From Actinomycetota bacterium (GTDB lineage: Bacteria; Actinomycetota; Actinomycetes; Mycobacteriales; Micromonosporaceae): 64,000 nt of DNA. Location of the stretch: positions 29,538 through 93,537 of the forward strand of contig VAWN01000029.1 of NCBI GenBank assembly GCA_005885555.1, given 5' to 3'. The stretch's first letter is position 1. Every line of letters begins with the position of its first letter. A program made the translations under genes and the position numbers. Positions 1 to 64,000 of this stretch are shown piece by piece. Below the pieces are notes generated by a model. It worked only from the letters and a program-made list of their open reading frames with translations. It made no database searches and was not told where the DNA came from.

Positions 1-29
1 CACGGCCCTCTCGCGTCACGGCCGCGCGC

Positions 30-41
30 TGACAAATGTCA
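30..41. promoter_or_regulatory. Candidate response-regulator operator (TGACA-AA-TGTCA)
   Basis: Two 5-base arms, TGACA and TGTCA, are separated by AA, about 60 bases upstream of the ABC ATPase start at 104. Small inverted repeats of this size suit a NarL-type dimer such as the regulator remnant at 2124-2480. The assignment is inferred from position and symmetry only. Confidence 0.35.
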
Positions 42-103
42 TGCGGAAATGGTGGCACGCCGGCACTGCAGCCGACCCGGGTACGTTCGGCACAGTTTCG
101 CCC

Positions 104-696
104 ATGACAACGAACACCGCAGTCGGGCCGGCGGGGGTGGCTCTGGCCGGCCTGGAAAAATCATTCCGCACCGGGCAGGGCGTGGTACCCGCGGTGCGCG
201 GGGTGAACATCTCGATCGCGTCCGGCGACACGGTCACGCTGCTCGGCCCTAACGGCGCCGGCAAGTCCACCACCATCGACATGCTGCTCGGCCTGCTCCC
301 GCCGGACGCCGGTACCGTATCGGTGTTCGGCACGGCGCCGCGCGAGGCGGTCAAGCGCGGCCTGATCGGCGCCATGCTGCAGGTCGGCTCGCTGATCCGG
401 GACCTGTCCGTGCGCGAGCTGGTCGCCATGATGGCCGCGCTGTACCCGAACCCGTTGCCGGTCGACGAGGTGCTGGAGCTGACCGGCGCGACCGGTTTCG
501 CCCGGCAGCGCACCCAGCGGCTGTCCGGCGGGCAGACGCAGCGCGTCCGGTTCGCGGTCGCCCTGGTGAGCAACCCGGACCTGCTGGTGCTCGACGAGCC
601 GACGGCCGCCGTGGACGTCGAGGGGCGGCAGGCCTTCTGGCAGACCATGCGCGGTACGCGTAGGCGCGCGACATCGAGGTCACCGGTTCGCGGCGC
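104..696 (+). pseudogene. ABC transporter ATP-binding protein, internally deleted remnant
   Basis: Would energise a DrrA/CcmA-type export system with the permease remnant that follows. From the ATG at 104 the frame shows Walker A GPNGAGKST (residues 48-56), signature LSGGQ (140-144) and Walker B LLVLDEP (160-166). After residue 183 (about base 655) homology stops where the D-loop helix and the H-loop histidine should follow. A short piece in another frame, 664-693, reads ARDIEVTGSR, which resembles the usual C-terminal tail of this family, so roughly 80 residues appear deleted between them. The tail then runs straight into permease sequence. Without the H-loop the product should not work as a transporter ATPase. 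Confidence 0.8.
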
Positions 697-986
697 TGGG
701 CATCTGGCTGGGCCACGTGCTCACGCCGGAGACGATCGGGCCGGCGATGGGTGGCATCACCGCCCTCGTGGCGCTGCTCGGCGGCGCCTGGGGGCCCTTG
801 GTGAGCAACGGGTTTATGCTGCACGTCGCGCAGGCGTTGCCCTCGTACTGGCTGGTGCAGGCGGGGCGCAGCGCGGCAACCGGTACCGGATGGGGAGCAG
901 GCGGCTGGGGGGTGAGCGCGGCATGGACCGTGGTCTTCGGGCTGCTGGCCGCCCGCGCGTTCCGCCGCGACACCGGTCGGGCGTGA
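697..986 (+). pseudogene. ABC-2 type permease, C-terminal remnant
   Basis: Only the last part of an ABC-2 export permease survives. The frame reads FAALGIWLGHV, then a hydrophobic segment around GITALVALLGG and a final membrane helix near VVFGLLAARAF, ending at 986. The N-terminal four or so helices are missing and the sequence abuts the tail of the ATPase gene, so one deletion probably removed the end of the first gene and the start of this one. The left boundary is approximate. It lies in the normal ATPase-permease-kinase-regulator order of such loci. Confidence 0.75.
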
Positions 987-1010
987 CGTCGCGGTAATGG
1001 TGACGTCGCG

Positions 1011-2127
1011 GTGACGCGGTCGCCGCCAGCCCCCGCCGACGCCGCCCGGCCGCTGCGTTGGCGCGGTGGCTGGCGGCGCTACATCTTCCCGGGCTTCTGG
1101 CTGGTGTTCCTCAGCGGGGTCGCGGACGGCGTGCACCGCTACGCGCACGGGTGGGGCGCGGTGGCCGGGGTACACGGTCGTCGTCGCCTTCGCCGCCAGC
1201 TACCTGCTGGCGCTGGGCGCCACGTGGCCGTTGCGCCGGGTCCGGTTCCTCGTCGGGTACCTGGCGATGCTGGCGTTCTTCGCGGTCGAGCCGGTGTTCG
1301 CGCACGAACGCGCGCTCGTCATGCTGATCTACGTCGCGGTACTGACGACCGTGCTGATGCGCTGGTTCACGATTCCGATGATCGCCGCGCTCGCGCTGGT
1401 CGCGGCGTTCGTGCCGGCCCTGGTACCCGCGTGGCACGCCGGCGTTCAGGTCGACTGGCTGATCACGATCCCGCTGGTGGCCATGGCGATGTGGGGCTTC
1501 TTCGGCCTCATCCGGTCCAACAACGAGCTGGCCGCCGCCCGCGCCGAGGTGGCCCGGCTGGCCGCCGAGAACGAGCGCACCCGCATCGCCCGCGACCTGC
1601 ACGACCTGCTCGGCCACTCGCTGTCCACGATCACCGTCAAGGCGGGCCTGGCCCGGCGGCTGGCCGAGCGCGGCGAGCCGGAGCGGGCCGCCGCCGAGAT
1701 CGCCGCGGTGGAGCGGCTGTCCCGTGCCACTCTCGCCGACGTCCGCGCCGCGGTGGCCGGGCAGCGCGAGATCACGCTGGCCGCGGAGCTGGCCACCGCC
1801 CGGGAGGTACTGCGGGCCGCCGGCATCCTCGCCGAGCTGCCCGGCTCGGTGGACATCGTGGACCCGGCGCTGTCCGAGCTGTTCGGCTGGGCGCTGCGGA
1901 AGGGGATCACCAACGTGGTACGGCACTCCCGCGCCACGCACTGCGCGGTCACCTTCGGCCCGGAGTGGATCGAGATCGTCGACGACGGGCGCGGCGGCCT
2001 GACCGCCCCGCAGTCGGGTACCGGCCTGGTCGGGTTGCGGGAACGGGCGGCGGCCGCCGGGGGTACCGTCGACGCCCGGCCGCTGGCCCCCGGCTGGCGG
2101 CTGCGGGTACAGGTACCGGCCACATGA
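1011..2127 (+). pseudogene. Sensor histidine kinase (DesK/NarX type), single-base frameshift
   Basis: A membrane sensor kinase that would phosphorylate the adjacent regulator. The N-terminal frame from the GTG at 1011 gives about 50 residues including the first membrane helix. It breaks in a GGGG run at 1167-1170 and homology resumes one frame over (GYTVVVAF from 1168). Removing one G restores a continuous protein. The rest is well preserved: several membrane helices, HisKA_3 motif ARDLHDLLGHS with the phospho-acceptor His near base 1602, and an ATPase with NVVRHS and DDGRGG. It may be a real null allele or a sequencing indel; lesions in all neighbours favour decay. Confidence 0.8.
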
Positions 2128-2480
2128 TCCGGCTGCTGCTCGCTGCGCCGGGCGATGGAGGCCGGTGCGGTGGGGTACGTCGTCAAGGACGCGCCGGCCG
2201 AGCAGTTGGCCGACGCGGTACGCCGGGTGCCCCGGGAGAGCGGGTGGTCGACCCGTCACTGGCCGCCGCGACGCTGGCCGGCGGACCGTCGCCGCTGACC
2301 GGGCGGGAACGGGACGTCCTCGTCGCCGCGCGCAACGGGGCGACGATCGCCGAGATCGCCCGCAACCTGTTCCTGTCGGAGGGCACCGTGCGCAACTACC
2401 TGTCCGCCGCGATCGCGAAGACGGAGACGCGCAACCGGGTCGAGGCGGTACGGGTGGCCGACGAACCGGGCTGGCTGTAA
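2124..2480 (+). pseudogene. NarL/DesR-type response regulator, receiver domain mostly deleted
   Basis: The start MIRLLLA at 2124 is the normal beginning of a receiver domain, but by base 2143 it jumps, in another frame, to LRRAMEAGAVGYVVKD, the end of a receiver domain. The phospho-accepting Asp and about 90 residues are gone. A further one-base loss lies near 2230: the frame reading RRV must shift to continue as PGERVVDPSL. The C-terminal LuxR helix-turn-helix is intact in sequence (LTGRERDVL to GTVRNYLS, about 2296-2410). The 4-base overlap with the kinase gene is retained. It cannot be a phosphorylation-controlled regulator as it stands. Confidence 0.8.
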
Positions 2481-2638
2481 CTAGCCGACAACCCACTGTT
2501 CTTCCCTCGCCATGGTCATGTCCAGCTTGGTAACATGCCGCCACTTCACGCACCGCCGGTGCGTCAATGGCGTCGAGGAGGGGAGTAGGGCTGACGCAGG
2601 ACGGGGGGCATGCAGGTTCACATAGGGAGGTCATCCGG

Positions 2639-3307
2639 GTGTCGGACAGTGGTATGAAAGGGCGGGTGAAAGGGCTGTTAGCCGGAACGCCTCCGGGCAA
2701 GGAGGCCGAGCACGCGGAGATGCCGAGTCCAGGGTTGCCCGATCCGACCGCGCAGCGCCAGGCGTTGCAGGTCCTGACCCTGGCGCAGCGGACCGCCGAG
2801 GACCATGTCGCCAGCGCCCACCGGCAGGCTGACAAGATCGTCGCGGACGCACGCGGCACCGCGGAGCAGATCGTCCACGACGCCGAGGCGCACGCCGACG
2901 ATCTGCAGCAGGAAGCGGACAAGACGCTGACCGACGCGCGCGGGTCGGCCGCGCAGATCGGCCGTGAGGCGCAGGCACATGCCGACGAGACCCGGCGCAG
3001 TGCCGACGAGGTCCTGGCCGACGCGCGGGACCAGGCGAAGGAGATCGTCAAGGAGGCGCAGGCGAACGCCGACGAGCTCAAGCACCAGGCGCAGCAGCGG
3101 TACCAGGACGTCGTGGGCAGCCTGGCGGCCAAGCGCGAGGCGCTGCAGGAGCAGATCGAGGCGCTGGAGGTGTTCGACCGGGAGTACCGCACCCGGCTCA
3201 CCTCGTTCATGCAGAACCAGTTGCGCGCGCTGTGGGTCGACGAGCCGAAGGTGACCGGCGAGTTGGACGAGTCGGCACCGGCGGTGCCGGCGCAGCGCTC
3301 CCAGTAG
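2639..3307 (+). CDS. DivIVA-like coiled-coil protein with three 29-residue repeats
   Basis: A 222-residue protein, almost all predicted helix, rich in Ala, Asp, Gln and Glu. Residues 64-150 are three consecutive 29-residue repeats (beginning ADKIVADARG, ADKTLTDARG and ADEVLADARD), followed by a coiled coil (about 165-185) and an acidic tail. No membrane segment or signal peptide. Such proteins resemble the coiled-coil portions of DivIVA/FilP-type cytoskeletal scaffolds of actinomycetes, but the N-terminal membrane-binding DivIVA motif is not evident, so the name is by resemblance only. GTG 2639 is chosen because AGGGAGG lies at 2624-2630; ATG 2654 is an alternative. It stands alone, facing the MFS gene. 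Confidence 0.75.
   Translation: MSDSGMKGRVKGLLAGTPPGKEAEHAEMPSPGLPDPTAQRQALQVLTLAQRTAEDHVASAHRQADKIVADARGTAEQIVHDAEAHADDLQQEADKTLTDARGSAAQIGREAQAHADETRRSADEVLADARDQAKEIVKEAQANADELKHQAQQRYQDVVGSLAAKREALQEQIEALEVFDREYRTRLTSFMQNQLRALWVDEPKVTGELDESAPAVPAQRSQ
2828..3088 (+). repeat. Three tandem 87-base repeats coding 29-residue helical units
   Basis: Within the coiled-coil gene three in-frame units of 87 bases encode ADxxxxDARxxAxxI(x)xEAxAxADxxxxx. Twenty-nine residues is close to two hendecads plus one heptad, which would give a slightly right-handed or straight coiled coil. Divergence between units shows the duplication is not recent. Confidence 0.8.
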
Positions 3308-3313
3308 GACCGG

Positions 3314-4570
3314 TCAGGCCGGGCTGGACGCCGGCTCGGGGTGCTCGTCGGCGTGCGCGATGCGGGTCAGCTCCCGCCACAGCAGGACGACGAACAGCGC
3401 CGAGCCGGCGAAGGCGAACCAGAACGGCGCCGCGATGCCGGCGTGGGTGGCGAGGGTACCGCCGATCGCCGAGCCGACCACCAGGCCGCCGTACACGCAG
3501 ATGGTGTTCACGCTGTTGACCCGGCCCTGCAGCTGTGCCGGCACCGCCCGCTGCCGGACGGTGATCGACGTGGTGTTCCAGACGAACGCGTGCGCGCCGA
3601 AGGCGAAGAAGATCGACGACGCCACCCAGGGCGAGGTGGTCAGCGCCAGCCCGAGATGCGTGAGCGTCTCGATGATCAGTCCTACCCGCATCACGTTGCC
3701 CAGGCTGACCCGCCGGGTGATCCATCCGTAGAGCCCGGTACCGAGCAGGCCGCCGGCCGCCGAGACGGTGGTCAGCAGGCCGAACCCGACCGCACCGAGG
3801 CCGAGCCGGTCGTGCGCGTACAGCACCAGGACCGACCACGCCGCCCCGAACGTGACGTTGAAGATCAGGATGGTGAGCACGAGCGTGCGTACCGCCGCGT
3901 GCCGGACCGTCCACCGCACCCCCTCGGCGAGGTCGCGCGTCCAGCCGGGTACCGCCTCCTGCGGGTCCCGGCCGTGGGCCGGCAGGACGAGCCGGGACAC
4001 CAGGAGCACACCGGCACTGACCAGTACCGCCTCGCCGACGAACGGCCAGGCGCGGCCGGCCGCGAACAGCGCCGCGCCGATCGGCGGCCCGGCCAGCTGG
4101 TTGAGCGTGATGAACCCGGCCTGCAGCCGTGAGTTCGCGACGGCCAGGTCGTCGCGGTGCACCAGCATCGGCGCCAGCGTGGCCGTGGTGTTGTCGGCGA
4201 ACACCTCCGCGGTACTGAGCAGCCCCAGCGCGACCAGCGCGACGGTCACCGAAACCCGGCCGGTCAGCATCGTCAGCACGAGAACGGCGAGCACGACCGC
4301 GCGGCTGCCGTCGGCGACCATCACGATCCGGCGCCGGTTGAGCCGGTCCGAGAGCACCCCCGCGTGCAGCCCGAAGACCATCGGCGGGGCCCACCGCAGC
4401 AGCGCGGCCAGCGAGACCAGGAAGGCGTTGCCGGTCAGCGAGGCCACCAGCAGCGGGCCGGCGGCGGCCGCCAGCCCGTCGCCCAGGTTCGACGTCCATG
4501 ACGAGGCCAGCAGCCAGCGGTACCCGGTGCCGAGCCGGGCCGGCAGCAGAACCTGCACGAACCTGCTCAC
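3314..4570 (-). CDS. Major facilitator superfamily exporter
   Basis: A 418-residue integral membrane protein with about 12 hydrophobic segments. The loop between helices 2 and 3 carries LSDRLNRRRIVM, the MFS motif A region, and the overall layout matches the EntS/macrolide-efflux-like (MFS_3) branch. Expected to be a proton-coupled exporter of small molecules; the substrate cannot be told. Start is the GTG at 4570, with only a weak upstream purine stretch. It converges on the coiled-coil gene with a 6-base gap and is divergent from the HTH gene at 4735, so the 164-base gap between them holds both promoters. Confidence 0.85.
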   Translation of the reverse strand: MSRFVQVLLPARLGTGYRWLLASSWTSNLGDGLAAAAGPLLVASLTGNAFLVSLAALLRWAPPMVFGLHAGVLSDRLNRRRIVMVADGSRAVVLAVLVLTMLTGRVSVTVALVALGLLSTAEVFADNTTATLAPMLVHRDDLAVANSRLQAGFITLNQLAGPPIGAALFAAGRAWPFVGEAVLVSAGVLLVSRLVLPAHGRDPQEAVPGWTRDLAEGVRWTVRHAAVRTLVLTILIFNVTFGAAWSVLVLYAHDRLGLGAVGFGLLTTVSAAGGLLGTGLYGWITRRVSLGNVMRVGLIIETLTHLGLALTTSPWVASSIFFAFGAHAFVWNTTSITVRQRAVPAQLQGRVNSVNTICVYGGLVVGSAIGGTLATHAGIAAPFWFAFAGSALFVVLLWRELTRIAHADEHPEPASSPA

Positions 4571-4734
4571 AAGGAAGTGACCCTACGTGGCTCGTGATCC
4601 GGCCCGCACCTGCAATTCGGGTCCGATCAACGTACCGCCGTCGAGCGCCTACTGCCGGCAATGAGTTGACGGTACGGTATGCAGTCGGGGTTCTTCGATA
4701 AACAACTCAGGTCGGACGGTTGGGGGGGTGGGGC

Positions 4735-5556
4735 ATGCCGGTCACCGGGCAGCGGGTGGTTCGGCGGGCCCTGGGCAGGCGCCTGACCCGGTTGCGCGCC
4801 GCGACCGGCAAGAGCAGGCGCGAGGTCGCCGAGGCCAGGCTGGGCATCTCCGAGCCCACCCTGCACCGCATCGAAACCGGGAAGGTACCGGTCACGGTCG
4901 CCAACGTCCGCGCGCTGTGCTGGCTGTACGGCGCCGACGCGAGCATCACCGACGCGCTGGCCGAGCTGGCTTTGGGTACCTCGCAGGAGGAGTGGTGGGA
5001 CGCCACCCCGATGATCCCCGACTGGTTCAAGCTGTACGTCGGGCTGGAGGCCAGCGCCCTGCGGATCTCCAGCTACGACGGTGAGATCGTGCCGGGGGAG
5101 TTACAGACCGAGCAGTACGCGCGGGCGGTGTTCGCCGCCGAGCAGCCGCCCGACGCGGAGGCCGCGGACCGCCACGTGAAGCTGCGCATGCAACGGCAGC
5201 AGACGCTGTTCGGCCGCCAGCCGGCGCCGCGGCTGGTGACCGTGCTCGGTCAGGGGGCGTTGACCCGGCCGGTCGGTGGCGCCGCGGTGCTGCGCGACCA
5301 GATCGAGCACCTGCGCCGGGCGGCCCGCCGGGAGAACATCCAGGTCCGGGTGCTGCCCTGGTCGGTGGGTGCGCACGCGGCGATGGCCGGTGCGTTCCGG
5401 ATCCTGGACTTCGACGATCCCGAGGATCCCGACGTGGTGTACCTGGAGTCGCATGTCGGTGCGCTGTACCTCGAGGAGCCGGTCGAGGTCGAGGAGTACC
5501 GGCGGATCTTCGACCTGATCTGCAAGGAAGCGGTACCGATCGAGGACTTTGGATAG
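4735..5556 (+). CDS. XRE-family HTH regulator with DUF5753 domain
   Basis: A 273-residue regulator of the large actinomycete family that partners DUF397 proteins. N-terminal helix-turn-helix at about residues 10-65 (LTRLRAATGKSRREVAEARLGISEPTLHRIE region). The DUF5753 domain follows, with the typical IPGLLQTxxYAR-like segment here read as IVPGELQTEQYARAVF and the late motif VVYLESHVGALYLE. Starts at the ATG of MPVTGQR after a G-rich stretch; an ATG 15 bases earlier is possible. The stop is 5 bases before the methyltransferase ATG, so the two are co-transcribed. The cognate DUF397 protein is encoded convergently at 6447-6650. Confidence 0.9.
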   Translation: MPVTGQRVVRRALGRRLTRLRAATGKSRREVAEARLGISEPTLHRIETGKVPVTVANVRALCWLYGADASITDALAELALGTSQEEWWDATPMIPDWFKLYVGLEASALRISSYDGEIVPGELQTEQYARAVFAAEQPPDAEAADRHVKLRMQRQQTLFGRQPAPRLVTVLGQGALTRPVGGAAVLRDQIEHLRRAARRENIQVRVLPWSVGAHAAMAGAFRILDFDDPEDPDVVYLESHVGALYLEEPVEVEEYRRIFDLICKEAVPIEDFG

Positions 5557-5561
5557 CGGGG

Positions 5562-6362
5562 ATGGATCACACGCTGCGCGACACCACACAAAAGCCGGCG
5601 ACGGCCGCCCGGATCTACGACTACTACCTGGGCGGGATCCACAACTTTCCGGCCGACCAGGAGGCGGCGCGGACGCTGCTCACGCAGTTCCCGTGCATCC
5701 CCGAGGTGGCCCGGGCCAACCGGGCGTTTCTGCGCCGGGCCGTCGGGTACCTGGTCGATGCCGGCATCCGGCAGTTCCTGGATATCGGGTCGGGCATCCC
5801 GACCGCCGGCAACGTCCACGAGATCGCCCAGAAGGCGGCGCCGGACGCCCGGGTGGTCTACGTCGACATCGATCCGCAGGCGGTGATGGAGAGCCTGGAG
5901 ATTCTGGACGGCAACCCGTACGCCTCGGCGGTACAGGGCGACCTGCGCGACGCGGCGGCGATCCTGCGCAGTCCCGCGGTACGGCGGCTGCTCGACTTCC
6001 GCCAGCCGGTCGGGCTGCTGATCGTCAGCGTGCTGCACTTCGTACCCGAGGACGGTCCGGCCTACGACGCGGTCGCACACCTGGTCGGCGCGCTGCCGTC
6101 GGGCAGCTACCTGGCGCTGTCCCACGCCGCGTCCGAGGCTTTCGACCACCTCTTCCAGCAGTCGGCCAACAAGGACGACGTGTACCGGCAGCAGACCCCG
6201 ACCCCGGGTACCTCGCGTACCCGGGAGGAGGTGGAGCGCTTCTTCGCCGGCCTCGACATGGTGAAGCCGGGCCTGGTGCGGCTGGGGGAGTGGCGGCCGG
6301 ACCCGGCCGACCCGGAGGCCGGCGGCCACGGCGCGTGGGCGGGCATCGGCCGCAAGGCGTGA
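5562..6362 (+). CDS. SAM-dependent methyltransferase, DUF574 family
   Basis: A 266-residue protein of the DUF574 (S-adenosyl methyltransferase-like) family found mainly in streptomycetes and relatives. It shows the family opening ATAARIYDYYLGGIHNFPAD, then the SAM-binding glycine loop FLDIGSGIPTAGN (about residues 70-82) and the acidic VVYVDIDPQAV. The substrate of this family is unknown. Family members are commonly found beside HTH-DUF5753 and DUF397 genes, as here, which suggests a developmental or regulatory role rather than a metabolic one. It follows the regulator by 5 bases and ends at the strong hairpin at 6382. Confidence 0.88.
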   Translation: MDHTLRDTTQKPATAARIYDYYLGGIHNFPADQEAARTLLTQFPCIPEVARANRAFLRRAVGYLVDAGIRQFLDIGSGIPTAGNVHEIAQKAAPDARVVYVDIDPQAVMESLEILDGNPYASAVQGDLRDAAAILRSPAVRRLLDFRQPVGLLIVSVLHFVPEDGPAYDAVAHLVGALPSGSYLALSHAASEAFDHLFQQSANKDDVYRQQTPTPGTSRTREEVERFFAGLDMVKPGLVRLGEWRPDPADPEAGGHGAWAGIGRKA

Positions 6363-6381
6363 GCGGTGCCGCGGGAAGAAC

Positions 6382-6432
6382 GGTGCCGTGCCGCACCCCC
6401 CCGATACGAGAAGTTCGATGCGGCACGGCACC
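6382..6432. terminator. Bidirectional hairpin terminator
   Basis: A perfect 14-base stem (GGTGCCGTGCCGCA pairing with TGCGGCACGGCACC) around a 23-base loop lies between the convergent ends of the DUF574 gene (6362) and the DUF397 gene (6447). The stem is very stable and serves both directions; there is no clear U tract, which is usual in high-GC actinomycetes. Confidence 0.8.
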
Positions 6433-6446
6433 GGGTCCGGTGCGCC

Positions 6447-6650
6447 TCAGCCGAGGAGCTGGTCGAACTCCCCCTTCTTGGCGCCGTCGAGGAATGAGTC
6501 CCATTCGGCGGTGGTGAACCGGACGGTACCGGCGTCCGGGCTCTTGCTGTTGCGGACCTCGATCAAGTCGGCGTACCGGCGGGCCTGCACGCAACTGCCG
6601 CCGTTGCCGGTGGACCTGCTGGACATGATCCAGCCGGTGTCGTTATCCAT
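6447..6650 (-). CDS. DUF397 protein
   Basis: A 67-residue protein with the DUF397 pattern: W-x-x-SS-R-S-x-G-N-G-x-C-V at residues 7-20, EVRNSKSPDAG-x-V-x-F-T near 30-46 and W-D-S-F at 50-53. Members work with HTH-DUF5753 regulators in actinomycete development and antibiotic control; the obvious partner is the regulator at 4735. A good ribosome site (AGAGGAG) precedes the ATG at 6650. It is transcribed towards the methyltransferase and shares its terminator. Confidence 0.9.
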   Translation of the reverse strand: MDNDTGWIMSSRSTGNGGSCVQARRYADLIEVRNSKSPDAGTVRFTTAEWDSFLDGAKKGEFDQLLG

Positions 6651-6985
6651 CGGTACTCCTCTACTGGATGCCGTTCAGACGCGTGGCCGCCGGCCGATCA
6701 CCCGTAGTGGTGACCCGGTCGGCGGTCGACCCCTCACCGCAGCGCGATCCGCTGCCCAGCGCCGTGACGTCCGCCGCCTCACCCGTCTCTCTCTTTCAGT
6801 ACGAAATTCTTCGAACGGAGGGTAGCCGAAATCGATCCTCGTGCACGAGAGCCTGAATGCAAGTAGTAGAGGTGAAATCTTGCACGGAGTGCGGGTTCAC
6901 TGACATGCTTACCGCAACCGGTCCGGATCGGGCCTGGTCGATAGACGTCCACAGGTCCGTCGGGCACGGCCTTTGGAGGAAGGAC
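6651..6985. other. Divergent intergenic region, 335 bases
   Basis: Lies between the DUF397 start and the GGDEF start and must hold both promoters. Its middle (about 6790-6850) is markedly less GC-rich than the surroundings and includes the palindrome TTCGAA. A strong GGAGGAAGG ribosome site at 6975-6983 serves the GGDEF gene. I see no convincing gene or RNA here. Confidence 0.5.
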
Positions 6986-7930
6986 ATGGAAGTCCTCAGC
7001 CCCGCTGTCGGGACGGGCACCCGCCCACAGCGGAATCGCGAGGCTGAGCTGGCCAGGTTGCAGGCGCAGGTGGCCCGCCTCGAGGCCGAGCGCGCCGCGC
7101 TGCAGTGGGCGGTCGGCCACGACGAGCTGACCGGGCTGGCCAACCGGGGACTGTTCTGCTCACTCGCGCCGCCGCTGCTGCGTACCGGCCAGCCGGCCGT
7201 CGTCATCGTGCTGGACCTCAACGGGTTCAAGCCCATCAACGACCGGTGGGGCCACGACGTCGGCGACTGCGTGCTGCAGACCGTTGCCCGGCGGCTGGCC
7301 GGCTGTACCGCCTGCGACCTGGTGGCCCGGCTCAGCGGCGACGAGTTCACCGGCGTGAGCACCAGCCCGACCCCCGACTGCTGCCCGGTGACGTGGTGGC
7401 GTCCGGCGGTCAGCGCACTGGTGACCGCGATCGCCGAGCCGATCCCGCTCGCCGGCGAGCTGGTCCGGGTGACCGGCTCGGTGGGCGTCGCTCCGGCGCA
7501 GGACGGTGTGCCGATCGACGAGCTGCTGCGCCGCGCCGACCTCGCGATGTACCGTGCCAAGGCCACCGGTGGCGGGTTCGCGACCTGGTGCGAAGCCGGC
7601 ACCGATCGGCCGCGCACCGTCGAGTTCACGCTCGCACCGCTGGTGCAGCACGCCACCGCGCCGACCGTCGATCCGCAGCGCCGCGACCCGGCCGGCGTCG
7701 CGCCGGCCGGCAGCTACCGCCGCGACGACCCGGTCTGGGTGTACCGCGACGGCGCGTGGCGGCCGGGCGTGGTGGAGAACGCGTCGGGCCGGGCGGTCCT
7801 GGTGACCTATCGGCATGCCGGCGGTACCGGCACCGTGGTCGACACGATGACGGCCGAGTACGTCGTTGCGCGTGCCGCCGTCGACCCGCAGCTCGACCGC
7901 CGCGAACTCGCGCCGCGCATCGCCGCCTGA
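6986..7930 (+). CDS. GGDEF-domain protein (SGDEF variant) with C-terminal SH3/Tudor-like module
   Basis: A 314-residue soluble protein. A coiled coil (about residues 12-40) leads into a GGDEF domain (about 48-210) with DELTGLANR, DLNGFKPINDRWGHDVGD and the active-site loop written SGDEF instead of GGDEF. The inhibitory RxxD I-site five residues before the loop is absent (TACD). C-terminally, about 245-305, a small all-beta region (DDPVWVYRDGAWRPGVVE) resembles SH3/Tudor-like modules often attached to actinomycete proteins. It should make c-di-GMP if the Ser substitution is tolerated, otherwise bind GTP. ATG 6986 is chosen for the preceding GGAGGAAGG; the frame is open upstream but unsupported. 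Confidence 0.82.
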   Translation: MEVLSPAVGTGTRPQRNREAELARLQAQVARLEAERAALQWAVGHDELTGLANRGLFCSLAPPLLRTGQPAVVIVLDLNGFKPINDRWGHDVGDCVLQTVARRLAGCTACDLVARLSGDEFTGVSTSPTPDCCPVTWWRPAVSALVTAIAEPIPLAGELVRVTGSVGVAPAQDGVPIDELLRRADLAMYRAKATGGGFATWCEAGTDRPRTVEFTLAPLVQHATAPTVDPQRRDPAGVAPAGSYRRDDPVWVYRDGAWRPGVVENASGRAVLVTYRHAGGTGTVVDTMTAEYVVARAAVDPQLDRRELAPRIAA

Positions 7931-8357
7931 GGCGGTGATCCGTTGGCGGCTCTCACGCCGGCGCGACGTCGGCGCGCGGTTCGACGGCGGCGTTGCGCCC
8001 CCACTTACGGATAAGCACTTGAAGACCTTTGGAGCCAGCCGGTGCGTTGCCGCTGCCGTGGGCGCCAAGGAAGCTGTGATCAAGATAACGATCGATGTCC
8101 GCTGGGCGCCCGTTCCCGCACAGCGTTCCGTTGAGAGGAACAGTCACGGTACCCTAGCCGGCGCTCGTCCCAAGCACCGTTCGCGGACCTAGACCGCGGG
8201 CGGAATTTTGGCGTTGTCTCTTCCGATGATTGTTGCCTGCCGGTAAAATCAGCATGTTGCATCGTGGCACTGGCTGCCGCCGAAAGCACCGAGAATTCTG
8301 GTCGGTGACACCGAATCATCACGACGCGACTCTTGCTGCGCGCCCCGCCGATGCGAT
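7931..8357. other. Intergenic region, 427 bases, relatively AT-rich
   Basis: Between the GGDEF gene and the LuxR gene. GC content falls clearly, notably 8000-8350, as expected of promoter DNA in such a genome. A short inverted repeat GTTCC/GGAAC lies at 8125-8141. I found no open frame with credible codon use and no terminator I would defend. Confidence 0.5.
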
Positions 8358-9020
8358 GTGCTCGTCCTGTGTTCCTTAACAGGCAGTAGGCAGCAGGACG
8401 ACAGCACGGCGACAGAGACCCTGTTGCTTGTGGGCCAGTGGCACCGGGTACCCCCGGCGGCGTCGACTTTTCGTCACGCCGGTGCGCTGATAGTCCGCTG
8501 TGAGGGCCGGGTACGTACGTGCCAGCTGGCCCTGACCCGGCACGAACCCGGTTGGCTGCTGCTCGGTGAGGGCTGCGCTGACGACGAGCTCGACGCCCTC
8601 GCCCAGGCCGCCCGGTTGGCCGCACCCGGCACCCTGCTGGCCGTGCTGGGCTCCGACGCCGACCTGGTGACTTCCGAGCGCTGGCTGCGCCGGGGCTGCT
8701 CGGCGTTCCTCGCGTCGGCGAGCACCGTCGACCGGGTGCTGGGCATCCTGCGCTTCGTCCGCGACTCCGACGTCGTGGTCGTGGACAAGTGCTTCCAGGA
8801 CGCGTCCTACCTACAACAGGTGGGACCGACCACGGACCTGACCCGGCGCGAGCGCGAGGTCCTGCAGTGGATGCGGGTCGGCCGGCACAACCACGAGATA
8901 GCCGAAGCGCTCGGGGTGTCCGCCAGCACCATCGGGTTCCACGTCCGCAACCTGCTGGAGAAGCTCGGCGCCCGCAACCGGGTCGAGGCCATCAACCGAG
9001 CTGACCTGCTTGGCCTGTAG
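8358..9020 (+). CDS. LuxR-family transcriptional regulator with atypical receiver-like domain
   Basis: About 220 residues. The C-terminal 65 residues are a standard LuxR/FixJ helix-turn-helix (LTRREREVLQWMRVGRHNHEIAEALGVSASTIGFHVRN, quoted here only as its limits, bases 8838-8955). The N-terminal 130 residues look like a receiver fold (a beta strand ending LLAVLGSDADL, then an ASASTVDRVLGILRFV helix), but I cannot find the phospho-accepting Asp or the acidic pocket, so it probably senses something else. The start is uncertain; the GTG at 8358 is the most upstream reasonable one. It converges with the VioB-like gene, overlapping it by 29 bases. Confidence 0.78.
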   Translation: MLVLCSLTGSRQQDDSTATETLLLVGQWHRVPPAASTFRHAGALIVRCEGRVRTCQLALTRHEPGWLLLGEGCADDELDALAQAARLAAPGTLLAVLGSDADLVTSERWLRRGCSAFLASASTVDRVLGILRFVRDSDVVVVDKCFQDASYLQQVGPTTDLTRREREVLQWMRVGRHNHEIAEALGVSASTIGFHVRNLLEKLGARNRVEAINRADLLGL

Positions 9021-10191
9021 CGCATGCCGGCCAGGCCGGCGCGACGTTCACGTTGCGGAACCGCGGACCGTAGAACACCGGCTTGTCCAGATCGGTGTAC
9101 CGCGCCAGGAACGCGAACTCCGACGGGTACAGCTCCGGCAGGTCGGCGATGATCGCCGGCGGGATCTCCGCGCGCATCATGGTGAAGCACGAGAGCACGC
9201 GCAGTTCCATCATGGACTTCACCGCTTCGCCGAAGGTCGGCCAGAGGGTCTCAAGTGGACCGTTCCACATGTTGTGCAGCGACAGGAGCATGCCGCTGTA
9301 CACCGCGTCGAAGCTCTCCAGGGAAATCTGCACGGCGGGGCCGTCCGGGTCGAGGGCGAGGATCCTGGCGTACCCGTCGGAGGGTACCGCCAGTGTGTTG
9401 ATGACCTCCGGCCACGGGATCGGGTCACCGCGGAAGTAGCGGGCCTCGGTCTCGGTCGACAGCGGTACCGGCGGCTGCGGCGGCTCGTAGTGGGCGCCGT
9501 ACCACAGCTCGGCGAACTTGCCGTAGTGCGACTCCTCGTTCTGGTACGCCGGGCCGGCGTGGATGGTGCCCCTCCTCGATCCCTCGCCCTGCTCGATTAT
9601 CTCGTCGACGCCCGCGTGCAGCAGCGCAACCGGGTCCACCCCGGGCGCCGGGATGAACGTGTTGAACCCGATGTTGTCGCCGACCTGGTTGGCCAACCCG
9701 CCGACGGCGAACGCGCGCCGTACCGCGGCGGCGTTGTCCGTGATGGCCTCCTTGATGGCCACGTAGAGCCCGCCGATGGTCGGGTAGCTCTCCGCGCGGT
9801 ACTCGTCGGCGAGCAGGAACAACGGCGCCTCCAGGCGCATGAAGTTACGCAGCTGTGGGCGGGACAGCTGGGCCAGGCCCAGTTCGAGGTCGGGCTCCAC
9901 GCCGCCGGGCAGGCCCTGCCGCGGGTACCGGGGGTCGAGGCGCTTGATGTCCGGGGTACCGCCGATCGCGGCGAGCATGTTCGCGGCGGTCGCCATGTGC
10001 ACCATCTCTTCCATGAGCACACTGCGGATCGTGTTGTAGGTCGGGTAGTTCTGCACCTCCAGGGACAGCATCGCGGCGGTGTACAACGGAAGCGTGGAGT
10101 GTTCCAGGGCGATGGCTGACTGCAGCGCCTGACGCAGCCAGGCTATGTCGCGGGTCACCGGCGCCGTGACGATTTGCTCGACCGCACTCAT
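8992..10191 (-). CDS. Ferritin-like protein, VioB-type domain
   Basis: A 399-residue protein of the 'ferritin-like' iminophenyl-pyruvate dimer synthase (VioB) family. The N-terminal half shows paired Glu/His helices typical of a di-iron four-helix bundle: ALEHSTLPLYTA (about residues 28-39), LMEEMVHMATAANML (about 60-74) and later NEESHYGKFAEL. In violacein-type pathways the domain belongs to an enzyme that couples indole-3-pyruvate imines, but free-standing actinomycete members have no assigned reaction. The ATG at 10191 has a good AGGGAGG site. It lies 38 bases after the haem peroxidase gene and has its own copy of the shared promoter motif overlapping the peroxidase stop codon. Confidence 0.82.
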   Translation of the reverse strand: MSAVEQIVTAPVTRDIAWLRQALQSAIALEHSTLPLYTAAMLSLEVQNYPTYNTIRSVLMEEMVHMATAANMLAAIGGTPDIKRLDPRYPRQGLPGGVEPDLELGLAQLSRPQLRNFMRLEAPLFLLADEYRAESYPTIGGLYVAIKEAITDNAAAVRRAFAVGGLANQVGDNIGFNTFIPAPGVDPVALLHAGVDEIIEQGEGSRRGTIHAGPAYQNEESHYGKFAELWYGAHYEPPQPPVPLSTETEARYFRGDPIPWPEVINTLAVPSDGYARILALDPDGPAVQISLESFDAVYSGMLLSLHNMWNGPLETLWPTFGEAVKSMMELRVLSCFTMMRAEIPPAIIADLPELYPSEFAFLARYTDLDKPVFYGPRFRNVNVAPAWPACATGQAGQLG

Positions 10192-10226
10192 CTGAGGCCT
10201 CCCTCTCCCGGTTCCGGGCGTAACGG

Positions 10227-10261
10227 ACGCTAGCCGGTGCGGTGCCCGACGTCCTGAGTAA
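10227..10261 (-). promoter_or_regulatory. Shared-motif promoter of the VioB-like gene
   Basis: On the minus strand TTACTCAGGA starts at 10261 and TAGCGT starts at 10232, exactly 29 bases later. The TAG of TAGCGT is the peroxidase stop codon. The predicted start of transcription is about 30 bases before the VioB-like ATG. The upstream GGGTAGTCC box is poorly preserved here (5 of 9 bases at the expected place). Confidence 0.7.
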
Positions 10262-11681
10262 GGCGCGACGTGGATGTGCCTGCCGTGGCCGGTGACATAC
10301 CTACCGGGAGGCAACCGGCTACGGGGTGCGGCGCCAGCAGATCGGCCAACGTGAACCGGTCCGGCTCGCGCGACGGCAGGGTCGGACGCCACGAAGGATC
10401 CACGCAACGGTGCGATCCGGGGTCGTCGTCGACGATACGCACGAGCACCTCGCCCACGATCAGCGCGCCGACCGGTCCGAGCCGCTCACCGTCCTCCCTC
10501 GCCTCGGCCTCCTTGAGGACGTAGTACCACAGTGGTGTCTCGCCGGCCCAGCCGTGGTCGGCCAGCCGGGTTTCCTCGGCAGTGAGCGGTTGCGCGCCGA
10601 CCGCACGGGCGACCGCTTCTCCGGACGGCAACGCGGTTGCGTTGCCACGCAACAGATCCCGTACCGCCAGCGAGCCGTGGTCGGCGTCGTCGAGCGCGCC
10701 GGTGATGTCGGGTGGCAGGTGCACGAGTGATGCCGGCAGCCGGCCGTCGATCGGCCGCGCCCGCTGCGGCGGCGGCCCGCCCGGTACCGGCAGCAGCTCA
10801 CGCCAATCGACCACCCGGTCGGCGGGTACCGGACGGAACCCGAGCAGATCCGGGAACAGCGACAGGCTCGGGCCGCCGGGCCGCAGGCGGTACGTGTCGC
10901 GGATCTGGCTGTGGCCGTACCGGTAGGCCGCGTCGGCGAACTCCAGCGGGATGGCGACCGGCTGGTCGCGCGGCACGTACCGGGGTCCCTCGGCGAGCAG
11001 CCGTTCGGTGCGTTCGCGGCCGATCGTCGCGGGCAGGAAGTCGTGCAGCACCACCCACTGGTAGTGCCAGGTGAGTGCCTGGCGGGCCGCGGCGAACAGC
11101 TGCGCCTCGGGTATCCCGTCGATGCGCAGCCGGTCGACCAGCCGGTTGTGCGCGCGGATCATCGCGACCTGCATCTGCGAAATCAACACGTGCACGTCCT
11201 GGCGCGGATCGCCGACCAGGGCGGTGCCTTCCTGATTGCGCGGCAGGTCGTCGTGCCGGCTGCGGTCGTTACGGCCCAGCAGCAGCTTCGCCGGATCGCG
11301 CCGGCTGTACAGGTACGGCTGGGCGACCGGACCGTCGCCGTACAGGCATTCCAGGTTCAGACGCGCGCTGCGGACGTTGCGCAGCAAGGATTCGTCGTCG
11401 TGGTGGGTCACCGGGGACCGGTCGGCGGTGATGTCGTGCGCCACGTACTGCCCGAACACCGGCCATCCGGCGGCGACCGTGCGCGACTCGCCGCGCCGGC
11501 AGGTGGCGCTGTCACAGGCACCACCGGCGCGACCCAGCGCATGCACCAGTCGGGAGTCGACACCCAGCGGCGGCAGGTGGGGAAACAACCGGGTGTAGCG
11601 TCCGCCGCCCGGTGGTGCGTCCACGGCCCGGCCGGGCGCGAGGCAGTGGTCGCGTGCCGGCCCGCTCGTCGCGCGGTTCAT
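10230..11681 (-). CDS. Animal-type haem peroxidase
   Basis: A 483-residue member of the peroxidase-cyclooxygenase superfamily (An_peroxidase). The distal haem His lies in FGQYVAHDITAD (about residues 77-88), the family motif GDPRQDVHVLI with the following MIRAHNRL is present, and the proximal His is in YRYGHSQIR. The size is close to bacterial members; there is no clear signal peptide, so it is predicted cytoplasmic. It would oxidise small organics or halides with peroxide. It starts one base after the stop of the TreZ-like gene and is fourth in the AGE-STAS operon. The link to glycan genes is unusual. Confidence 0.85.
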   Translation of the reverse strand: MNRATSGPARDHCLAPGRAVDAPPGGGRYTRLFPHLPPLGVDSRLVHALGRAGGACDSATCRRGESRTVAAGWPVFGQYVAHDITADRSPVTHHDDESLLRNVRSARLNLECLYGDGPVAQPYLYSRRDPAKLLLGRNDRSRHDDLPRNQEGTALVGDPRQDVHVLISQMQVAMIRAHNRLVDRLRIDGIPEAQLFAAARQALTWHYQWVVLHDFLPATIGRERTERLLAEGPRYVPRDQPVAIPLEFADAAYRYGHSQIRDTYRLRPGGPSLSLFPDLLGFRPVPADRVVDWRELLPVPGGPPPQRARPIDGRLPASLVHLPPDITGALDDADHGSLAVRDLLRGNATALPSGEAVARAVGAQPLTAEETRLADHGWAGETPLWYYVLKEAEAREDGERLGPVGALIVGEVLVRIVDDDPGSHRCVDPSWRPTLPSREPDRFTLADLLAPHPVAGCLPVGMSPATAGTSTSRLTQDVGHRTG

Positions 11682-11682
11682 G

Positions 11683-12954
11683 TCAGCGGTACCCGATGAC
11701 CGCGGCCGCCTCGCCGGGCAGCTCGACCGCGTCCGGGTTCAGCGTGACCCCGCCGTGGGTGGCCAGCAGTACGTCGCGCGGCCACGGCGGTACCGCGACG
11801 AGGCGCCGCTGTTCGGCGAGGTTCGCCACGACGGCACAGTCGCCGCGCGCGATGGTGAGGAACCCGTCGCCGTGCCAGATCTGTACCCGGTCCAGCCGCG
11901 CGTCGGACAGCTCCGGGTACTCCTTGCGCAGCGCGACCAGGCGGCGGTAGAAGTCCGGCATGCCGCGCGGCGCCGGGGGGCGGCCCGCGGCCCGTGCGGC
12001 GGTCCACTCCTCGCCCATCCGCAGCATCGGGGTGAACGGTCCGGCCAGCAGGAGCATGGCACCGACGCGTTGCATCCGGTACGACGGAGCCGGGTCCGGG
12101 ACCGCGTGCCGGTGGTGCAGGTACACCACCGACTGCCGGCCGACCGCGGCGGGCCGGTCGAATACGCGCGCCCGCCGCGGTTCGGCGGAGCTGGCCCAGG
12201 CGCCGCCTGCGCCGCTCGCGGACCGCAGGACGGTGGTGAGGGTGTGCAGGCCGCCGAAATCCACCCGGCAGTCCGGCTGCGCGCCACCGAGCAGGTCCAG
12301 CAGCGCGGTGGGTGCGCGGTCCCGCAGCCGGTACCCGCCGGGTGCCGGCCGGTTGACCAGACCCGGATCGTCCAGGTCCGACTCGACGATGAGCGACAGC
12401 GGCCGGTTGAGCCGACCCGACAGCGACTCCACCTCGGCCGCCAACTCGCCGAGTACCCGGATGACCCGCTCGTCGGCCAGCGCCGGCAACGCCTTCATCC
12501 GCAGCCCGTCGAGGTGGTACTCGCGCAGCCACATCGTGCCGGCGTCGACGACGAGCCGGCGCAGCTGGCCCGGTGACGGTACCGGCGGGCTTGTCGCGCC
12601 GTCCCACGGGCGCCCGCGGGGCACCCGGTACCGTGTGCCGCCGCGGGCGTCGTGCACCACGCCGAGCAGTACCGCGATGCCGCGGCCGTGGCAGGCGTCG
12701 ACGAAGCGGCGCAGCCCGTCCGGACCGCCCAGCGGTTGGCTCGGGGCGTACCACGACGCGCCACCGTCGCGCCCGGACAGCGGCAGCTCCACCATGTCGA
12801 CGCCGAGCTCGACGAGCTGGTCGAGCCGTCCGGCCGCGGCGTCGAACGTACCCTGCGCGGTGAACGCCGCGACGTCCAGTTCGAACAGGATGCTGCCGGG
12901 CAGTGTGCGCCCGGTCCACCCGGCGTCGGTCCACGCGAATCGCGAAGTACTCAT
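11683..12954 (-). CDS. TreZ-like alpha-amylase-fold protein lacking catalytic acidic residues
   Basis: A 423-residue protein resembling malto-oligosyltrehalose trehalohydrolase (TreZ, GH13) but shorter than the usual near-580 residues; the N-terminal carbohydrate module is missing. The barrel is recognisable: LGVVHDARGG replaces DVVYNHxG, HLDGLRMKALPAL replaces the GLRxDAVHAI nucleophile motif with Lys where Asp is required, and LIVESDLDDPGL keeps the acid/base Glu. The third acidic residue (normally NHDQ) is replaced at HHRHAV. Two of the three catalytic carboxylates are therefore absent and hydrolysis is not expected. It may bind alpha-glucan or regulate GlgX, whose gene lies just upstream in the operon (63-base gap). 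Confidence 0.8.
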   Translation of the reverse strand: MSTSRFAWTDAGWTGRTLPGSILFELDVAAFTAQGTFDAAAGRLDQLVELGVDMVELPLSGRDGGASWYAPSQPLGGPDGLRRFVDACHGRGIAVLLGVVHDARGGTRYRVPRGRPWDGATSPPVPSPGQLRRLVVDAGTMWLREYHLDGLRMKALPALADERVIRVLGELAAEVESLSGRLNRPLSLIVESDLDDPGLVNRPAPGGYRLRDRAPTALLDLLGGAQPDCRVDFGGLHTLTTVLRSASGAGGAWASSAEPRRARVFDRPAAVGRQSVVYLHHRHAVPDPAPSYRMQRVGAMLLLAGPFTPMLRMGEEWTAARAAGRPPAPRGMPDFYRRLVALRKEYPELSDARLDRVQIWHGDGFLTIARGDCAVVANLAEQRRLVAVPPWPRDVLLATHGGVTLNPDAVELPGEAAAVIGYR

Positions 12955-13017
12955 CGGAACTTCTCCGTTGCTCGACAGGCGCGGCGACCGGGCCGGAGCC
13001 CGGCCGCCCGTTGTGGT

Positions 13018-15144
13018 TCAGGTGGTTCTGGAGAACAGGACGACGACGCTGTGCGCGTCCACCCGGTAGGTCGCGCCCTCGACGGGTACCTCGGCGCCGG
13101 GATCGGTGATGTCGTCCGGCGCTTCCAGCGCGGTGTCCACCGACCGGTACCAGCGGCGGCCCTCGATGGACGGCAGCTCGAAGTCGAGGGCGGTGTCCTC
13201 CATGTTCAACATGGCGTGCAGGTCGGTACCCTCGTCCGCGCCGCCGAGGGTGAACGCCAGCACCCCGGTGGTCGGGTCGTCGAAGCCTGGCTCGTGCAGG
13301 TTGCAGCCGTGCCAGGAGATGTCGGCCAGGCCGCGCTCGTTGACCTCGCCGGTGAAGAACCGCGCCCGGTGCAGCTCGGCGTGGCGCCGCCGGTTCCCGA
13401 TGAGCCGGGAGAAGAACCGCAGCAGTCCGGCGTTGGCGCCGACGAGCCGCCAGTCGAACCAGTTGAGTTCGCTGTCGTGGCAGTAGGCGTTGTTGTTGCC
13501 CTGCTGGGTCCGGCGCACCTCGTCGCCCGCGACGATCATCGGTACCCCTTGTGAGAGCATGAGGATCGTGGCGAAGTTGCGGATCTGCCGCTCGCGCAAC
13601 TGTTCCACCGCGGCATCGGCCGTCGGGCCTTCGGCGCCGCAGTTCCAGCTGAGGTTGTTGTCGTTGCCGTCGCGGTTGCCCTCGCCGTTGGCCTCGTTGT
13701 GCTTGCCGTTGTACGACACCAGGTCGTTGAGCGTGAACCCGTCGTGTGCGGTGACGAAGTTGATGCTGTTGATGGGCAGCCGGCCGCCGGCCTGGTAGAT
13801 GTCCGAGCTGCCGGCCAGCCGGCTGGCGAGCACCCCGGCCAGACCGCGGTCGCCGCGCACGAACCGCCGTACGTCGTCGCGGAACCGGTCGTTCCACTGT
13901 GCCCACCGGTACCCCGGCGCGTAGCCGACCTCGTAGAGTCCGGCGGCGTCCCACGGCTCGGAGATGATTTTCGTGTCCGCCAGCTCCTCGGTGAGCTCGA
14001 TGTGCCACGGCACCGGCGGGTACGCCATCGGCGCGCCGTCCGGTGCGCGGGACAGGATCGACCCCTCGTCGAACCGGAAACCGTCGACGTGCATCTCGCG
14101 CACCCAGTACTCCAGGCACTCCACGATGAGCTTCTCGACGATGGGATGGTTGCAGTTGAAGGTGTTCCCGCAACCGGAGTAGTCCATGTAGTACTGGCCG
14201 TCGGAGGGGGACAGGTGGTAGTACACCGGGTTGGCCATGCCCTTGAAGCTGACCGCCGGCCCGAGGTGGTTGCCCTCGCCGGTGTGGTTGAACACCACGT
14301 CGAGGATGACCTCGATACCGGCCGCGTGCAGCGCCTTGACCATGTCGCGGAACTCGCGGACGTGGGTACCCTCGGTGGCGCTGACACAGTAGCCGTCGTG
14401 CGGGGCGAACAGCGCCAGCGGGCTGTAGCCCCAGTAGTTGGTCAGCGTGGTGCCCTCCGGCAGGATCCGGTCGCCCTCCCGCTCGTCGAACATGAACACC
14501 GGCAGCAGTTCCACGGCCGTGACACCCAACGACTTCAGGTACGGGATCTTCTCCACCACGCCGCGGTAGGTGCCCGGGTTGTATACGCCGGAGGAGGGCG
14601 ACCGGGTGAACCCGCCGACGTGCATCTCGTAGATGACCGTCTCGTGCATCGGCCGGTTGAGCGGGCGGTCGCCCTCCCAGTCGTAGTCGTCGACGTCGAT
14701 GACGGTGGCGCGCATCGAGGTGGCCAGGTTGTCTCCGGGTACGCAGGCGGCACCCCGGTCCCACAGCGCCTTCGTCACCCCGCGCGCATAGGGATCGATG
14801 AGTACCTTGTCCGGGTCGAACCGGTACCCGTTGTCGTGCGGGTCGTGTGGCCCGGCGACCCGGTAGGCGTAGTGCGCGCCGGGGCGCAGCCCGCGCAGGT
14901 ACACGTGCCAGAAGTGGAAGCTGCGGTTCGCGTTCGGGTCCAGCTCGACCACCTGTACCGGTTGCGGGCTGTCGTGCTCGGCGAAGACGAGCAACGTCAC
15001 CGCGGTCGCGCCCTCGGTGTACACCGAGAAGTTGACACCCTCGGCATCGGGTTCCGCGCCGAGCGGATGGGCGCGTCCCGCCTCGACCTGGTAAGGACCG
15101 GTGACCGTAGCGGACGGCCGGGTGGCTTCGACGGTGTCGGTCAT
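13018..15144 (-). CDS. glgX: Glycogen debranching enzyme GlgX (isoamylase type)
   Basis: A 708-residue GH13 enzyme that hydrolyses alpha-1,6 branches of glycogen after phosphorylase trimming, or of storage glucans (TreX type). An N-terminal CBM48-like domain (about residues 18-130) leads into the barrel with ILDVVFNHTGEG, the nucleophile in VDGFRFDEGS, the acid Glu in IISEPWDAAG and the third Asp in NFVTAHDGFT; all catalytic residues are present. Length is normal. The ATG at 15144 overlaps the stop of the AGE-STAS gene by 4 bases (ATGA), so translation is coupled. Confidence 0.93.
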   Translation of the reverse strand: MTDTVEATRPSATVTGPYQVEAGRAHPLGAEPDAEGVNFSVYTEGATAVTLLVFAEHDSPQPVQVVELDPNANRSFHFWHVYLRGLRPGAHYAYRVAGPHDPHDNGYRFDPDKVLIDPYARGVTKALWDRGAACVPGDNLATSMRATVIDVDDYDWEGDRPLNRPMHETVIYEMHVGGFTRSPSSGVYNPGTYRGVVEKIPYLKSLGVTAVELLPVFMFDEREGDRILPEGTTLTNYWGYSPLALFAPHDGYCVSATEGTHVREFRDMVKALHAAGIEVILDVVFNHTGEGNHLGPAVSFKGMANPVYYHLSPSDGQYYMDYSGCGNTFNCNHPIVEKLIVECLEYWVREMHVDGFRFDEGSILSRAPDGAPMAYPPVPWHIELTEELADTKIISEPWDAAGLYEVGYAPGYRWAQWNDRFRDDVRRFVRGDRGLAGVLASRLAGSSDIYQAGGRLPINSINFVTAHDGFTLNDLVSYNGKHNEANGEGNRDGNDNNLSWNCGAEGPTADAAVEQLRERQIRNFATILMLSQGVPMIVAGDEVRRTQQGNNNAYCHDSELNWFDWRLVGANAGLLRFFSRLIGNRRRHAELHRARFFTGEVNERGLADISWHGCNLHEPGFDDPTTGVLAFTLGGADEGTDLHAMLNMEDTALDFELPSIEGRRWYRSVDTALEAPDDITDPGAEVPVEGATYRVDAHSVVVLFSRTT

Positions 15145-17405
15145 CGCCGCACCGCCGCACCGTTGTCCGGACCGACCGCGACGACGGCGGCCGGTGACAG
15201 CTGCGACGCGTCGGCGACCACCTCCGCCTGCTCGAGGAAGCCGACACCCTGTAGCACCCGCTTCACCGCGTCGGAGGGGCCTACGACGAACATGTCGGTG
15301 TTGACGTCGATGCCCTGGCAGGCGAAGGCGAGCGTGCGGGCGCTCGTGCGGGAGATCGACTCGATGTCCTCGACCCGCAGCACGAGCCGGGTCGGCCGCG
15401 CCGCGACGATCCGGGACAGGTACCCCTTGAGCAACACCTCGGCCTCGTCGTCGATGACGCCGTCGAGGAAGAGTTCGGCCACCCCGTCGTTGAGGTTGAG
15501 GCGCATGCCGTAGGTGAGGCTTGCCGGTACGACCCGCACCCGCACCCGCAGCTCGTCGCTGCCGGCCTGGTGCGGCCGGCGGGTACTGCCCGTCCACGGC
15601 GGCTGGTGCCCCGGCGCGTGCCCCCCGGCGACGCCGTTGGTCGTCGTGGGAAGCTTGACCGTCATCGCGGCGGAATCGAAGTCGGTCCACCGCTCGTCGT
15701 TGATCCAGACCGCCTGCAGCCGCACGCTTCCGGACGGCAGGATGTCCGGCTGTACCCGCAGGATGTTGTCCGGGAAGGCACCCGGCTGCGGCTTGAAGAA
15801 CAGGTCCAGTGGCTGCTTGCGGACCAGCAGGTTGGTGTACACCGCGGCGAGGTAGCACAGCTCGAACGAGTGGTACCCGGACATGGAGTGGCTGCCCTTG
15901 AGCCGTTCGGTGCCCAGCAGGTACGGCAGACCGTTGGCGAGCACGTTGAAGTACACCGCGCCGGAGTCGTGGTCGGGGAACCAGGCGTTGTAGAACGCGG
16001 CCGACTCGCGGGCCAGCCGCAGGTACTCCTCGTCGCCCAGCGAGCCGGTGAGGATGAGGTATGCGAGGATGGCCTGCTCCTGTTGCCACCAGGCCTTGCG
16101 GTCGTGCCACACCAGCCGGTGGAACTTCTCGCCCTCGGCGTGCACCCGTTCCACCACGTCGTACCAGCCACCGCGCTGCCGGTCCATGCCCACCGACGGC
16201 ATCACGTCGGCGATCTTCCGGGCCAGCGCTACGTACTGGTCGCTCGGCCGCAGGTGGTGTATCCGCATCAGGTTCCAGGCGATCTTCAGGTTGTGCCCGA
16301 CCACCGCCCGGTTCTGCTGCCAGCCCCACGTGGTGTCCGGCCGCCAGTCCTCGTGGAACCGTTCCTGCACAAAGGGACTGCGCTCGTAGTCCGGGAACCG
16401 TTCGGCGATGAGGTCGGCCACCGACCCGAGGAAGTCCGCGTACCGTTCGTCGCCGGTCGCCAGCCACAGGTTGATGAGGTACGCCGGCGCGTGGTCGCCG
16501 ATCGAGTTCCAGTTCTTGCGGGCCCGGTCCACCGTCAGCGAGGGCGAGCGCGGGTCGAAGTCGACGGGGTCGATGTGCGAGAAGTACCCACCCTGGTCGC
16601 GGTCGAGGTAGAAGCGGTCGAACAGTTCCACGGTCATCTGCGCGTCACGCAGGATGCGCGGGTCGCCGGTGATCCGGTACGTCTGCACGGGACCCGCGAG
16701 GGCGTAGATCTGTTCGTACGCCGGGATCGCGTCGTAGTCGTCGCCGAACTGCGAGGCGAGGATCTTCCGTTCCCGGCCGTCCCGGACGTCGATCGCGTGG
16801 TACCAGTAGACGATGCCCTCCTGCTCGTCGACCGCGCGCATGTGCTCGCGCAGGTACTCGGTACCCCGCTCGGCGGCCTCCAGGTACCGGTCCTCACCGG
16901 TCAGCAGGTACGCGGTGGCGAAGCCGTAGATCAGGCGCGAGATGGTGTCGGTCTCCTGGCGGGTACCGGGTACCTTGCGCCCCTCGACGGTGAGGTGCGT
17001 CCGGTACCCGCGGTAGTCGACGTTCCCGTCCGGGAACTGCGCATTGAAGTAGAACTCCGCCAGCGAGCCGATCTGCTTGGTCCACCAGTCCGCTTCCTCG
17101 AAGCGGTACTCGTGCTGCCCCTGACCGAGCAGGACGAGATGCTTCGCCTCGAACTTCGGCGGCTCGCACTCGGGGTAGTAGACACCGTACGCGTAGAGGT
17201 ACCGGTCGGCGACCAGCAGCTCGTCCAGGCTGCCGGCCGGTACCTGGAACGGCTCGTCGAGGTTGCGCACGATCTCCGCATACGTGGTGGTGGTCAGCCG
17301 GACACGGAACTGCCTGCCGTCGGTGGTGCGCAGGCCGAACGAGCGGGTGTGCGGATCGAAGTCGACCACGTAGCCGGCTATCGTGTCAGAGAAGGTGAAG
17401 TCCAT
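15141..17405 (-). CDS. AGE-family sugar epimerase fused to a C-terminal STAS domain
   Basis: 754 residues, first gene of the operon. Residues about 60-540 are an (alpha/alpha)6 barrel of the N-acylglucosamine 2-epimerase family: FGDDYDAIPAYEQIY, NSIGDHAPAYLINLWL, GWQQNRAVVGHNLKIAWNL and HDRKAWWQQEQAILAYL. The usual Glu two residues after the GHxx motif is Lys here, so activity may differ from known epimerases. A low-complexity link (about 600-625) leads to a STAS domain (about 640-735) whose LRVEDIESISRTSARTLAF segment keeps a Ser at the phospho-site position. STAS domains normally serve anti-sigma-factor or sulfate-transporter control, so the pairing implies stress-linked protein contacts. 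The ribosome site is weak. Confidence 0.85.
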   Translation of the reverse strand: MDFTFSDTIAGYVVDFDPHTRSFGLRTTDGRQFRVRLTTTTYAEIVRNLDEPFQVPAGSLDELLVADRYLYAYGVYYPECEPPKFEAKHLVLLGQGQHEYRFEEADWWTKQIGSLAEFYFNAQFPDGNVDYRGYRTHLTVEGRKVPGTRQETDTISRLIYGFATAYLLTGEDRYLEAAERGTEYLREHMRAVDEQEGIVYWYHAIDVRDGRERKILASQFGDDYDAIPAYEQIYALAGPVQTYRITGDPRILRDAQMTVELFDRFYLDRDQGGYFSHIDPVDFDPRSPSLTVDRARKNWNSIGDHAPAYLINLWLATGDERYADFLGSVADLIAERFPDYERSPFVQERFHEDWRPDTTWGWQQNRAVVGHNLKIAWNLMRIHHLRPSDQYVALARKIADVMPSVGMDRQRGGWYDVVERVHAEGEKFHRLVWHDRKAWWQQEQAILAYLILTGSLGDEEYLRLARESAAFYNAWFPDHDSGAVYFNVLANGLPYLLGTERLKGSHSMSGYHSFELCYLAAVYTNLLVRKQPLDLFFKPQPGAFPDNILRVQPDILPSGSVRLQAVWINDERWTDFDSAAMTVKLPTTTNGVAGGHAPGHQPPWTGSTRRPHQAGSDELRVRVRVVPASLTYGMRLNLNDGVAELFLDGVIDDEAEVLLKGYLSRIVAARPTRLVLRVEDIESISRTSARTLAFACQGIDVNTDMFVVGPSDAVKRVLQGVGFLEQAEVVADASQLSPAAVVAVGPDNGAAVRR

Positions 17406-17789
17406 GGCGCCTGGTCCATTCTGTCGACGCGCCTCGCGCGATCGGGTCTACGGCTGCCCTGAAAGGACGAAGGTCACGCTAGGGTCGGTGCGGTGCGCAG
17501 TCCTGAGTAGACGTGGGCCGGCGACGGCGGTGCGGCCGGATGGACTACCCAGGACGGTGCCCGGGCCCGCGGATACCGTGTGGCGACGCTACTCAGGCAC
17601 GGGAGCGCAGGTCGGCGGGGCACCGCAGGCGGGGAGCTGTGGAAAGCAACAGGGCTGAACCTGGTCGAGCTGCCAGGGTAACGCTACGTCCTTCACACAG
17701 GTGCCCTGAGTCGACTTGCGCGGTCTCCGATGTGACAATCCAGAAGGTGGTCGAGGAATGGAAGTCACAACCGCAGGGAGTGACGCAAC
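17406..17789. other. Divergent regulatory region, 384 bases
   Basis: Between the AGE-STAS operon and the LAL regulator. It contains the complete three-part shared promoter for the operon (17476-17550). On the plus strand at 17589 there is another CTACTCAGG box that lacks a TAGCGT at the expected distance, so it is possibly an autoregulatory site of the LAL gene. I see no gene inside. Confidence 0.6.
17476..17550 (-). promoter_or_regulatory. Shared-motif promoter of the AGE-STAS/glgX operon (full form)
   Basis: Minus strand: GGGTAGTCC starts at 17550, CTACTCAGGA at 17510 (40 bases on) and TAGCGT at 17481 (29 bases on). If TAGCGT is the -10 box, CTACTCARGA covers about -41 to -32, a typical activator site touching the -35 region, and GGGTAGTCC lies near -81 to -73. 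The leader is about 65 bases. Confidence 0.75.
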
Positions 17790-20483
17790 GTGAACGTCCA
17801 CAGTGGACCAGGCACGGACACCGGGCCCATCGCGACGCCCACCACCGCCGAACCCGGCACCGCCGACCGGAAACTGGTCGGGCGCGACAGTGAACTCAGC
17901 AGGATATACCGGTTTCTTGCCGGCGGCCGCGGCGGCGTCGTGCTCGTCGGCGGCCCAGGGGTGGGCAAGACCCGGCTGGTCCGTGAGGCCCTGCGGCAGG
18001 CCGAGCAGCGCGGTCACGCCACCGAAGCGCTCATCCCGCCCCGGGTGGGGGAGCCCGCGCCGTTCGCCGCGTTCGCGCACCTGTTCCCGAGCACCAAACC
18101 GCCGACCAACCCGAACCACGTGCTCGGCCGGCTGACCAAGTCGCTCGGCATCCGGCCGGGCGGCCGGCGCATGGTCCTCGCTGTCGACGACGCGCACCTC
18201 CTCGACGACGCTTCGGCCGGGCTGCTGCTGCAACTCGCCGGTACCGGAAACGTCTTCGTGGTGGCGTCGCTGCGGCGCGGCGAACCCATCTCCTCGGCGG
18301 TCACCGCGCTGTGGAAGGAAGGGCACTGCGAGCGCCTCGACGTCCGCGCGCTGGACCGGGCCGACGTCGAGGAGCTGACCGAGTCCGTCCTCGGTGGGCC
18401 GGTCAGCATTCCCACCAGCCAGTTCCTCTGGAACACCACGCACGGCAACGTGCTGTTTCTGCACGAGGTGGTGACTGCCGGCCTGGAGGGTGGTGCGTTC
18501 ACCTGCTCCGGCCGCACGTGGATGTGGCAGGGCCCGCTGCGGGTCAGCGCCCGGCTCGCCGACGTCGTCGAGTCCGGGCTGGGGCGGCTCGCCGACGGCG
18601 AGCTGGCCGTGCTCGAGGTGCTGGCCCAGGGGGAGCCGTTGGAGGCGCGCATCCTGGAATGCTGGTTCCCCGCCGACACTCTGCACGCGGTCGAGCGGCG
18701 TGGGCTGCTCACCTCGCAGCGCGACGGTAGCCGGCTGGCGCTGCAACTGGCCAACCCGCTCTACGGGTGCGTCCTGCGGACCCGGACGCCGGTACTGCGG
18801 GCGCGCGCGATCCGGCGGCAGCTCAGCGATGCGCTGCTGGACACCGGTGCGCGGCGGCGCGCGGATCCGTTGCGGGTGGCCACCTGGCGGCTGGAGTCCG
18901 GCGACACCGCACCGCCGGAGCTGATGGTGCGCGCGGCACGGTACGCGCTGAGCGCCTTCGATCCATTGGTCGCCGAACGCATGGCGCGCGCGGCGGACGG
19001 GAACGACGGCCCTCCGGCGGCGGGGCTGACCCTCGCACAGGCGTTGCATCTGCAGGGCCGCGACGACGAGACGCTCGCCGTCCTCGACCAGCTGGACCCG
19101 GCCGCGCTGGGCGCGGGCGACCGCGCCTGGGCGGCCGCGCTGCGGGCGCAGGCACTGTGCTGGGGGTTCGGCCGGGTGGCCGAGGCACAGGCCGTGCTGG
19201 CCGATGCCGAGCCGGGGGTACCCGCGGCAGAGTTGCGCGACCTGCTGGCCGCCGTACGGGCGACTGTGCACCTGTTCGCCGGCCAGTTCGCGCCGGCGCT
19301 GGCGGCCGCGAGGGGCGTGCTGAACCGGCCGGACGCCGACGAGCGGGCCCGGGTAGCCAGCGCGCTGACGGAGGCCTTCACCATGGCCGCCACCGGGCGG
19401 GAGATGCGCGCGCCCAACGTTGTGGAAGCCGCGCACGAGTTGCGGGGCTGGGTCGACGGGCCGGTGCCCTTCGCGCTCGGCAGCCTGCTGACCGCGCAGT
19501 ACCTCGTATTCCGCATCGCCGGCCGGCTGGACGAGGCGGTCGCCCGGTCCGAGCACGGGTACCGCACCACGCTTGCGCAGGGTGACCGGCGCTCGGCCGC
19601 CGCGTGGGCGATGGTGCTCGGCCGGGTGGTGCTGGACTGCGGCCGGGCCGGGGAGGCGCGACGCTGGCTGCACGAGGCGCTGACGCTGGCGCGCAGCAGC
19701 CAGCACGCGTGCTTCCTGCCCGCCTGCCTGGGGTGGCTGGCCGAGTCGGAGGCGCTGGTGGGCGACACCGCTAGCGCGGCCGTGTCCATCGAGCGGGCCA
19801 GTGCCCTGTGCACGCCGGCGACCGTCCTGTTCGAGACCGACCTCGCCATCGCCCGGGTATGGCTCGCCGCGGTGCAGGGCGACCTGGCGACCGCGATCGC
19901 CGTGGCGTCCCGCGCGGCCGCACAGGCCGAAGCGACCGGACACCTCACGGCCACCGTCGTGGCGCTGCACACCATCGCCCGGTTGGGTGGTGCGGCAACG
20001 GTCGCCGATCGGCTGCAGCGGCTGGCGACCGTGGTGGAGGGTCCGCTCGCGCAGACGTGTGCGGCGCACGCGGTTGCGCTGGCCGCCCACGACGGCCCGG
20101 GACTGGACGAGGCCGCTGCGGCGTTCAAGCGGATCGGCGCGCTGCTGCTGGCCGCGGAGGCGGCGGCGGAGGCGGCCACGGTGCACTACGCCAAGGGGCG
20201 GCGCGGCCGGTCGCAGTCCTCCAGCGCGATGGCCAGCTCGTTGCGTGGTGACTGCGGCCGGGTACGCAGCCCGGCGCTGGTGGGTCTCAAGGCTCCCGAG
20301 CTGACCCGCCGGGAACGCCAGATCGCGCTGCTCGCCGCACAGGGACTGTCGAGCAGAGTCATCGCGCAGCGGCTCGCGCTGTCCGTGCGTACCGTCGACA
20401 ACCACCTTCAGGTCGCCTACGGCAAGCTGGGCATCAGCGGCCGCCGCGCACTGCCGCGGGCGCTGGACATCACCGCCGCCTGA
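17790..20483 (+). CDS. Large ATP-binding LuxR (LAL) regulator
   Basis: 897 residues. Walker A VLVGGPGVGKTRL is at about residues 50-62 and Walker B MVLAVDDAHLLDD at about 129-141. A long helical-repeat (TPR-like) middle follows, and a C-terminal LuxR helix-turn-helix LTRRERQIALLAAQGLSS to VRTVDNHLQ at about 830-875. LAL proteins bind an inducer plus ATP and then activate promoters, as MalT does for maltodextrins. GTG 17790 has CAGGGAG upstream. It is divergent from the AGE-STAS operon and convergent with glgC, so it is the best-placed candidate activator of the shared-motif promoters. That is inference from position. Confidence 0.88.
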   Translation: MNVHSGPGTDTGPIATPTTAEPGTADRKLVGRDSELSRIYRFLAGGRGGVVLVGGPGVGKTRLVREALRQAEQRGHATEALIPPRVGEPAPFAAFAHLFPSTKPPTNPNHVLGRLTKSLGIRPGGRRMVLAVDDAHLLDDASAGLLLQLAGTGNVFVVASLRRGEPISSAVTALWKEGHCERLDVRALDRADVEELTESVLGGPVSIPTSQFLWNTTHGNVLFLHEVVTAGLEGGAFTCSGRTWMWQGPLRVSARLADVVESGLGRLADGELAVLEVLAQGEPLEARILECWFPADTLHAVERRGLLTSQRDGSRLALQLANPLYGCVLRTRTPVLRARAIRRQLSDALLDTGARRRADPLRVATWRLESGDTAPPELMVRAARYALSAFDPLVAERMARAADGNDGPPAAGLTLAQALHLQGRDDETLAVLDQLDPAALGAGDRAWAAALRAQALCWGFGRVAEAQAVLADAEPGVPAAELRDLLAAVRATVHLFAGQFAPALAAARGVLNRPDADERARVASALTEAFTMAATGREMRAPNVVEAAHELRGWVDGPVPFALGSLLTAQYLVFRIAGRLDEAVARSEHGYRTTLAQGDRRSAAAWAMVLGRVVLDCGRAGEARRWLHEALTLARSSQHACFLPACLGWLAESEALVGDTASAAVSIERASALCTPATVLFETDLAIARVWLAAVQGDLATAIAVASRAAAQAEATGHLTATVVALHTIARLGGAATVADRLQRLATVVEGPLAQTCAAHAVALAAHDGPGLDEAAAAFKRIGALLLAAEAAAEAATVHYAKGRRGRSQSSSAMASSLRGDCGRVRSPALVGLKAPELTRRERQIALLAAQGLSSRVIAQRLALSVRTVDNHLQVAYGKLGISGRRALPRALDITAA

Positions 20484-20497
20484 GCCGCGCGGTCGCC

Positions 20498-21712
20498 TCA
20501 GGCGACCCGGGTTCCCTTGCCGATGACGGTGATGCCGCACGGGCTCGTGGTGTAGCTTTTCGCGTCGGCGTCCGGATCCTGGCCGATCTGCGCGCCGCCG
20601 TCGACCACGACGTCCTTGTCGAGGATCGCGCGCCGGACGATCGCACCGGTGCCGATGCGCACGCCGGGCAGCACGACGCAACCGTCCACAATGGCTCCCT
20701 TGCCGACCACCACGTCCGGACCGAGGACCGAGTTGCGCACCCGGCCGCCGGAGATGACCGAGCCCGGACCGATGATGCAGTCCTCCACATTGCCGCCGGC
20801 GACGAACTTCGCCGGCGGCAACGACGGCAGCCGGGTGCGGATCGGCCAGGCGTGGTTGAACAGGTTGAACCGCGGTTGCCCGGACAGCAGGTCCAGGTGC
20901 AGGTCGTAGTAGGCGTCGAGGGTACCGACGTCACGCCAGTACCCGTGGTCGCGAACGGTTGCGCCCCGGACGGTGTTGTCCGAGAAGTTGTAGACGTGGG
21001 CGCGGCCGGCCTCGACCAGCATCGGCACGATGTCACCGCCCATGTCGTGTGCCGACCCGGGATTGTCGGCGTCCCAGCGCAACGCGTCGAGCAGCACCGA
21101 GGTGGTGAACACGTAGTTGCCCATCGACACGAACGAGGACTGCGGATCGCCCGGGATACCCGGCGGCTGTGGTGGCTTCTCCACGAACCGCAGGATCCGG
21201 CCCGACGCATCGGCCTCGATACAACCGAATGCGCTCGCGGCGGCGCGCGGTACCCGGATGCCGGCGACCGTCACGCCCGCGCCACTGTCGAGGTGCTGCG
21301 CGATCATCTGCATCGGGTCCATCCGGTACACGTGGTCGGCGCCGAACACCGCGACCACGTCCGCGGCGGCACCGTAGACCAGGTCGAGCGACTGGAAGAT
21401 GGCGTCCGCGCTGCCGTTGTACCAGTGCGGCCCGAGCCGCTGCTGTGCCGGTACCGCGATGACGAACTGGCCGAGCATGCTGGACAGCCGCCATGAGGTC
21501 GCGATGTGCCGGTCCAGCGAATGCGACTTGTACTGGGTCAGCACGTAGATGCGGTGGATCCCGGCATTCACCAGGTTCGACAGCACGAAGTCGACCAGCC
21601 GGTAGTTGCCGCCGCACGGTACCGCCGGTTTGGCCCGGTCGGCGGTGAGCGGCCACAGCCGCTTTCCCTGGCCGCCGGCCAGCACGATGCCGAGCACCTG
21701 TGGTGCGTACAC
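20498..21712 (-). CDS. glgC: Glucose-1-phosphate adenylyltransferase (ADP-glucose pyrophosphorylase)
   Basis: 404 residues, the normal length. It makes ADP-glucose for glycogen and related alpha-glucan synthesis. The nucleotidyltransferase domain shows [14 protein letters not shown] (residues 10-23), the FVEKP sugar-phosphate motif, [17 protein letters not shown] and DVGTLDAYY; the C-terminal third is a left-handed beta-helix ([12 protein letters not shown]). GTG 21712 lies where transcription from the shared-motif promoter should begin (about 7 bases after the TAGCGT box), so the message is probably leaderless. No glgA or glgB is in the window. It converges with the LAL gene 14 bases away. 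Confidence 0.93.
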
Positions 21713-21718
21713 GACGCC

Positions 21719-21753
21719 ACGCTAACCGCGTTCCGGCGCCGGATCCTGAGTAA
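21719..21753 (-). promoter_or_regulatory. Shared-motif promoter of glgC (leaderless)
   Basis: Minus strand: TTACTCAGGA starts at 21753 and TAGCGT at 21724, 29 bases apart. Only about 7 bases separate TAGCGT from the GTG start codon at 21712. The GGGTAGTCC box is not found 40 bases upstream on this strand, but the one belonging to the divergent GMC promoter lies nearby. Confidence 0.7.
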
Positions 21754-21771
21754 GTCCCGTGCCGGTCGTGT

Positions 21772-21846
21772 GGGTAGTCCGTCGCGCAGCCGCGCGCCGG
21801 CCCGGACCCGTCTACTCAAGACCGGGCACCCGGTCTGACCTAGCGT
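21772..21846 (+). promoter_or_regulatory. Shared-motif promoter of the GMC oxidoreductase operon (full form)
   Basis: Plus strand: GGGTAGTCC at 21772, CTACTCAAGA at 21812 (40 bases on) and TAGCGT at 21841 (29 bases on). The bases after the -10, TAGCGTGACC, are identical to those in the AGE-STAS promoter. The leader to GTG 21883 is about 30 bases. Confidence 0.75.
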
Positions 21847-21882
21847 GACCCACGTCAACGCTACCGATGGGGAGTGGACACG

Positions 21883-23391
21883 GTGAAATACGATCACATC
21901 ATCATCGGCGCCGGGTCGTCCGGCGCGGTTCTCGCCACCCGCCTTTCCGAAGACCCGAGCTGCTCGGTCCTGCTCCTCGAGGCGGGGCCGTACTGGCCGG
22001 ATCCGGCGCAGCTGCCGGACGATCTCGCCAACGCGGCGACAGTGTCGGTGCAGGAGCACGACTGGGGGTACACGGCCGAGGCGGTACCGGGACGCACGAT
22101 GGAGTACGCCCGCGGTAAGACCGCCGGTGGGTGCTCCGCGGTCAACGGGGCCATCGCGCTGCGCGGCATCCCCGACGACTTCGACGGATGGGTCAAGCTC
22201 GGCAACGACGAATGGTCGTGGGAGAAGGTGCTGCCCTACTTCGTGAAGATCGAGGACGACCAGGACGCCGAGGGCCCGTACCACGGCAAGGGCGGGCCGA
22301 CGCCGATCGTGCGCTGGCGGCACGACGAGCTGGTACCGCTGCAGAAGGCGTACCTCGACGCGTGTCTGGCCCAGGGGTTCAGCTACGTCGCCGACCACAA
22401 CGACCCGCAGAGCTCCGGGGTCGGGCCGATCCCGATGAACCGGCGCGGAAACCTGCGCGTCTCGACCGCGGTCGCGTACCTGTCCCAGGCCCGCCAGCGG
22501 CTGAACCTCACCGTCCGGCCGCAGTGCCTGGTGAACCGGGTGGTGTTCGACGGTTCCCGCGCGATCGGCGTGGAGGTGACGATCGGCACCGAGACGCAGA
22601 CCGTGTACGGCGAACACATCACCCTGTCCGCCGGCGCGGTGAACACGCCCACCATCCTGCTGCGGTCGGGCATCGGGCCGAAGGCCGACCTGGAAGGGTT
22701 GGGCGTCAAGGTGGTGCTGAACCAGCCGAACGTCGGCCAGCACCTGATCGAGCACCAGCAGATCACGGTCGGCATCGTGCCCAGGGAGGGCGTGACCCAG
22801 CTGACCGACCCGGACGTGCAGATCATCGCGCGGTACACCAACCCCGGCACGGACCAGTTCAACAACATGCAGATGTACTTCGTCAGCCGGTACGTGCCGA
22901 TCACCCACCGGCCGATCAGCGTCATGAGCGTGCTGCAGAAGCCGCAGTGCCGCGGCCGCGTGTCGATCACGTCGACGGATCCGTTGCGGCAGCCGGACAT
23001 CTTCCTGAACTCGTACGGCGAGGTGGCCGACCAGAAGATCGCCCTTGACGGCGTACGGCTGTGCTGGGCCATCGCCAACTCCGAGCCGATCCAGGCGCTG
23101 TCCGCGGGGCTCGCCGACACCTTGACCGAGCGGCAGCTCGACGACGACGACGCGCTGCTGAGCTACCTGCGCCAGCACTCCGCGACGCTGTGGCACCCGG
23201 TGGGCACCTGCCGGATGGGTACCGCCGACGACGACACGGCAGTGGTGGACCAGCGGTTCCGGGTGTTGGGCGTGGACAACCTCAGCATCGTCGACGCGTC
23301 GGTGATGCCCGACCACGTCAGCGGCAACCCGAACCTGACCTGCTACGTGCTCGGCGAGCGCGCGGCCGACTGGATGAAGCAAGGAGCGTAG
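21883..23391 (+). CDS. GMC-family FAD oxidoreductase
   Basis: About 502 residues of the glucose-methanol-choline family. The FAD-binding start HIIIGAGSSGAVLATRL lies at residues 5-21, LLLEAG follows, the GMC signature region GKTAGGCSAVNGAIALRG is at about 85-102, and the active-site His is in TLWHPVGTCRMG with Asn in SGNPNLT. It would oxidise an alcohol or sugar hydroxyl. GTG 21883 fits the GGGGAG ribosome site better than the in-frame GTG at 21874. It is first of five closely packed genes (SnoaL, DJ-1/PfpI, SnoaL, LtrA) under the full shared promoter. Confidence 0.9.
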   Translation: MKYDHIIIGAGSSGAVLATRLSEDPSCSVLLLEAGPYWPDPAQLPDDLANAATVSVQEHDWGYTAEAVPGRTMEYARGKTAGGCSAVNGAIALRGIPDDFDGWVKLGNDEWSWEKVLPYFVKIEDDQDAEGPYHGKGGPTPIVRWRHDELVPLQKAYLDACLAQGFSYVADHNDPQSSGVGPIPMNRRGNLRVSTAVAYLSQARQRLNLTVRPQCLVNRVVFDGSRAIGVEVTIGTETQTVYGEHITLSAGAVNTPTILLRSGIGPKADLEGLGVKVVLNQPNVGQHLIEHQQITVGIVPREGVTQLTDPDVQIIARYTNPGTDQFNNMQMYFVSRYVPITHRPISVMSVLQKPQCRGRVSITSTDPLRQPDIFLNSYGEVADQKIALDGVRLCWAIANSEPIQALSAGLADTLTERQLDDDDALLSYLRQHSATLWHPVGTCRMGTADDDTAVVDQRFRVLGVDNLSIVDASVMPDHVSGNPNLTCYVLGERAADWMKQGA

Positions 23392-23395
23392 CGCC

Positions 23396-23812
23396 ATGCC
23401 CGGCAGAGGGACCGCACTGGTGCACCTGTACTACGAGAAGTTCCTGACCGCCCCCGGCGACCTGGACACGGCCGACGAGATCTTCGCGCCGGAGGTGGTG
23501 TTCCACAACCCGATCTCACCCGACGGAATCCACGGCATCGACGAGTATAAGAAGTTCGCGATGCGGTGGTACCAAGGCTTTCCGGACCGCGTCTTCACCG
23601 TCAACGACACGGTCGAGGAGGCGGACAAGGTGGCCGCGTCGTTCACCATCACCGGCACGCACAGCGGCGAGTTCATGGGTGCCGCACCGACCGAGCATCC
23701 GATCGTGGTCAAGGGCATGAACCTGTTCCGCATCGAGCGCGGCCGGATCGCCGACGTCAAGGCGTTCTTCGACCCGGACGCGCTGTACCGGCCGCTCGGC
23801 CTGGCCGGGTGA
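23396..23812 (+). CDS. SnoaL-like ester cyclase family protein
   Basis: A 138-residue alpha+beta barrel of the SnoaL/NTF2-like superfamily, with the familiar pattern VVFHNPISPDGIHGIDEYKKF, DTVEEADKVAASFTITGTHSGEF, then IVVKGMNLFRIERGRI. The fold binds small hydrophobic or sugar-like ligands and performs cyclisation, isomerisation or hydration; the substrate cannot be read. It starts 4 bases after the GMC gene and overlaps the DJ-1-like gene by 4 bases if the GTG at 23809 is used. Confidence 0.85.
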   Translation: MPGRGTALVHLYYEKFLTAPGDLDTADEIFAPEVVFHNPISPDGIHGIDEYKKFAMRWYQGFPDRVFTVNDTVEEADKVAASFTITGTHSGEFMGAAPTEHPIVVKGMNLFRIERGRIADVKAFFDPDALYRPLGLAG

Positions 23813-24456
23813 GCGCGGTGACGATGGAGAACGGAAAGATCGGGGTACTGATCGAGGACCACTTCGACCAGACCGAGTACCGCCGGTTCAACGAGTTCTT
23901 CCCCGACCACGGATACACCGTGGAGTACCTGTCGCACCTGTGGGGCCAGCCGGAGCTCACCTTCGGTGGCAACCCGGACAACGGTGTCGTCGAGGAGCAC
24001 GTGACCGTGCGGACCGAGGTCGCCGAGGTCGATCCCGCGGACTACCGGGGAATCATCTGCATCGGCGCCTACGCGATGGACCGGTTGCGTTACCAGGCAA
24101 CGGTTTCCGGCAAGGGCCAGCGGAACACGGCACCCGCGGTGGAGTTCCTGCGCCGCGCCATGGACACCGACGGGCTGCCCGTCGGCACCATCTGCCACTC
24201 GCTGTGGCTGCTGTGCGCGGACCCCGATCTGTTGCGCGGCCGCCGGGTGACCTGTGCCCACAACATCGTGTGCGACGTGGAGAACGCCGGCGGCGAAGTG
24301 GTGTACGGCGACGACGGCACCGCGGACCTCGTGGTCGACGGAAACCTCGTCTCCGCAAGGCATCCCGAGGTGACCGACCGCTTCGTCGCCGAGTTCGTCA
24401 AGGCGATCGAGAACAGCCCGCGCCGGCCCGGTCCGGCACCGCGAACCGAGGAGTGA
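23809..24456 (+). CDS. DJ-1/PfpI family protein
   Basis: About 215 residues. The nucleophile elbow GTICHSLWLL carries the conserved Cys followed by His, and the N-terminal LIEDHFDQTEYRRFNEFF is typical of the PfpI subgroup with a catalytic acidic residue near the start. Family members act as glyoxalases, deglycases, amidases or chaperone-like stress proteins. Start chosen as GTG 23809, which overlaps the SnoaL stop (GTGA); ATG 23824 is the alternative. A role in removing reactive carbonyls made by the upstream GMC oxidase is possible but inferred. Confidence 0.85.
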   Translation: MSAVTMENGKIGVLIEDHFDQTEYRRFNEFFPDHGYTVEYLSHLWGQPELTFGGNPDNGVVEEHVTVRTEVAEVDPADYRGIICIGAYAMDRLRYQATVSGKGQRNTAPAVEFLRRAMDTDGLPVGTICHSLWLLCADPDLLRGRRVTCAHNIVCDVENAGGEVVYGDDGTADLVVDGNLVSARHPEVTDRFVAEFVKAIENSPRRPGPAPRTEE

Positions 24457-24458
24457 CC

Positions 24459-24848
24459 ATGTCCCGAGCCGACCAGATCCGCGCCGCGGTCGTGGCGTAC
24501 GTCGACAGCTTCAACCGACGCGACCGGGACAGCTTCCTCGGGCTGTTCGCCGACGGCGTGGTGCAGATCGACCCGGTGGGTTCGCCGCCGAACGTGGGCC
24601 GCGACGCGCTGGCCGCGTTCTGGGACAACCTCTACGCACAAACCGAGGCCGTCGACTTCCGGATCGTCGACCTTTTCGTCACCGGTGACGAGGCGGCTCT
24701 GCTGTTCCATATCACCCAGCTGACCGAAGGCGGCGCCACCGAGGTCGACGGGATCGACGTGTTCCGCGTCGACGAGGCCGGGCGGATCAGCATGGTCCAC
24801 GGGTACTCCGATGCCGACCACGTCAAGCAACGCGGTGGTGGGCGGTGA
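24459..24848 (+). CDS. SnoaL/NTF2-like protein
   Basis: A 129-residue second NTF2-fold protein in the operon: RAAVVAYVDSFNRRDRDSFLGLFADGVVQIDPVG at the start and GIDVFRVDEAGRISMVHGY at the end, the pattern of nuclear-transport-factor-2/steroid-isomerase-like proteins. GAGGAG precedes the ATG by a few bases. Its stop overlaps the LtrA start GTG by 4 bases. It is only distantly similar to the first SnoaL protein, so it is not a recent duplicate. Confidence 0.82.
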   Translation: MSRADQIRAAVVAYVDSFNRRDRDSFLGLFADGVVQIDPVGSPPNVGRDALAAFWDNLYAQTEAVDFRIVDLFVTGDEAALLFHITQLTEGGATEVDGIDVFRVDEAGRISMVHGYSDADHVKQRGGGR

Positions 24849-26080
24849 GCCCGACAAACGTCGTCGCGCTCGAACCGTCAACTCGCCGCCGGCGTCCGCA
24901 ACTGCGCAACGCCGGCGGCGAGGTCACCGAAAGGCACGCGTCGGCGCTGGAACTGTTCTTCGACCTCGTGTTCGTGGTCGCCGTCGCGGAACTGGCCGAG
25001 GCGTTGCTGCACGACCCGACCCGGTTGGGCCTGCTGCACTACGTCGTGCTGTTCGTACCGATCTGGTGGGCGTGGGTGGGGTACACCTTCTTCGCCGACC
25101 GGTTCGACAACGACGACCTCATCCATCGCGCGATCATGCTCGCCGCGATGCTCGCGGTCAGCTCGGTCGCCGAGGCGGTACCCGAGGCGTTCACGAGTCC
25201 CGCCGGGTCGATCCGGTTCGCCGCGAGCTACGTCGCGGTACGGGTGCTGCTGCTGCTCCAGTACGCGCGGGCGCACCGGTGCGTGCCGGTGGCCCGGCCG
25301 CTGACCGGCCGGTACCTCACCGGGTTCGGCATCGGCGCGGCGCTGTGGCTGGTCTCCGTCTTCGTGCCGGGGCCGGCGCGGTACGCGTGCTGGGCCGCCG
25401 GAGTCCTCGTGGAGCTGGCCACGCCACTGGCCTCCGCGTCGGCCATCAGACGGGTACCGTTCCACACCTCGCACATTCCGGAGCGCTTCGGCCTGTTCGT
25501 GCTCATCGTGCTCGGCGAGTCGGTGACCCTCGACGCGATCGGCATCGCCTCCAGCCGCCTGGATCTCATGGCGAGCCTGGTCGTCGTCGCCGGCTTCTTC
25601 ATCGCGGCGGGCCTGTGGTGGCTGTACTTCGACTGTGTCGACTCGTCGCCGATGCGGCGCTGGCGGCGCACCGGCCAGGTGTACGTGTACGGGCATCTGG
25701 TGGTCTTCGCGGCCATCACCGCCTCCGGGGCCGGTGTGCTGCTGTCCAGCCGGGCGGCGGCCGGGTACCAGCGGCAGGAGGGCGCGCTGGAGACCGCGGT
25801 GCCTGACCCGGCGCTGCTGGTCGACGAGGCGCGTTGGGCGCTGTGCGGCGGGATCGCGGCGTTCCTGTTCGCGATCGGGACGATCCACCTCGTGAACACC
25901 GCTCCCCGCGGCGACATCCGGGCCTGGTCGCGCATCGGACTCGCCGCGGCCGCCGTGCTGCTCGCCGTCTTCGGCGCGGGCCTGCCCCCGCTGGCCGTCG
26001 AGGCCGCCATCGTCGCCGGCCTCGCCGCCGAGATCGTGCTGGAGGTCCGCCTCATCTGTGAGCTGAACGTCGCCGGCTGA
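24845..26080 (+). CDS. Low temperature requirement protein A (LtrA) family membrane protein
   Basis: 411 residues with about ten hydrophobic helices. The family hallmark ELFFDLVFVVAVAEL is near residues 36-50, with FGLFVLIVLGESV later, both diagnostic of LtrA. The molecular function of the family is unknown; the name comes from a Listeria cold-growth mutant. It is the last gene of the GMC operon and is followed by a strong terminator. Its presence suggests a membrane or export step for the operon, which is inference. Confidence 0.88.
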   Translation: MSPTNVVALEPSTRRRRPQLRNAGGEVTERHASALELFFDLVFVVAVAELAEALLHDPTRLGLLHYVVLFVPIWWAWVGYTFFADRFDNDDLIHRAIMLAAMLAVSSVAEAVPEAFTSPAGSIRFAASYVAVRVLLLLQYARAHRCVPVARPLTGRYLTGFGIGAALWLVSVFVPGPARYACWAAGVLVELATPLASASAIRRVPFHTSHIPERFGLFVLIVLGESVTLDAIGIASSRLDLMASLVVVAGFFIAAGLWWLYFDCVDSSPMRRWRRTGQVYVYGHLVVFAAITASGAGVLLSSRAAAGYQRQEGALETAVPDPALLVDEARWALCGGIAAFLFAIGTIHLVNTAPRGDIRAWSRIGLAAAAVLLAVFGAGLPPLAVEAAIVAGLAAEIVLEVRLICELNVAG

Positions 26081-26095
26081 CCCGTGCACAGCAAT

Positions 26096-26119
26096 GGCCG
26101 CCGTCCGTGGACGGCGGCC
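26096..26119. terminator. Bidirectional hairpin terminator
   Basis: A perfect 11-base stem, GGCCGCCGTCC pairing with GGACGGCGGCC around GT, sits between the convergent LtrA gene (stop 26080) and the royal-jelly/yellow-like gene (stop 26140). Confidence 0.8.
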
Positions 26120-26139
26120 AACGCTTGCCAGGTGATTCC

Positions 26140-27297
26140 TCAGTGGTCGATACGCACGCGGTAGAGCACGTACGGCTTGACCCTCAGATCCTTGTCCTCG
26201 TGGAACCGCGGCAGCCGGTTGAGCTGGTTCACCGTGAAGTACATGAACCCGTCGGCGCCCATCGACAGCGTGTCGATCCAGATGATGCGCGAACCCTGGA
26301 CGACCGTCTGGATGCGGCCGTCGGGCAGGCGCCGGATGAGCGCGTTGCGCTCGATGTCGCCGCCGTACACCCGGTCCCGCCGGTCGGTCTCCAGGCCGTC
26401 GCTCATCCCCTTGCGGCCGAGGTTGCGCACCGTCGCCGCCACCGCGGAATCGGGGGTACCCCGGTCGGCGAGCGCGTCGACGCTGACGCTGTACAGCGTC
26501 CGGCTGGACAGTGCGCAGTAGAACAGCGTCCGGCCGTCGGGGCTGATCGCGATGCCGTCCACGCCCTCCGTCAGGCTGCTCGGCGGCGCGTCCGGTGGCC
26601 GGACGAGCCACGGCTGGCCCTCGATGATCGGCGTGAAGTTGGGCTCCGCCTTGACCGTCGGGTGGTCATTGAGGCGGCGCCACGACTGCCCGGTGGCCAG
26701 ATCGACCACGATGATCGCGTTCGGTCCGTTGGCCGAGGAGTCGGTGATGAACGCCATCCCCGCCCGGCCGCGGCGCAGATCGAACCGCACATCGTTGAGC
26801 TCGGTCGTGGACAGCGCCACGTCCGGCGGGAACGGGATCGACTTGACCACCTGGTTGGTGCGCAGGTCGATGCCGACCAGCTTGGCACCACCCGGAATCA
26901 TCGGGCCGAAGTTGATCCGGCCGGTGTCCAGCGCCCAGAGCCGGTCGGCCTGGTCGACGACCACACTCTGCACCGAGATGAAGTGTGTCGCGGCATGCGC
27001 GGTGTCCAGCTGGTTGATCGCGGCGTTCGGGTACGGCACCTCGCGTCCGCCCCGGATCTCCGTCACCGTTGCCGGTACCTGGTCGATCCAGCGCGGGAAG
27101 TTGCTGAAGATGCGGCCGTGCCGGGACACCGTGACCCCGGTCGGCATCGGCCCGAAGTACCGGTGCACCACCTGGACTCCGGCGGTACCCGCGGTGCGTT
27201 CGGTGGCGCCTGCCGGCGCCGCGCCCGCGGTGCTGAGCGCGACAGAGGCGGTCACCGCCGCGACGGCGACCGCCAGCGCGCGCAGTCCTACTCTCAT
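26140..27297 (-). CDS. Secreted major royal jelly/yellow-family beta-propeller protein
   Basis: 385 residues with a Sec signal peptide: MRVGLRALAVAVAAVTAS then a cleavable AGAAPAGA region near residue 30. The mature protein matches the MRJP/yellow family: FGPMPTGVTVSRHGRIFSNFPRW, QSVVVDQADRLWALDTG, LNDVRFDLRRGRAGMAFITDS, and ending TVNQLNRLPRFHE. These six-bladed propellers bind small ligands such as amines; bacterial members have no fixed role. An AGGGAGGT-like site (GGGAGGT) precedes the ATG at 27297. It carries the full shared promoter and is divergent from the SMP-30-like gene. Confidence 0.88.
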   Translation of the reverse strand: MRVGLRALAVAVAAVTASVALSTAGAAPAGATERTAGTAGVQVVHRYFGPMPTGVTVSRHGRIFSNFPRWIDQVPATVTEIRGGREVPYPNAAINQLDTAHAATHFISVQSVVVDQADRLWALDTGRINFGPMIPGGAKLVGIDLRTNQVVKSIPFPPDVALSTTELNDVRFDLRRGRAGMAFITDSSANGPNAIIVVDLATGQSWRRLNDHPTVKAEPNFTPIIEGQPWLVRPPDAPPSSLTEGVDGIAISPDGRTLFYCALSSRTLYSVSVDALADRGTPDSAVAATVRNLGRKGMSDGLETDRRDRVYGGDIERNALIRRLPDGRIQTVVQGSRIIWIDTLSMGADGFMYFTVNQLNRLPRFHEDKDLRVKPYVLYRVRIDH

Positions 27298-27348
27298 TCG
27301 TTACCTCCCAGTCGAAAGCTTCCGCCGCCGACCGAGCCGCCGGAACGC

Positions 27349-27423
27349 ACACTACCCACATTCCTATCGATGGTCTTGAGTAGCCGCCCTACCCGCCGGA
27401 TGCCGGTCCCAGGTGGACTACCC
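27349..27423 (-). promoter_or_regulatory. Shared-motif promoter of the royal-jelly/yellow-like gene (full form)
   Basis: Minus strand: GGGTAGTCC starts at 27423, CTACTCAAGA at 27383 (40 bases on) and TAGTGT at 27354 (29 bases on). The spacings are identical to those of the AGE-STAS and GMC promoters while the intervening bases differ, which argues for selection on the boxes. Confidence 0.75.
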
Positions 27424-27503
27424 ACGCGCCGCGCCCCGCGTCGGTAACGCGGGGCGCGGTACTGGGCGGTGCCGCCGCCGGTACTCGCCCGCAGCCGCCG
27501 CCG

Positions 27504-27538
27504 CTACTCAGGAGCCGTCCCGGTACCGGTGTTAGCTT
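27504..27538 (+). promoter_or_regulatory. Shared-motif promoter of the SMP-30-like gene
   Basis: Plus strand: CTACTCAGGA at 27504 and TAGCTT at 27533, 29 bases apart. Forty bases upstream lies GGGCGGTGC, a 6 of 9 match to GGGTAGTCC. The leader to GTG 27597 is about 50 bases. Confidence 0.65.
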
Positions 27539-27596
27539 TCCGCTGTTCCACGCCGCCGAGCCGAGCCGCCGCTCACCGAATGCGAGGAGGGACAAC

Positions 27597-28565
27597 GTGT
27601 TCAGACTGAAGTACGCGATCGCCGCGACGGTGGTGGCCGGCCTGGTCGGCACCGTGGCGGCCGCGACGGTAACCGGACCGGCCTCGGCCTCGACGGGTAC
27701 CGTCGCGGGGTCGCGCATTCTCGTGCACTTCGACTTCGCCAAGGGACAGGCGCCGGAGAACCTCGTCACCGACCCGCGCGGCGTCGTCGACGTCACGCTC
27801 GCGTTCAGCCGTCAGGTCGTCCGGGTCGACGCAGCCGGCAAGATGACCGTGCTGGCCACGCTGCCGGCTCCGGTCGCCGCCACCAAGTGCCCGATCCTCA
27901 ACACCCCGAGCTTCCTCAGCGGCATCGTCCGCGCCGGCAACGGGGACCTGTTCGTCAACTACTGCACCGGCTCGGCCGACCTGCAGGGCATCTGGCGGAT
28001 CCGCGCGGGTACCCGGCCGGTGCGCATCGGCGCGCTGCCGGCCGACACGTTCCCGAACGGCCTGGCGGCTGACCGGTCCGGTCACCTGTACGCCACCGAC
28101 TCCCTGCGCGGTGTCGTGTGGCGGCTGCCGGTCCGCGGTGGCACGCCGGCGGTCTGGTCCGCCGATCCGGCCCTGCGGCGTACCGGGTTCATCGGCGCCA
28201 ACGGGCTCAAGGTGCACAACGGCGCGGTATGGGTGTCCAACCTGGACGCCGGTACCCTCGTGCGGATCGGCATTCAGCGAGGCGGAACCGCTGGTGCGGC
28301 GCGGATCCGGGCCACCGGCCTGCCCGGCGTCGACGACTTCGACTTCGTCGCCGACGGATGCGACACGGTACTCGTCGCGCTGAACCCGTCGAGCCAGGTG
28401 GTGCGGGTGAACCCGGCGACCGGTGCGCACACCGTCGTGCTCACCGCCGCCGACGGGCTGTCCAACCCGAGTTCCGTGGCGGTCGGCCGGCACGGCGCCT
28501 TCGTGACCAGCGCCGCGTACTTCACGATGACCGATCCCAACGTGCTGGCCGCGCGGATCCGGTGA
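27597..28565 (+). CDS. Secreted SMP-30/gluconolactonase-like beta-propeller protein
   Basis: 322 residues. A signal peptide (KYAIAATVVAGLVGTVAAATV, cleaved near ASAS, residue about 32) leads to an NHL/SMP-30-type propeller: LVTDPRGVVDVT, FPNGLAADRSGHLYATDS, GANGLKVHNGAVWVSN and GVDDFDFVADG. The family hydrolyses sugar lactones or binds calcium and ligands. A lactonase acting on a GMC or epimerase product would fit the neighbourhood, but metal ligands cannot be confirmed by eye. A GAGGAGGG site precedes the GTG. It is divergent from the royal-jelly-like gene, and both carry the shared promoter. Confidence 0.8.
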   Translation: MFRLKYAIAATVVAGLVGTVAAATVTGPASASTGTVAGSRILVHFDFAKGQAPENLVTDPRGVVDVTLAFSRQVVRVDAAGKMTVLATLPAPVAATKCPILNTPSFLSGIVRAGNGDLFVNYCTGSADLQGIWRIRAGTRPVRIGALPADTFPNGLAADRSGHLYATDSLRGVVWRLPVRGGTPAVWSADPALRRTGFIGANGLKVHNGAVWVSNLDAGTLVRIGIQRGGTAGAARIRATGLPGVDDFDFVADGCDTVLVALNPSSQVVRVNPATGAHTVVLTAADGLSNPSSVAVGRHGAFVTSAAYFTMTDPNVLAARIR

Positions 28566-28625
28566 CGGTAACCTGCGTGCGGACGCACCGTGCAACGCGG
28601 CGGATCTGGAGGTAACGCAAGCGCC

Positions 28626-31061
28626 GTGGGGTACCGAGGCAGGACGTGCCAGGTGTGCGGGGAGGCGATGCCCGATGGGGCCGCGGCCGCCCGCAAGGGC
28701 GGCCGCGCGCCCGTCTACTGTTCCGCGGCCTGCCGCCAGCGGGCATACCGGGAGCGGGCGCGCGACCAGCGGCAGGCGGCGCCGCAAGCACGCCGCGCGC
28801 CCAGACTGGACCGGTTCTTCGGTCGGGAACGGGATCTGGCCGACCTGCGCCAGCTCCTTCGCGGTAATCGGCTGTTGACCCTGGCCGGCCCGCCCGGTGT
28901 GGGCAAGACCCGGCTGGCCGACGAACTGACGGCCCGGGTCGCACGCGGGTACCCGGACGGCATCCGCGTCGTCGAGCTCGGTCCGGTCGGCCACGGCGAC
29001 GCGGTGGCGCAGGCGGTCGCGGCCGCGCTGGACATCCGGGAGCGGCCCGGCGAACCGCTGCCGGAAACGCTTCAGGCCGTGCTGCGCGACCGCCGGCTGC
29101 TGCTGGTGCTCGACAGCTGCGAGCACCTCGTCGACGCCTGTGCGGTACTCGTGGAGGCGTTGCTGCGCCGGTGTTCCCGGCTCTCGGTGCTGGCCACGAC
29201 CCGGGAGGCGCTGCACCTGCCGGGCGAGGTGGTGTACCAGGTCGCCGGGCTCGCGGCACCCGACCCGGCCGCCGGATCCGCGGCCGACCAGCTGAACAGC
29301 GAGGCGGTCCAGCTGTTCCTGGACCGGGCGCGGGACATCGATCCCACGTTCGCGCTGACCGACGCGAACCAGGCACACGTCGGCACCGTATGCGCCCGGC
29401 TGGACGGCCTGCCGCTGGCCATCGAGCTCGCCGCCCGCACCGTGCGGATGCTTCCGGTCGCCGACCTCGTGGCCCGGCTGGACGACCGGTTCTCGCTTCT
29501 CACCTCGGGCCCCCGCACCGCGGACCGGCGCCATGCCAGCCTGCGGGCCGCGATCGACTGGAGCCACGAGCAGCTGTCCGCGCGCGAGCGGATGGCGTTG
29601 CGCCGCCTATCGGTACTTGTCGGCGGGTTCGGTCTGGAGGCCGCGACGGCGATCTGCGCGGCCGCCGAGGTACGCGCATCGGCCGTTTTCGAACTTCTCA
29701 CCGCGCTCGCGGACAAGTCGCTCATCGCGCCGGTACCGGGATCCGGCGACACGGCACGCTTCCGGATGCTCGAGTCGGTCCGGCTGTACGGGCGGGAGAA
29801 GCTGGCCGCCGCCGACGAGGAGGCACTGGCCTTCGACCGGCTGGTGGACTGGCTCGCCGCCCGGTCGAAGGTGGTCCTCGACACCCCGAGCGTGCCTACC
29901 GCCATGTTCGAGTGGGTGCTCGTCGAGCACGACAACCTGTCGCACGCGCTGGACTGGCTGGCCGGTACCGCCGACGAGCGGCAGCTGCTGCTCGGCGGTG
30001 CGCTGGCCCACGCGCGCTTCGAGCGCGGCAACGTCGGCAGTTCCCGGATGCTGCTCGACCGCGCCCTCGAATCGACCCCGCCCGACGCACGGTACCGCGG
30101 CCGCGTGCTCGTCGAGGCCGGCTGGCTCGCCGCGTGGCAGGGCGACATGGAGACCGCCATCCGCCTGTTCGAGGACGGGGTGGCGCGGCAGCGGGCCCGG
30201 GGCCTGCTGCGCATGGTGTCCTGGCACCTACGCGGGCTCGGTCACGTGCACACGGAGAACGGGGACAGGGCCGCCGCGATAGCAACACTTGAGGAGGCGG
30301 TGCGGGTGGCCCGTCAGTGTGGTGCCCACGGCAACGCCGCCGCGGCCCTGCAGAACCTGGCCTGGGACGCGGTCGTGCACGGCGAGCCGGATCGCGCCGC
30401 GAAACTGATGGACGAGGCGCTGCCGGTCATCCTGTCCAGCGAGCCCCGCCGGAGCCAGTCCGCGGCGCTGCATACGGCCGGCACGATCGCCTGGATGCGC
30501 GGCGGGTTCCGGGAGGCGCAGGAGCACTTCCTCGCCAGCGTCGACATCAGGGACACCACGACCAGCCTGGCCTTCGACATCGAAGGGCTGGCTCTGGTGG
30601 CGGTGGCCACGGGCCGGCCGGAACGGGCGCTGCGCCTGCTCGCCGCCGCCGGTACCCTCCGCCGGGCCTACGGCCGGGAGGGGGAAGGCCCGCGCTGGCT
30701 CGGTTTCGTCGACAAGGCCCGGGCCGCGGCCCGGCGGGCGCTGCCGGCCGACCGCGCCGACGCCGCAGCCGCCGCCGGGCGCCGGCTGAGCACGGCGCAA
30801 ACCGTGGCGTACGCCCACTCGGACGTCTGGGTCGGGCCGGATGCGACGCAGCCCGCGGCATCTCCGCTGAGCGCACGCGAGTACGAGGTGGCCCGGCTTG
30901 TCGCGGGTGGACTGACGAACGGCCAGATCGGCGCCCACCTGGGCGTGTCCGTGCGTACCGTCGAGGCGCACGTACGCAGCGTCCGGGCCAAGCTGCACGT
31001 CCGGTCGCGTACGCAGATCGCGGGCTGGATGGTCCGGCACGCGGCCGGCCGTCCGGAGTGA
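28626..31061 (+). CDS. LuxR-family NB-ARC/TPR regulator with N-terminal zinc-ribbon-like motif
   Basis: 811 residues. The N terminus has Cys at 8, 11, 32 and 36 (CQVC ... YCSAACRQRAYRER), a CxxC-x20-CxxxC zinc-binding pattern. An ATPase follows, with Walker A AGPPGVGKTRL and LLLVLDSCEHLVD, then ATTREALHLPGE and GLPLAIELAA as in AfsR/NB-ARC proteins. A helical-repeat region comes next, and a C-terminal LuxR HTH (LSAREYEVARLVAGGLTNGQ to VRTVEAHVRSV). Start chosen at GTG 28626, 14 bases after GGAGG. It lies 60 bases downstream of the SMP-30-like gene on the same strand and may be co-transcribed with it. Target promoters unknown. Confidence 0.87.
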   Translation: MGYRGRTCQVCGEAMPDGAAAARKGGRAPVYCSAACRQRAYRERARDQRQAAPQARRAPRLDRFFGRERDLADLRQLLRGNRLLTLAGPPGVGKTRLADELTARVARGYPDGIRVVELGPVGHGDAVAQAVAAALDIRERPGEPLPETLQAVLRDRRLLLVLDSCEHLVDACAVLVEALLRRCSRLSVLATTREALHLPGEVVYQVAGLAAPDPAAGSAADQLNSEAVQLFLDRARDIDPTFALTDANQAHVGTVCARLDGLPLAIELAARTVRMLPVADLVARLDDRFSLLTSGPRTADRRHASLRAAIDWSHEQLSARERMALRRLSVLVGGFGLEAATAICAAAEVRASAVFELLTALADKSLIAPVPGSGDTARFRMLESVRLYGREKLAAADEEALAFDRLVDWLAARSKVVLDTPSVPTAMFEWVLVEHDNLSHALDWLAGTADERQLLLGGALAHARFERGNVGSSRMLLDRALESTPPDARYRGRVLVEAGWLAAWQGDMETAIRLFEDGVARQRARGLLRMVSWHLRGLGHVHTENGDRAAAIATLEEAVRVARQCGAHGNAAAALQNLAWDAVVHGEPDRAAKLMDEALPVILSSEPRRSQSAALHTAGTIAWMRGGFREAQEHFLASVDIRDTTTSLAFDIEGLALVAVATGRPERALRLLAAAGTLRRAYGREGEGPRWLGFVDKARAAARRALPADRADAAAAAGRRLSTAQTVAYAHSDVWVGPDATQPAASPLSAREYEVARLVAGGLTNGQIGAHLGVSVRTVEAHVRSVRAKLHVRSRTQIAGWMVRHAAGRPE

Positions 31062-31209
31062 CCGGCACGGTCGCGCCGTTTCGTCACGCTGCGGCGTTCG
31101 CGGATGCGCGCGGTCCGGCGCTCGGCCACAATCACCCACGGGAGGCGTGGAACATCAATCTGTACGTGGACTACCCGGGGTGGCGTCGCGGTCACCCGAG
31201 GAGGTGGCG

Positions 31210-33885
31210 ATGCGGACGGCTCCCACGGGACTCTTCGGGCGCCAGCGGGAGCTGCGGGCCGTCGAGGAGGCGCTCAAGGAAGCCGAGCAGGGCTTCGGCA
31301 GCGCGGTCACGATCCGGGGCGGCTTCGGGTGCGGTAAGACCGCGTTGCTGGATGCCGCGCGGCACCTGGCACAGGAGCGCCGGTTCGCGGTGCTGGCCGC
31401 CGGAGGCTGCTTTCTCGACCGGGCGCGGCCGCTCGGGCTGGCGCGGCGGCTGCTCGACGGGGTACCGCCCCGGGCCGCCATCGACGCCCCGACACTGGTT
31501 CTGGTCGATGACGTGCACTGGGCGGACCAGCCGTCCCTGCGCTGGCTCGCCGCCCGGTCGCAGCGTCTCGCGGCGCAACCGGTACTGCTGCTGGTGAGTG
31601 TCTGCGACGGTGAGCCGTCCACCGATCCGGCCCTGCTCGACGAACTGCTGGCCGGCAGCGCCCGGGAGGTGTGCCTGGCGGGCCTGGACACCGAGGCGAG
31701 TGCCGCCCTGCTCGGACCGCAGCCGCCGGTCGCCGACCCGGGGTTCGTCGCCGCCTGCGTGCGACTGACCGGCGGGAATCCCTTGCTGCTCAAGGCTCTG
31801 GCCGAGCTGCTCGGCACGGAACCGGTGGCGCCCACCGCCGACGAGCTGGCCGGCCGGGCGCTGCCGGCGGTCGCGGCGGCGGTGCGGGTGCGGCTGCGCC
31901 GGGTCTCGCCGCGCGCGCTCGCCGTCGCCCGTACCGTCGCGCTGCTCGACGCCGACGCCACCGTCGACCGCGTCGCCGACGTGTGCGACCTCGATCCGGC
32001 CGACCTCGCGGCCGACCTGGACGCGCTGACCCGCATGGGACTGCTGGCGCTGACCGGGGCGCGGCTGCGGTTCGCGGTACCGGTGCTGGGTAACACGGTC
32101 GCCCACGACGCGGGTCTGGCCGAAGCACAGGCCACCCACGCCCGCGCCGCCCGCGTGCTGCACGCCGGCGGCGCCGCACCCGACCGGGTCGCCACCCACC
32201 TCGTGGCCGGCGGGCACGTCGAGGAACCGTGGGTCGCCGCGGTGCTGCGGACCGCGGCCCGCGACGCGGCGGCCGACGGCCGGCCGGAGACCGCGGCAGG
32301 TTACCTGCACCGGGCGCTGCGCGAGCGGCTGCCGGACGGCGCGCGGGCCGGGCTGCGGCGCGAGCTCGGCGAGGTGCAGGCGCGCGTCGATGTGGCCGCG
32401 GCCATCCCGCACCTGCGGGCCGCGGTCGACCAGTGCGGTCCCGGGCCGGAGCGCGATGCCGTGGTGGTCCGGCTGGCCGGCCTGCTGGCGCTGACCGGGC
32501 AGGACGAGAGCGCGGCGGAGGTACTGGAGGCGGATGCCGGTTGCCTCGCGCACCGGCAGCCGTACCAGATCGAGGTGTGGCTGAGCCGGGCCGGTACCGC
32601 CCGCCGTGCCGTGGAGTTGCTCGACACCCTGGCCGCCGCGGCGCCGGCCGGCGAGGACCCGCGGATGCTCAGCCTGCTGGCGATGCGGGAAGCGGCATCG
32701 GGTGGCAGCCGGGAGACCGCCGCCGCGCTGGCCCGGCGCACCCTGGCGACGCTGCCGGCCGGACCCGACGGTGCGCGCGCCCACCTGCGTGCGGTGACCG
32801 CGCTGAGCCACGCCGGGTACCCCGACGAGGCGTACCGCCGTTGTGCCGCACTGGTTTCCGCCGCCGCGCAGTGGCAGGACCGGCCGGCCCTGGCGCTGGC
32901 CCGCACGACGCGGGCGTACGTGGCGTGGCAGCTCGGCCGGTTGCCGGTGGCTGCGGAGGACGCCCGGTGTGGTCTGGAGCTGTTCCTCGCCAGCCGGGCC
33001 GGCGAGCGTACCGGCAACGCCGCCTGGTTGGTCGCGGTACTGGTGACGGTGCTCGTCGACCTCGGCGGGTACGACGCCGCGACCGCCGTACTGCAGCGCG
33101 CCGGCCTGTGTGACGAGGCGCCGCAGACCTTCGGCGGTACCGCGCTGCTGCTGGCGCGCGGCCGGTTGCGGGTCGCCACCGGGCATCCTGGCGACGGCGT
33201 CCGGGACCTGCTGGCGTGCGGTGCGTTGGTGGAGAACTGGGAAGCTGCCAACCCGGCGGTGGCACCGTGGCGGTCGGAGGCCGCGCTCGCCTTGTCGGCA
33301 ACGGGTTCGGTCGCCGAGGCGCAGCACCACGCGGCAGCCGCGGTCGAGCAGGCCCGCCGCTGGGGAGCGCCCGGACCGCTCGCGCATGCGCTGCGGGCGC
33401 ACGCCCTCGTCACGGGCGGCTGCCGGGAGGTACCGGTCCTGGCCGAGGCGGTGGCCACCGTGAAAGACTCGCCGGCCCGGCTGGAGCTGGCCTGGTGCCT
33501 CGCGGAGTACGGCAGCGCGCTGCGCCGCGCCGGTCAGCTCACCGATGCCCGGCAGATGCTGCACGCGGCGCTGGACCTGGCACACGAGTGCGGTTCACCG
33601 GTCCTGGTCGAGTGCGCCCGTACCCGCCTGAGCGCGTCCGGGGCGCGGCGGTTGACTCCGCGTACCGGTCCGGCCAGCCTGACGCCGGCGGAGCGGAGGG
33701 TCGCCGTGCTGGCCGCCGCCGGCCGGACGAACCGGGAGATCGCCGAGTCGCTGTACGTGCACCGGCGCACCGTGGAGATCCACCTCACCAACGCGTACCG
33801 GAAGCTGCACATCGACCGCCGCGACCGGCTCGCCGCGGCACTGTCCGGTACCGCCCCGTATGCATCGACCATTGACTATCAGTGA
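31210..33885 (+). CDS. Large ATP-binding LuxR (LAL) regulator
   Basis: 891 residues. Walker A IRGGFGCGKTALLD is at about residues 34-47 and Walker B LVLVDDVHWAD at about 95-105. A long TPR-like region follows and a C-terminal LuxR HTH (LTPAERRVAVLAAAGRTNREI to RRTVEIHLTNAYRKL) at about 820-875. ATG 31210 is preceded by GAGGAGG; the open frame extends 63 bases upstream without a ribosome site. It is the third large LuxR ATPase in this area and a second candidate controller of the shared-motif regulon. The inducer is unknown. Confidence 0.88.
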   Translation: MRTAPTGLFGRQRELRAVEEALKEAEQGFGSAVTIRGGFGCGKTALLDAARHLAQERRFAVLAAGGCFLDRARPLGLARRLLDGVPPRAAIDAPTLVLVDDVHWADQPSLRWLAARSQRLAAQPVLLLVSVCDGEPSTDPALLDELLAGSAREVCLAGLDTEASAALLGPQPPVADPGFVAACVRLTGGNPLLLKALAELLGTEPVAPTADELAGRALPAVAAAVRVRLRRVSPRALAVARTVALLDADATVDRVADVCDLDPADLAADLDALTRMGLLALTGARLRFAVPVLGNTVAHDAGLAEAQATHARAARVLHAGGAAPDRVATHLVAGGHVEEPWVAAVLRTAARDAAADGRPETAAGYLHRALRERLPDGARAGLRRELGEVQARVDVAAAIPHLRAAVDQCGPGPERDAVVVRLAGLLALTGQDESAAEVLEADAGCLAHRQPYQIEVWLSRAGTARRAVELLDTLAAAAPAGEDPRMLSLLAMREAASGGSRETAAALARRTLATLPAGPDGARAHLRAVTALSHAGYPDEAYRRCAALVSAAAQWQDRPALALARTTRAYVAWQLGRLPVAAEDARCGLELFLASRAGERTGNAAWLVAVLVTVLVDLGGYDAATAVLQRAGLCDEAPQTFGGTALLLARGRLRVATGHPGDGVRDLLACGALVENWEAANPAVAPWRSEAALALSATGSVAEAQHHAAAAVEQARRWGAPGPLAHALRAHALVTGGCREVPVLAEAVATVKDSPARLELAWCLAEYGSALRRAGQLTDARQMLHAALDLAHECGSPVLVECARTRLSASGARRLTPRTGPASLTPAERRVAVLAAAGRTNREIAESLYVHRRTVEIHLTNAYRKLHIDRRDRLAAALSGTAPYASTIDYQ

Positions 33886-33973
33886 GGGATAGCTACCAAG
33901 TGGACGGGGACACCGGCACGCTCATCGGCGCCGTGGACACCGGCCTGCGCTGAACCGGCCGGACAACTCACCC

Positions 33974-33998
33974 CCGCGGGATGGTGTGCGTCCCGCGG
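33974..33998. terminator. Hairpin between LAL gene and debranching gene
   Basis: CCGCGGGA and TCCCGCGG form a perfect 8-base stem with a 9-base loop, 89 bases after the LAL stop and about 45 bases before the next start codon. It may end LAL transcription or act in the leader of the next gene. Confidence 0.5.
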
Positions 33999-34040
33999 CG
34001 GATGTGGTCGCGTGGAGCGGTCTGGAGGAGGGGACCGCTG

Positions 34041-36335
34041 ATGACCGACCCGACCGCCGATTTCTTCCGGGAGCTGGGTACCCGTGGCCGTGAGCCGCTG
34101 CTGAAGAGCACCACGGCGACCATTCGCTTCGACATCACCCAGGGCAGGCGGACCGAGCGGTGGTGCCTGCAGATCAACAAGGGCGCGCTCAACGTCTCGA
34201 CCGACGAGTGCGAAGCGGACTGCGTGATCGGCGCGGCCCGGCCGCTGTTCGACGGCATCGCCACCGGCGACCACGAAGGAAGGAGCGCGATCGTCATGAC
34301 CGACGACATGGTGCGGATCCTGGACGGCAACACGTTCGTGGTCAGCGACAGCCGCGGTGACATCGAGGCGTCACCGACCGACCCGACCGGACTGTTCGCC
34401 TACGACACCAGGTTCCTGTCCAGCTGGGTACTGACCGTGGACGGCAACCGGCTCACCGCGCTGTCAACCGACGACCTGCAGTACTACGAGAGCCGGTTCT
34501 TCCTGGTACCCGGTACCGGAACGGTGTATGTCGACGCGAAGCTCTCGGTGATCCGCCAGCGCGTGGTGGGGGAGGGGTTCCGGGAACGGCTGACCATCCT
34601 CAACCACGACGACAAGCCCGTCGACCTCAACGTGCGGATCTCGGCGGCGAGCGACTTCGCCGACCTGTTCGAGGTCAAGGACGCGCTGGAGAAGAAGGGC
34701 AAATACTACACCCGTGCCGAGTCCGACCGGCTGCTGCTGGGCTACGAGCGGCAGACGTTCCACCGGGAGACCGAAATCACCACCAGCGAACCGGCGCGCA
34801 TCACCGAGCACGGGCTCACCTTCGCGGTACACGTCGAGCCGCATGCCGAGTGGAGCACCGACCTGCGGGTCACGCCCGCGGTGCTGTGGCCGGACGGGCG
34901 GCGCACGGTGCTCAGTTCGCGCAGCGGCCGCAAGCCCGAGGCGATGGACAAGGACCTGCACGCGTGGCTGGCCGCCGCGCCGAAGCTGGAGTGCGACCGG
35001 GACCAGCTCAAGCTGACCTACCGGCGCAGCCTCGTTGACCTCGCCGCGCTGCGGTTCTCCCCGCTGATCGCCGCCCGGCACAGCCTGCCCGCGGCCGGGC
35101 TGCCGTGGTTCATGACGATGTTCGGCCGGGACAGCATCTTCACCAGCCTGCAGGCGCTGCCGTTCGTACCCGACCTCGCCGCGACCACGCTGAAGGTGCT
35201 CGGTCGCTGGCAGGGTACCCGCGTCGACGACTTCCGCGACGAGGACCCCGGCCGCATCCTGCACGAGATGCGCTACGGCGAGCTGAGCGCCTTCGAGGAA
35301 CGGCCGCACACGCCGTACTACGGCACCGCCGACGCGACACCGCTGTACGTCGTGCTGCTCGACGAGTACGAGCGGTGGACCGGCGACCGCACCCTGGTCC
35401 GCGCGCTGGAACTGGAGGCGCGGCTGGCGCTGGAGTGGATCGACCGGTACGCCGACCTGATGGGCAACGGCTACATCTCCTACCGGCGGCGCAACGAGAA
35501 GACCGGCCTGGAGAACCAGTGCTGGAAGGACTCGTGGGACTCCATCTCGTACCACGACGGCCGGCTGCCCGGCTTCCCGCGCGCAACCGCCGAACTGCAG
35601 GGCTACGCCTACGACGCGAAGCTGCGCGGTGCGCGCCTGGCCCGGCTGGCGTGGAACGACCCGGCCTACGCCGACCGGTTGGAGGCGCAGGCCGCCGACC
35701 TCAAGCGCCGGTTCAACCACGACTTCTGGGTCGAGGACGGCAAGTACTACGCGCTCGCGCTGGACGCCGACGGCGCGCAGGTCGACGCGCTGGCCTCCAA
35801 CATCGGGCACCTGCTGTGGAGCGGCATCGTCGACAAGTCCCGGGCCAAGGCGCTGGCCGCACACCTGGTCGGTCCGCGGCTGTTCTCCGGCTGGGGGGTC
35901 CGCACGCTCGCGGAGGGCGAGGGACGGTACAACCCGATCGGGTACCACGTCGGCACGGTGTGGCCGTTCGACAACTCGTTCGTCGCGTGGGGGCTGCGCC
36001 GGTACGGCTTCAAGGAGGAGGCCGCCCGGGTGGCCGCCGGCATCCTCGACGCGGCCGAGTTCTTCCAGGGCCGGCTGCCGGAGGCGTTCGGCGGGTACCA
36101 CCGGTCGGTGACCCGCTACCCCGTCCAGTACCCGACGGCGTGCAGCCCGCAGGCGTGGTCGACCGGTGCGCCGTTGCTGTTGCTGCGCACCATGCTCGGC
36201 CTCGAACCGCTCGGCGAGCACCTGGTCGTGGACCCCGCGCTGCCGGCCGGGATCGGAAGGCTGGAGCTGCTGGACATCCCCGGCCGCTGGGGTCGCATCG
36301 ACGCGTTCGGCCGGGGCCGGGTCAAGGTCGGATAG
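34041..36335 (+). CDS. Amylo-alpha-1,6-glucosidase-type glycogen debranching enzyme fused to a truncated SCP2 domain
   Basis: 764 residues. Residues 1-80 match the first two thirds of an SCP2/sterol-carrier domain (RFDITQGRRTERWCLQINKGALNV, EADCVIGAARPLFDGIATGD). Homology then switches to the normal start of a bacterial debranching enzyme (MVRILDGNTFVVSDSRGDIEASPTDPTGLF), followed by the GDE_N_bis beta domain and an (alpha/alpha)6 GH15/GH63-like catalytic domain with WFMTMFGRDSIFTS, CWKDSWDSI, GYHVGTVWPFDNS. A ribosome site (GGAAGGAG, 34277-34284) and ATG at 34296 remain inside, so the enzyme may also be made alone. The start at 34041 has GGAGGAGGGG. It probably arose by deletion fusing two neighbouring genes. 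Confidence 0.85.
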   Translation: MTDPTADFFRELGTRGREPLLKSTTATIRFDITQGRRTERWCLQINKGALNVSTDECEADCVIGAARPLFDGIATGDHEGRSAIVMTDDMVRILDGNTFVVSDSRGDIEASPTDPTGLFAYDTRFLSSWVLTVDGNRLTALSTDDLQYYESRFFLVPGTGTVYVDAKLSVIRQRVVGEGFRERLTILNHDDKPVDLNVRISAASDFADLFEVKDALEKKGKYYTRAESDRLLLGYERQTFHRETEITTSEPARITEHGLTFAVHVEPHAEWSTDLRVTPAVLWPDGRRTVLSSRSGRKPEAMDKDLHAWLAAAPKLECDRDQLKLTYRRSLVDLAALRFSPLIAARHSLPAAGLPWFMTMFGRDSIFTSLQALPFVPDLAATTLKVLGRWQGTRVDDFRDEDPGRILHEMRYGELSAFEERPHTPYYGTADATPLYVVLLDEYERWTGDRTLVRALELEARLALEWIDRYADLMGNGYISYRRRNEKTGLENQCWKDSWDSISYHDGRLPGFPRATAELQGYAYDAKLRGARLARLAWNDPAYADRLEAQAADLKRRFNHDFWVEDGKYYALALDADGAQVDALASNIGHLLWSGIVDKSRAKALAAHLVGPRLFSGWGVRTLAEGEGRYNPIGYHVGTVWPFDNSFVAWGLRRYGFKEEAARVAAGILDAAEFFQGRLPEAFGGYHRSVTRYPVQYPTACSPQAWSTGAPLLLLRTMLGLEPLGEHLVVDPALPAGIGRLELLDIPGRWGRIDAFGRGRVKVG

Positions 36336-36365
36336 GACGCGGGTACCCGCGCCGCGGCCGGCCGG

Positions 36366-36815
36366 TCAGCCGACCGCGGCGTGGTGACCCGTGCCGGAGC
36401 GGTCGCCGTACGGCTCGGGTGCCGTGGCCGCCGACCAGCGGGCGGTGAGCGCGAACAGGATCACCGTGTCCAGCGCGATCATCAGCAGCGACCACACCGG
36501 GTACGCGCCGATCGAGCCGATCTGCGAGATGAAGTGCAGGCCGACGACCACGATCGCGGTGACGCGTGCCCAGGTGCGCATGGTGAACAGGCCGAGGCCG
36601 GTGAGGATCAGTACCGCGCCGAAGATGAGCAGTGTCCACGCCCATCCGGTGCGGTCCACCACGACGAGCCTGTCCTGGATGAGCACGAGCACCTTGTCGT
36701 TGATCAGCCCGACGATGCCTTCGATGACGTTGAAGGTACCGAGGATCAGGAGCATCGCCGCGGCGAAGACGACCCAGCCGGCCCAGGCGGACGAGTAGCT
36801 ACGGGTACTGGCCAT
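36366..36815 (-). CDS. DUF7144-like four-helix membrane protein
   Basis: 149 residues with four hydrophobic helices (AWAGWVVFAAAMLLILG, WTLLIFGAVLILTGLGLF, VTAIVVVGLHFIS, SLLMIALDTVILFALTA) and a short polar tail. The F-N-V-I-E-G segment after helix 1 is typical of a common actinomycete membrane family of unknown function. GGAAGGG precedes the ATG. It is convergent with the debranching gene. Confidence 0.75.
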   Translation of the reverse strand: MASTRSYSSAWAGWVVFAAAMLLILGTFNVIEGIVGLINDKVLVLIQDRLVVVDRTGWAWTLLIFGAVLILTGLGLFTMRTWARVTAIVVVGLHFISQIGSIGAYPVWSLLMIALDTVILFALTARWSAATAPEPYGDRSGTGHHAAVG

Positions 36816-36910
36816 CGGTGTATCCCTTCCCGGTGAGTTGATCCAGGCCGGTTCACCCCGGTGGGGTGACCCGGTGGTGCCGGCGCGGCCAGACGATGTG
36901 GACACGGAAA

Positions 36911-37126
36911 CTAGTCGCGGTCGGCCGGCCGGAGTTGGGCCACGGTGATGCCGATGACGTATGCGCGGTCGAAGATCGCCTGCAGCGTCGCGGGATCGGC
37001 GTGCAGTCCGCGCAGGGTGATCTGGGCCGGCAGCCCGGCGAGGCCGTACTCGGTCACGAGGTCCAGCAGCGCCGCGTCCAGGTGACCGAGGAAGGTGACG
37101 TCAAAAGCCGTCGGCAGCGTTTTCAT
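36911..37126 (-). CDS. Small hypothetical protein, 71 residues
   Basis: I do not recognise a named family. The sequence (MKTLPTAFDVTFLGHLDAA, then LPAQITLRGLHADPATLQAIFDRAYVIG) alternates hydrophobic and polar residues like a compact alpha/beta domain and ends DRD. Codon use looks genuine, but there is no clear ribosome site before the ATG at 37126 and the frame is open further upstream. It is divergent from the YihY-like gene with a 66-base gap. Confidence 0.5.
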   Translation of the reverse strand: MKTLPTAFDVTFLGHLDAALLDLVTEYGLAGLPAQITLRGLHADPATLQAIFDRAYVIGITVAQLRPADRD

Positions 37127-37192
37127 GACGCGATGGTGCCGGGCCGGCGCGCGGACCGTCGTCACCCCGCCGGGATGAACCGGGGAGGGCCG

Positions 37193-38035
37193 ATGCGCGA
37201 TCGTCTGGAAGGCTGGATCCGGTGGGGCGTCGGTACCCTGCCGGGGCGCTGCGTGCGCCGCTTCCTGCGCATCGAAGGGACCTACCGCAGCCTGGTCATC
37301 GCCGGACAGGCATTCACCAGCCTGATACCGCTGTTGATCATCGTGGCGACCGCCGCGGGGGCCGGCGGCGACCGTTCCCTCGGCGAGCGGCTGGTCGTCC
37401 GGTTCCACCTGACCGGCCAGAGCGCGGACGCGATGCGCACCCTGTTCGCCCAGCCTCCCGGCACCCGCGGACCCATGGCGCTGGTCGGTCTGGTGGTGCT
37501 CGTCTCCGCCCTGTTCAGCCTCACCGGGGTACTGCAACGCACCTACGAGGCCGCCTGGGAACTGCCCAAGCGCGGCCTGCCCGGCACGCTGCAGGGGCTG
37601 ACCGGTACCTCGCTGCTGTTCGTCCAGCTGATCGTGCTGTCGCTGCTCGCGTCGGCGATCTCCGGCAACGCGGCCGCGTCGGTGCTGTCGACGCTGCTGC
37701 GGCTGCTGGTCGCGGTACCCGCCTGGCTGGTCCTGCAGTACCTGCTGCTGAGCCGGCGGGTGCGGCCGCGGGTGCTGCTACCCGGTGCGGTGGTGGCCGG
37801 TGCCGGGCAGATCGTGGTGAGCATGTCCTCGGCGCTGTGGATGCCGCAGGTGGTCAGCACCAACACGGCGCGGTACGGGCTGATCGGGGTCACGCTCGCA
37901 CTGGTCACCTGGCTGATCGTGCTGGCGGCCGCGGTGGTCGCGGGTGCGGTGGTGTCGGCCGAGCTGGGCAGCCTCAGCGGTCGTCGAGCTCGGTCACCGG
38001 TAGCAGCTTCAGTTCCCGGGCGCGCCGCGCGGTAG
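37193..38035 (+). CDS. YihY/BrkB-like inner membrane protein
   Basis: 280 residues with about six membrane helices. It matches the YihY/YhjD/BrkB family: an N-terminal amphipathic part (RCVRRFLRIEGTYRSLVIAGQAFTSLIPLLI region, bases 37250-37340) and later VTLALVTWLIVLAAAVVAGA. Once misnamed ribonuclease BN, the family is of uncertain transport function. ATG 37193 has GGGGAGGG 9 bases upstream. Its last 62 bases overlap the 3' end of the convergent LAL gene. Confidence 0.8.
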   Translation: MRDRLEGWIRWGVGTLPGRCVRRFLRIEGTYRSLVIAGQAFTSLIPLLIIVATAAGAGGDRSLGERLVVRFHLTGQSADAMRTLFAQPPGTRGPMALVGLVVLVSALFSLTGVLQRTYEAAWELPKRGLPGTLQGLTGTSLLFVQLIVLSLLASAISGNAAASVLSTLLRLLVAVPAWLVLQYLLLSRRVRPRVLLPGAVVAGAGQIVVSMSSALWMPQVVSTNTARYGLIGVTLALVTWLIVLAAAVVAGAVVSAELGSLSGRRARSPVAASVPGRAAR

Positions 38036-40691
38036 CGCTGCGGCCGGAGGTGCCGAGCTTGCGGTAGATGCTCTTCAGGTGCGTCTTGACGGTGTTAACC
38101 GACAGGTACAGCGCGTTGGCGATGTCCTCTGTGGACAGTGCCTGGGCGAGGCGGCCGAGCACCTCGACCTCGCGTTCGGTGAGCGGCTCGACGACCGGCG
38201 CGCCACCGGCGTCCGGCGGCGGACCGCTCTTCTCGCCGGACAGCCAACCGTGCTGGGCGGCCAGGTCCGGGTACTGCCGCAGCACCTGCCGTACCCACGC
38301 GCCGGCCTCCACGAACGGGCGCCGCAGCTGGTCCTGCCGGCCGTGATCGAGCGCCTCCCGGACCGCCTGTGCCGCCCCGGCGACGTTGCCTTCGGCGAAC
38401 GCGAGCCGGCCCAGCGTCAGCGCGGCGTACACCATCGTGCCGGATCGGGCGTGCCGCTTCGGTACGGTCGCGAGGATGCTGCGGGCCTCCTTCGGATCGC
38501 CCTCCGCGAGCCGGATGCGGCCGAGCGCCAGCGCGCGCTCCGCGTTGTCGGAGACCGACTCCAGGCAGCGCCGGGCCGCCACCGTGTCGCCGAGGATCAG
38601 GTTCGCGCCAAGCGCCGTCATCTCGATGATGTCCGCGACGTCCCGGTACACCCGCCAGAGCCCGGCCCCGGCACGGGCGGCTTCCACGGCGGCCAGCGCG
38701 CGCCGGCCGTCCAGCCGTGCGCACGCCACGTGTGCCCGCAGCAGCGCGACGGCGGTCGCGGTCGGCGGGTCGTGCCGCGAGCCGGCCGCCGCGATGACCC
38801 GGGAGAGGTGCTCGCGGACCGCCGGCAGATCGTTCCACAGCAAGGAGATCCCGGCCAGCGCGGCGTTCGCCGCGCCGGTGCGCACGGCCGGCCCCAGGCC
38901 GGCCCGGTCGGCCACCGCGAGCGACGCACGGGCATACCTGGCCGCCCGCTGGAGCCTGCCGTCGTACACGTCCAGCAGCGACAGGTGGGCCAGCGCGTCG
39001 TGGATGGCGTACTCGGTACCCGGTCCGGTCGCCGTGGCCGCCCGGCCGAGGGTTGCCCGCGCCGCCTGGTACCGGCCGGCCCAGAACTGCGCGACGCCGA
39101 CGTTCGCCAGCACCAGCGCACGGTTGCCGGCCTCGTCGTCGGGATCCGGCGCGGATCGCAGCTGCCACAAGGCTTCCACCTCCGCGGCGGCCGCCTCGGC
39201 GGTCTCCACGTTGCCGGTCAGCCGGGCGAGCACCACCCGTACCGTCCAGATGTCCACCTGCATCGGTATCGACCGCTCGTCCAGTCGCTGCCCGGCATAG
39301 CGCGCGGCCTCGTTCACGGCGGCGCGCGCGACCTCGGTGTCGAACCGCGCCAGGGCCAGCACGGCACGCAGCAGCGCGGCGGAGAAACCGGTCTGGTGGC
39401 GCGGAAGGCCGCAGAGCAGAGCGCGCAACGGCTCCGCGTCGGGCGCGGTCAGCAGCCGTACCACGCCGAGCCGGGTCGCCGCCAAGGTCGCCGCATAGTC
39501 CCAGTCGCCGATCCGGACCGCATGCCGCAACGCCTGCGGTACCTCGTTCTGCTCGGCGTACCAGTGCGCCGCCTCAGCGTGCAGTCGCTGGACCAGGTGC
39601 GGCTGCCGGGTGTGCAGTTCCTCGCGCAGCACCTCCCGCAACGGGTCGGCACATCGAAAGCGGGCCTCGTCGACCGGTCGCACGAAAGCGTTGGCGCGCA
39701 CCAGGTCCTGGAAGATTCCGCGGGCGTCCAGCCGGCCGGTCAGCCGGTCGGCGAGGTCCGGGTGTACCGTCTCGGCGATGCTCGTGCGCACCAGCAGGTC
39801 CCGTACCCGCGACGGTTGCGGGTCCAGCACCTCGGTGCGCAGGAACTCGGCGATCGCGTGGTTTCCGGCGGCGCTCGGCCGGCGCACCGGTTCGCCGCCG
39901 CCGGGTTCCAGCGCCAGCGCGTGCAGGCACACCCCGGTCATCCAGCCGCCGGTGCTGTCGTGGAGGTGGGCGATGCCGTCGTCGGTCAGGTTCGCCGGAT
40001 AGCTCCGCAGGATCTTGACCGCCTCCTCCCGGGTCAGCGCCAGGTCGTCCGCGTCGATCTCGGTGAGCTCGCCGCTCAACTGGTAGCGCTGCAAGGGAAT
40101 CAGGCGTGCGCTGCGGCCGACGACGATCAGCCGCAGCCCCGGCGTCGAGTACCGGACGAGCATGTCCAGATCGGCGGCGATGGACCGGTTGCTGATCTGC
40201 TCGGCGCCGTCGAGGACGAGCACGATCGGCTGGGCGCGCTCGGCCAGTGCGGTCGCCAGCCGGGTCAGCGTGGACCGGTCGACGAGATCGGGCCGGGTCG
40301 GGGCGGGCACGTCCGGGGCGAGGCGGGATGCGTTGCGGCGCAACGCATGCAGGATGTAGGTCCAGAACATGCCGGGCGCGTTGTCCTCGCCGTCGAGGGT
40401 CAGCCAGGCCACCGGTCCGGGCGCCTGCCCGGCGCGTACCCAGCCGGCGGTCAGTGCGGTCTTCCCGGATCCCGCCGGTCCGTGGATCGCGGTGACGCCC
40501 CGTTTCGTGGCACCGGTCAGCAGTTCGAAGAGCCGGTTGCGGGACAGGTAGGCCGGAGGTACCGGGGGGATCGACAGTTTCGCCGACAGAAGCGGGTCGC
40601 CGTTCGGGCCGTGCGGGGTACCGTAGGTCGGCGATCTTCCGTCGCCCGGAGCGGGGTCGATCAGCGACCTGGCGGCAAACGGGTGGTTCAT
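37974..40691 (-). CDS. MalT-type LuxR regulator with ATPase and helical repeats
   Basis: 905 residues. The N-terminal segment (LLSAKLSIPPVPPAYLSRNRLFELL) is characteristic of the MalT branch and is followed by Walker A IHGPAGSGKTAL (about residues 69-80), PVAWLTLDGEDNAPGMFWTYILHAL, Walker B IVLVLDGAEQISN, a long TPR-like region and a C-terminal LuxR HTH (LTEREVEVLGRLAQALSTEDIA to VNTVKTHLKSIYRKLG). MalT-type proteins respond to small ligands such as maltotriose. ATG 40691 has AGGAGG. A striking palindrome lies upstream at 40830-40855. Confidence 0.9.
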   Translation of the reverse strand: MNHPFAARSLIDPAPGDGRSPTYGTPHGPNGDPLLSAKLSIPPVPPAYLSRNRLFELLTGATKRGVTAIHGPAGSGKTALTAGWVRAGQAPGPVAWLTLDGEDNAPGMFWTYILHALRRNASRLAPDVPAPTRPDLVDRSTLTRLATALAERAQPIVLVLDGAEQISNRSIAADLDMLVRYSTPGLRLIVVGRSARLIPLQRYQLSGELTEIDADDLALTREEAVKILRSYPANLTDDGIAHLHDSTGGWMTGVCLHALALEPGGGEPVRRPSAAGNHAIAEFLRTEVLDPQPSRVRDLLVRTSIAETVHPDLADRLTGRLDARGIFQDLVRANAFVRPVDEARFRCADPLREVLREELHTRQPHLVQRLHAEAAHWYAEQNEVPQALRHAVRIGDWDYAATLAATRLGVVRLLTAPDAEPLRALLCGLPRHQTGFSAALLRAVLALARFDTEVARAAVNEAARYAGQRLDERSIPMQVDIWTVRVVLARLTGNVETAEAAAAEVEALWQLRSAPDPDDEAGNRALVLANVGVAQFWAGRYQAARATLGRAATATGPGTEYAIHDALAHLSLLDVYDGRLQRAARYARASLAVADRAGLGPAVRTGAANAALAGISLLWNDLPAVREHLSRVIAAAGSRHDPPTATAVALLRAHVACARLDGRRALAAVEAARAGAGLWRVYRDVADIIEMTALGANLILGDTVAARRCLESVSDNAERALALGRIRLAEGDPKEARSILATVPKRHARSGTMVYAALTLGRLAFAEGNVAGAAQAVREALDHGRQDQLRRPFVEAGAWVRQVLRQYPDLAAQHGWLSGEKSGPPPDAGGAPVVEPLTEREVEVLGRLAQALSTEDIANALYLSVNTVKTHLKSIYRKLGTSGRSATARRARELKLLPVTELDDR

Positions 40692-41059
40692 CGCGGCCTC
40701 CTGCGTGGCGTCTGGTGGGTGTTTCACTCCCTTTCCCGCCCGGGTTCGCCCGCCCCGCAGCGTCATAGAGGCCGTCCCCCGGAGGGGAGCGCCTCGATCT
40801 GTCCAACTATTCATAGAGACTTTGTCCCTTTCATGGAACTCTAAGAGTTCATGAATGGCCAGTCACCCCGCGATGACGTGCCAAGACGCGAATACGTGCT
40901 GGTTTGCTGCGTTCTGCCGCCGGTACCAGAATTGGCGTCCACCGGCGGCCCGCTTGCGATTCGCCCGCTGCGGGTGATGCGCCGGGGCCGGTGAACCGTC
41001 AGGGTGATCCGGCGCCGGAGTACCCGTTCCGGCCGCCGCACACCCGGGAGGTCGATCCG
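40692..41059. other. Divergent intergenic region, 368 bases
   Basis: Separates the MalT-type regulator from the AI-2E-type transporter. Bases 40760-40880 are unusually AT-rich for this DNA and contain the long palindrome listed separately. A GGGAGG ribosome site for the transporter is at 41045-41050. I see no gene in it. Confidence 0.6.
40830..40855. promoter_or_regulatory. Long operator-like palindrome
   Basis: TTCATGGAACTCT and AGAGTTCATGAA flank a single A: a near-perfect inverted repeat of 26 bases with one extra G in the left arm; the core GAACTCT-A-AGAGTTC is perfect. It sits in AT-rich DNA 139 bases before the MalT-type start and 205 before the transporter start, as expected of a regulator binding site. 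Confidence 0.6.
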
Positions 41060-42136
41060 GTGAGCCAGACGACCACGCGCCGGCGGGTCTTCGCCGTCTC
41101 CGCGGCCCGCAGCCGGCTGGCACCCCGGTGGCTGGCCCGGCTCGGCTGGTCCGGCTGGCTGGTCACCGGTACCGTCGTCGGGTTCGTCGCCACCGTCGTG
41201 GCCGCGAGCATCGCGCTGCCCGTGCTGGCGCCGCTGATCGTCGCGGTACTGCTCGCCGTGGTACTGGCGCCGGTCGTTTCGTGGCTGTGCCGGCACCGGA
41301 TGGGGCGTGGCTGGGCCGCCGCCATCGCCGCGCTCGTGCCGCTCGCGGTCGTCGTGGCGCTGACCTTCGTGGCACTGCACGCCTTGCGCGGCCAGGGTTC
41401 CGCGTGGGCGGCCACTGCGGGTACCGCCGGCGCCCGGCTGCGCTCGGCCGTCGGCACCGACCCGGTGGCCCCGCTGCTCGACGCGACGCAGCGCCACGAG
41501 TTGCTGCTCGGGCTCGCCGGGTTCGTCGTCAACGGGACGGCGGCGGCGGTCGGCCTGCTGTTCTGGGGGCTGGTGACCCTCTACATCCTGTTCTTCCTGC
41601 TGAAGGACGGACCGCGGTTCGTCGACGGGTTGGCCGCGCGGCTGCCGGTACCCCTCGGCACCGCCCGGGAACTGTTGACCGACGCGGGTTTCCGGCTGCG
41701 CCGGTACCTCGTCGGCACCACCGTCGTGGCGGCCGTCGACGCGGTGGTCATCACGCTCGCGGCCGCGCTGTTGCGGCTACCGCTGCTGCTCGTCATCGCC
41801 CTGGTCACGTTCGCCACCGCGTACGTGCCCTACCTCGGCGCCTGGCTGTCGGGCATCTTCGTGGTCGTCATCGCGCTCGGCTCGGGCGGCGTGGAGACCG
41901 CGATCTGGATGCTGGTGATCGTCCTCATCACCCAGAACCTTCTGGAGGCGGTGCTGCGGCCGCTCGCCTTCGGTGCAGCGCTCGACCTGCACCCGCTGAC
42001 GATCCTCGCGGCGACCGTGGTCGGCGCGCTGGTCGGCGGCGTGGTGGGGGTGTTCGTCGGGCCACCGCTCGCGGCGATCGCGGTCTCCTGGCGGCGCACC
42101 CTGCGGTCTGACGGCCGCGCGGAGGCGCCGGGATGA
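41060..42136 (+). CDS. AI-2E family transporter
   Basis: 358 residues with the layout of the AI-2E (TqsA/YdbI/PerM) family: two N-terminal helices (TGTVVGFVATVVAASIALPVLAPLIVAVLLAVV region, bases about 41166-41265), a soluble stretch, then FFLLKDGPRFVDGLAARLP and the C-terminal helices with ATAYVPYLGAWLSGIFVVVIAL and ILAATVVGALVGGVVGVFVGPPLAAI. Members export small signals or Na+/H+; the substrate is not predictable. GTG 41060 has GGGAGG 9 bases before it. Its stop overlaps the K+ channel start (ATGA). Confidence 0.85.
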   Translation: MSQTTTRRRVFAVSAARSRLAPRWLARLGWSGWLVTGTVVGFVATVVAASIALPVLAPLIVAVLLAVVLAPVVSWLCRHRMGRGWAAAIAALVPLAVVVALTFVALHALRGQGSAWAATAGTAGARLRSAVGTDPVAPLLDATQRHELLLGLAGFVVNGTAAAVGLLFWGLVTLYILFFLLKDGPRFVDGLAARLPVPLGTARELLTDAGFRLRRYLVGTTVVAAVDAVVITLAAALLRLPLLLVIALVTFATAYVPYLGAWLSGIFVVVIALGSGGVETAIWMLVIVLITQNLLEAVLRPLAFGAALDLHPLTILAATVVGALVGGVVGVFVGPPLAAIAVSWRRTLRSDGRAEAPG

Positions 42137-42645
42137 GGTCGGCCGTCGCCAAGTTCTGGCGTCCGGTACTGACCGGCGTCCTGGTGATCGGGTTCTTCTA
42201 CGCGGTACCGCTGGAGCCCGGCGTCAGCGGCCCGCAGCTGGTGTTCCGCGTGGTCGTCACGTTCGGCGCCGGCCTGCTGGTCACCTGGCTCATCTTCCGG
42301 CAGCTCGCCCACCAGGTGGCCGACCCGGACGAGGCACCGCTGGCCGGCCTGCTCACCGCGCTCATCTGCGGGGTGGCGTTCTTCGCCCTCGCCGACTACA
42401 TCACCGCGATCTCCGGTCCCAACCAGTTCGCCGATCTGCGGACGAAGACCGACGCGCTGTACTTCGCGCTCGCGACGCTCACCACGGTCGGGTACGGCGA
42501 CGTGCACGCGGTGGGTCAGGTCGCGCGCGTCGTGGTGGTGGTGCAGCTGGTGTTCAACGTGGTGGTCATCACGACCGGCGCGTCGGTGCTGACCCGCCAG
42601 ATGGCCGACCGGGTGCGCCGTCGCCGTACCAACAGCGTCAGGTGA
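42133..42645 (+). CDS. Two-pore-helix potassium channel (Ion_trans_2)
   Basis: 170 residues. Two N-terminal hydrophobic helices precede a pore module: helix ICGVAFFALADYIT, pore with the K+ selectivity filter TTVGYGDV (about residues 119-126), and last helix VVVVVQLVFNVVVITTG. There is no cytoplasmic RCK domain. It should conduct K+. It is translationally coupled to the AI-2E-type transporter, a pairing that suggests shared membrane-potential or osmotic function. Confidence 0.88.
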   Translation: MRSAVAKFWRPVLTGVLVIGFFYAVPLEPGVSGPQLVFRVVVTFGAGLLVTWLIFRQLAHQVADPDEAPLAGLLTALICGVAFFALADYITAISGPNQFADLRTKTDALYFALATLTTVGYGDVHAVGQVARVVVVVQLVFNVVVITTGASVLTRQMADRVRRRRTNSVR

Positions 42646-42709
42646 CGCCGGCGTGGGTGGCGGCCGGCCGGCTCACGTACCGGAACCGGCCGCCCCGCCC
42701 GGGTGGCCC

Positions 42710-43324
42710 TCAGCCGTAGATCTCCACCACCGAGGGGTGGTTACGGTTCACCACGAACTGGCCACGGTTGTTGACCGCGACCGCGGATCCCTCGCCCAGG
42801 TCGGTCAGCTTTCCGTTGGCCCAGCGGAACCCGTGCGGCTGCCCGCCTTCCACGACCTGCCTGTCGCCGACGACGACCGTGTGCTCGTTCAGGCCGTGCG
42901 CCGAGGTGAAGTCGACACCGAGGTTGCCCAGTTCGGTGACGGTACCGTGGCGCAGCAGCAGGGCGTGCGCGACCGCGTTGAGGTCGCGGGTGCCCACCAT
43001 CTGCCCGCGGTTGTTGATGAGATAGGCGTTCTGCACCGCCGGCCCGAGATCGGTCATCCGGCCGTGCTGCCAGAGGAACCCGTGCGCCGGCACGAACTGG
43101 CCGTTGTCGGGGGCCACCGAGGTGGTACCGACGACCTGGCCGCGGTCGTTGATGGCGGCCGCGGCGATGCCGTCGCCCGCGATGGGGTGGATGACATGGC
43201 TGGGCCGCAGGGCGCTGTCGGCCGCCTGCGCGGGGCTGGCCAGCGTCGCGGGCAGGGCGGCGGCCAGCAGGGCCAGCACACCCGCGGCGGCCGACCGGCC
43301 GACCGGCGTTCTCGGTAGGGGCAC
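42710..43324 (-). CDS. Secreted HAF-repeat protein
   Basis: 204 residues with a signal peptide (GRSAAAGVLALLAAALPATLA, cleavage near SPAQA, residue about 34). The mature part has HAF-type repeats, each with an INDRGQVVG or INNRGQMVG turn followed by AFLW/GFLWQHGRMTDLG: at least four degenerate units. These form beta-propeller-like extracellular proteins of unknown role. GTG 43324 follows GGGAGACGAG. The short length suggests a partial propeller. Confidence 0.78.
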   Translation of the reverse strand: MPLPRTPVGRSAAAGVLALLAAALPATLASPAQAADSALRPSHVIHPIAGDGIAAAAINDRGQVVGTTSVAPDNGQFVPAHGFLWQHGRMTDLGPAVQNAYLINNRGQMVGTRDLNAVAHALLLRHGTVTELGNLGVDFTSAHGLNEHTVVVGDRQVVEGGQPHGFRWANGKLTDLGEGSAVAVNNRGQFVVNRNHPSVVEIYG

Positions 43325-43375
43325 CTCGTCTCCCGGGTGAGAGTGGGCCCGCCCCCGTGGCGGCCCGCACGGGAG

Positions 43376-43990
43376 CTAGACGGGCAGGCCCAGGTAACCG
43401 TTGTCAGCCAGCGGTGTCGGCTGGCCGACAGCGCGGTTGATCCAGACCGCGATCTGGCTGCGCGAGGCGAACCCGAGCCGGCCGAGGATCTGCTCCACGT
43501 GGCTCTCCGCGGTACGGCGGCGGATCGCCAGCCGGCTCGCGATCTGCTCGTTGGACAGCCCGTGACCGATCAGCTCGGCCACCTGGCGCTGCCGCCGGGT
43601 CAGCGGGAGGGCCGGCCCGGTCTCCGGGACCGCCGGCCGCCGCGGGCCACCGGCCGGCCCCGGCCCGGTCCGCGCCACGACCGCCGCGTGTTCCCGGTAC
43701 CGGCGCTTCACCGCGGGCGTCGCACCGGCGTCGTCCAGCTGGTCGCATCCGTAGCTGCGCAGCGTCCCCGGCAGCCGGTACCGGCGGCACGGGCCGTCGT
43801 CGACCACCAGCAGAACCGACTTGTCGACCAGTCCGGCGACCACGTCCAGCGCGGCGTCGCAGACCGCCTGCGCGGCCGCGAGGTCGAAGCTGTCCGGGAA
43901 CACCGACGCCCACGCCCACAATGCCTGCTCCGCACCGGTGCACATGGCGTAGCTGCGGTCCATCGCCAGGCGCAGGCGGTGCGGGTACGG
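43376..43990 (-). pseudogene. LuxR/AfsR-type ATPase regulator, doubly truncated
   Basis: What remains joins two separate pieces of a regulator like the one at 28626. The piece LAMDRSYAMCTGAEQALWAWASVFPDSFDL to VDKSVLLVVDDGPCRRYRLPGTLRSYG (bases 43730-43980) is the winged-helix part that follows the ATPase. After a short link comes a LuxR HTH (LTRRQRQVAELIGHGLSNEQIA to RRTAESHVEQIL). The ATPase itself and the whole helical-repeat region are missing. It starts in mid-homology where it meets the remnant at 43991 head to head. It may still encode a 195-residue DNA-binding protein from the ATG at 43963. Confidence 0.75.
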
Positions 43991-44283
43991 CTGGTCGGCG
44001 AGGCGTGCGCGGCGCCTCGGTGGTCGACCCGGCGCTGGTGCACGAGCTGGTCACCGCACGCCGCCGGGTCGACCCGCTGGCCGTGCTCAGCGCCCGGGAA
44101 CGCGAGGTGCTCGCGTTGATGGCGGAGGGCCGGTCCAACGCCGGCATCGCCCGCCAGCTGCGGGTCACCGAGGGCACGGTCGAGAAGCACGTGCACAGCG
44201 TCCTGGGCAAGCTGCGGCTGCCGGAGACCGACGAGGACCACCGCCGGGTGCTCGCCGTCATCGCCTTTCTTGAGGCACGCTAG
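43991..44283 (+). pseudogene. NarL-type response regulator, receiver domain deleted
   Basis: Starting in mid-gene at about 44000 the plus strand reads GASVVDPALVHELVTARR, the usual linker of a NarL-type regulator, then LSAREREVLALMAEGRSNAGIA and GTVEKHVHSVLGKLRLPETDEDHRRV to the stop at 44283. The receiver domain and start codon are gone, and the left edge is fused to the opposite-strand regulator remnant. Its normal partner may have been a sensor kinase lost in the same event. It overlaps the receiver gene's end by 26 bases. Confidence 0.75.
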
Positions 44284-44650
44284 CGATCAGGTCGTGCACG
44301 GCCCGCGCGGACAGGTCGGCCTTGGCGAGAAACCCGACCGCCGGGCTCGCGGCGATCAGGTCCGCGAAGTCCTCACCGGCGTGCGTGGAGATCAGCACCA
44401 GCAGGGGTACCGGGAGGTCCGCCACGCTCTGCGCCCGCTCGTCGAGCTGCCGGACGAGGGTGAAGCCGCTGTCCTCGCCGAGGTGGATGTCGATGAGCAC
44501 CACGTCCGGCCGCAGCTCCCCGGCGCGGGTGAGGGCTTCCGCGGCGGTGGCGGCGACCCCGACGACCGCGATGCCCTCGCCTTCCAGGAGTACCCGGGCC
44601 GCCCGCAGGAAGCGGGAGCTGTCGTCGACGATGAGGCACCGTAGGGCCAT
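44258..44650 (-). CDS. Stand-alone receiver-domain response regulator
   Basis: 130 residues, receiver domain only. LIVDDSSRFLRAARVLL carries the acidic pair, VLIDIHLGEDSGF the phospho-accepting Asp (about residue 51), LVLISTH the Thr/Ser switch and FLAKADLS the conserved Lys. No output domain remains; the stop comes just after the receiver, where a NarL HTH would be expected, so it may be either a true single-domain regulator or a truncation product of the same rearrangement. ATG 44650 gives the standard receiver start. Confidence 0.8.
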   Translation of the reverse strand: MALRCLIVDDSSRFLRAARVLLEGEGIAVVGVAATAAEALTRAGELRPDVVLIDIHLGEDSGFTLVRQLDERAQSVADLPVPLLVLISTHAGEDFADLIAASPAVGFLAKADLSARAVHDLIASVPQERR

Positions 44651-44728
44651 GCGCTCAAGCATGCGAGCGAGTAGCGCCATCCGCATCCCCGCTAGCCGTA
44701 CTCTGTGCCGGCTCGGTACGTTCCGGAC

Positions 44729-46504
44729 ATGTTCACCATCAGGCTGGTCACCGAACGGTACGCACCGAACCAGACGGTACTCATGCGCTGGGCGCCGAAC
44801 TGGACCGTCGACCGCGGCGGCGTCTACACCGACGGCGCGTGGACCTTCGAGCTGGACGAGCAGCAGTTCCCGAACGGCCTGGAGTTCAAGTTCGTCCTGG
44901 CGCCCGGCCGCTGGATGGCCGGCGGCAACATCGTGCTGCGGCCGGACCAGCTGACCGACCGCGACTTCGCCGAGACCGACGTGGACTTCCCGCACGTCGA
45001 GGCGCTCATCACCGAGCACGGCTCGATACCGCAGCGGTTCTTCATCCGCAACCTCGACCCGGTCCACGAGTACGACGTGCTGGTGGTCGGCTCCGGCATG
45101 GGCGGCGGGCTGCTGGCCACGCACCTGGCCCGGGCCGGTGCGGACGTGCTGCTGCTGGAGGCCGGCTCGTACCTGTTCCCCACGCACGTGGGCAACCTGC
45201 CGCGGCGGCTGCACATCGGCCGGTTCGACAAGCACGTCTGGTCGCTGTGGCCGGACTTCAAGGTGGTCAACTACCGCAACGCGGCGGGCTCGGAGTACGA
45301 CGGCGGTCAGGGGTTCAACCTCGGCGGCCGGTCGGTGTTCTGGGGCGGGCTGATTCCGCGGCAGGCGGCCTGGGAGCTGGGTGCCTGGCCGGCGCCGGTG
45401 CGGGAGTACCTGCTGGGCGGCGGGTACGACGCGGCGGAGCGGGCGCTGAACGCGACCCTGCCGGCCGAGTCGGGGTACCAGGCCGAGGCGCGGGAGCTGC
45501 TGCAGAAGACGATCGTCGGGTACGCGGCGGCGGACGCGCCGGTGGCCGTGCAGTACCGCGGCGCCACGAGCCTGGCGATCCCGGCCGGCCTGTTCTCCAC
45601 CGCCGATCTCATCATGGAGGACCGGCTGCTCGACGATCCCGGGTACCGGCCGCCGACGGTGAACCTCAACGTCGCGGTCTGGTCGGTGCTCACCGATCCG
45701 GCCAACCCGGCCCGGGTGACCGGGGTGCGCGGCTGGGACACCTTGGCCGGCAAGGTTCGCGAGTTCCGTGGCCGCACCGTGGTGCTGTCCGCCGGTACCC
45801 TCGAATCGGCGAAGATCGCCCTGCAGAGCGGCCTGACCGACCCGAACGGGCGGATCGGCCGGGGCATCACCGACCACACCATCCGGTTCCGTCACTTCAC
45901 CCTGCCGCCCGGCTCGGTCGGGGCCAGCGACAGCGACTCGGCCAAGGTGGTGCTGCGCCATCCGGACGCGGTACCGGGTACGCACGCGTTCGACATCGTG
46001 GTCGAGTTCGGCGCCGACTTCAACCAGGGCCGGTACGTCGACCCGGCGAGCCTGGCCGACGAGCGCGCGCAGCGGGCCGACTGGATGCTGTGCGAGCTGG
46101 TGTTCATGTCCTACGCCGAACTGCGCGAGGGCAACGCGGTGCGGCTGACCGGCGGGCCGGGCGACCCGGTCGAGGTGAGCGTCGCGCCGGTACCGCCGGC
46201 GGACCGCGACCGGGCCGAGGCCGACCAGATCGCGGCCACGCTGTTCGCCGCGCTCGGTGCCCAGCCGGTACTCGGCGAGGACGGCCTCGGCCTGCAGACC
46301 GCGAAGCTGGGCAACGTGGCGCACGAGGTGGGTACCCTGCGGATGGCCGGCGACGGTACCGGCGTCGTCGACGCGGACCTGAAGTTCCTCGCCTACGACA
46401 ACCTGTACGCCTGCGACAACTCCGTCTTCCCGACCTCGCCCGCGGCGAACCCGAGCCTGACGCTGGCGGCGCTGGCCCTGCGGCTGGCCGGCACGCTGCG
46501 TTAG
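44729..46504 (+). CDS. GMC-family oxidoreductase with N-terminal beta-sandwich-like extension
   Basis: 591 residues. The first 90 (FTIRLVTERYAPNQTVLMRWAPNW, GAWTFELDEQQFPNGLEFKFVLAP) resemble a small beta-sandwich such as a starch-binding-type module. The FAD enzyme starts near residue 113 with VLVVGSGMGGGLLATHLARAGADVLLLEAG (limits quoted; bases 45070-45160), has FNLGGRSVFWGG and ends with an active-site His in AHEVGTLRM and Asn in AANPSLT, as in cholesterol-oxidase/choline-type GMC proteins. It lacks the shared promoter motif. Start: ATG 44729; GTG 44705 is possible. Confidence 0.85.
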   Translation: MFTIRLVTERYAPNQTVLMRWAPNWTVDRGGVYTDGAWTFELDEQQFPNGLEFKFVLAPGRWMAGGNIVLRPDQLTDRDFAETDVDFPHVEALITEHGSIPQRFFIRNLDPVHEYDVLVVGSGMGGGLLATHLARAGADVLLLEAGSYLFPTHVGNLPRRLHIGRFDKHVWSLWPDFKVVNYRNAAGSEYDGGQGFNLGGRSVFWGGLIPRQAAWELGAWPAPVREYLLGGGYDAAERALNATLPAESGYQAEARELLQKTIVGYAAADAPVAVQYRGATSLAIPAGLFSTADLIMEDRLLDDPGYRPPTVNLNVAVWSVLTDPANPARVTGVRGWDTLAGKVREFRGRTVVLSAGTLESAKIALQSGLTDPNGRIGRGITDHTIRFRHFTLPPGSVGASDSDSAKVVLRHPDAVPGTHAFDIVVEFGADFNQGRYVDPASLADERAQRADWMLCELVFMSYAELREGNAVRLTGGPGDPVEVSVAPVPPADRDRAEADQIAATLFAALGAQPVLGEDGLGLQTAKLGNVAHEVGTLRMAGDGTGVVDADLKFLAYDNLYACDNSVFPTSPAANPSLTLAALALRLAGTLR

Positions 46505-46860
46505 CGGACGGCGAGGCCGAGCACCAGGCTCGCGACCGCGAGGCCCAGGAACCCGTTCGCCAGGCCGAACTGGGTCGAGTAGTCGCCCGCCCGGACGTGC
46601 GTGTAGATCGCACAGACGAAGTACAGCACCAGGCCGATCGCGGCCGCGGTGCCGATCAGCGGTACCCCGGCCAGGCCGAGCAGCAGCCCGAGCGCGCCGG
46701 CGACCTTGAGGGTGCCGATCGGGAAGGTCAGCCACGACTCCGGCACCCCGACCCGGGCCATGGCCGGCACGATCGGCGTGAAGTGGACGAGGGCGGCGAG
46801 GCCGGACAGGGCGGTCAGTGCGACGGCGACGCCGGTGACGATGACGTATGCGGTGACCAT
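46501..46860 (-). CDS. DoxX-like membrane protein
   Basis: 119 residues, four membrane helices (VIVTGVAVALTALSGLAAL, IGTLKVAGALGLLLGLAG, IGTAAAIGLVLYFVCAIY, FLGLAVASLVLGLAV) with the GVPESWLTFPIGTLKVAGA segment typical of DoxX-like proteins. These are linked to oxidative or redox metabolism. It lies 10 bases downstream of the NAD(P)-binding gene and is co-transcribed with it. Confidence 0.82.
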   Translation of the reverse strand: MVTAYVIVTGVAVALTALSGLAALVHFTPIVPAMARVGVPESWLTFPIGTLKVAGALGLLLGLAGVPLIGTAAAIGLVLYFVCAIYTHVRAGDYSTQFGLANGFLGLAVASLVLGLAVR

Positions 46861-46870
46861 GGTGGCCTCC

Positions 46871-47542
46871 TCAGTGGGCGATCCCGATGGCGTGCCCGAT
46901 GGTTTCCGGCCGGTCGAGCACGCGGAGCATGAGGTGCGCGACGTCCGCGCGGGAGATCAGGACGCCGCGGCGCAGGTTGCGGTCCTCGGCGGTCCGGTAG
47001 GTACCGGTCACCGGCCCGTCGGTCAGCCGGGGCGGCCGGATCGCCGTCCAGTCCAGCCCGCTGTCGCGCAGGGTGTCCTCCATGAGCGCGAGGTCGGCGT
47101 AGTGCCCGCGCAGTGCCGCCTTGACCAGCGGGCTGAGCAGGTGACGCAGGACGAACCCGTCGCCCGGGTCGTACCGGGGCGGGTGCGGCCGGCCGGGGGA
47201 GGGGACGGTACCGACGGGTGCGGCGCTGACGACCACGATCCGCGCGACGCCGGTGGCCTTCATCGCCTCGACGACCGCCCGGGTACCGCGCGCGGTGACG
47301 CCGGCCTCGGCCCGCGACCGGGGGCCGAGGCCGGACAGTACCGCGTCGGCACCCGCGACGGCCGGGTGCAGCGCCCCCGGGTCGGCGGTGGCGAGGTCGG
47401 CGCGCACGGCCCGTACCCCGGGCGGCAGCCGGTCCGGGTTGCGCACGATCGCGGTGAGGTCGTGGCCGGCGGCGAGCGCCTGGTCGACGAGTTGCCGGCC
47501 GATGCCGCCGGTGGCGGCGACGATGGTGAGCTTTCTGCGCAT
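46871..47542 (-). CDS. NAD(P)-binding atypical SDR / NmrA-like protein
   Basis: 223 residues with the Rossmann start RKLTIVAATGGIGRQLVDQALAAGHDLTAIVRNP (positions 3-37; GATGGIGR variant of GxxGxxG) and VVVSAAPVG in the middle; no YxxxK catalytic pair, as in the NAD(P)H-binding 'PF13460' group. It probably senses or uses NAD(P)H. It is divergent from a MarR regulator with a 48-base gap and followed by DoxX: a common redox-response arrangement. Confidence 0.83.
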   Translation of the reverse strand: MRRKLTIVAATGGIGRQLVDQALAAGHDLTAIVRNPDRLPPGVRAVRADLATADPGALHPAVAGADAVLSGLGPRSRAEAGVTARGTRAVVEAMKATGVARIVVVSAAPVGTVPSPGRPHPPRYDPGDGFVLRHLLSPLVKAALRGHYADLALMEDTLRDSGLDWTAIRPPRLTDGPVTGTYRTAEDRNLRRGVLISRADVAHLMLRVLDRPETIGHAIGIAH

Positions 47543-47566
47543 GCAGGTATCGTGCCTCGTGAAGCC

Positions 47567-47577
47567 CGTACAATACG
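47567..47577. promoter_or_regulatory. Candidate MarR operator
   Basis: CGTA-CAA-TACG, a perfect 4-base inverted repeat around CAA, lies in the 48-base gap between the divergent NAD(P)-binding and MarR genes, next to a further GTAGTAC. MarR proteins commonly repress the divergent gene from such sites. Symmetry and place are seen; binding is inferred. Confidence 0.4.
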
Positions 47578-47590
47578 AGAGTAGTACCAT

Positions 47591-48085
47591 ATGAGTTCCG
47601 TAACATCTGACGCGGACCGCAAGCGGCGGCGCCGGCGGCTGACCACCTCGATCAAGGAGTCGCTGCGGGAGCTGAGCGTCCAGCTCGCGCAGCTCAACCG
47701 CCAGGTCGGCGCCCGGGTCGAGCTGCGCGACGGCGACCTCGAATGCCTCGACATGGTCAACCGGCACGGCGCGATGAGCCCGAGCGCGCTGGCTCGGCGC
47801 GCGGGGCTGCATCCGGCCACCATGACCGGCGTGCTCGACCGGCTCGAACGCGGCGGCTGGATCTCCCGCGAGCGCGACCCGGCCGACCGCCGCGCCGTGG
47901 TCGTGCGCGCCGTCCGCGACCGCAACGCCGAGGTGTTCCGGCTCTATTCGGGGATGAACTCGTCGATGGACCGGCTCTGCGCCGGGTACTCCGACGCGCA
48001 ACTGCAACTGCTGGCCGACTTCCTCAGCCGCACCACCGACGCCGGCCGCGCCGCAACCGACGAGCTGGCGACAGGTGGCTCATGA
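47591..48085 (+). CDS. MarR-family transcriptional regulator
   Basis: 164 residues with a winged helix: DLECLDMVNRHGAMSPSALARRAGLHPATMTGVLDRLERGGWI (limits; bases 47725-47870) followed by the wing RERDPADRRAVVV, the classic DxRxxxV of MarR. It probably controls itself and the divergent NAD(P)-binding/DoxX pair in response to an oxidant or phenolic ligand. The N-terminal KRRRRR run is unusual. Confidence 0.88.
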   Translation: MSSVTSDADRKRRRRRLTTSIKESLRELSVQLAQLNRQVGARVELRDGDLECLDMVNRHGAMSPSALARRAGLHPATMTGVLDRLERGGWISRERDPADRRAVVVRAVRDRNAEVFRLYSGMNSSMDRLCAGYSDAQLQLLADFLSRTTDAGRAATDELATGGS

Positions 48086-48119
48086 CGCCCCCTCCTCGCC
48101 GCCCCCGCCGCCCCCTCCC

Positions 48120-48195
48120 CGCCGATCTTGGACTTGTGGTGCCCGACTCGCGGAACGGCGTCCTATATGTCGCGGACACAACACCAAGATCGGCG
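48120..48195. repeat. Imperfect long inverted repeat (REP-like element)
   Basis: Arms of about 27 bases, both beginning CGCCGATCTTGG when read inward, flank a spacer near 48148-48168 that includes CTATAT. Complementarity continues outward through the flanking C-rich and G-rich stretches. It lies between the MarR stop and the convergent chitinase stop, so it can form a terminator hairpin, but the size and conserved arm suggest a dispersed element. Confidence 0.6.
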
Positions 48196-48224
48196 CAGGA
48201 GGGCGGTGGGGCGGCGGGCGGGCG

Positions 48225-49730
48225 TCAGCGGCCCTGCAGGCTCCGCACGTTGTCGCCGAACGTCCAGCCCTTCGAGCCGTCCCAGTTGATCGACCAGGTC
48301 ATCAGGCCCTTCACCGCGCCGCCCACGCTGTTCCACGACTGCGACACCAGCGACGGCGTCAGGTACCCGCCACCGGCGCCCGGCTGCGCGGGCAGTCCGG
48401 GTACCTGCTTGTCGTAGGGCACCTTGATCGTGGTGCCCTGCACGACCAGGCCGGTGTTGAGGCAGTTGGTCTGCACGGTGAAGCCCTGCACGGTACCGGC
48501 CGAGTACGAGTCGCCGGCGCAGCCGTACATGTTGCCGTTGTAGTACTGCATGTTCAGCCACCACAGCCGGCCGTTGTCCGCGTACTTCTTGATGATGGGC
48601 AGGTACGCGCCCCAGATCGAGCCGTACGTGACGCTGCCACCGGTGACGTAGGCGGTCTCCGGCGCCATGGTCAGGCCGAAGTTCGACGGCATGTGCGACA
48701 GCACCCCGTCGATGATGCGCTCCAGGTTGGCCTGCGAGGTGGACAGCTGGCTGATGTTGCCGCTGTCGGTCAGCCCGGTCTCGATGTCGATGTCGATGCC
48801 GTCGAAGTTGAACTGCTTCAGGATCGGTACCACCGTGGCGATGAACCGGTCAGCGACCGTGCTGGAGCTCAGGTCGATGCCGGCCGTGGCGCCGCCGATC
48901 GACATGAGAATCGTCGCGCCGTTCGCCTTGGCCTGGCACATCTCGGCCGGCGTGGCCACCTTCACGGTGGCGTCCATGCCGTCCTGCCATTCGACCGTGC
49001 CGTCGGACAGGATCACCGGGAACGCCGCGTTGATGACGTTGTACCCGTGCTGCCTGATCCGCGGGTCGGTGATCGGGACCCAGCCGAGGCCGGGGTGGAC
49101 GCCGTTGGACGCGCCGTCCCAGTTCTCCCAGTAGCCCTGCAGCACCTTGCCGGACGGGCGCGACTTGACCGGGCAGGTGGTGCCGCCGCCACCGGTCGGC
49201 GTCGGGGTGGGCGTCGGTGATCCGGTCGGCGTGGGCGTCGGCGACGGGGTCGGGCCGCCGGCACCGGGTACCCACCGCTGGTTGTTGTTGGCCGGGGTCT
49301 TGCACGACCAGAGTTCGACGACGCTGCCGTCGGCGGTGGCGTTGCCCCTGACGTCCACGCACTTGCCGGACGGTACCCCGGTGATCGTGCTGTTGCTGTT
49401 CAGCTTCCACTTCTGGCTGGCCGCCCCGCTGCAGGCGCTCACCACGAGAAGGGTGCCGTTGCCGGTACCGCCTCCGGAGGCGGCCAGGCAGCCCTTGGCC
49501 ACGCGCAGTTCGCCGGCCGCGGTGGAGGTCCACGCCTGGGCCGAGCCGGCGGTGCAGGTGCGCAGCAGCACCTGGGTACCGCCGGCGTCCAGGCACCGGC
49601 CGGACCTCGGGTTGACCAGCGGGCTGCCGGTGATGGCAGCATGGGCTGCGGGTACCAGCGTCAGGGCGGCGACGAGTGCGACCAGATAGGCGGCGGCCGC
49701 CGCGAAGGTGAGCCGAAGTCTTATCCGCAT
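48225..49730 (-). CDS. Secreted GH18 chitinase with ricin-type carbohydrate-binding domain
   Basis: 501 residues. Signal peptide at residues 1-32 (RLTFAAAAAYLVALVAALTL, cleaved near AHAA). A ricin-B/CBM13-like domain covers about 35-155 with QKW and NNNQRW repeats, then a Pro/Thr linker (TPSPTPTPTGSPTPTPTPTG region), then a GH18 barrel: VLQGYWENWDGA at the start, LMSIGGATAG in the middle and the catalytic DGIDIDIE with all acidic residues, ending LMTWSINWD. It hydrolyses chitin outside the cell. A GGGGAG site precedes the ATG. There is no CRE-like element I can name. Confidence 0.92.
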   Translation of the reverse strand: MRIRLRLTFAAAAAYLVALVAALTLVPAAHAAITGSPLVNPRSGRCLDAGGTQVLLRTCTAGSAQAWTSTAAGELRVAKGCLAASGGGTGNGTLLVVSACSGAASQKWKLNSNSTITGVPSGKCVDVRGNATADGSVVELWSCKTPANNNQRWVPGAGGPTPSPTPTPTGSPTPTPTPTGGGGTTCPVKSRPSGKVLQGYWENWDGASNGVHPGLGWVPITDPRIRQHGYNVINAAFPVILSDGTVEWQDGMDATVKVATPAEMCQAKANGATILMSIGGATAGIDLSSSTVADRFIATVVPILKQFNFDGIDIDIETGLTDSGNISQLSTSQANLERIIDGVLSHMPSNFGLTMAPETAYVTGGSVTYGSIWGAYLPIIKKYADNGRLWWLNMQYYNGNMYGCAGDSYSAGTVQGFTVQTNCLNTGLVVQGTTIKVPYDKQVPGLPAQPGAGGGYLTPSLVSQSWNSVGGAVKGLMTWSINWDGSKGWTFGDNVRSLQGR

Positions 49731-49822
49731 GGCCGACTCCCCGAGCAGACGGTAGAGCTTCGATCGTGGTCGATGCGGGCGGCTACTGTCAACAGTCCTA
49801 ACCATTACCGGCGGGAGTGGCG

Positions 49823-50560
49823 ATGAACGAGCGGGTCGCGGTCGTGACCGGTGCGGGCAGCGGGATCGGCGCGGCCACCGCGCGGGCGCTGGCCGCGGAC
49901 GGGTGGGCGGTGGTGCTGGCCGGGCGCCGCGCCGACGCGCTGGCGGCCGTCGCCACTGGCGACCGGATGGAGGCGGTACCCACGGACGTGACCGACGAGA
50001 CCGCGGTGCGCGCGCTGTTCGACCGGGCCGTGGCCCGCTTCGGCCGCGTGGACCTGCTCTTCAACAACGCCGGTACCGGCGGCCCGGCGCGCGACATCGA
50101 CGAGGTCCCGCTCGCCGAATGGCAGGCCGTGGTGGCGCTGAACCTGACCGGCGCGTTCCTGTGCCTGCGCGAGGCGTTCCGGGTGATGCGGCGGCAGGAC
50201 CCGCGCGGCGGCCGCATCATCAACAACGGCAGCCTCGCCGCCCACGCGCCGCGACCCCGGTCGATCGCCTACACCGCGACCAAGCACGCGGTCACCGGGC
50301 TGACCAGGGCGACCGCGCTGGACGGGCGCGCCTTCGACATCGCCTGCGGCCAGATCGACATCGGCAACGCCGCGACACCGCTGACCGAGCGGATGGCGCA
50401 GGGGGTACCGCAGGCCGACGGCAGCGTCCTGCCCGAGCCGCGGATGGCGGCCGACGACGTCGCGAAGGCGGTGGTGTACATGGCGAACCTTCCGCTGGAC
50501 GCCAACGTGCTCACCATGACGGTGATGGCCAGCAAGATGCCGTTCGTCGGACGGGGTTGA
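49823..50560 (+). CDS. Short-chain dehydrogenase/reductase
   Basis: 245 residues, classical [11 protein letters not shown] cofactor motif at residues 9-16, NNAG near 86, and catalytic Ser-Tyr-Lys with YTATK; the basic residues after strand 2 (GRRADAL) favour NADP(H). The end [19 protein letters not shown] is that of the common 'SDR family oxidoreductase' group. Start ATG 49823 after GGGAGTGG. It converges on the kinase-LLM gene with 1 base between stops. Substrate unknown. Confidence 0.88.
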
Positions 50561-50561
50561 C

Positions 50562-52058
50562 CTACCGGAAGGCGGCGATGACCCGCGCCATGCGGTCCAG
50601 CGGTGCGGCGTCGGTCAGGTCGGGCAGCCGCACCATCACCTCGGCGGCGCCGGCCTCGGCCAGTTCCCGGAACCGGCCGATGTGGTCGTCGACGGTACCG
50701 GCGTTGACGTCGGCGGCGTACCCGGCCGCGTCGCGCCGCCGCGGCCGCAACCGCTCGACGAGCGCGGCGACGTGCGCGTCGTCGGTGCCGACGAGCGTGG
50801 TCGACAGGTGGGTCAGCGCCACCTCGCCGGGATCCCGGCCCGCCGCGACACAGTGCGCGCGCAGCACGGAAGCCTTGCGCCGTACCGTTTCCACGTCGCC
50901 GAACACGTTGGCCGCGTCGGCGTACCGCGCGGCCAGCCGCAGGGTACGGCGCTCGCCCGACCCGCCGACGATGACCGGGACGTGCTCCTGCAGCGGGCGC
51001 GGATAGCACATCGTCTCGGGTACCGTCAGCGCCCGGCCCTCGAACCGCTGGCTGCCCGGCCCCCACAGCAACGGCAGCAGTTGCAACGCGTCCTCCAGCA
51101 CCGCGTACCGCTGCCCAACCGAAGGGAACGGCCAGCCGTAGGCGCTGTGCTCCGCGGCGAACCAGGCGAGCCCGAGACCGCACACCGCCCGCCCGCCGCT
51201 CAACACATCGAGCGTCGCCACTATCTTGCCGAGGTGCGCGACGTTGCGGTACGTGATGCCGGTGACGAGGGCGCCCAGCCGCACCCGTTGCGTGCACGCG
51301 GCGAGGTACGCCAGTGTCGTGTAGCTCTCCAGGAAGTCCTCCCAGGCCCGGCCGAGCTGCGGGATCTGGCGGAAGTGGTCCATCACGTAGATGGCGTCGA
51401 ACCCGGCCGCCTCCGCCGCCGCGGCCGCGTCGCGCAGCCGGCCGGCGGTCGCCGCGGTACCCCCGGTGAAGGTGAAGGTGCCCAGGTGCAGGCCGAACCG
51501 CAGCCCGGTCGGCCGCTCCTGCTGCCGGCGCGCCGCTTCGGTCGCGGCGACGAACGCCTGCGGTACCACCCGCACCGGATCCGGGGTGAGCACCGTCGCG
51601 AACCCTTCCGCCGCAAGCGATTCCCGGGTCCGCGCCCACGCGCGCAGCTGCGCGGTGAGCACGTCGGCGGGAATCCGCTTGGCCCGCTGCCGGTTGCGCG
51701 CCCGACATTCGGCCGGCGGCGTGTCGAACGCGACGGCCACGCACGGCAGGTCGTGCGCGCGCGCCAGCGCCAGCCACGCCTGGCGTTGCTGCGCATCCAG
51801 ACCGAGCGTGTCGATGACCGTGGTGAGCCGGCGGGCGAGCCGGCGCCGGACCACGTCGTCGAGTACCGCGAACGCGTCCGCGCTCGCGGCGATGTCGTCC
51901 TCGCCGGCGCCGACCAGCGCGCGCAGCCGGTCGCTGGACACGACGCTGCCGGTGGGGAAGTGCGCCGCGGCCCAGGTGGACTTGCCCGACGCGCCCGGCC
52001 CGACGAGTACCACGACGCACGGCGACGGCAGGTGCAGCGGCCCGGTCACCACCTCCAC
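50562..52058 (-). CDS. P-loop kinase fused to LLM-class F420-dependent oxidoreductase
   Basis: 498 residues in two parts. Residues about 12-155 are a P-loop kinase of the AAA_33/polynucleotide-kinase type (VVVLVGPGASGKSTWAAAHF, SSDRLRALVG, DTLGLDAQQRQAW). Residues about 165-490 are a luciferase-like (LLM) flavin/F420 barrel (LRFGLHLGTFTFTGG, AIYVMDHFRQIPQ, VRLGALVTGITYRNVAHLGK, PVIVGGSGERRTLRLAA). The start is uncertain: GTG 52058 or the GTG at 52049 that overlaps the hydrolase stop. It is last of a three-gene operon with kynurenine formamidase and kynureninase; its role there is unclear. Confidence 0.83.
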   Translation of the reverse strand: MEVVTGPLHLPSPCVVVLVGPGASGKSTWAAAHFPTGSVVSSDRLRALVGAGEDDIAASADAFAVLDDVVRRRLARRLTTVIDTLGLDAQQRQAWLALARAHDLPCVAVAFDTPPAECRARNRQRAKRIPADVLTAQLRAWARTRESLAAEGFATVLTPDPVRVVPQAFVAATEAARRQQERPTGLRFGLHLGTFTFTGGTAATAGRLRDAAAAAEAAGFDAIYVMDHFRQIPQLGRAWEDFLESYTTLAYLAACTQRVRLGALVTGITYRNVAHLGKIVATLDVLSGGRAVCGLGLAWFAAEHSAYGWPFPSVGQRYAVLEDALQLLPLLWGPGSQRFEGRALTVPETMCYPRPLQEHVPVIVGGSGERRTLRLAARYADAANVFGDVETVRRKASVLRAHCVAAGRDPGEVALTHLSTTLVGTDDAHVAALVERLRPRRRDAAGYAADVNAGTVDDHIGRFRELAEAGAAEVMVRLPDLTDAAPLDRMARVIAAFR

Positions 52059-52801
52059 CGGTCCAGGTGCCCGGCAACCGTCGCCCAGGCCGCGCTCGCC
52101 GGGTCGACGAGGGCGAAGTGGTCGACGCCGGGCAGCACCACGAGCTCGCACGCATCGCCGGCCGCCGATGCCGCCGCCGCGTACCGTGGCCCGAACGGGA
52201 ACGGTACGTGCACGTCGTCGGTACCGTGTACGACCAGCTGCGGTACCCCCAGCGGCAGCAGCAGCGTCGGGCACGCCGCCCGGTACCGGTCGGGCCGCTC
52301 GTCCGGGGTACCGCCGAGCAGCTCGATCACCGCGCCGTCGCTCAGCCGCTGCCGGGCGGCCTCGGTCAGGTCGCAGACGCCGGCCAGGGACACGGCGAAC
52401 CCGGGTACCACCCGGGCCGGCCGGAACCGGTCGACGCGCCGCCGCGCGCAGGCCCACAGCGCGAGCTGCCCGCCCGCCGAGTGCCCGACTATCGCGGGCG
52501 GCCCGGCGTCGAGGCCAGGTACCGAAGCCAGCGCATCGAGCCCGGCGGCCACATCGTCGAACGTGCCCGGCCAGCCGCCACCCGGCCCGCCGGTGCGCCG
52601 GTACTCCAGGTTCCACACCGCATACCCGCGGGCGCACAGGTCGGCGGCGAGCGGTTCCATCAGGTCGCACCGGTACCGGTGTCGCCAGTACCCGCCGTGC
52701 ACCAGCACCACGACCGCCGGCGGCGTGGCCGGACGAGCCGGCTGCCACAGCTGCGCGAACTGGTCGGGCTCCGGCCCGTACCGCACCACGGCCGGTGTCA
52801 C
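52046..52801 (-). CDS. Kynurenine formamidase (arylformamidase), alpha/beta hydrolase
   Basis: 251 residues. The oxyanion motif HGGYWR (about residue 35) is the hallmark of alpha/beta-hydrolase formamidases, the nucleophile lies in GHSAGGQ, and Asp and His are in VVHGTDDVHVPF and GVDHFAL. It would cleave N-formylkynurenine to kynurenine and formate in tryptophan breakdown. GTG 52801 overlaps the kynureninase stop by 4 bases, which supports the assignment. A tryptophan dioxygenase gene is not in the window. Confidence 0.82.
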   Translation of the reverse strand: MTPAVVRYGPEPDQFAQLWQPARPATPPAVVVLVHGGYWRHRYRCDLMEPLAADLCARGYAVWNLEYRRTGGPGGGWPGTFDDVAAGLDALASVPGLDAGPPAIVGHSAGGQLALWACARRRVDRFRPARVVPGFAVSLAGVCDLTEAARQRLSDGAVIELLGGTPDERPDRYRAACPTLLLPLGVPQLVVHGTDDVHVPFPFGPRYAAAASAAGDACELVVLPGVDHFALVDPASAAWATVAGHLDRWRW

Positions 52802-54048
52802 GTGATCCCCGCCGGCACGCTCGGGTACGGCTCGTGTGCCCCGGCCCCGACGACGTCGCGCAGCCGCGACAGTCCACTGTGGACATCGACGAACCGGGTG
52901 TACAGCGGCGCCATCCCCAGGCGCAACCGGTCCGGGGCGCGGAAGTCGGGGATCACCCCGGCCGCCTTGAGCGCCTGGCACACCTGCCACGCCTGCGGAT
53001 GGTGCAGGGTGACGTGCGCGCCTCGCCGGCACGGGTCGCGCGGCGACGCCAGCCGGAACCCCAGCGGGGCAAGCCATGCGTCGACCAGGTCCACGGCGTA
53101 CCCGGTCAGCGCCCGGCCCTTCGCCGCGATCGCCTCGACGCCGGCCTCGGCGGTGAGCCGTGCGCCCTCCAGCGCGGCGTACGCGGCCAGCACCGGCGGG
53201 GTACCCACGAGGAAGCGCCGGATGTCGGGCAGCGGATCGTACGACGGCCCCATCGCGAACTGCCCGCTCTGCCCGAACCAGCCCCAGATCGGTTGCCGCA
53301 CAACGGTTTGCAGGTCAGCGCGCACGTACAGGAACGCCGGCGCGCCGGGGCCGCCGTTGAGGTACTTGTACGTGCAGCCGACCGCCAGGTCCGCACCTGC
53401 CGCGGTGAGCCCGACCGGCACCGCACCGGCCGAGTGGCACAGGTCCCACAGCACCAGCGCGCCGACCTCGTGCGCCGCCGCGGTCAGCGCCGGCAGGTCG
53501 GCGACGGCGCCGGAACGGTACGACACGTGGGACAGGCACAGCAGTGCGACGTCCCCGTCCAGCGCGGCGGTCACGGCGGCCGGGTCGATGCCGCGGTCCG
53601 GGTCGGTGCCCACCATCCGCAGCGTCAGCCCGCGGTCGGCGGCGATGCCCGCCAGCACGTACCGGTCGGTGGGGAAGTTGTCGTCGTCGGTCACGATGAC
53701 CGTCCGGCCCGGCCGGGCAGCCAGCGCCGCGCACGCCAGCTTGTACAGGTTCACGCTCGTCGAGTCGGCGAGGATCACCTCACCCGCGGCGGCGCCGACG
53801 ATCCCGGCCAGCACGTCGCCGGCCGCCCGGTTCACCTCGATCCAGCGGTCCCAGCCGCCGATCAGCTCGGTGCCCCACGTGTCGACCACCGCGCGCAACC
53901 GCTCCCGGGTCGCGACCGGCAGCCGGCCGAGCGAGTTGCCGTCCAGGTACACCAGCGCGGGGTCGGCGATGACGAACCGGTCCCGGTACCCGGCCAGCCG
54001 GTCGGCCCGGTCCAGCCGAACGGCGCGATCCAGGTGCGTGTCGCCCAT
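52798..54048 (-). CDS. kynU: Kynureninase
   Basis: 416 residues, the usual length. A PLP enzyme of the aminotransferase fold that converts kynurenine to anthranilate and alanine. Visible motifs: VYLDGNSLGRLP near residue 33, DSTSVNLYKL (PLP phosphate site), DLCHSAGAVPV with the PLP-pairing Asp, CTYKYLNGGPGAPAF with the Schiff-base Lys, and WFGQSGQF. ATG 54048 follows GGCGG. It is first of the operon and divergent from the SRPBCC gene. Confidence 0.92.
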   Translation of the reverse strand: MGDTHLDRAVRLDRADRLAGYRDRFVIADPALVYLDGNSLGRLPVATRERLRAVVDTWGTELIGGWDRWIEVNRAAGDVLAGIVGAAAGEVILADSTSVNLYKLACAALAARPGRTVIVTDDDNFPTDRYVLAGIAADRGLTLRMVGTDPDRGIDPAAVTAALDGDVALLCLSHVSYRSGAVADLPALTAAAHEVGALVLWDLCHSAGAVPVGLTAAGADLAVGCTYKYLNGGPGAPAFLYVRADLQTVVRQPIWGWFGQSGQFAMGPSYDPLPDIRRFLVGTPPVLAAYAALEGARLTAEAGVEAIAAKGRALTGYAVDLVDAWLAPLGFRLASPRDPCRRGAHVTLHHPQAWQVCQALKAAGVIPDFRAPDRLRLGMAPLYTRFVDVHSGLSRLRDVVGAGAHEPYPSVPAGIT

Positions 54049-54079
54049 CCCGCCGACAGTACCGGTGCATGATGGTGCC

Positions 54080-54532
54080 GTGGCCGTCGACGTGCTGACC
54101 GAGATCGTGATCGGCCGGCCGTGCGCGGAGGTCGCCGGATATGCGGCGGATCCGTCGCATGCGCCGCAGTGGTACGCCAACATCGAGTCGGTGCGCTGGC
54201 AGACCCCGCCGCCGGTACAGGTCGGGTCGCGGATGGACTTCGTCGCGCGGTTCCTCGGCCGCCGGCTGGCCTACACCTACGAGATCGTCGACCTGGTACC
54301 CGGAGAGCGGATCGTGATGCGCACCGCCCAGGGGCCGTTCCCGATGGAGACCACGTACACCTGGCAGCCGGTCGACGCGACCGGTACCCGGATGACGCTG
54401 CGCAACCGCGGCGAGCCCAGCGGCTTCGGTCGGGTCGCCGCGCCGGTGATGGCGGCGGCCATGCGCCGCGCCAACGAGAAGGACCTCGCGAGGCTCAAGC
54501 GCCTCCTGGAAGGATCTCCGCATGGCGTATGA
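54080..54532 (+). CDS. SRPBCC (START/polyketide-cyclase-like) protein
   Basis: About 150 residues of the START-like fold: VAVDVLTEIVIGRPCAEVAGYAADPSHAPQWYANIESVRW at the start (bases 54080-54200), then GERIVMRTAQGPFPMETTYTW and MTLRNRGEPSGF, with a final helix AMRRANEKDLARLKRLL. Such proteins bind hydrophobic ligands. GTG 54080 chosen; GTG 54065 possible. It overlaps the TfoX-like gene by 11 bases. Confidence 0.82.
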   Translation: MAVDVLTEIVIGRPCAEVAGYAADPSHAPQWYANIESVRWQTPPPVQVGSRMDFVARFLGRRLAYTYEIVDLVPGERIVMRTAQGPFPMETTYTWQPVDATGTRMTLRNRGEPSGFGRVAAPVMAAAMRRANEKDLARLKRLLEGSPHGV

Positions 54533-54851
54533 CGACGCGCTCGCGGGGCGGGTCCGGGACCGGGTCGGCGACCGGCTCGGCGTCACCGAGAAGAAGATGT
54601 TCGGCGGGCTGGCGTTCCTGACCGACGGCAACATGACCGTGGGCGTGCACGGCGACGACCTGATCGCCCGGATCGACCCGGACACCACCGACGCGGCGCT
54701 CGCCGAGCCGGGCGTGCGGCCGTTCGACATCACCGGCCGGCCGATGCGCGGCTGGATCCTGGTCGCCGGGGAGGCGCTCGACGACGCGGTGCTGGACCGG
54801 TGGATCGAGCGCGCCCGCGGCTACGTGGAAACCCTGCCGCCGAAGAAGTAG
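54522..54851 (+). CDS. TfoX N-terminal domain protein
   Basis: 109 residues, TfoX_N (Sxy-like) domain: KKMFGGLAFLTDGNMTVGVHGDDLIARI and FDITGRPMRGWILVAGEALDDAVLDRWI are typical. In gammaproteobacteria TfoX helps competence, but single-domain actinomycete forms have no such role shown. An AAGGA site lies just upstream. It is translated in the same operon as the SRPBCC protein. Confidence 0.85.
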   Translation: MAYDDALAGRVRDRVGDRLGVTEKKMFGGLAFLTDGNMTVGVHGDDLIARIDPDTTDAALAEPGVRPFDITGRPMRGWILVAGEALDDAVLDRWIERARGYVETLPPKK

Positions 54852-54856
54852 CGGTC

Positions 54857-55477
54857 CTACCGGCGGTCGCGCAGCACCGCGACGCCCTCCCCGGCGAGGT
54901 CGTCGAGCGCCGGCTTGCGCCCGCACATGGCCATCACCAGCGCGACCATCGGCCCGCTCGCCTCCGGTCCGGTGCCGTGCCGCCAGTCGGTGTCGGTGGC
55001 CTGCAGGGTCACCCCGTCGATCCGGTTCTTCGCGCCGATGAGCAGGTTGCTGCCCTGGTAGAAGTCCGCCACCGCGACGAGGTGTCCGGCCGGATGGTCA
55101 CGGTACCCGCCGAGCGCGCGGAAGACGTCCTCGCCGTGCACGATCGTCTCGCCGAGCCAGGACTGCGCCGGGCCGGGCGGTGCGGTGCGGGCCTCGATGC
55201 GCGCCCGCAACGCCTCCACCAGCTCGCTGTTGCTGCGGTCCGCCTTCTCCCGGGCGATCTCCTTGCGGGTCATCGCCTGGAAGCTGAAGCCGCTGCCGAC
55301 CATCTTGCCGAGGAACTTCGGCGGGGTCATGTTCGCCGTCGAGATCATGTGGGCCACGACGTCGCGCACCGTCCAGCCGGTACACAGCGACGGCCTGTCC
55401 CAGTCCGCATCGGAAAGCTTGCCGAGCGCGTCGACCAGAGCGGCGCGCTCCTCTTTGATCATCTGCCAGGTGTCCAT
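54857..55477 (-). CDS. Maleylpyruvate isomerase/DinB-fold family protein
   Basis: 206 residues of the DinB/MDMPI superfamily: TWQMIKEERAALVDALGKLSDADWDRPSLCTGWTVRDVVAHM (limits, bases 55350-55475) includes the metal-ligand His, and GETIVHGEDVFRALG the second His. Many actinomycete members are mycothiol-dependent enzymes; which reaction this one performs is unknown. It converges on the TfoX-like gene (5-base gap). Confidence 0.82.
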   Translation of the reverse strand: MDTWQMIKEERAALVDALGKLSDADWDRPSLCTGWTVRDVVAHMISTANMTPPKFLGKMVGSGFSFQAMTRKEIAREKADRSNSELVEALRARIEARTAPPGPAQSWLGETIVHGEDVFRALGGYRDHPAGHLVAVADFYQGSNLLIGAKNRIDGVTLQATDTDWRHGTGPEASGPMVALVMAMCGRKPALDDLAGEGVAVLRDRR

Positions 55478-55509
55478 TGGTGCTCCGTAGCTATCTGGGG
55501 CCCGCCCCG

Positions 55510-56520
55510 TCAGCGCGTGGCGAGGTACGCGGCTGCCTGCTCGCGTAGCATCTCGTGGATGCCGCCCATCGGGGTACCGCCGGGCAGCCAGTCCTTGCGG
55601 ATCTTAGCGACCGACGTGTAGTTGGTATCCACCACGTTCGCCAGCGGCGCCTCGACCGCCTGCGACACCAGCTGGTACCCGTCGAGCACGTCGAGCCCCA
55701 AGTCGGACCGCAGCCACCGCACCAGCTCGACCTGCGCGATGCGGAACGCGTCCTCCAGCGGCCGCGCCGACCCCGTGGTCATCAGGTGCGTGTCGGACTC
55801 CAGCCGCGGCCACGGGCACGGCACGCCCTTGACCAGATCGACGATGACCACCGTGTCCATCGCGCACTCGACGGCCACCCCGCACGTCTCGCCCTCGCCC
55901 TGCCGGGCGTGGCCGTCGCCCAGCGACAGCAGCGCGCCGGGCACGTTCACGCCGAGGTAGCAGGTGACCCCGGCGCGCATCTCGGGGGTGTCCATGTTGC
56001 CGCCGTGCGCGTCGGGCACCAGCGCCGAACGCACCTCCAGGTTCGCCGGGGCGACGCCGACGGTACCGTGCATCGGGTCCATCGGCAGGTCCACCGTGAA
56101 GTCGCCGAAGCGGGCGGCGAACCGGCACACCCGCTTGCCGCGGTCCAGCTCCCAGATCCACACCACCTCGGGCAGCGGCTCCTGCAGGGTCGCCGTCAGG
56201 TGGGTGGAGGTCAGCGCGCCGAACAGGGGTACCGTCGTCGACGCCGCCCAGTCCCGGGCCGGTTCGATCGACACGAAGTGCACCGCGAGCGTGTCGCCGG
56301 GCTCGGCGCCCTCGACGTGGAACGGGCCGGTCTGCGGGTTCACGAACGGAAACTCGATCACCCGGGACACGAGATCGCCGGTGCCGCGTACCCGACCGGC
56401 GAAGCAGTCCTCGGTGAACAGCTCCAGCACGGTACCCGGAGCGACCCGGGCCGCCGGCGCGGTACCGCCGAACGTCCACACGTAGTCGCCGGCCGCCGGC
56501 CGGTAGGTCAGTACCGTCAT
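55510..56520 (-). CDS. Acetamidase/formamidase family protein
   Basis: 336 residues of the FmdA_AmdA family: RPAAGDYVWTFGGTAPAARVAPGTVLELFTEDCF at the start, HVEGAEPGDTLAVHFVSIEP, MHGTVGVAP and NMDTPEM, GDGHARQGEGETCGVAVEC. It hydrolyses short amides to ammonia and acids in the cytoplasm, probably with a metal. It overlaps the permease stop by 4 bases (ATGA), so the transporter presumably brings in its amide or amine substrate. Confidence 0.88.
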   Translation of the reverse strand: MTVLTYRPAAGDYVWTFGGTAPAARVAPGTVLELFTEDCFAGRVRGTGDLVSRVIEFPFVNPQTGPFHVEGAEPGDTLAVHFVSIEPARDWAASTTVPLFGALTSTHLTATLQEPLPEVVWIWELDRGKRVCRFAARFGDFTVDLPMDPMHGTVGVAPANLEVRSALVPDAHGGNMDTPEMRAGVTCYLGVNVPGALLSLGDGHARQGEGETCGVAVECAMDTVVIVDLVKGVPCPWPRLESDTHLMTTGSARPLEDAFRIAQVELVRWLRSDLGLDVLDGYQLVSQAVEAPLANVVDTNYTSVAKIRKDWLPGGTPMGGIHEMLREQAAAYLATR

Positions 56521-57977
56521 CGCGGCACCTCCTCCCGTTGCGGCGCCTCGTCGAGGTGCACCCGGGCGACGTCGGCGACCCGCTGCGGGTTGCGGGCGGA
56601 CAGCACGAGCAGGTACATCACGCCCAGCGCCATCCAGATCCCGGCCGCCGGCCCGGCGTAGGACGTGGGCGGGGTCAGCGCCGTGACGAACGACAGCCCC
56701 GGTACCCGCAGCCCGGCCGCGGTCAGCCAGGCCGGGATGAAGGCGAGGATGCCGAGGATCGGGATCACCAGGTGCAGCAACGGGTTGAACTCGGCCCGGC
56801 CGGCCCGCAGGAAGTACCCGATGCAGGCCAGGTTCGTCACGATGTACGCGGCGACGATGAGGATCACCAGCCCGGTGGCGACGATGCCGAACGCGGTCAC
56901 CGGGTCGTACCCGAAGCCCAGCCCGAACGAGATCGCGACGGTGGCCGCGGTGACGAGCAGGATCGCCACGACCGGCGAGCGGCGCCGGGTGGACAGCCGG
57001 GCCAGCGCGTACGGGAACGCACCGATCCGCCCCATCGCGTACGCGGTCCGGGTGGACACGTTCACCCCCGCGTTCGCGTTGGCGACGGTCGAGTTCACGA
57101 TCGCCAGGAACACCAGTACCCAGAAGGCGCCGTACAGGCTGCGCGCGACGCCCTCCCACGAGTCCGCGCCGGAGGTGCCGAAGCTGGCGAACCTGTCCGG
57201 TCCGAAGGCGACGTCGACCGCGTACGTCGTGAAGATGTACAGGATCCCGATGAGCAGTGTCGCGAGCAGTACCGCGCGGCGCACGGTACGGCGCGGGTCG
57301 CGGGCCTCCTCGGCCAGCGGGGCCGCGCCCTCGAAGCCGCCGAAGGCCAGGATCGTGTACACCGACCCGGCGATCACGCCCGCGATGCCGGCGTGCTCGG
57401 GCGGCGTGTGGCCGGTACCGAAGACCGACAGCGTGTTCGCCGAACCCGCATGGATGATCAGCAGGACCGCGAGGATCACGAACACGGCGATCTCGAAGAT
57501 GCCCAGCACCGTGCCCAGCCCGGCCGAGGTGCGGATGCCGTAGATGCCGGCGGTCATCACGATCAGCGCGCCGAGCAGCGTCCACGGCCACCACAGGCCG
57601 GCCGGCCAGCCGAGCTCGTCGTGCAGGGTACCGGCGGTGGTGAAGCCGAGCTGCAGCAGCACCAGCGGCGAGATGAGCACGCCGACGAGCACGTACGCCC
57701 AGGCGACCAGGAACCCGACGGCCCGGTGCAGACCGCGCGCCGCGTAGGTGGCCAGCGAACCGGCGGCCGGCATCCGGCCGGCCAGCTCCGCGACCGACAC
57801 CGCGCTGAACAGGCCCGCGAGCGGCAGCGAACCACCCGCGTACGCGGCGCCGAACGGGATCGACGCGGCGATCGCCGCACCGGGCGCCATGTCGGTGATG
57901 CTCTGGAAGAGGACTTCGCGCAGGCCGATCGCGTCCTTGCGCAACGCGAGAGTGGCGGGAACCGTCTGGTGGGCCAT
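56517..57977 (-). CDS. APC-family amino acid/amine permease
   Basis: 486 residues with 12-13 hydrophobic helices. It opens with RKDAIGLREVLFQSITDMAPGAAIAASIPFGA, the APC pattern, has FGGFEGAAPLAEEARDPRRTVRRAV as the usual helix 6 and following loop, and ends in cytoplasmic REEVPR. ATG 57977 with GAGG upstream; GTG 57989 is an alternative. Translational coupling to the amidase gene suggests amide or formamide uptake. The gap 57978-58165 holds CATGCACG twice (58057 and 58076 areas), a possible operator. Confidence 0.85.
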   Translation of the reverse strand: MAHQTVPATLALRKDAIGLREVLFQSITDMAPGAAIAASIPFGAAYAGGSLPLAGLFSAVSVAELAGRMPAAGSLATYAARGLHRAVGFLVAWAYVLVGVLISPLVLLQLGFTTAGTLHDELGWPAGLWWPWTLLGALIVMTAGIYGIRTSAGLGTVLGIFEIAVFVILAVLLIIHAGSANTLSVFGTGHTPPEHAGIAGVIAGSVYTILAFGGFEGAAPLAEEARDPRRTVRRAVLLATLLIGILYIFTTYAVDVAFGPDRFASFGTSGADSWEGVARSLYGAFWVLVFLAIVNSTVANANAGVNVSTRTAYAMGRIGAFPYALARLSTRRRSPVVAILLVTAATVAISFGLGFGYDPVTAFGIVATGLVILIVAAYIVTNLACIGYFLRAGRAEFNPLLHLVIPILGILAFIPAWLTAAGLRVPGLSFVTALTPPTSYAGPAAGIWMALGVMYLLVLSARNPQRVADVARVHLDEAPQREEVPR

Positions 57978-58165
57978 GGTGGACCTCACTCATGTGATCA
58001 AGTCCAGCGTGAGCCGACGGTACTCCCTCGTACGCGGATTGTGAAGCATAGATGCTCATGCACGACCACCGTGACCATGCACGGGCGTGGTATGCCTGAA
58101 GTGCGGCACTGGATGCCCCGTGGCCGCGTGGCCCGCCGGGGCCGGCGCGGAAGGTCGGTGGGCAC

Positions 58166-59194
58166 ATGGAAGTCCTGCTCCTGCGCAACGGCGGCGCCGA
58201 GCGGCAGGCCCTCGACGACCTGCCGGAGCTGCTCAAGCGCAAGGACGGGATCGTCTGGGTGGACATCCCGGTGTGCGATCCCGACGCCAGCGTCGTGCTG
58301 TCCGACGTGTTCGGGTTCCATTCGTTCGCGGTACGCGACTGTGTCGAGCGCAACCACGTGTCCAAGTACCACGTGTACGCCGACTACGTGTTCACCGTGC
58401 TGCACGCGCCGCAGGTCGGCCGGCGCGGCCACGTGCACTATGTGGAGCTCGACCAGTTCGTCGGGCGGCACTACCTGGTCACGGTGCACGGTCCGCTGAA
58501 CCCGGCGGTGGATCCGGAGGTGGCGCTGCTGGACACCCGCACGGTACTGCGCCGCATCGACCGCGGTGCCCTGATGCCCCGCTCGCCGTTCGAGCTGTCC
58601 CACGCGATCGTCACCGCGCTGACCCGCCGGGAGATCGACCTGATCGCCAAGCTCGCGCGTGAGTCGGGGCGGCTGGAGCAGCGGGTCATGCTCAGCGAGG
58701 AGCGCGACGATCCGGAGGCGTTCCTGGAGGAGCTGTTCCAGATCTGGTACGAGCTGCTGGCGGTACGGACGATGGCGGTGCACAGCGGCGCGACGTACAC
58801 CCGGATGGCCAAGCGGGCCCGCGACGTACCCGAGGACGCGCCGGTCCTGTTCTCCGACCTCGGCGATCAGTTCGAACTGGTCAAGAGCATGGCCGACGGG
58901 CAGCGCGAGTTCCTGCACGGGGTCATCGAGTTCTTCCAGACGCGCACCTCGACGCAGACCACCCTCGCCGCCGAGAAGCTCGCCGAGGCCGGCGTGCAGC
59001 AGAACGACGACATGCGCCGGATCACCGCGTGGGTGGCCATCGTCGCGGTACCCATGGCGGTCACCGGGTTCTTCGGGCAGAACCTGCCGTTCCCCGGCTT
59101 CGGTACCGAGGCCGGGCTGATCGCCTCGTCCAGCATCATGCTGGGGCTGGCGGTCACGCTGTACATCATCTTCTGGAAGAAGAAGTGGCTGTGA
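58166..59194 (+). CDS. CorA-family divalent cation transporter with GQN motif
   Basis: 342 residues: a large cytoplasmic N-terminal domain, a long stalk helix (ELFQIWYELLAVRTMAVHSGATY to QQNDDMRRITAWVAI) and two C-terminal membrane helices. The hallmark (Y)GMN loop is replaced by GFFGQNLPFPGF, so Met is Gln at the pore entrance. The first membrane helix is AIVAVPMAVTGFFG. GMN variants are known in CorA/ZntB relatives with altered ion preference, so Mg2+ transport should not be assumed. It ends in KKKWL and overlaps the NhaA gene end by 29 bases. Confidence 0.87.
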   Translation: MEVLLLRNGGAERQALDDLPELLKRKDGIVWVDIPVCDPDASVVLSDVFGFHSFAVRDCVERNHVSKYHVYADYVFTVLHAPQVGRRGHVHYVELDQFVGRHYLVTVHGPLNPAVDPEVALLDTRTVLRRIDRGALMPRSPFELSHAIVTALTRREIDLIAKLARESGRLEQRVMLSEERDDPEAFLEELFQIWYELLAVRTMAVHSGATYTRMAKRARDVPEDAPVLFSDLGDQFELVKSMADGQREFLHGVIEFFQTRTSTQTTLAAEKLAEAGVQQNDDMRRITAWVAIVAVPMAVTGFFGQNLPFPGFGTEAGLIASSSIMLGLAVTLYIIFWKKKWL

Positions 59195-61073
59195 GCCGGG
59201 CCTTGGCGGCGCGGACCGCGGCCGACAGCGTCGCGATGTCGTAGGCGCCCTGGTGCCGCTGCCCGTTGATGAAGAACGTCGGGGTACCGGAGACGGCGCT
59301 CAGGTCGGCCGAGTCGACGTCCTCGGCGACCCGCGGCGCGTGCACGTGCTGGCGCAGCTCCGTGCGGAACCGGCCGGTGTCCAGGCCCAGCTGCTCGGCG
59401 TACCCGACCAGGTACTTGGGCGCGAGCGCGTCCTGGTGTCGGAACAGCAGCTCGCGCATCGGCCAGAAGGCACCCTGCGCGGCGGCGGCCTCGGCCGCCT
59501 CGGCGGCGAGCTGGGCGTCGGGGTGCACGTCGCTGAGCGGCAGGTGCCGCCAGACGTAGCGCAGGTCGCCGAAGTCGGCGAGCAGCTCGCGGATCACCGG
59601 TTCGGCCTGGCCGCAGTAGGGGCACTCGAAGTCGCCGTACTCCACGAGGGTCACCGGCGCGTCGGCCGGGCCGCGTGCGTGGTCGTGGCGCTCGTCCACG
59701 GGTACCGCGAGATCCACGATCGGTTCGGCGCCGGCCAGCAGCGCCCGGGCCCGACGGGCGGGGGACAGCCACCCGGTGGCCCGGAACAGCAGCCAGGTCA
59801 GCACCGACGAGCACAGCGCCGCGCTGAGCACCCCGAGCTTCGCCTCCTCCAGCGCGGTACCGCGGAAGGCGAGGGTGGCGACCAGCAGTGACACGGTGAA
59901 CCCGATGCCGGCGATCGTGCCGCCGCCGGCCACGGCCAGCCAGCCGACCGGCGGCCGCAGGCGCCCCCGGCTGAGCCGGGTGACCAGCCAGGACACCCCG
60001 ACGATGCCGACCGGCTTGCCGACCAGGTACCCGAGCGCGATGCCCAGCGTGACCGGCGAGGTGTACGCGGCGGCCAGGAAGCCCGGGTTGATCACGATGC
60101 CGGCGTTGCACAGCGCGAACAGCGGCACGATCACATAGCTGGTCCACGGGTGGTACAGCAGCTGCAGCCGCTCGTTGGGGGAAATGGCCGAGGCCAGCCC
60201 GAGCCGGGCGTCGCGGGCCAGTTCCGGGGTGGGCTGCTCGCGGAACAGCCGGAACAGGTTGGTGGCTGCCTCCAGGTTGCCGCGCTCGGCCGGGTACGCA
60301 TAGGTCAGCAGGCCGAACGCCAGCCCGACGACGACCGGATCCACCCCGGAGCGCATCAGCGCGAGCCACAGCGCGAGGCCCAGCACCAGGTACACCAGCC
60401 CGACGGTGACCCGGGCCGCCTTCACCGCCAGTACCATGCCGAAGATCCCGAGCCCGACCAGCAGCGCCGGCCACCGCAGCTCCTCGGTGTACCCGACCGC
60501 GATGACCACGAGCGAGACCAGGTCGTCGACCACCGCGACGGTCAGCATGAACGCCCGCAGCCGGTCCGGGAACTGCGGCCCGACCAGCGCCAGCATGCCC
60601 AGCGCGAACGCGGTGTCGGTGGACAGCGTGGTACCCCAGCCGGGCGCGGACGGGCGGCCGGCGTTCAGCGCCAGGTAGATCCCGACCGGTACCGCCATCC
60701 CGCCGACCGCCGCGAGCATCGGCAGGGTGACCCGGCGCCGGTCGCGCAGCTCCCCGAGGTCGAACTCGCGCCGCGCCTCCAGTCCGACGGTGAAGAAGAA
60801 GAACGTCATCAGCCCGTTGTTCACCCAGCCGCGCAGGTCCTGGGCGACCTCCCAGCCGCCGACGCGCACCGCGAACGTGGTGCCCCAGACCGCCTGGTAC
60901 GAGGCGGCGTGCACGTTCACCCAGGCCAGCGCCGCGACGGCGGCGGCCAGCAGGACGGCGGCGCCGCCGGTCTCGGTGCGCAGGAACGAGCGCAGCGGCG
61001 TCTGCAGGTTGCGCGCCCAGGCGGTGCGCCCGAGCCAGCGCGCGGTCGACCCGCCGGTCACTGGGACAGCCAT
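59166..61073 (-). CDS. nhaA: Na+/H+ antiporter NhaA fused to a DsbA-like thioredoxin domain
   Basis: 635 residues. Residues about 25-425 are NhaA: FFFFTVGLEARREFDLGEL, STDTAFALGMLALVG with the sodium-site region, VVDDLVSLVVIA with the adjacent Asp pair, and ISPNERLQLLYHPW. After a link with LVDERHDH-type sequence, residues about 450-630 are a DsbA-type thioredoxin fold with FECPYCGQAEPV (CPYC active site), VSGTPTFFINGQRHQGAYD. The fusion is found in other actinomycetes; the cytosolic DsbA part may sense redox state. The start ATG at 61073 is the first convincing one. Confidence 0.9.
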   Translation of the reverse strand: MAVPVTGGSTARWLGRTAWARNLQTPLRSFLRTETGGAAVLLAAAVAALAWVNVHAASYQAVWGTTFAVRVGGWEVAQDLRGWVNNGLMTFFFFTVGLEARREFDLGELRDRRRVTLPMLAAVGGMAVPVGIYLALNAGRPSAPGWGTTLSTDTAFALGMLALVGPQFPDRLRAFMLTVAVVDDLVSLVVIAVGYTEELRWPALLVGLGIFGMVLAVKAARVTVGLVYLVLGLALWLALMRSGVDPVVVGLAFGLLTYAYPAERGNLEAATNLFRLFREQPTPELARDARLGLASAISPNERLQLLYHPWTSYVIVPLFALCNAGIVINPGFLAAAYTSPVTLGIALGYLVGKPVGIVGVSWLVTRLSRGRLRPPVGWLAVAGGGTIAGIGFTVSLLVATLAFRGTALEEAKLGVLSAALCSSVLTWLLFRATGWLSPARRARALLAGAEPIVDLAVPVDERHDHARGPADAPVTLVEYGDFECPYCGQAEPVIRELLADFGDLRYVWRHLPLSDVHPDAQLAAEAAEAAAAQGAFWPMRELLFRHQDALAPKYLVGYAEQLGLDTGRFRTELRQHVHAPRVAEDVDSADLSAVSGTPTFFINGQRHQGAYDIATLSAAVRAAKARLTATSSSRR

Positions 61074-61169
61074 CCTGGATGGCAGGGTACCCGGTGAAGC
61101 CGCCGGACCGACCGGCCATCTGCGGGTTAGCCTTGGGCCGGACGATCGCGCCGACCCGGTGAGGCAGTG

Positions 61170-62111
61170 ATGACGACCGAGCAGACCGACGCCCCCGCAT
61201 CCGTCAGCGCCTCGCTGCTGTCGCGGCTGGGCGACTACCGGGTGATCGACGAGTCCGACGACGATCCCGTGCTGGTCACCATCGACGGCGAACCGGTCGA
61301 CACCTGGCGCGAGGGCTACCCGTACCCGGAGCGGATGGACCGCCAGGACTACGAGCGCGAGAAGCGGCTGATGCAGATCGAGCTGCTCAAGCTGCAGAAC
61401 TGGATCAAGGACACCGGCGAGCGGCTGATGGTGCTCTTCGAGGGGCGCGACGCGGCCGGCAAGGGCGGCACCATCAAGCGGTTCATGGAGCACCTCAACC
61501 CGCGCGGCGCCCGGGTGGTGGCGCTGGAGAAGCCGAGCGAGCGCGAGAACAGCCAGTGGTACTTCCAGCGGTACATCGCGCACCTGCCGGCGGCCGGGGA
61601 GGTCGTGCTGTTCGACCGGTCCTGGTACAACCGGGCCGGCGTCGAGCGGGTGATGGGGTACTGCAGCCGCGCCGAGTACCTGGAGTTCATGCGGCAGGCG
61701 CCGGAGCTGGAGCGGATGCTCGTGCGCTCCGGCATCCACCTGGTCAAGTTCTGGTTCTCGGTGTCCCGCCGGGAACAGCAGACCCGGTTCATCATCCGGC
61801 AGGTGGATCCGGTACGGCGGTGGAAGCTGTCGCCGACGGACCTGGCCTCGCTGGACCGCTGGGAGGAGTACACCGACGCGAAGGAGGCGATGTTCTTCTA
61901 CACCGATACCGCCGACGCGCCGTGGACGGTCATCAAGAGCAACGACAAGAAGCGCGCCCGGCTGCAGGCGATGCGCCATGTGCTGAGCCGGTTCGAGTAC
62001 GAGAACAAGGACGACGAGGTGGTCGGCACGACCGACCCGGTGCTGCTCGGCCCCGCGTCGCGGCTGTTCGAGGAGGACGAGCTGCCCAGCCACCCGTTCC
62101 CGCAGTTGTGA
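61170..62111 (+). CDS. ppk2: Polyphosphate kinase 2
   Basis: 313 residues. The PPK2 core is clear: LFEGRDAAGKGGTIKRFMEHLNPRGARVVALEKPSE (Walker A GRDAAGKGG near residue 92), FDRSWYNRAGVERVMGYC (Walker B region) and KFWFSVSRREQQTRF with the arginine lid. It phosphorylates nucleoside diphosphates or monophosphates with polyphosphate. ATG 61170, with a GTG immediately before it as an alternative; GAGG lies 6 bases upstream. The nhaA start is 96 bases away, divergent. Confidence 0.92.
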   Translation: MTTEQTDAPASVSASLLSRLGDYRVIDESDDDPVLVTIDGEPVDTWREGYPYPERMDRQDYEREKRLMQIELLKLQNWIKDTGERLMVLFEGRDAAGKGGTIKRFMEHLNPRGARVVALEKPSERENSQWYFQRYIAHLPAAGEVVLFDRSWYNRAGVERVMGYCSRAEYLEFMRQAPELERMLVRSGIHLVKFWFSVSRREQQTRFIIRQVDPVRRWKLSPTDLASLDRWEEYTDAKEAMFFYTDTADAPWTVIKSNDKKRARLQAMRHVLSRFEYENKDDEVVGTTDPVLLGPASRLFEEDELPSHPFPQL

Positions 62112-62143
62112 GACATCGAGCCTGTTCACTTCTTCTTCACCTG

Positions 62144-62158
62144 CTCCGCCGGGCGGAG
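62144..62158. terminator. Small hairpin after ppk2
   Basis: CTCCGC and GCGGAG with a 3-base loop form a 6-base stem 33 bases after the ppk2 stop. Weak on its own and without a U tract. Confidence 0.35.
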
Positions 62159-62333
62159 ACCGCGCGGGCCGGCGGGCGTACCGACCCGCTCGGCTTCGGC
62201 GTCGCCGGCCTGTCGTGCCGCGGTTCCACTGACGGCGATCCTGGTTCTGATTCCGTCAGGCGGAGTGCCGTTCCCCCGGGTGCGCGCCACTGTGGGTAGG
62301 TTGTGCCTCGCTGTCAGGTGACGGGGAGGTTGG

Positions 62334-63353
62334 ATGTCCAGCATGCGAGCCGCTCAGGTCGGCGCGGCGGGTGGACCGTTCGAGATCGTCAAGCAGGAGC
62401 TGCCCGAGCCCGGGCCGGGGCAGGTGCGGGTACTGGTCGAGGCCTGCGGCATCTGCCACACCGACGCGGTACTCGTCGACGGGTACCTTCCGGGGGCGGC
62501 GTTCCCGCTGGTACCCGGACACGAGGTGGCCGGGCGGGTGGACGCGGTCGGTGCCGGGGTGGACGGCTGGCCGGTCGGCACCCGGGTCGGCGTGGGCTGG
62601 TTCGGCGGCTGCTGCCAGCGGTGCCCGTCCTGCCGGGCCGGCGACTTCATCAACTGCGCACAGCTGCAGGTACCGGGACTGGCATACCCGGGCGGCTTCG
62701 CCGACGCCATGCTGGTACCCGCGAACGCCCTCGCGGCGATCCCGGACGGCCTGTCGGCGGTGGACGCGGCGCCGCTGATGTGCGCGGGCGCGACCACCTT
62801 CAACGCGCTGCGCGCCAGTGGCGTGCAGCCGGGGGAGCTGGTCGCGGTGCAGGGGCTGGGCGGCGTCGGGCACATGGGCGTGCAGTACGCCGCCCGGATG
62901 GGTTTCGAGACGGTGGCCATCGCCCGGGGTACCGCCAAGGAGCAGGCGGCCCGCGACCTCGGTGCCCGGCACTACATCGACAGCACGGCCGAGGACGTCG
63001 CGGCCCGGCTGCGTGAGCTGGGCGGTGCCCGGGTGGTACTGGCCACCGGAACCGAGTCCCCGGCGATCAGCGCCTGTGTCGACGGGCTGGCCCCGCGCGG
63101 CCACCTCGTCGTGATCGGTGCCTCGGCGCAACCGTTGTCAATCAACCCGTTGCAGCTCATCTTCGGCAGTCACACCGTCGTCGGGCACGCCTCCGGCACC
63201 GCGCGGCAGTCCGAGCAGACGCTCGCCTTCAGCGCGCAGGCCGGCATCCGGCCGGTCGTGGAGACCGCATCGCTGGAGGACGTCGAGTCGGCGTTCGCGC
63301 GGATGCGCAGCGGGGAGGCCCGCTTCCGCATGGTGCTGACCACCGGCAACTGA
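62334..63353 (+). CDS. Zinc-containing alcohol dehydrogenase (MDR superfamily)
   Basis: 339 residues. Catalytic zinc ligands are in GICHTDAVL and PGHEVAG; structural zinc Cys are in WFGGCCQRCPSCRAGDFINC; the cofactor-binding loop is GLGGVGHMGVQYA and the cofactor-choice region AIARGTAKEQ. It oxidises alcohols or reduces aldehydes with NAD(P). The nearest match by pattern is the CAD/AdhP group. No ribosome site is obvious before the ATG at 62334; M4 (ATG 62343) is an alternative. The upstream 222 bases hold the small hairpin and no gene I trust. Confidence 0.9.
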   Translation: MSSMRAAQVGAAGGPFEIVKQELPEPGPGQVRVLVEACGICHTDAVLVDGYLPGAAFPLVPGHEVAGRVDAVGAGVDGWPVGTRVGVGWFGGCCQRCPSCRAGDFINCAQLQVPGLAYPGGFADAMLVPANALAAIPDGLSAVDAAPLMCAGATTFNALRASGVQPGELVAVQGLGGVGHMGVQYAARMGFETVAIARGTAKEQAARDLGARHYIDSTAEDVAARLRELGGARVVLATGTESPAISACVDGLAPRGHLVVIGASAQPLSINPLQLIFGSHTVVGHASGTARQSEQTLAFSAQAGIRPVVETASLEDVESAFARMRSGEARFRMVLTTGN

Positions 63354-63357
63354 CCGG

Positions 63358-64000
63358 TCAGGTATCGGCCAACGGCAGGCGCGGCTGTTCCACGGTCGGC
63401 GCGTCGGACCCGTCGTCGACGCCGGCCGCGCGCCGGCCCTGGTAGAACAGCCAGCCGATGACGAGCACGCCGCCGAGCACCAGCGCCCCGCCGCCGACCA
63501 TCGCCCAGGCCGTCCAGTTCGAGGCCGGCGTCGGGATCCGGTCGGGGACCGGAGGAGCCGCGACCGCCGCCGACTGGTCGGTGGTGGGCGGTACGGCCAG
63601 CGTGTCGTCGCTCGACTCGGTGGGCGTCGGCTCGGCGCGGGTACGACTCGGCTTCGGGGAGGCGGTCGGGCTGGGCTTCACCGAGGGGCTGCGGTCCGCG
63701 CTGGGACTGGCCGTGAGGTCGATGCGGTAACTGGTCGAGGCGGCGACCCCGGTACCCGCAACCGCCGTGACCGTGTGCAGGCCGGGCGCCCGGTCGAGGC
63801 CGGGCGGCGGGAACGACAGCGCGTACAGGCACAGCCGCTCGACGCCGCCGCCGTTGACCGTGCCGACCGGCAGGCCGTCCCACCGGAAGCTCGCCGGCGG
63901 GCAGTGGCCCTGCAGTCCGGGCGTGCGGTAGGTGGCGTTCACGGAGGCGGTGGCGGGCCCGTGCGTGGGACTGACGGTGAGACCGGACACCGGGTCGGCA
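63358..64000 (-). CDS. Membrane-anchored extracellular protein, 3' part only
   Basis: The reading frame runs off the window edge, so the N terminus is not seen; at least 213 residues. From the edge there is an immunoglobulin-like beta region (SGLTVSPTHGPA, FRWDGLPVGTV, LHTVTAVAGTGVA), a Pro/Thr/Ser-rich stalk (about bases 63560-63720), one membrane helix (WAMVGGGALVLGGVLVIGWLFY), then a short cytoplasmic tail rich in Asp. The layout is that of a surface adhesin or sensor with the extracellular part N-terminal. I recognise no family. It converges on the dehydrogenase with a 4-base gap. Confidence 0.75.
   Translation of the reverse strand, partial: ADPVSGLTVSPTHGPATASVNATYRTPGLQGHCPPASFRWDGLPVGTVNGGGVERLCLYALSFPPPGLDRAPGLHTVTAVAGTGVAASTSYRIDLTASPSADRSPSVKPSPTASPKPSRTRAEPTPTESSDDTLAVPPTTDQSAAVAAPPVPDRIPTPASNWTAWAMVGGGALVLGGVLVIGWLFYQGRRAAGVDDGSDAPTVEQPRLPLADT

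Follow-up and report, generated by a model that had tools for sequence, protein, structure and literature searches.

Six promoters in the window, as we call the whole 64,000-nucleotide stretch of DNA analyzed here, carry the element YTACTCARGA-N19-TAGNNT, and our results support its being a shared promoter element of co-regulated genes, confined to their own cluster. We put at roughly two in three the probability of a cluster-specific activation circuit in which LAL1, a regulator encoded among these genes, binds TACTCA half-sites. The element is most likely a rare switch set at the same place in six promoters, on which a cluster-encoded regulator would dock, and alpha-glucan and redox genes would be joined into one regulated unit. 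Large ATP-binding LuxR-type (LAL) regulators are abundant in actinobacteria, and we know of target sequences for few of them. One report describes footprinting of a LAL from which no consensus could be drawn (PMC9628970). Here, comparative sequence alone provides a precise candidate site, the geometry of its promoters, and two specific proteins as candidate readers.

Six sites confined to one cluster

All six sites can be read at the coordinates and on the strands given by a first-pass annotation of this DNA (Table 1). Shuffling predicts 0.00 such sites in the window (100 dinucleotide shuffles), the only exact matches in the organism's own genome (6,699,801 bases, 197 contigs) are these six, and a reversed control pattern has no occurrence in the whole 6.7-Mb genome. 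The shuffles and whole-genome counts exclude a chance origin, and the random genome-wide scatter that the annotation had named as grounds for doubt is not what we found. Allowing two mismatches adds four genome matches, one of them inside the window at 17545 (+), while the control gives two; because these additions show no clear excess over the control, we reject a genome-wide regulon. The shorter motif YTACYCA occurs 13 times on both strands of the window, 11 times within four promoter regions (binomial P of about 6e-19, with the regions picked after the sites were seen).

Table 1. Genes and candidate regulatory sites of the cluster (window coordinates)
Feature	Coordinates	Strand	Remark
LuxR-type regulator, 220 aa, GerE domain	8358..9020	+	rival reader
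VioB-like ferritin-fold protein	8992..10191	-	Pfam Ferritin-like on longer ORF 8992-10407; start codon picked by eye
Promoter element of VioB-like (ferritin-fold) gene, TTACTCAGGA-N19-TAGCGT	10227..10261	-	overlaps 3' end of peroxidase ORF
Animal-type haem peroxidase homologue	10230..11681	-	domain scan
TreZ-like GH13 protein	11683..12954	-	under TreZ cut-off; match begins at profile position 77
GlgX glycogen debranching enzyme	13018..15144	-	over model cut-off
AGE-STAS fusion (N-acylglucosamine 2-epimerase fold + STAS)	15141..17405	-	domain scan
Promoter element of AGE-STAS operon, CTACTCAGGA-N19-TAGCGT	17476..17510	-	counterpart in A. subtropicus
Inverted half-site upstream of AGE-STAS, TGGGTAGTCC	17542..17551	-	start 41 before core
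CTACCCAGGA-N19-TACCGT, the AGE upstream half-site in opposite reading	17545..17579	+	sequence; possible promoter of LAL1 itself
Additional CTACTCAGGC box, AGE-STAS/LAL1 intergenic region	17589..17598	+	no in-register -10
LAL1, large ATP-binding LuxR-type regulator	17790..20483	+	proposed reader/activator; divergent from AGE-STAS
GlgC-type nucleotidyl transferase	20498..21712	-	domain scan
Promoter element of glgC, TTACTCAGGA-N19-TAGCGT	21719..21753	-	-10 to GTG, 6 nt
Inverted half-site upstream of GMC promoter, TGGGTAGTCC	21771..21780	+	pattern search
Promoter element of GMC-SnoaL-SnoaL-LtrA, CTACTCAAGA-N19-TAGCGT	21812..21846	+	counterpart in A. subtropicus
GMC oxidoreductase	21874..23391	+	domain scan
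SnoaL-like protein	23396..23812	+	domain scan
SnoaL-like protein, domain in C-terminal half	23940..24848	+	domain scan
LtrA family protein	24845..26080	+	domain scan
Major royal jelly protein family (MRJP)	26140..27297	-	domain scan
Promoter element of royal-jelly-like gene, CTACTCAAGA-N19-TAGTGT	27349..27383	-	pattern search
Inverted half-site upstream of royal-jelly-like promoter, TGGGTAGTCC	27415..27424	-	pattern search
Promoter element of SMP-30-like gene, CTACTCAGGA-N19-TAGCTT	27504..27538	+	pattern search
SMP-30/gluconolactonase-like protein	27597..28565	+	domain scan

The element recurs in another genus. Actinoplanes subtropicus has a syntenic cluster, compared here over 40 kb, in which the element stands before the AGE-STAS, GMC, and GlgC orthologues (the last with a poor -10, TTGGCT) and before a DJ-1/PfpI gene and an MFS gene. 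Genome-wide in A. subtropicus, all three exact matches and one of two one-mismatch matches fall inside the cluster, against three for the control. Between the two clusters, the box is identical at 9/10 (AGE), 9/10 (GMC), and 10/10 (GlgC) positions, the spacer at 8/19, 7/19, and 11/19, and the -10 hexamer at 5/6, 4/6, and 3/6. The sequence thus bears out the idea of a co-regulated promoter set. The element is absent from six further AGE and/or GMC loci (12.9 to 20 kb each), which also have no homologue of LAL1 or of the 220-aa LuxR-type protein at E<=1e-10. AGE-STAS alone was discarded as a marker because many cyanobacteria, Chloroflexi, and other groups carry it (among the best 80 of 583 matches).

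Promoter geometry and upstream half-sites

The arrangement is that of a class II promoter of a LuxR-type activator, as far as sequence can tell, with the box over the -35 region and a -10 at a fixed distance. Assignment of the -10 to TAGNNT is supported because a start codon follows 6 to 7 nt later at three loci (glgC, the A. subtropicus MFS gene, and a separate locus described below); with 6 nt between its -10 and the GTG, glgC is probably leaderless. The VioB-like promoter would be internal, since its site shares sequence with the 3' end of the peroxidase ORF that precedes the gene. The spacing that the first-pass annotation called invariant holds from box to -10 and varies between sites for the upstream box.

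At three sites, that upstream box had been placed 40 bases away. Exact GGGTAGTCC-N31-CTACTCA occurs three times in the genome, always within the window, and an inexact partner, TGGGCGGTGC, lies in register at the SMP-30-like gene. With up to three mismatches, however, the genome holds 17 matches against 20 for the control, so inexact 40-base pairs carry no weight by themselves. TGRGTAG-N34-CTACTCANGA, sought across 394 genomes of the class, has exact matches in this window only (three), and one mismatch yields 12 matches in 10 other genomes against 15 for the control, on which ground we rejected a fixed 40-base partner as a general rule. The partner stands at this distance at three of the six sites, and the distance differs in relatives.

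The sequence does support inverted upstream half-sites. Of 11 promoters, 8 have a TGRGTAG-like half-site (6/7) in the 60 bases upstream, where shuffling predicts about 1.0; the VioB and GlgC promoters of the window have none at 6/7 or better over that distance. The start of the inverted half-site in relatives precedes the box by about 10, 18 to 20, or 40 to 42 bases, and across loci it lies about one, two, or four helical turns away. Helical phasing of the offsets within 60 bases gives a Rayleigh p of 0.0003 to 0.013, depending on the offsets counted, and 0.0014 with farther matches added, of which the ones at 65, 85, and 96 do not keep the phase; because the sites are few and partly related, this result is exploratory.

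Candidate readers of the element

LAL1 is the likeliest reader. It is 897 aa long with the domains of a LAL (AAA_16 at 28-156, GerE at 838-888); it has no TPR_MalT domain, and the NCBIfam MalT model aligns over the HTH alone (22.1 bits). Its best NCBIfam model is AbsR2 (NF050132) at 243.6 bits, against a curated cut-off of 850 bits, and by this comparison it is a relative of AbsR2 below the membership cut-off. AbsR2 is also the best model, below cut-off, for the A. subtropicus LAL1 and for the one LAL tested from the separate locus; LAL2 to LAL4 have no AbsR2 match in this model comparison. The annotation had named four LALs as potential readers (17790, 31210, 28626, and 37974). Only LAL1 has an orthologue in the A. 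subtropicus 40 kb (49.6% over 894 aa), which there too is divergent from AGE-STAS, and LAL2 matches in that stretch just part of another ORF; we therefore dropped LAL2 to LAL4. A LuxR/LAL protein stays the best guess.

At the separate locus, TGAGTA-N5-TACTCAGGA..TAGGTT precedes a probable secreted-protein gene, and in all five genomes fetched with flanks this gene and a LAL stand tail to tail; these genomes are apparently orthologous here and so amount to about one evolutionary observation. LAL1 aligns with this LAL over about 890 aa (29 to 30%) in three of the five genomes, and no other window regulator aligns over such length; in the HTH, identity to the separate-locus LAL is 48 to 49% for LAL3 and 47 to 50% for LAL1. 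Covariation of LAL1 and the element was judged in the fetched loci. Elsewhere, across 397 genomes of the order, a looser pattern has 16 matches when the own genome is set aside, whereas the control has 20, and most single matches are therefore chance. Nine loci from this pattern showed no LAL-sized GerE protein nearby (smaller GerE-like proteins at three), and two exact sites in one genus had no GerE gene within about 10 kb.

In the proposed circuit, active LAL1 would bind TACTCA half-sites. YTACTCARGA would cover a poor -35, with a spacer of 17 bases to the -10 TAGNNT, and for this reason bound LAL1 would be expected to recruit RNA polymerase, presumably with the housekeeping sigma factor and as an activator, as MalT does. 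Another subunit would be taken up by the inverted half-site, TGRGTAG, which lies upstream and faces the same side of the helix. Units so regulated would be AGE-STAS/GlgX/TreZ-like/peroxidase, VioB-like, GlgC, GMC/SnoaL/SnoaL/LtrA, royal-jelly-like, SMP-30-like, and possibly LAL1; as for the signal, an alpha-glucan product would be in keeping with these genes.

The strongest competitor within the cluster is the 220-aa LuxR-type protein, which the annotation had not named. It is a stand-alone regulator of the GerE type that lacks a Pfam receiver domain, and it might read the same sites, with LAL1 placed above it or in control of some other target. The NarL heptamer is TACYYMT, which TACTCA resembles; NarL-type sites share GerE-domain recognition of a TACYYM-like half-site but belong to a two-component regulator and are arranged differently. 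The protein is conserved in both clusters (52.8%) and lies directly upstream of the site-bearing MFS gene in A. subtropicus. Of 300 family genomes, 2 encode it at E<=1e-40, our own and one taken as A. subtropicus, exactly those bearing the cluster. Yet genomes of the family in which the element stands beside a LAL have no such protein at this threshold, in a sample drawn like that of the element survey and equally large, and no YTACYCA lies near its start in the window, whereas the region upstream of LAL1 carries sites in both clusters. We regard it as a rather unlikely reader.

Other readings concern the site itself. Two conserved boxes with start-to-start spacing fixed at 29 bases could be the -35 and -10 of an alternative sigma factor, but measured from its inner part, the box leaves a spacer of 17 bases, as for the housekeeping factor. 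The box also has an inverted copy upstream, which a sigma site would not need, and the cluster proteins scanned (part of the ORFs) include no sigma factor; we find this highly improbable. A repressor, LAL1 or another, could instead use the sites as operators, given that the box overlaps the -35 and that a LAL repressor, SCO6993, is reported in Streptomyces coelicolor (PMC9628970). The -35 hexamers here are, however, poor, as in activator-dependent promoters, and the nearest architectural precedent is an activator (MalT, PMC7567727), which makes repression improbable.

Relation to known systems

The proposed activation by LAL1 has a precedent in the MalT (ACSP50_3915) regulon MRLGR of Actinoplanes sp. 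SE50/110, whose promoters have the same geometry and for which a LuxR-family regulator and expression data are described (PMC7567727). As described there, that system shares with ours the presumed bacterial family, a LuxR-family regulator with its gene in the region, many promoters within a single region whose -35 is overlapped by hexamer half-sites, and a region and motif partly common to other Micromonosporaceae; the distance from the 3' end of the site to the start is 34.4 +/- 1.0 nt there and 35 nt here to the glgC GTG, if leaderless (PMC7567727). The half-sites differ (TCATCC/GGATGA there, TGAGTA/TACTCA here), as does their arrangement, a compact N5 palindrome at promoters there and mostly about two or four helical turns here, with N5 at the separate locus only. 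The regulator is MalT-like there and AbsR2-like here, the gene sets differ, and our case is built from sequence (PMC7567727). None of the six promoters has a GGAKGA-type box in a search for TCATCC-N5-GGATGA with up to two mismatches, which is found at 33968, 36853, and 37162 only.

E. coli MalT is likewise a LAL activator with a box over the -35 of alpha-glucan genes, but its GGGGAKGAGG decamers form direct repeats of unrelated sequence (cited in PMC7567727 and PMC6099782). In Rhodococcus jostii TMP1, the actinobacterial LAL activator TpdR also has one repeat over the -35, but its proposed site consists of 15-nt direct repeats, TnnAAnnGCGGAnTC, in one promoter region (PMC6099782). The letters of our motif did not appear as a described regulator site in a limited literature search, in which the matches inspected were a DasR site table and primers; the excerpts of PMC6784220 give no LAL site. 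The description of the element as apparently undescribed thus holds for its sequence and fails for its architecture, already known in a related bacterium (PMC7567727), while the half-site sequence and spacing look new.

More tentatively, an AbsR2-like LAL subfamily may read TACTCA through a proximal half-site and an inverted one placed one, two, or four whole turns upstream, its oligomer tolerating different spacing if the helix face is kept; we hold this possible, at less than even odds. Such a subfamily would differ from the arrays of MalT and from the compact palindrome of Actinoplanes MalT. LAL4 (37974) is MalT-like and may read a different palindrome.

The element is confined to one cluster of the source genome

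The first-pass annotation proposed a shared promoter element at six gene starts, and we recovered all six sites at the positions claimed: YTACTCARGA-N19-TAGNNT is found six times in the window versus 0.00 expected. Nor is the motif scattered at random across the source genome (6.7 Mb, 197 contigs), which carries it at these six cluster places only (reversed control, 0). Allowing two mismatches added four matches, one inside the cluster (control, 2). GGGTAGTCC-N31-CTACTCA has three exact copies in this genome, all inside the window; inexact copies are no commoner than those of the control (17 matches in total versus 20). The YTACYCA heptamer occurs 13 times in the 64 kb (both strands), 11 of them within the cluster's four promoter regions. 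By sequence, the predicted regulon is real and private to the cluster.

Divergent gene pairs flank three of the promoter regions (AGE-STAS/LAL1, GlgC/GMC, and royal-jelly-like [MRJP]/SMP-30-like). The fourth region, that of the VioB-like gene, shares sequence with the 3' end of the peroxidase ORF. With TAGNNT assumed to be the -10 hexamer and a spacer of 17 bases, YTACTCA spans about -41 to -35, and the predicted -35 hexamer (AGGACT, AAGACC, and similar) corresponds to the inner part of the YTACTCARGA box and matches TTGACA poorly. At glgC the -10 and the GTG are only 6 nt apart, and the transcript should therefore be leaderless; at two sites described below, the separate locus and that of the Actinoplanes subtropicus MFS gene, the start codon falls 7 nt past the -10 (by eye). 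These distances support the reading of TAGNNT as the -10. On the other strand, the upstream half-site at AGE reads CTACCCAGGA-N19-TACCGT and faces LAL1, a large ATP-binding LuxR-type regulator, possibly as an autoregulated LAL1 promoter.

Features with coordinates (in the window unless a contig is named)
Feature	Coordinates	Strand
220-aa LuxR-type protein with GerE domain	8358-9020	+
TreZ-like protein	11683-12954	
AGE-STAS protein	15141-17405	
CTACCCAGGA-N19-TACCGT, facing LAL1	17545-17579	
LAL1	17790-20483	+
GMC oxidoreductase	21874-23391	
TCACCC-N5-GGRTGA-like palindromes	33968-33984, 36853-36869, 37162-37178, 40961-40977	
LAL4	37974-40814	
Second AGE gene, same genome (L186)	C128:29458-31209	

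The box is conserved in a second genus

Among the best 80 of 583 loci, the closest AGE-STAS relative (71%) is in A. subtropicus, within a syntenic cluster of VioB-like, GlgX, AGE-STAS, LAL1 (49.6% identity), GlgC, GMC (79%), two SnoaL, LtrA, and the 220-aa LuxR protein (52.8%); no match to the peroxidase, MRJP, or SMP-30-like genes was found in that cluster. A search of this 11.3-Mb genome for CTACTCANGA-N19-TANNNT with at most one mismatch gave five matches (control, 3), and the cluster holds all three exact matches and one of the two inexact ones. These sites precede AGE-STAS, GMC, a DJ-1/PfpI gene upstream of the VioB-like gene, and an MFS gene; at GlgC, TTACTCAGGA is kept and the -10 is poor. 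Between orthologous AGE, GMC, and GlgC promoters, the box is identical at 9/10, 9/10, and 10/10 positions, the spacer at 8/19, 7/19, and 11/19, and the -10 hexamer at 5/6, 4/6, and 3/6.

At AGE, GMC, and MRJP in the window, inverted half-sites (TGRGTAG) begin 41 bases upstream of the core, with a further one at 12 for MRJP; the A. subtropicus offsets are 40 (AGE), 42 and 20 (PfpI), 19 (MFS), and 18 (GMC). The offset is 10 at the separate locus and 10 to 11 in another family (by eye). A half-site matching at 6/7 lies within 60 bases in 8 of 11 promoters versus about 1.0 expected by shuffling, one of the eight counting only the divergent gene's own box. Offsets cluster near 1, 2, and 4 turns of 10.5 bases, with Rayleigh p values of 0.0003 to 0.013 depending on the offset set counted, and 0.0014 when farther matches at 51, 65, 85, and 96 are added, the last three being out of phase; we regard helical phasing as exploratory.

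LAL1 is the leading candidate reader

Two regulators, LAL1 and the 220-aa protein, are common to both clusters. We estimate a probability of about two in three that LAL1 reads the element, and a regulon run by LAL1 is most likely. In both clusters LAL1 diverges from AGE-STAS with the sites between them, which we counted for LAL1, as we did the LAL link at the separate locus. The exact pattern occurs in 9 of 300 family genomes, own included (control, two matches), and six of the other eight share this locus, TGAGTA-N5-TACTCAGGA ... TAGGTT, immediately upstream of a gene whose product is probably secreted (by eye; the one tested had no Pfam match above cut-off). In all five of these loci fetched with 10-kb flanks (L015-L018 and L021; the sixth, on a 10-kb contig, was left out), a LAL of 858 to 1023 aa, read from the first start codon, stands tail to tail with that gene. 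LAL1 is the top-scoring window regulator at all five and aligns with three over about 890 aa at 29 to 30%. AbsR2 is the best NCBIfam model of both LAL1s (243.6 and 270.5 bits) and of the one separate-locus LAL tested (L016; 89.9 bits), all below the cut-off of 850; it does not match LAL2 to LAL4, the last having MalT as its best model. The recognition helix reads SVRTVDNHL in both LAL1s and SVRTVENHL in the separate-locus LAL, and its Asn differs in LAL2, LAL3, LAL4, and the 220-aa protein. By HTH identity the separate-locus LAL is equally near LAL3 (48 to 49%) and LAL1 (47 to 50%). No GerE gene was found within about 10 kb in the remaining two genomes (L019, L020).

The 220-aa protein is a less likely candidate reader. 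In its favour, at E ≤ 1e-40 it occurs in 2 of 300 family genomes, precisely the two with the cluster; against it, this search found no copy in the genomes that carry the separate locus.

AGE-STAS relatives occur in 25 (E ≤ 1e-100) and close GMC relatives in 6 (E ≤ 1e-150) of 300 family genomes, own included. As negative controls we read 12.9 to 20 kb per stretch at six loci with either or both (L180, L181, L182, L183+L184 from one genome, L185, and L186). No LAL1 or 220-aa homologue was found in these stretches at E ≤ 1e-10; one contains a different GerE protein (213 aa), and the element is absent from all six loci. It is likewise absent from 18 of 18 AGE loci (L156-L173; 1.5-kb flanks), three of them from the same genomes as control loci. 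L186 holds the source genome's second AGE gene (60%), next to a GlgX-like gene and without the element; two distant GMC-like genes (31 to 34%) are also present.

A looser pattern, YTACTCANGA-N19-TANNNT, is present in 17 of 397 genomes of the order; outside the source genome its 16 matches do not exceed the control's 20, which makes most of them chance matches. The L147/L148 type is seen in four genomes, all from a single genus of another family. At L146-L148, in that family, GAGTAG-N4-CTACTC-like palindromes occupy the same position with a TAGNNT -10 (by eye). None of nine looser-pattern loci (L145-L153) has a LAL-sized GerE protein within about 10 kb, and three have smaller GerE-like proteins; the element is therefore not everywhere tied to an adjacent LAL.

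Relation to a known MalT system

A study of Actinoplanes sp. SE50/110 describes a LuxR-family regulator, MalT (ACSP50_3915), that activates most of a region of 51 genes; its site, TCATCC-N5-GGATGA, overlaps the -35 at 17 starts, and the 3' end of the site lies 34.4 ± 1.0 nt away from the start (PMC7567727). Similarly, the distance from the A of TTACTCA to the GTG of the window's glgC is 35 nt, and the separate locus has the N5 palindrome layout. The kind and geometry of the element are thus already known; it departs from the MalT system in its half-site sequence, its spacing, and the subfamily of its likely regulator. A limited search of open-access papers found no earlier description of its letters.

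Palindromes resembling the MalT site surround LAL4, the sole LAL with MalT as best NCBIfam match, and may mark a second LAL regulon. At three occurrences, the MalT pattern alone does not exceed chance expectation (mean, 1.44), and the window also contains matches to the looser palindrome pattern in other places.

Among the cluster enzymes, the AGE-STAS protein has 52 to 71% relatives (best segment; best 80 of 583) in cyanobacteria, Chloroflexi, Planctomycetota, and others. With the mycofactocin dehydrogenase MftG model, the GMC oxidoreductase reaches 370.1 bits, slightly short of the 387.45 cut-off. The TreZ-like protein aligns from profile position 77 onward and scores far under the TreZ cut-off; in A. 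subtropicus the match is limited to about 100 C-terminal residues, located directly after GlgX.
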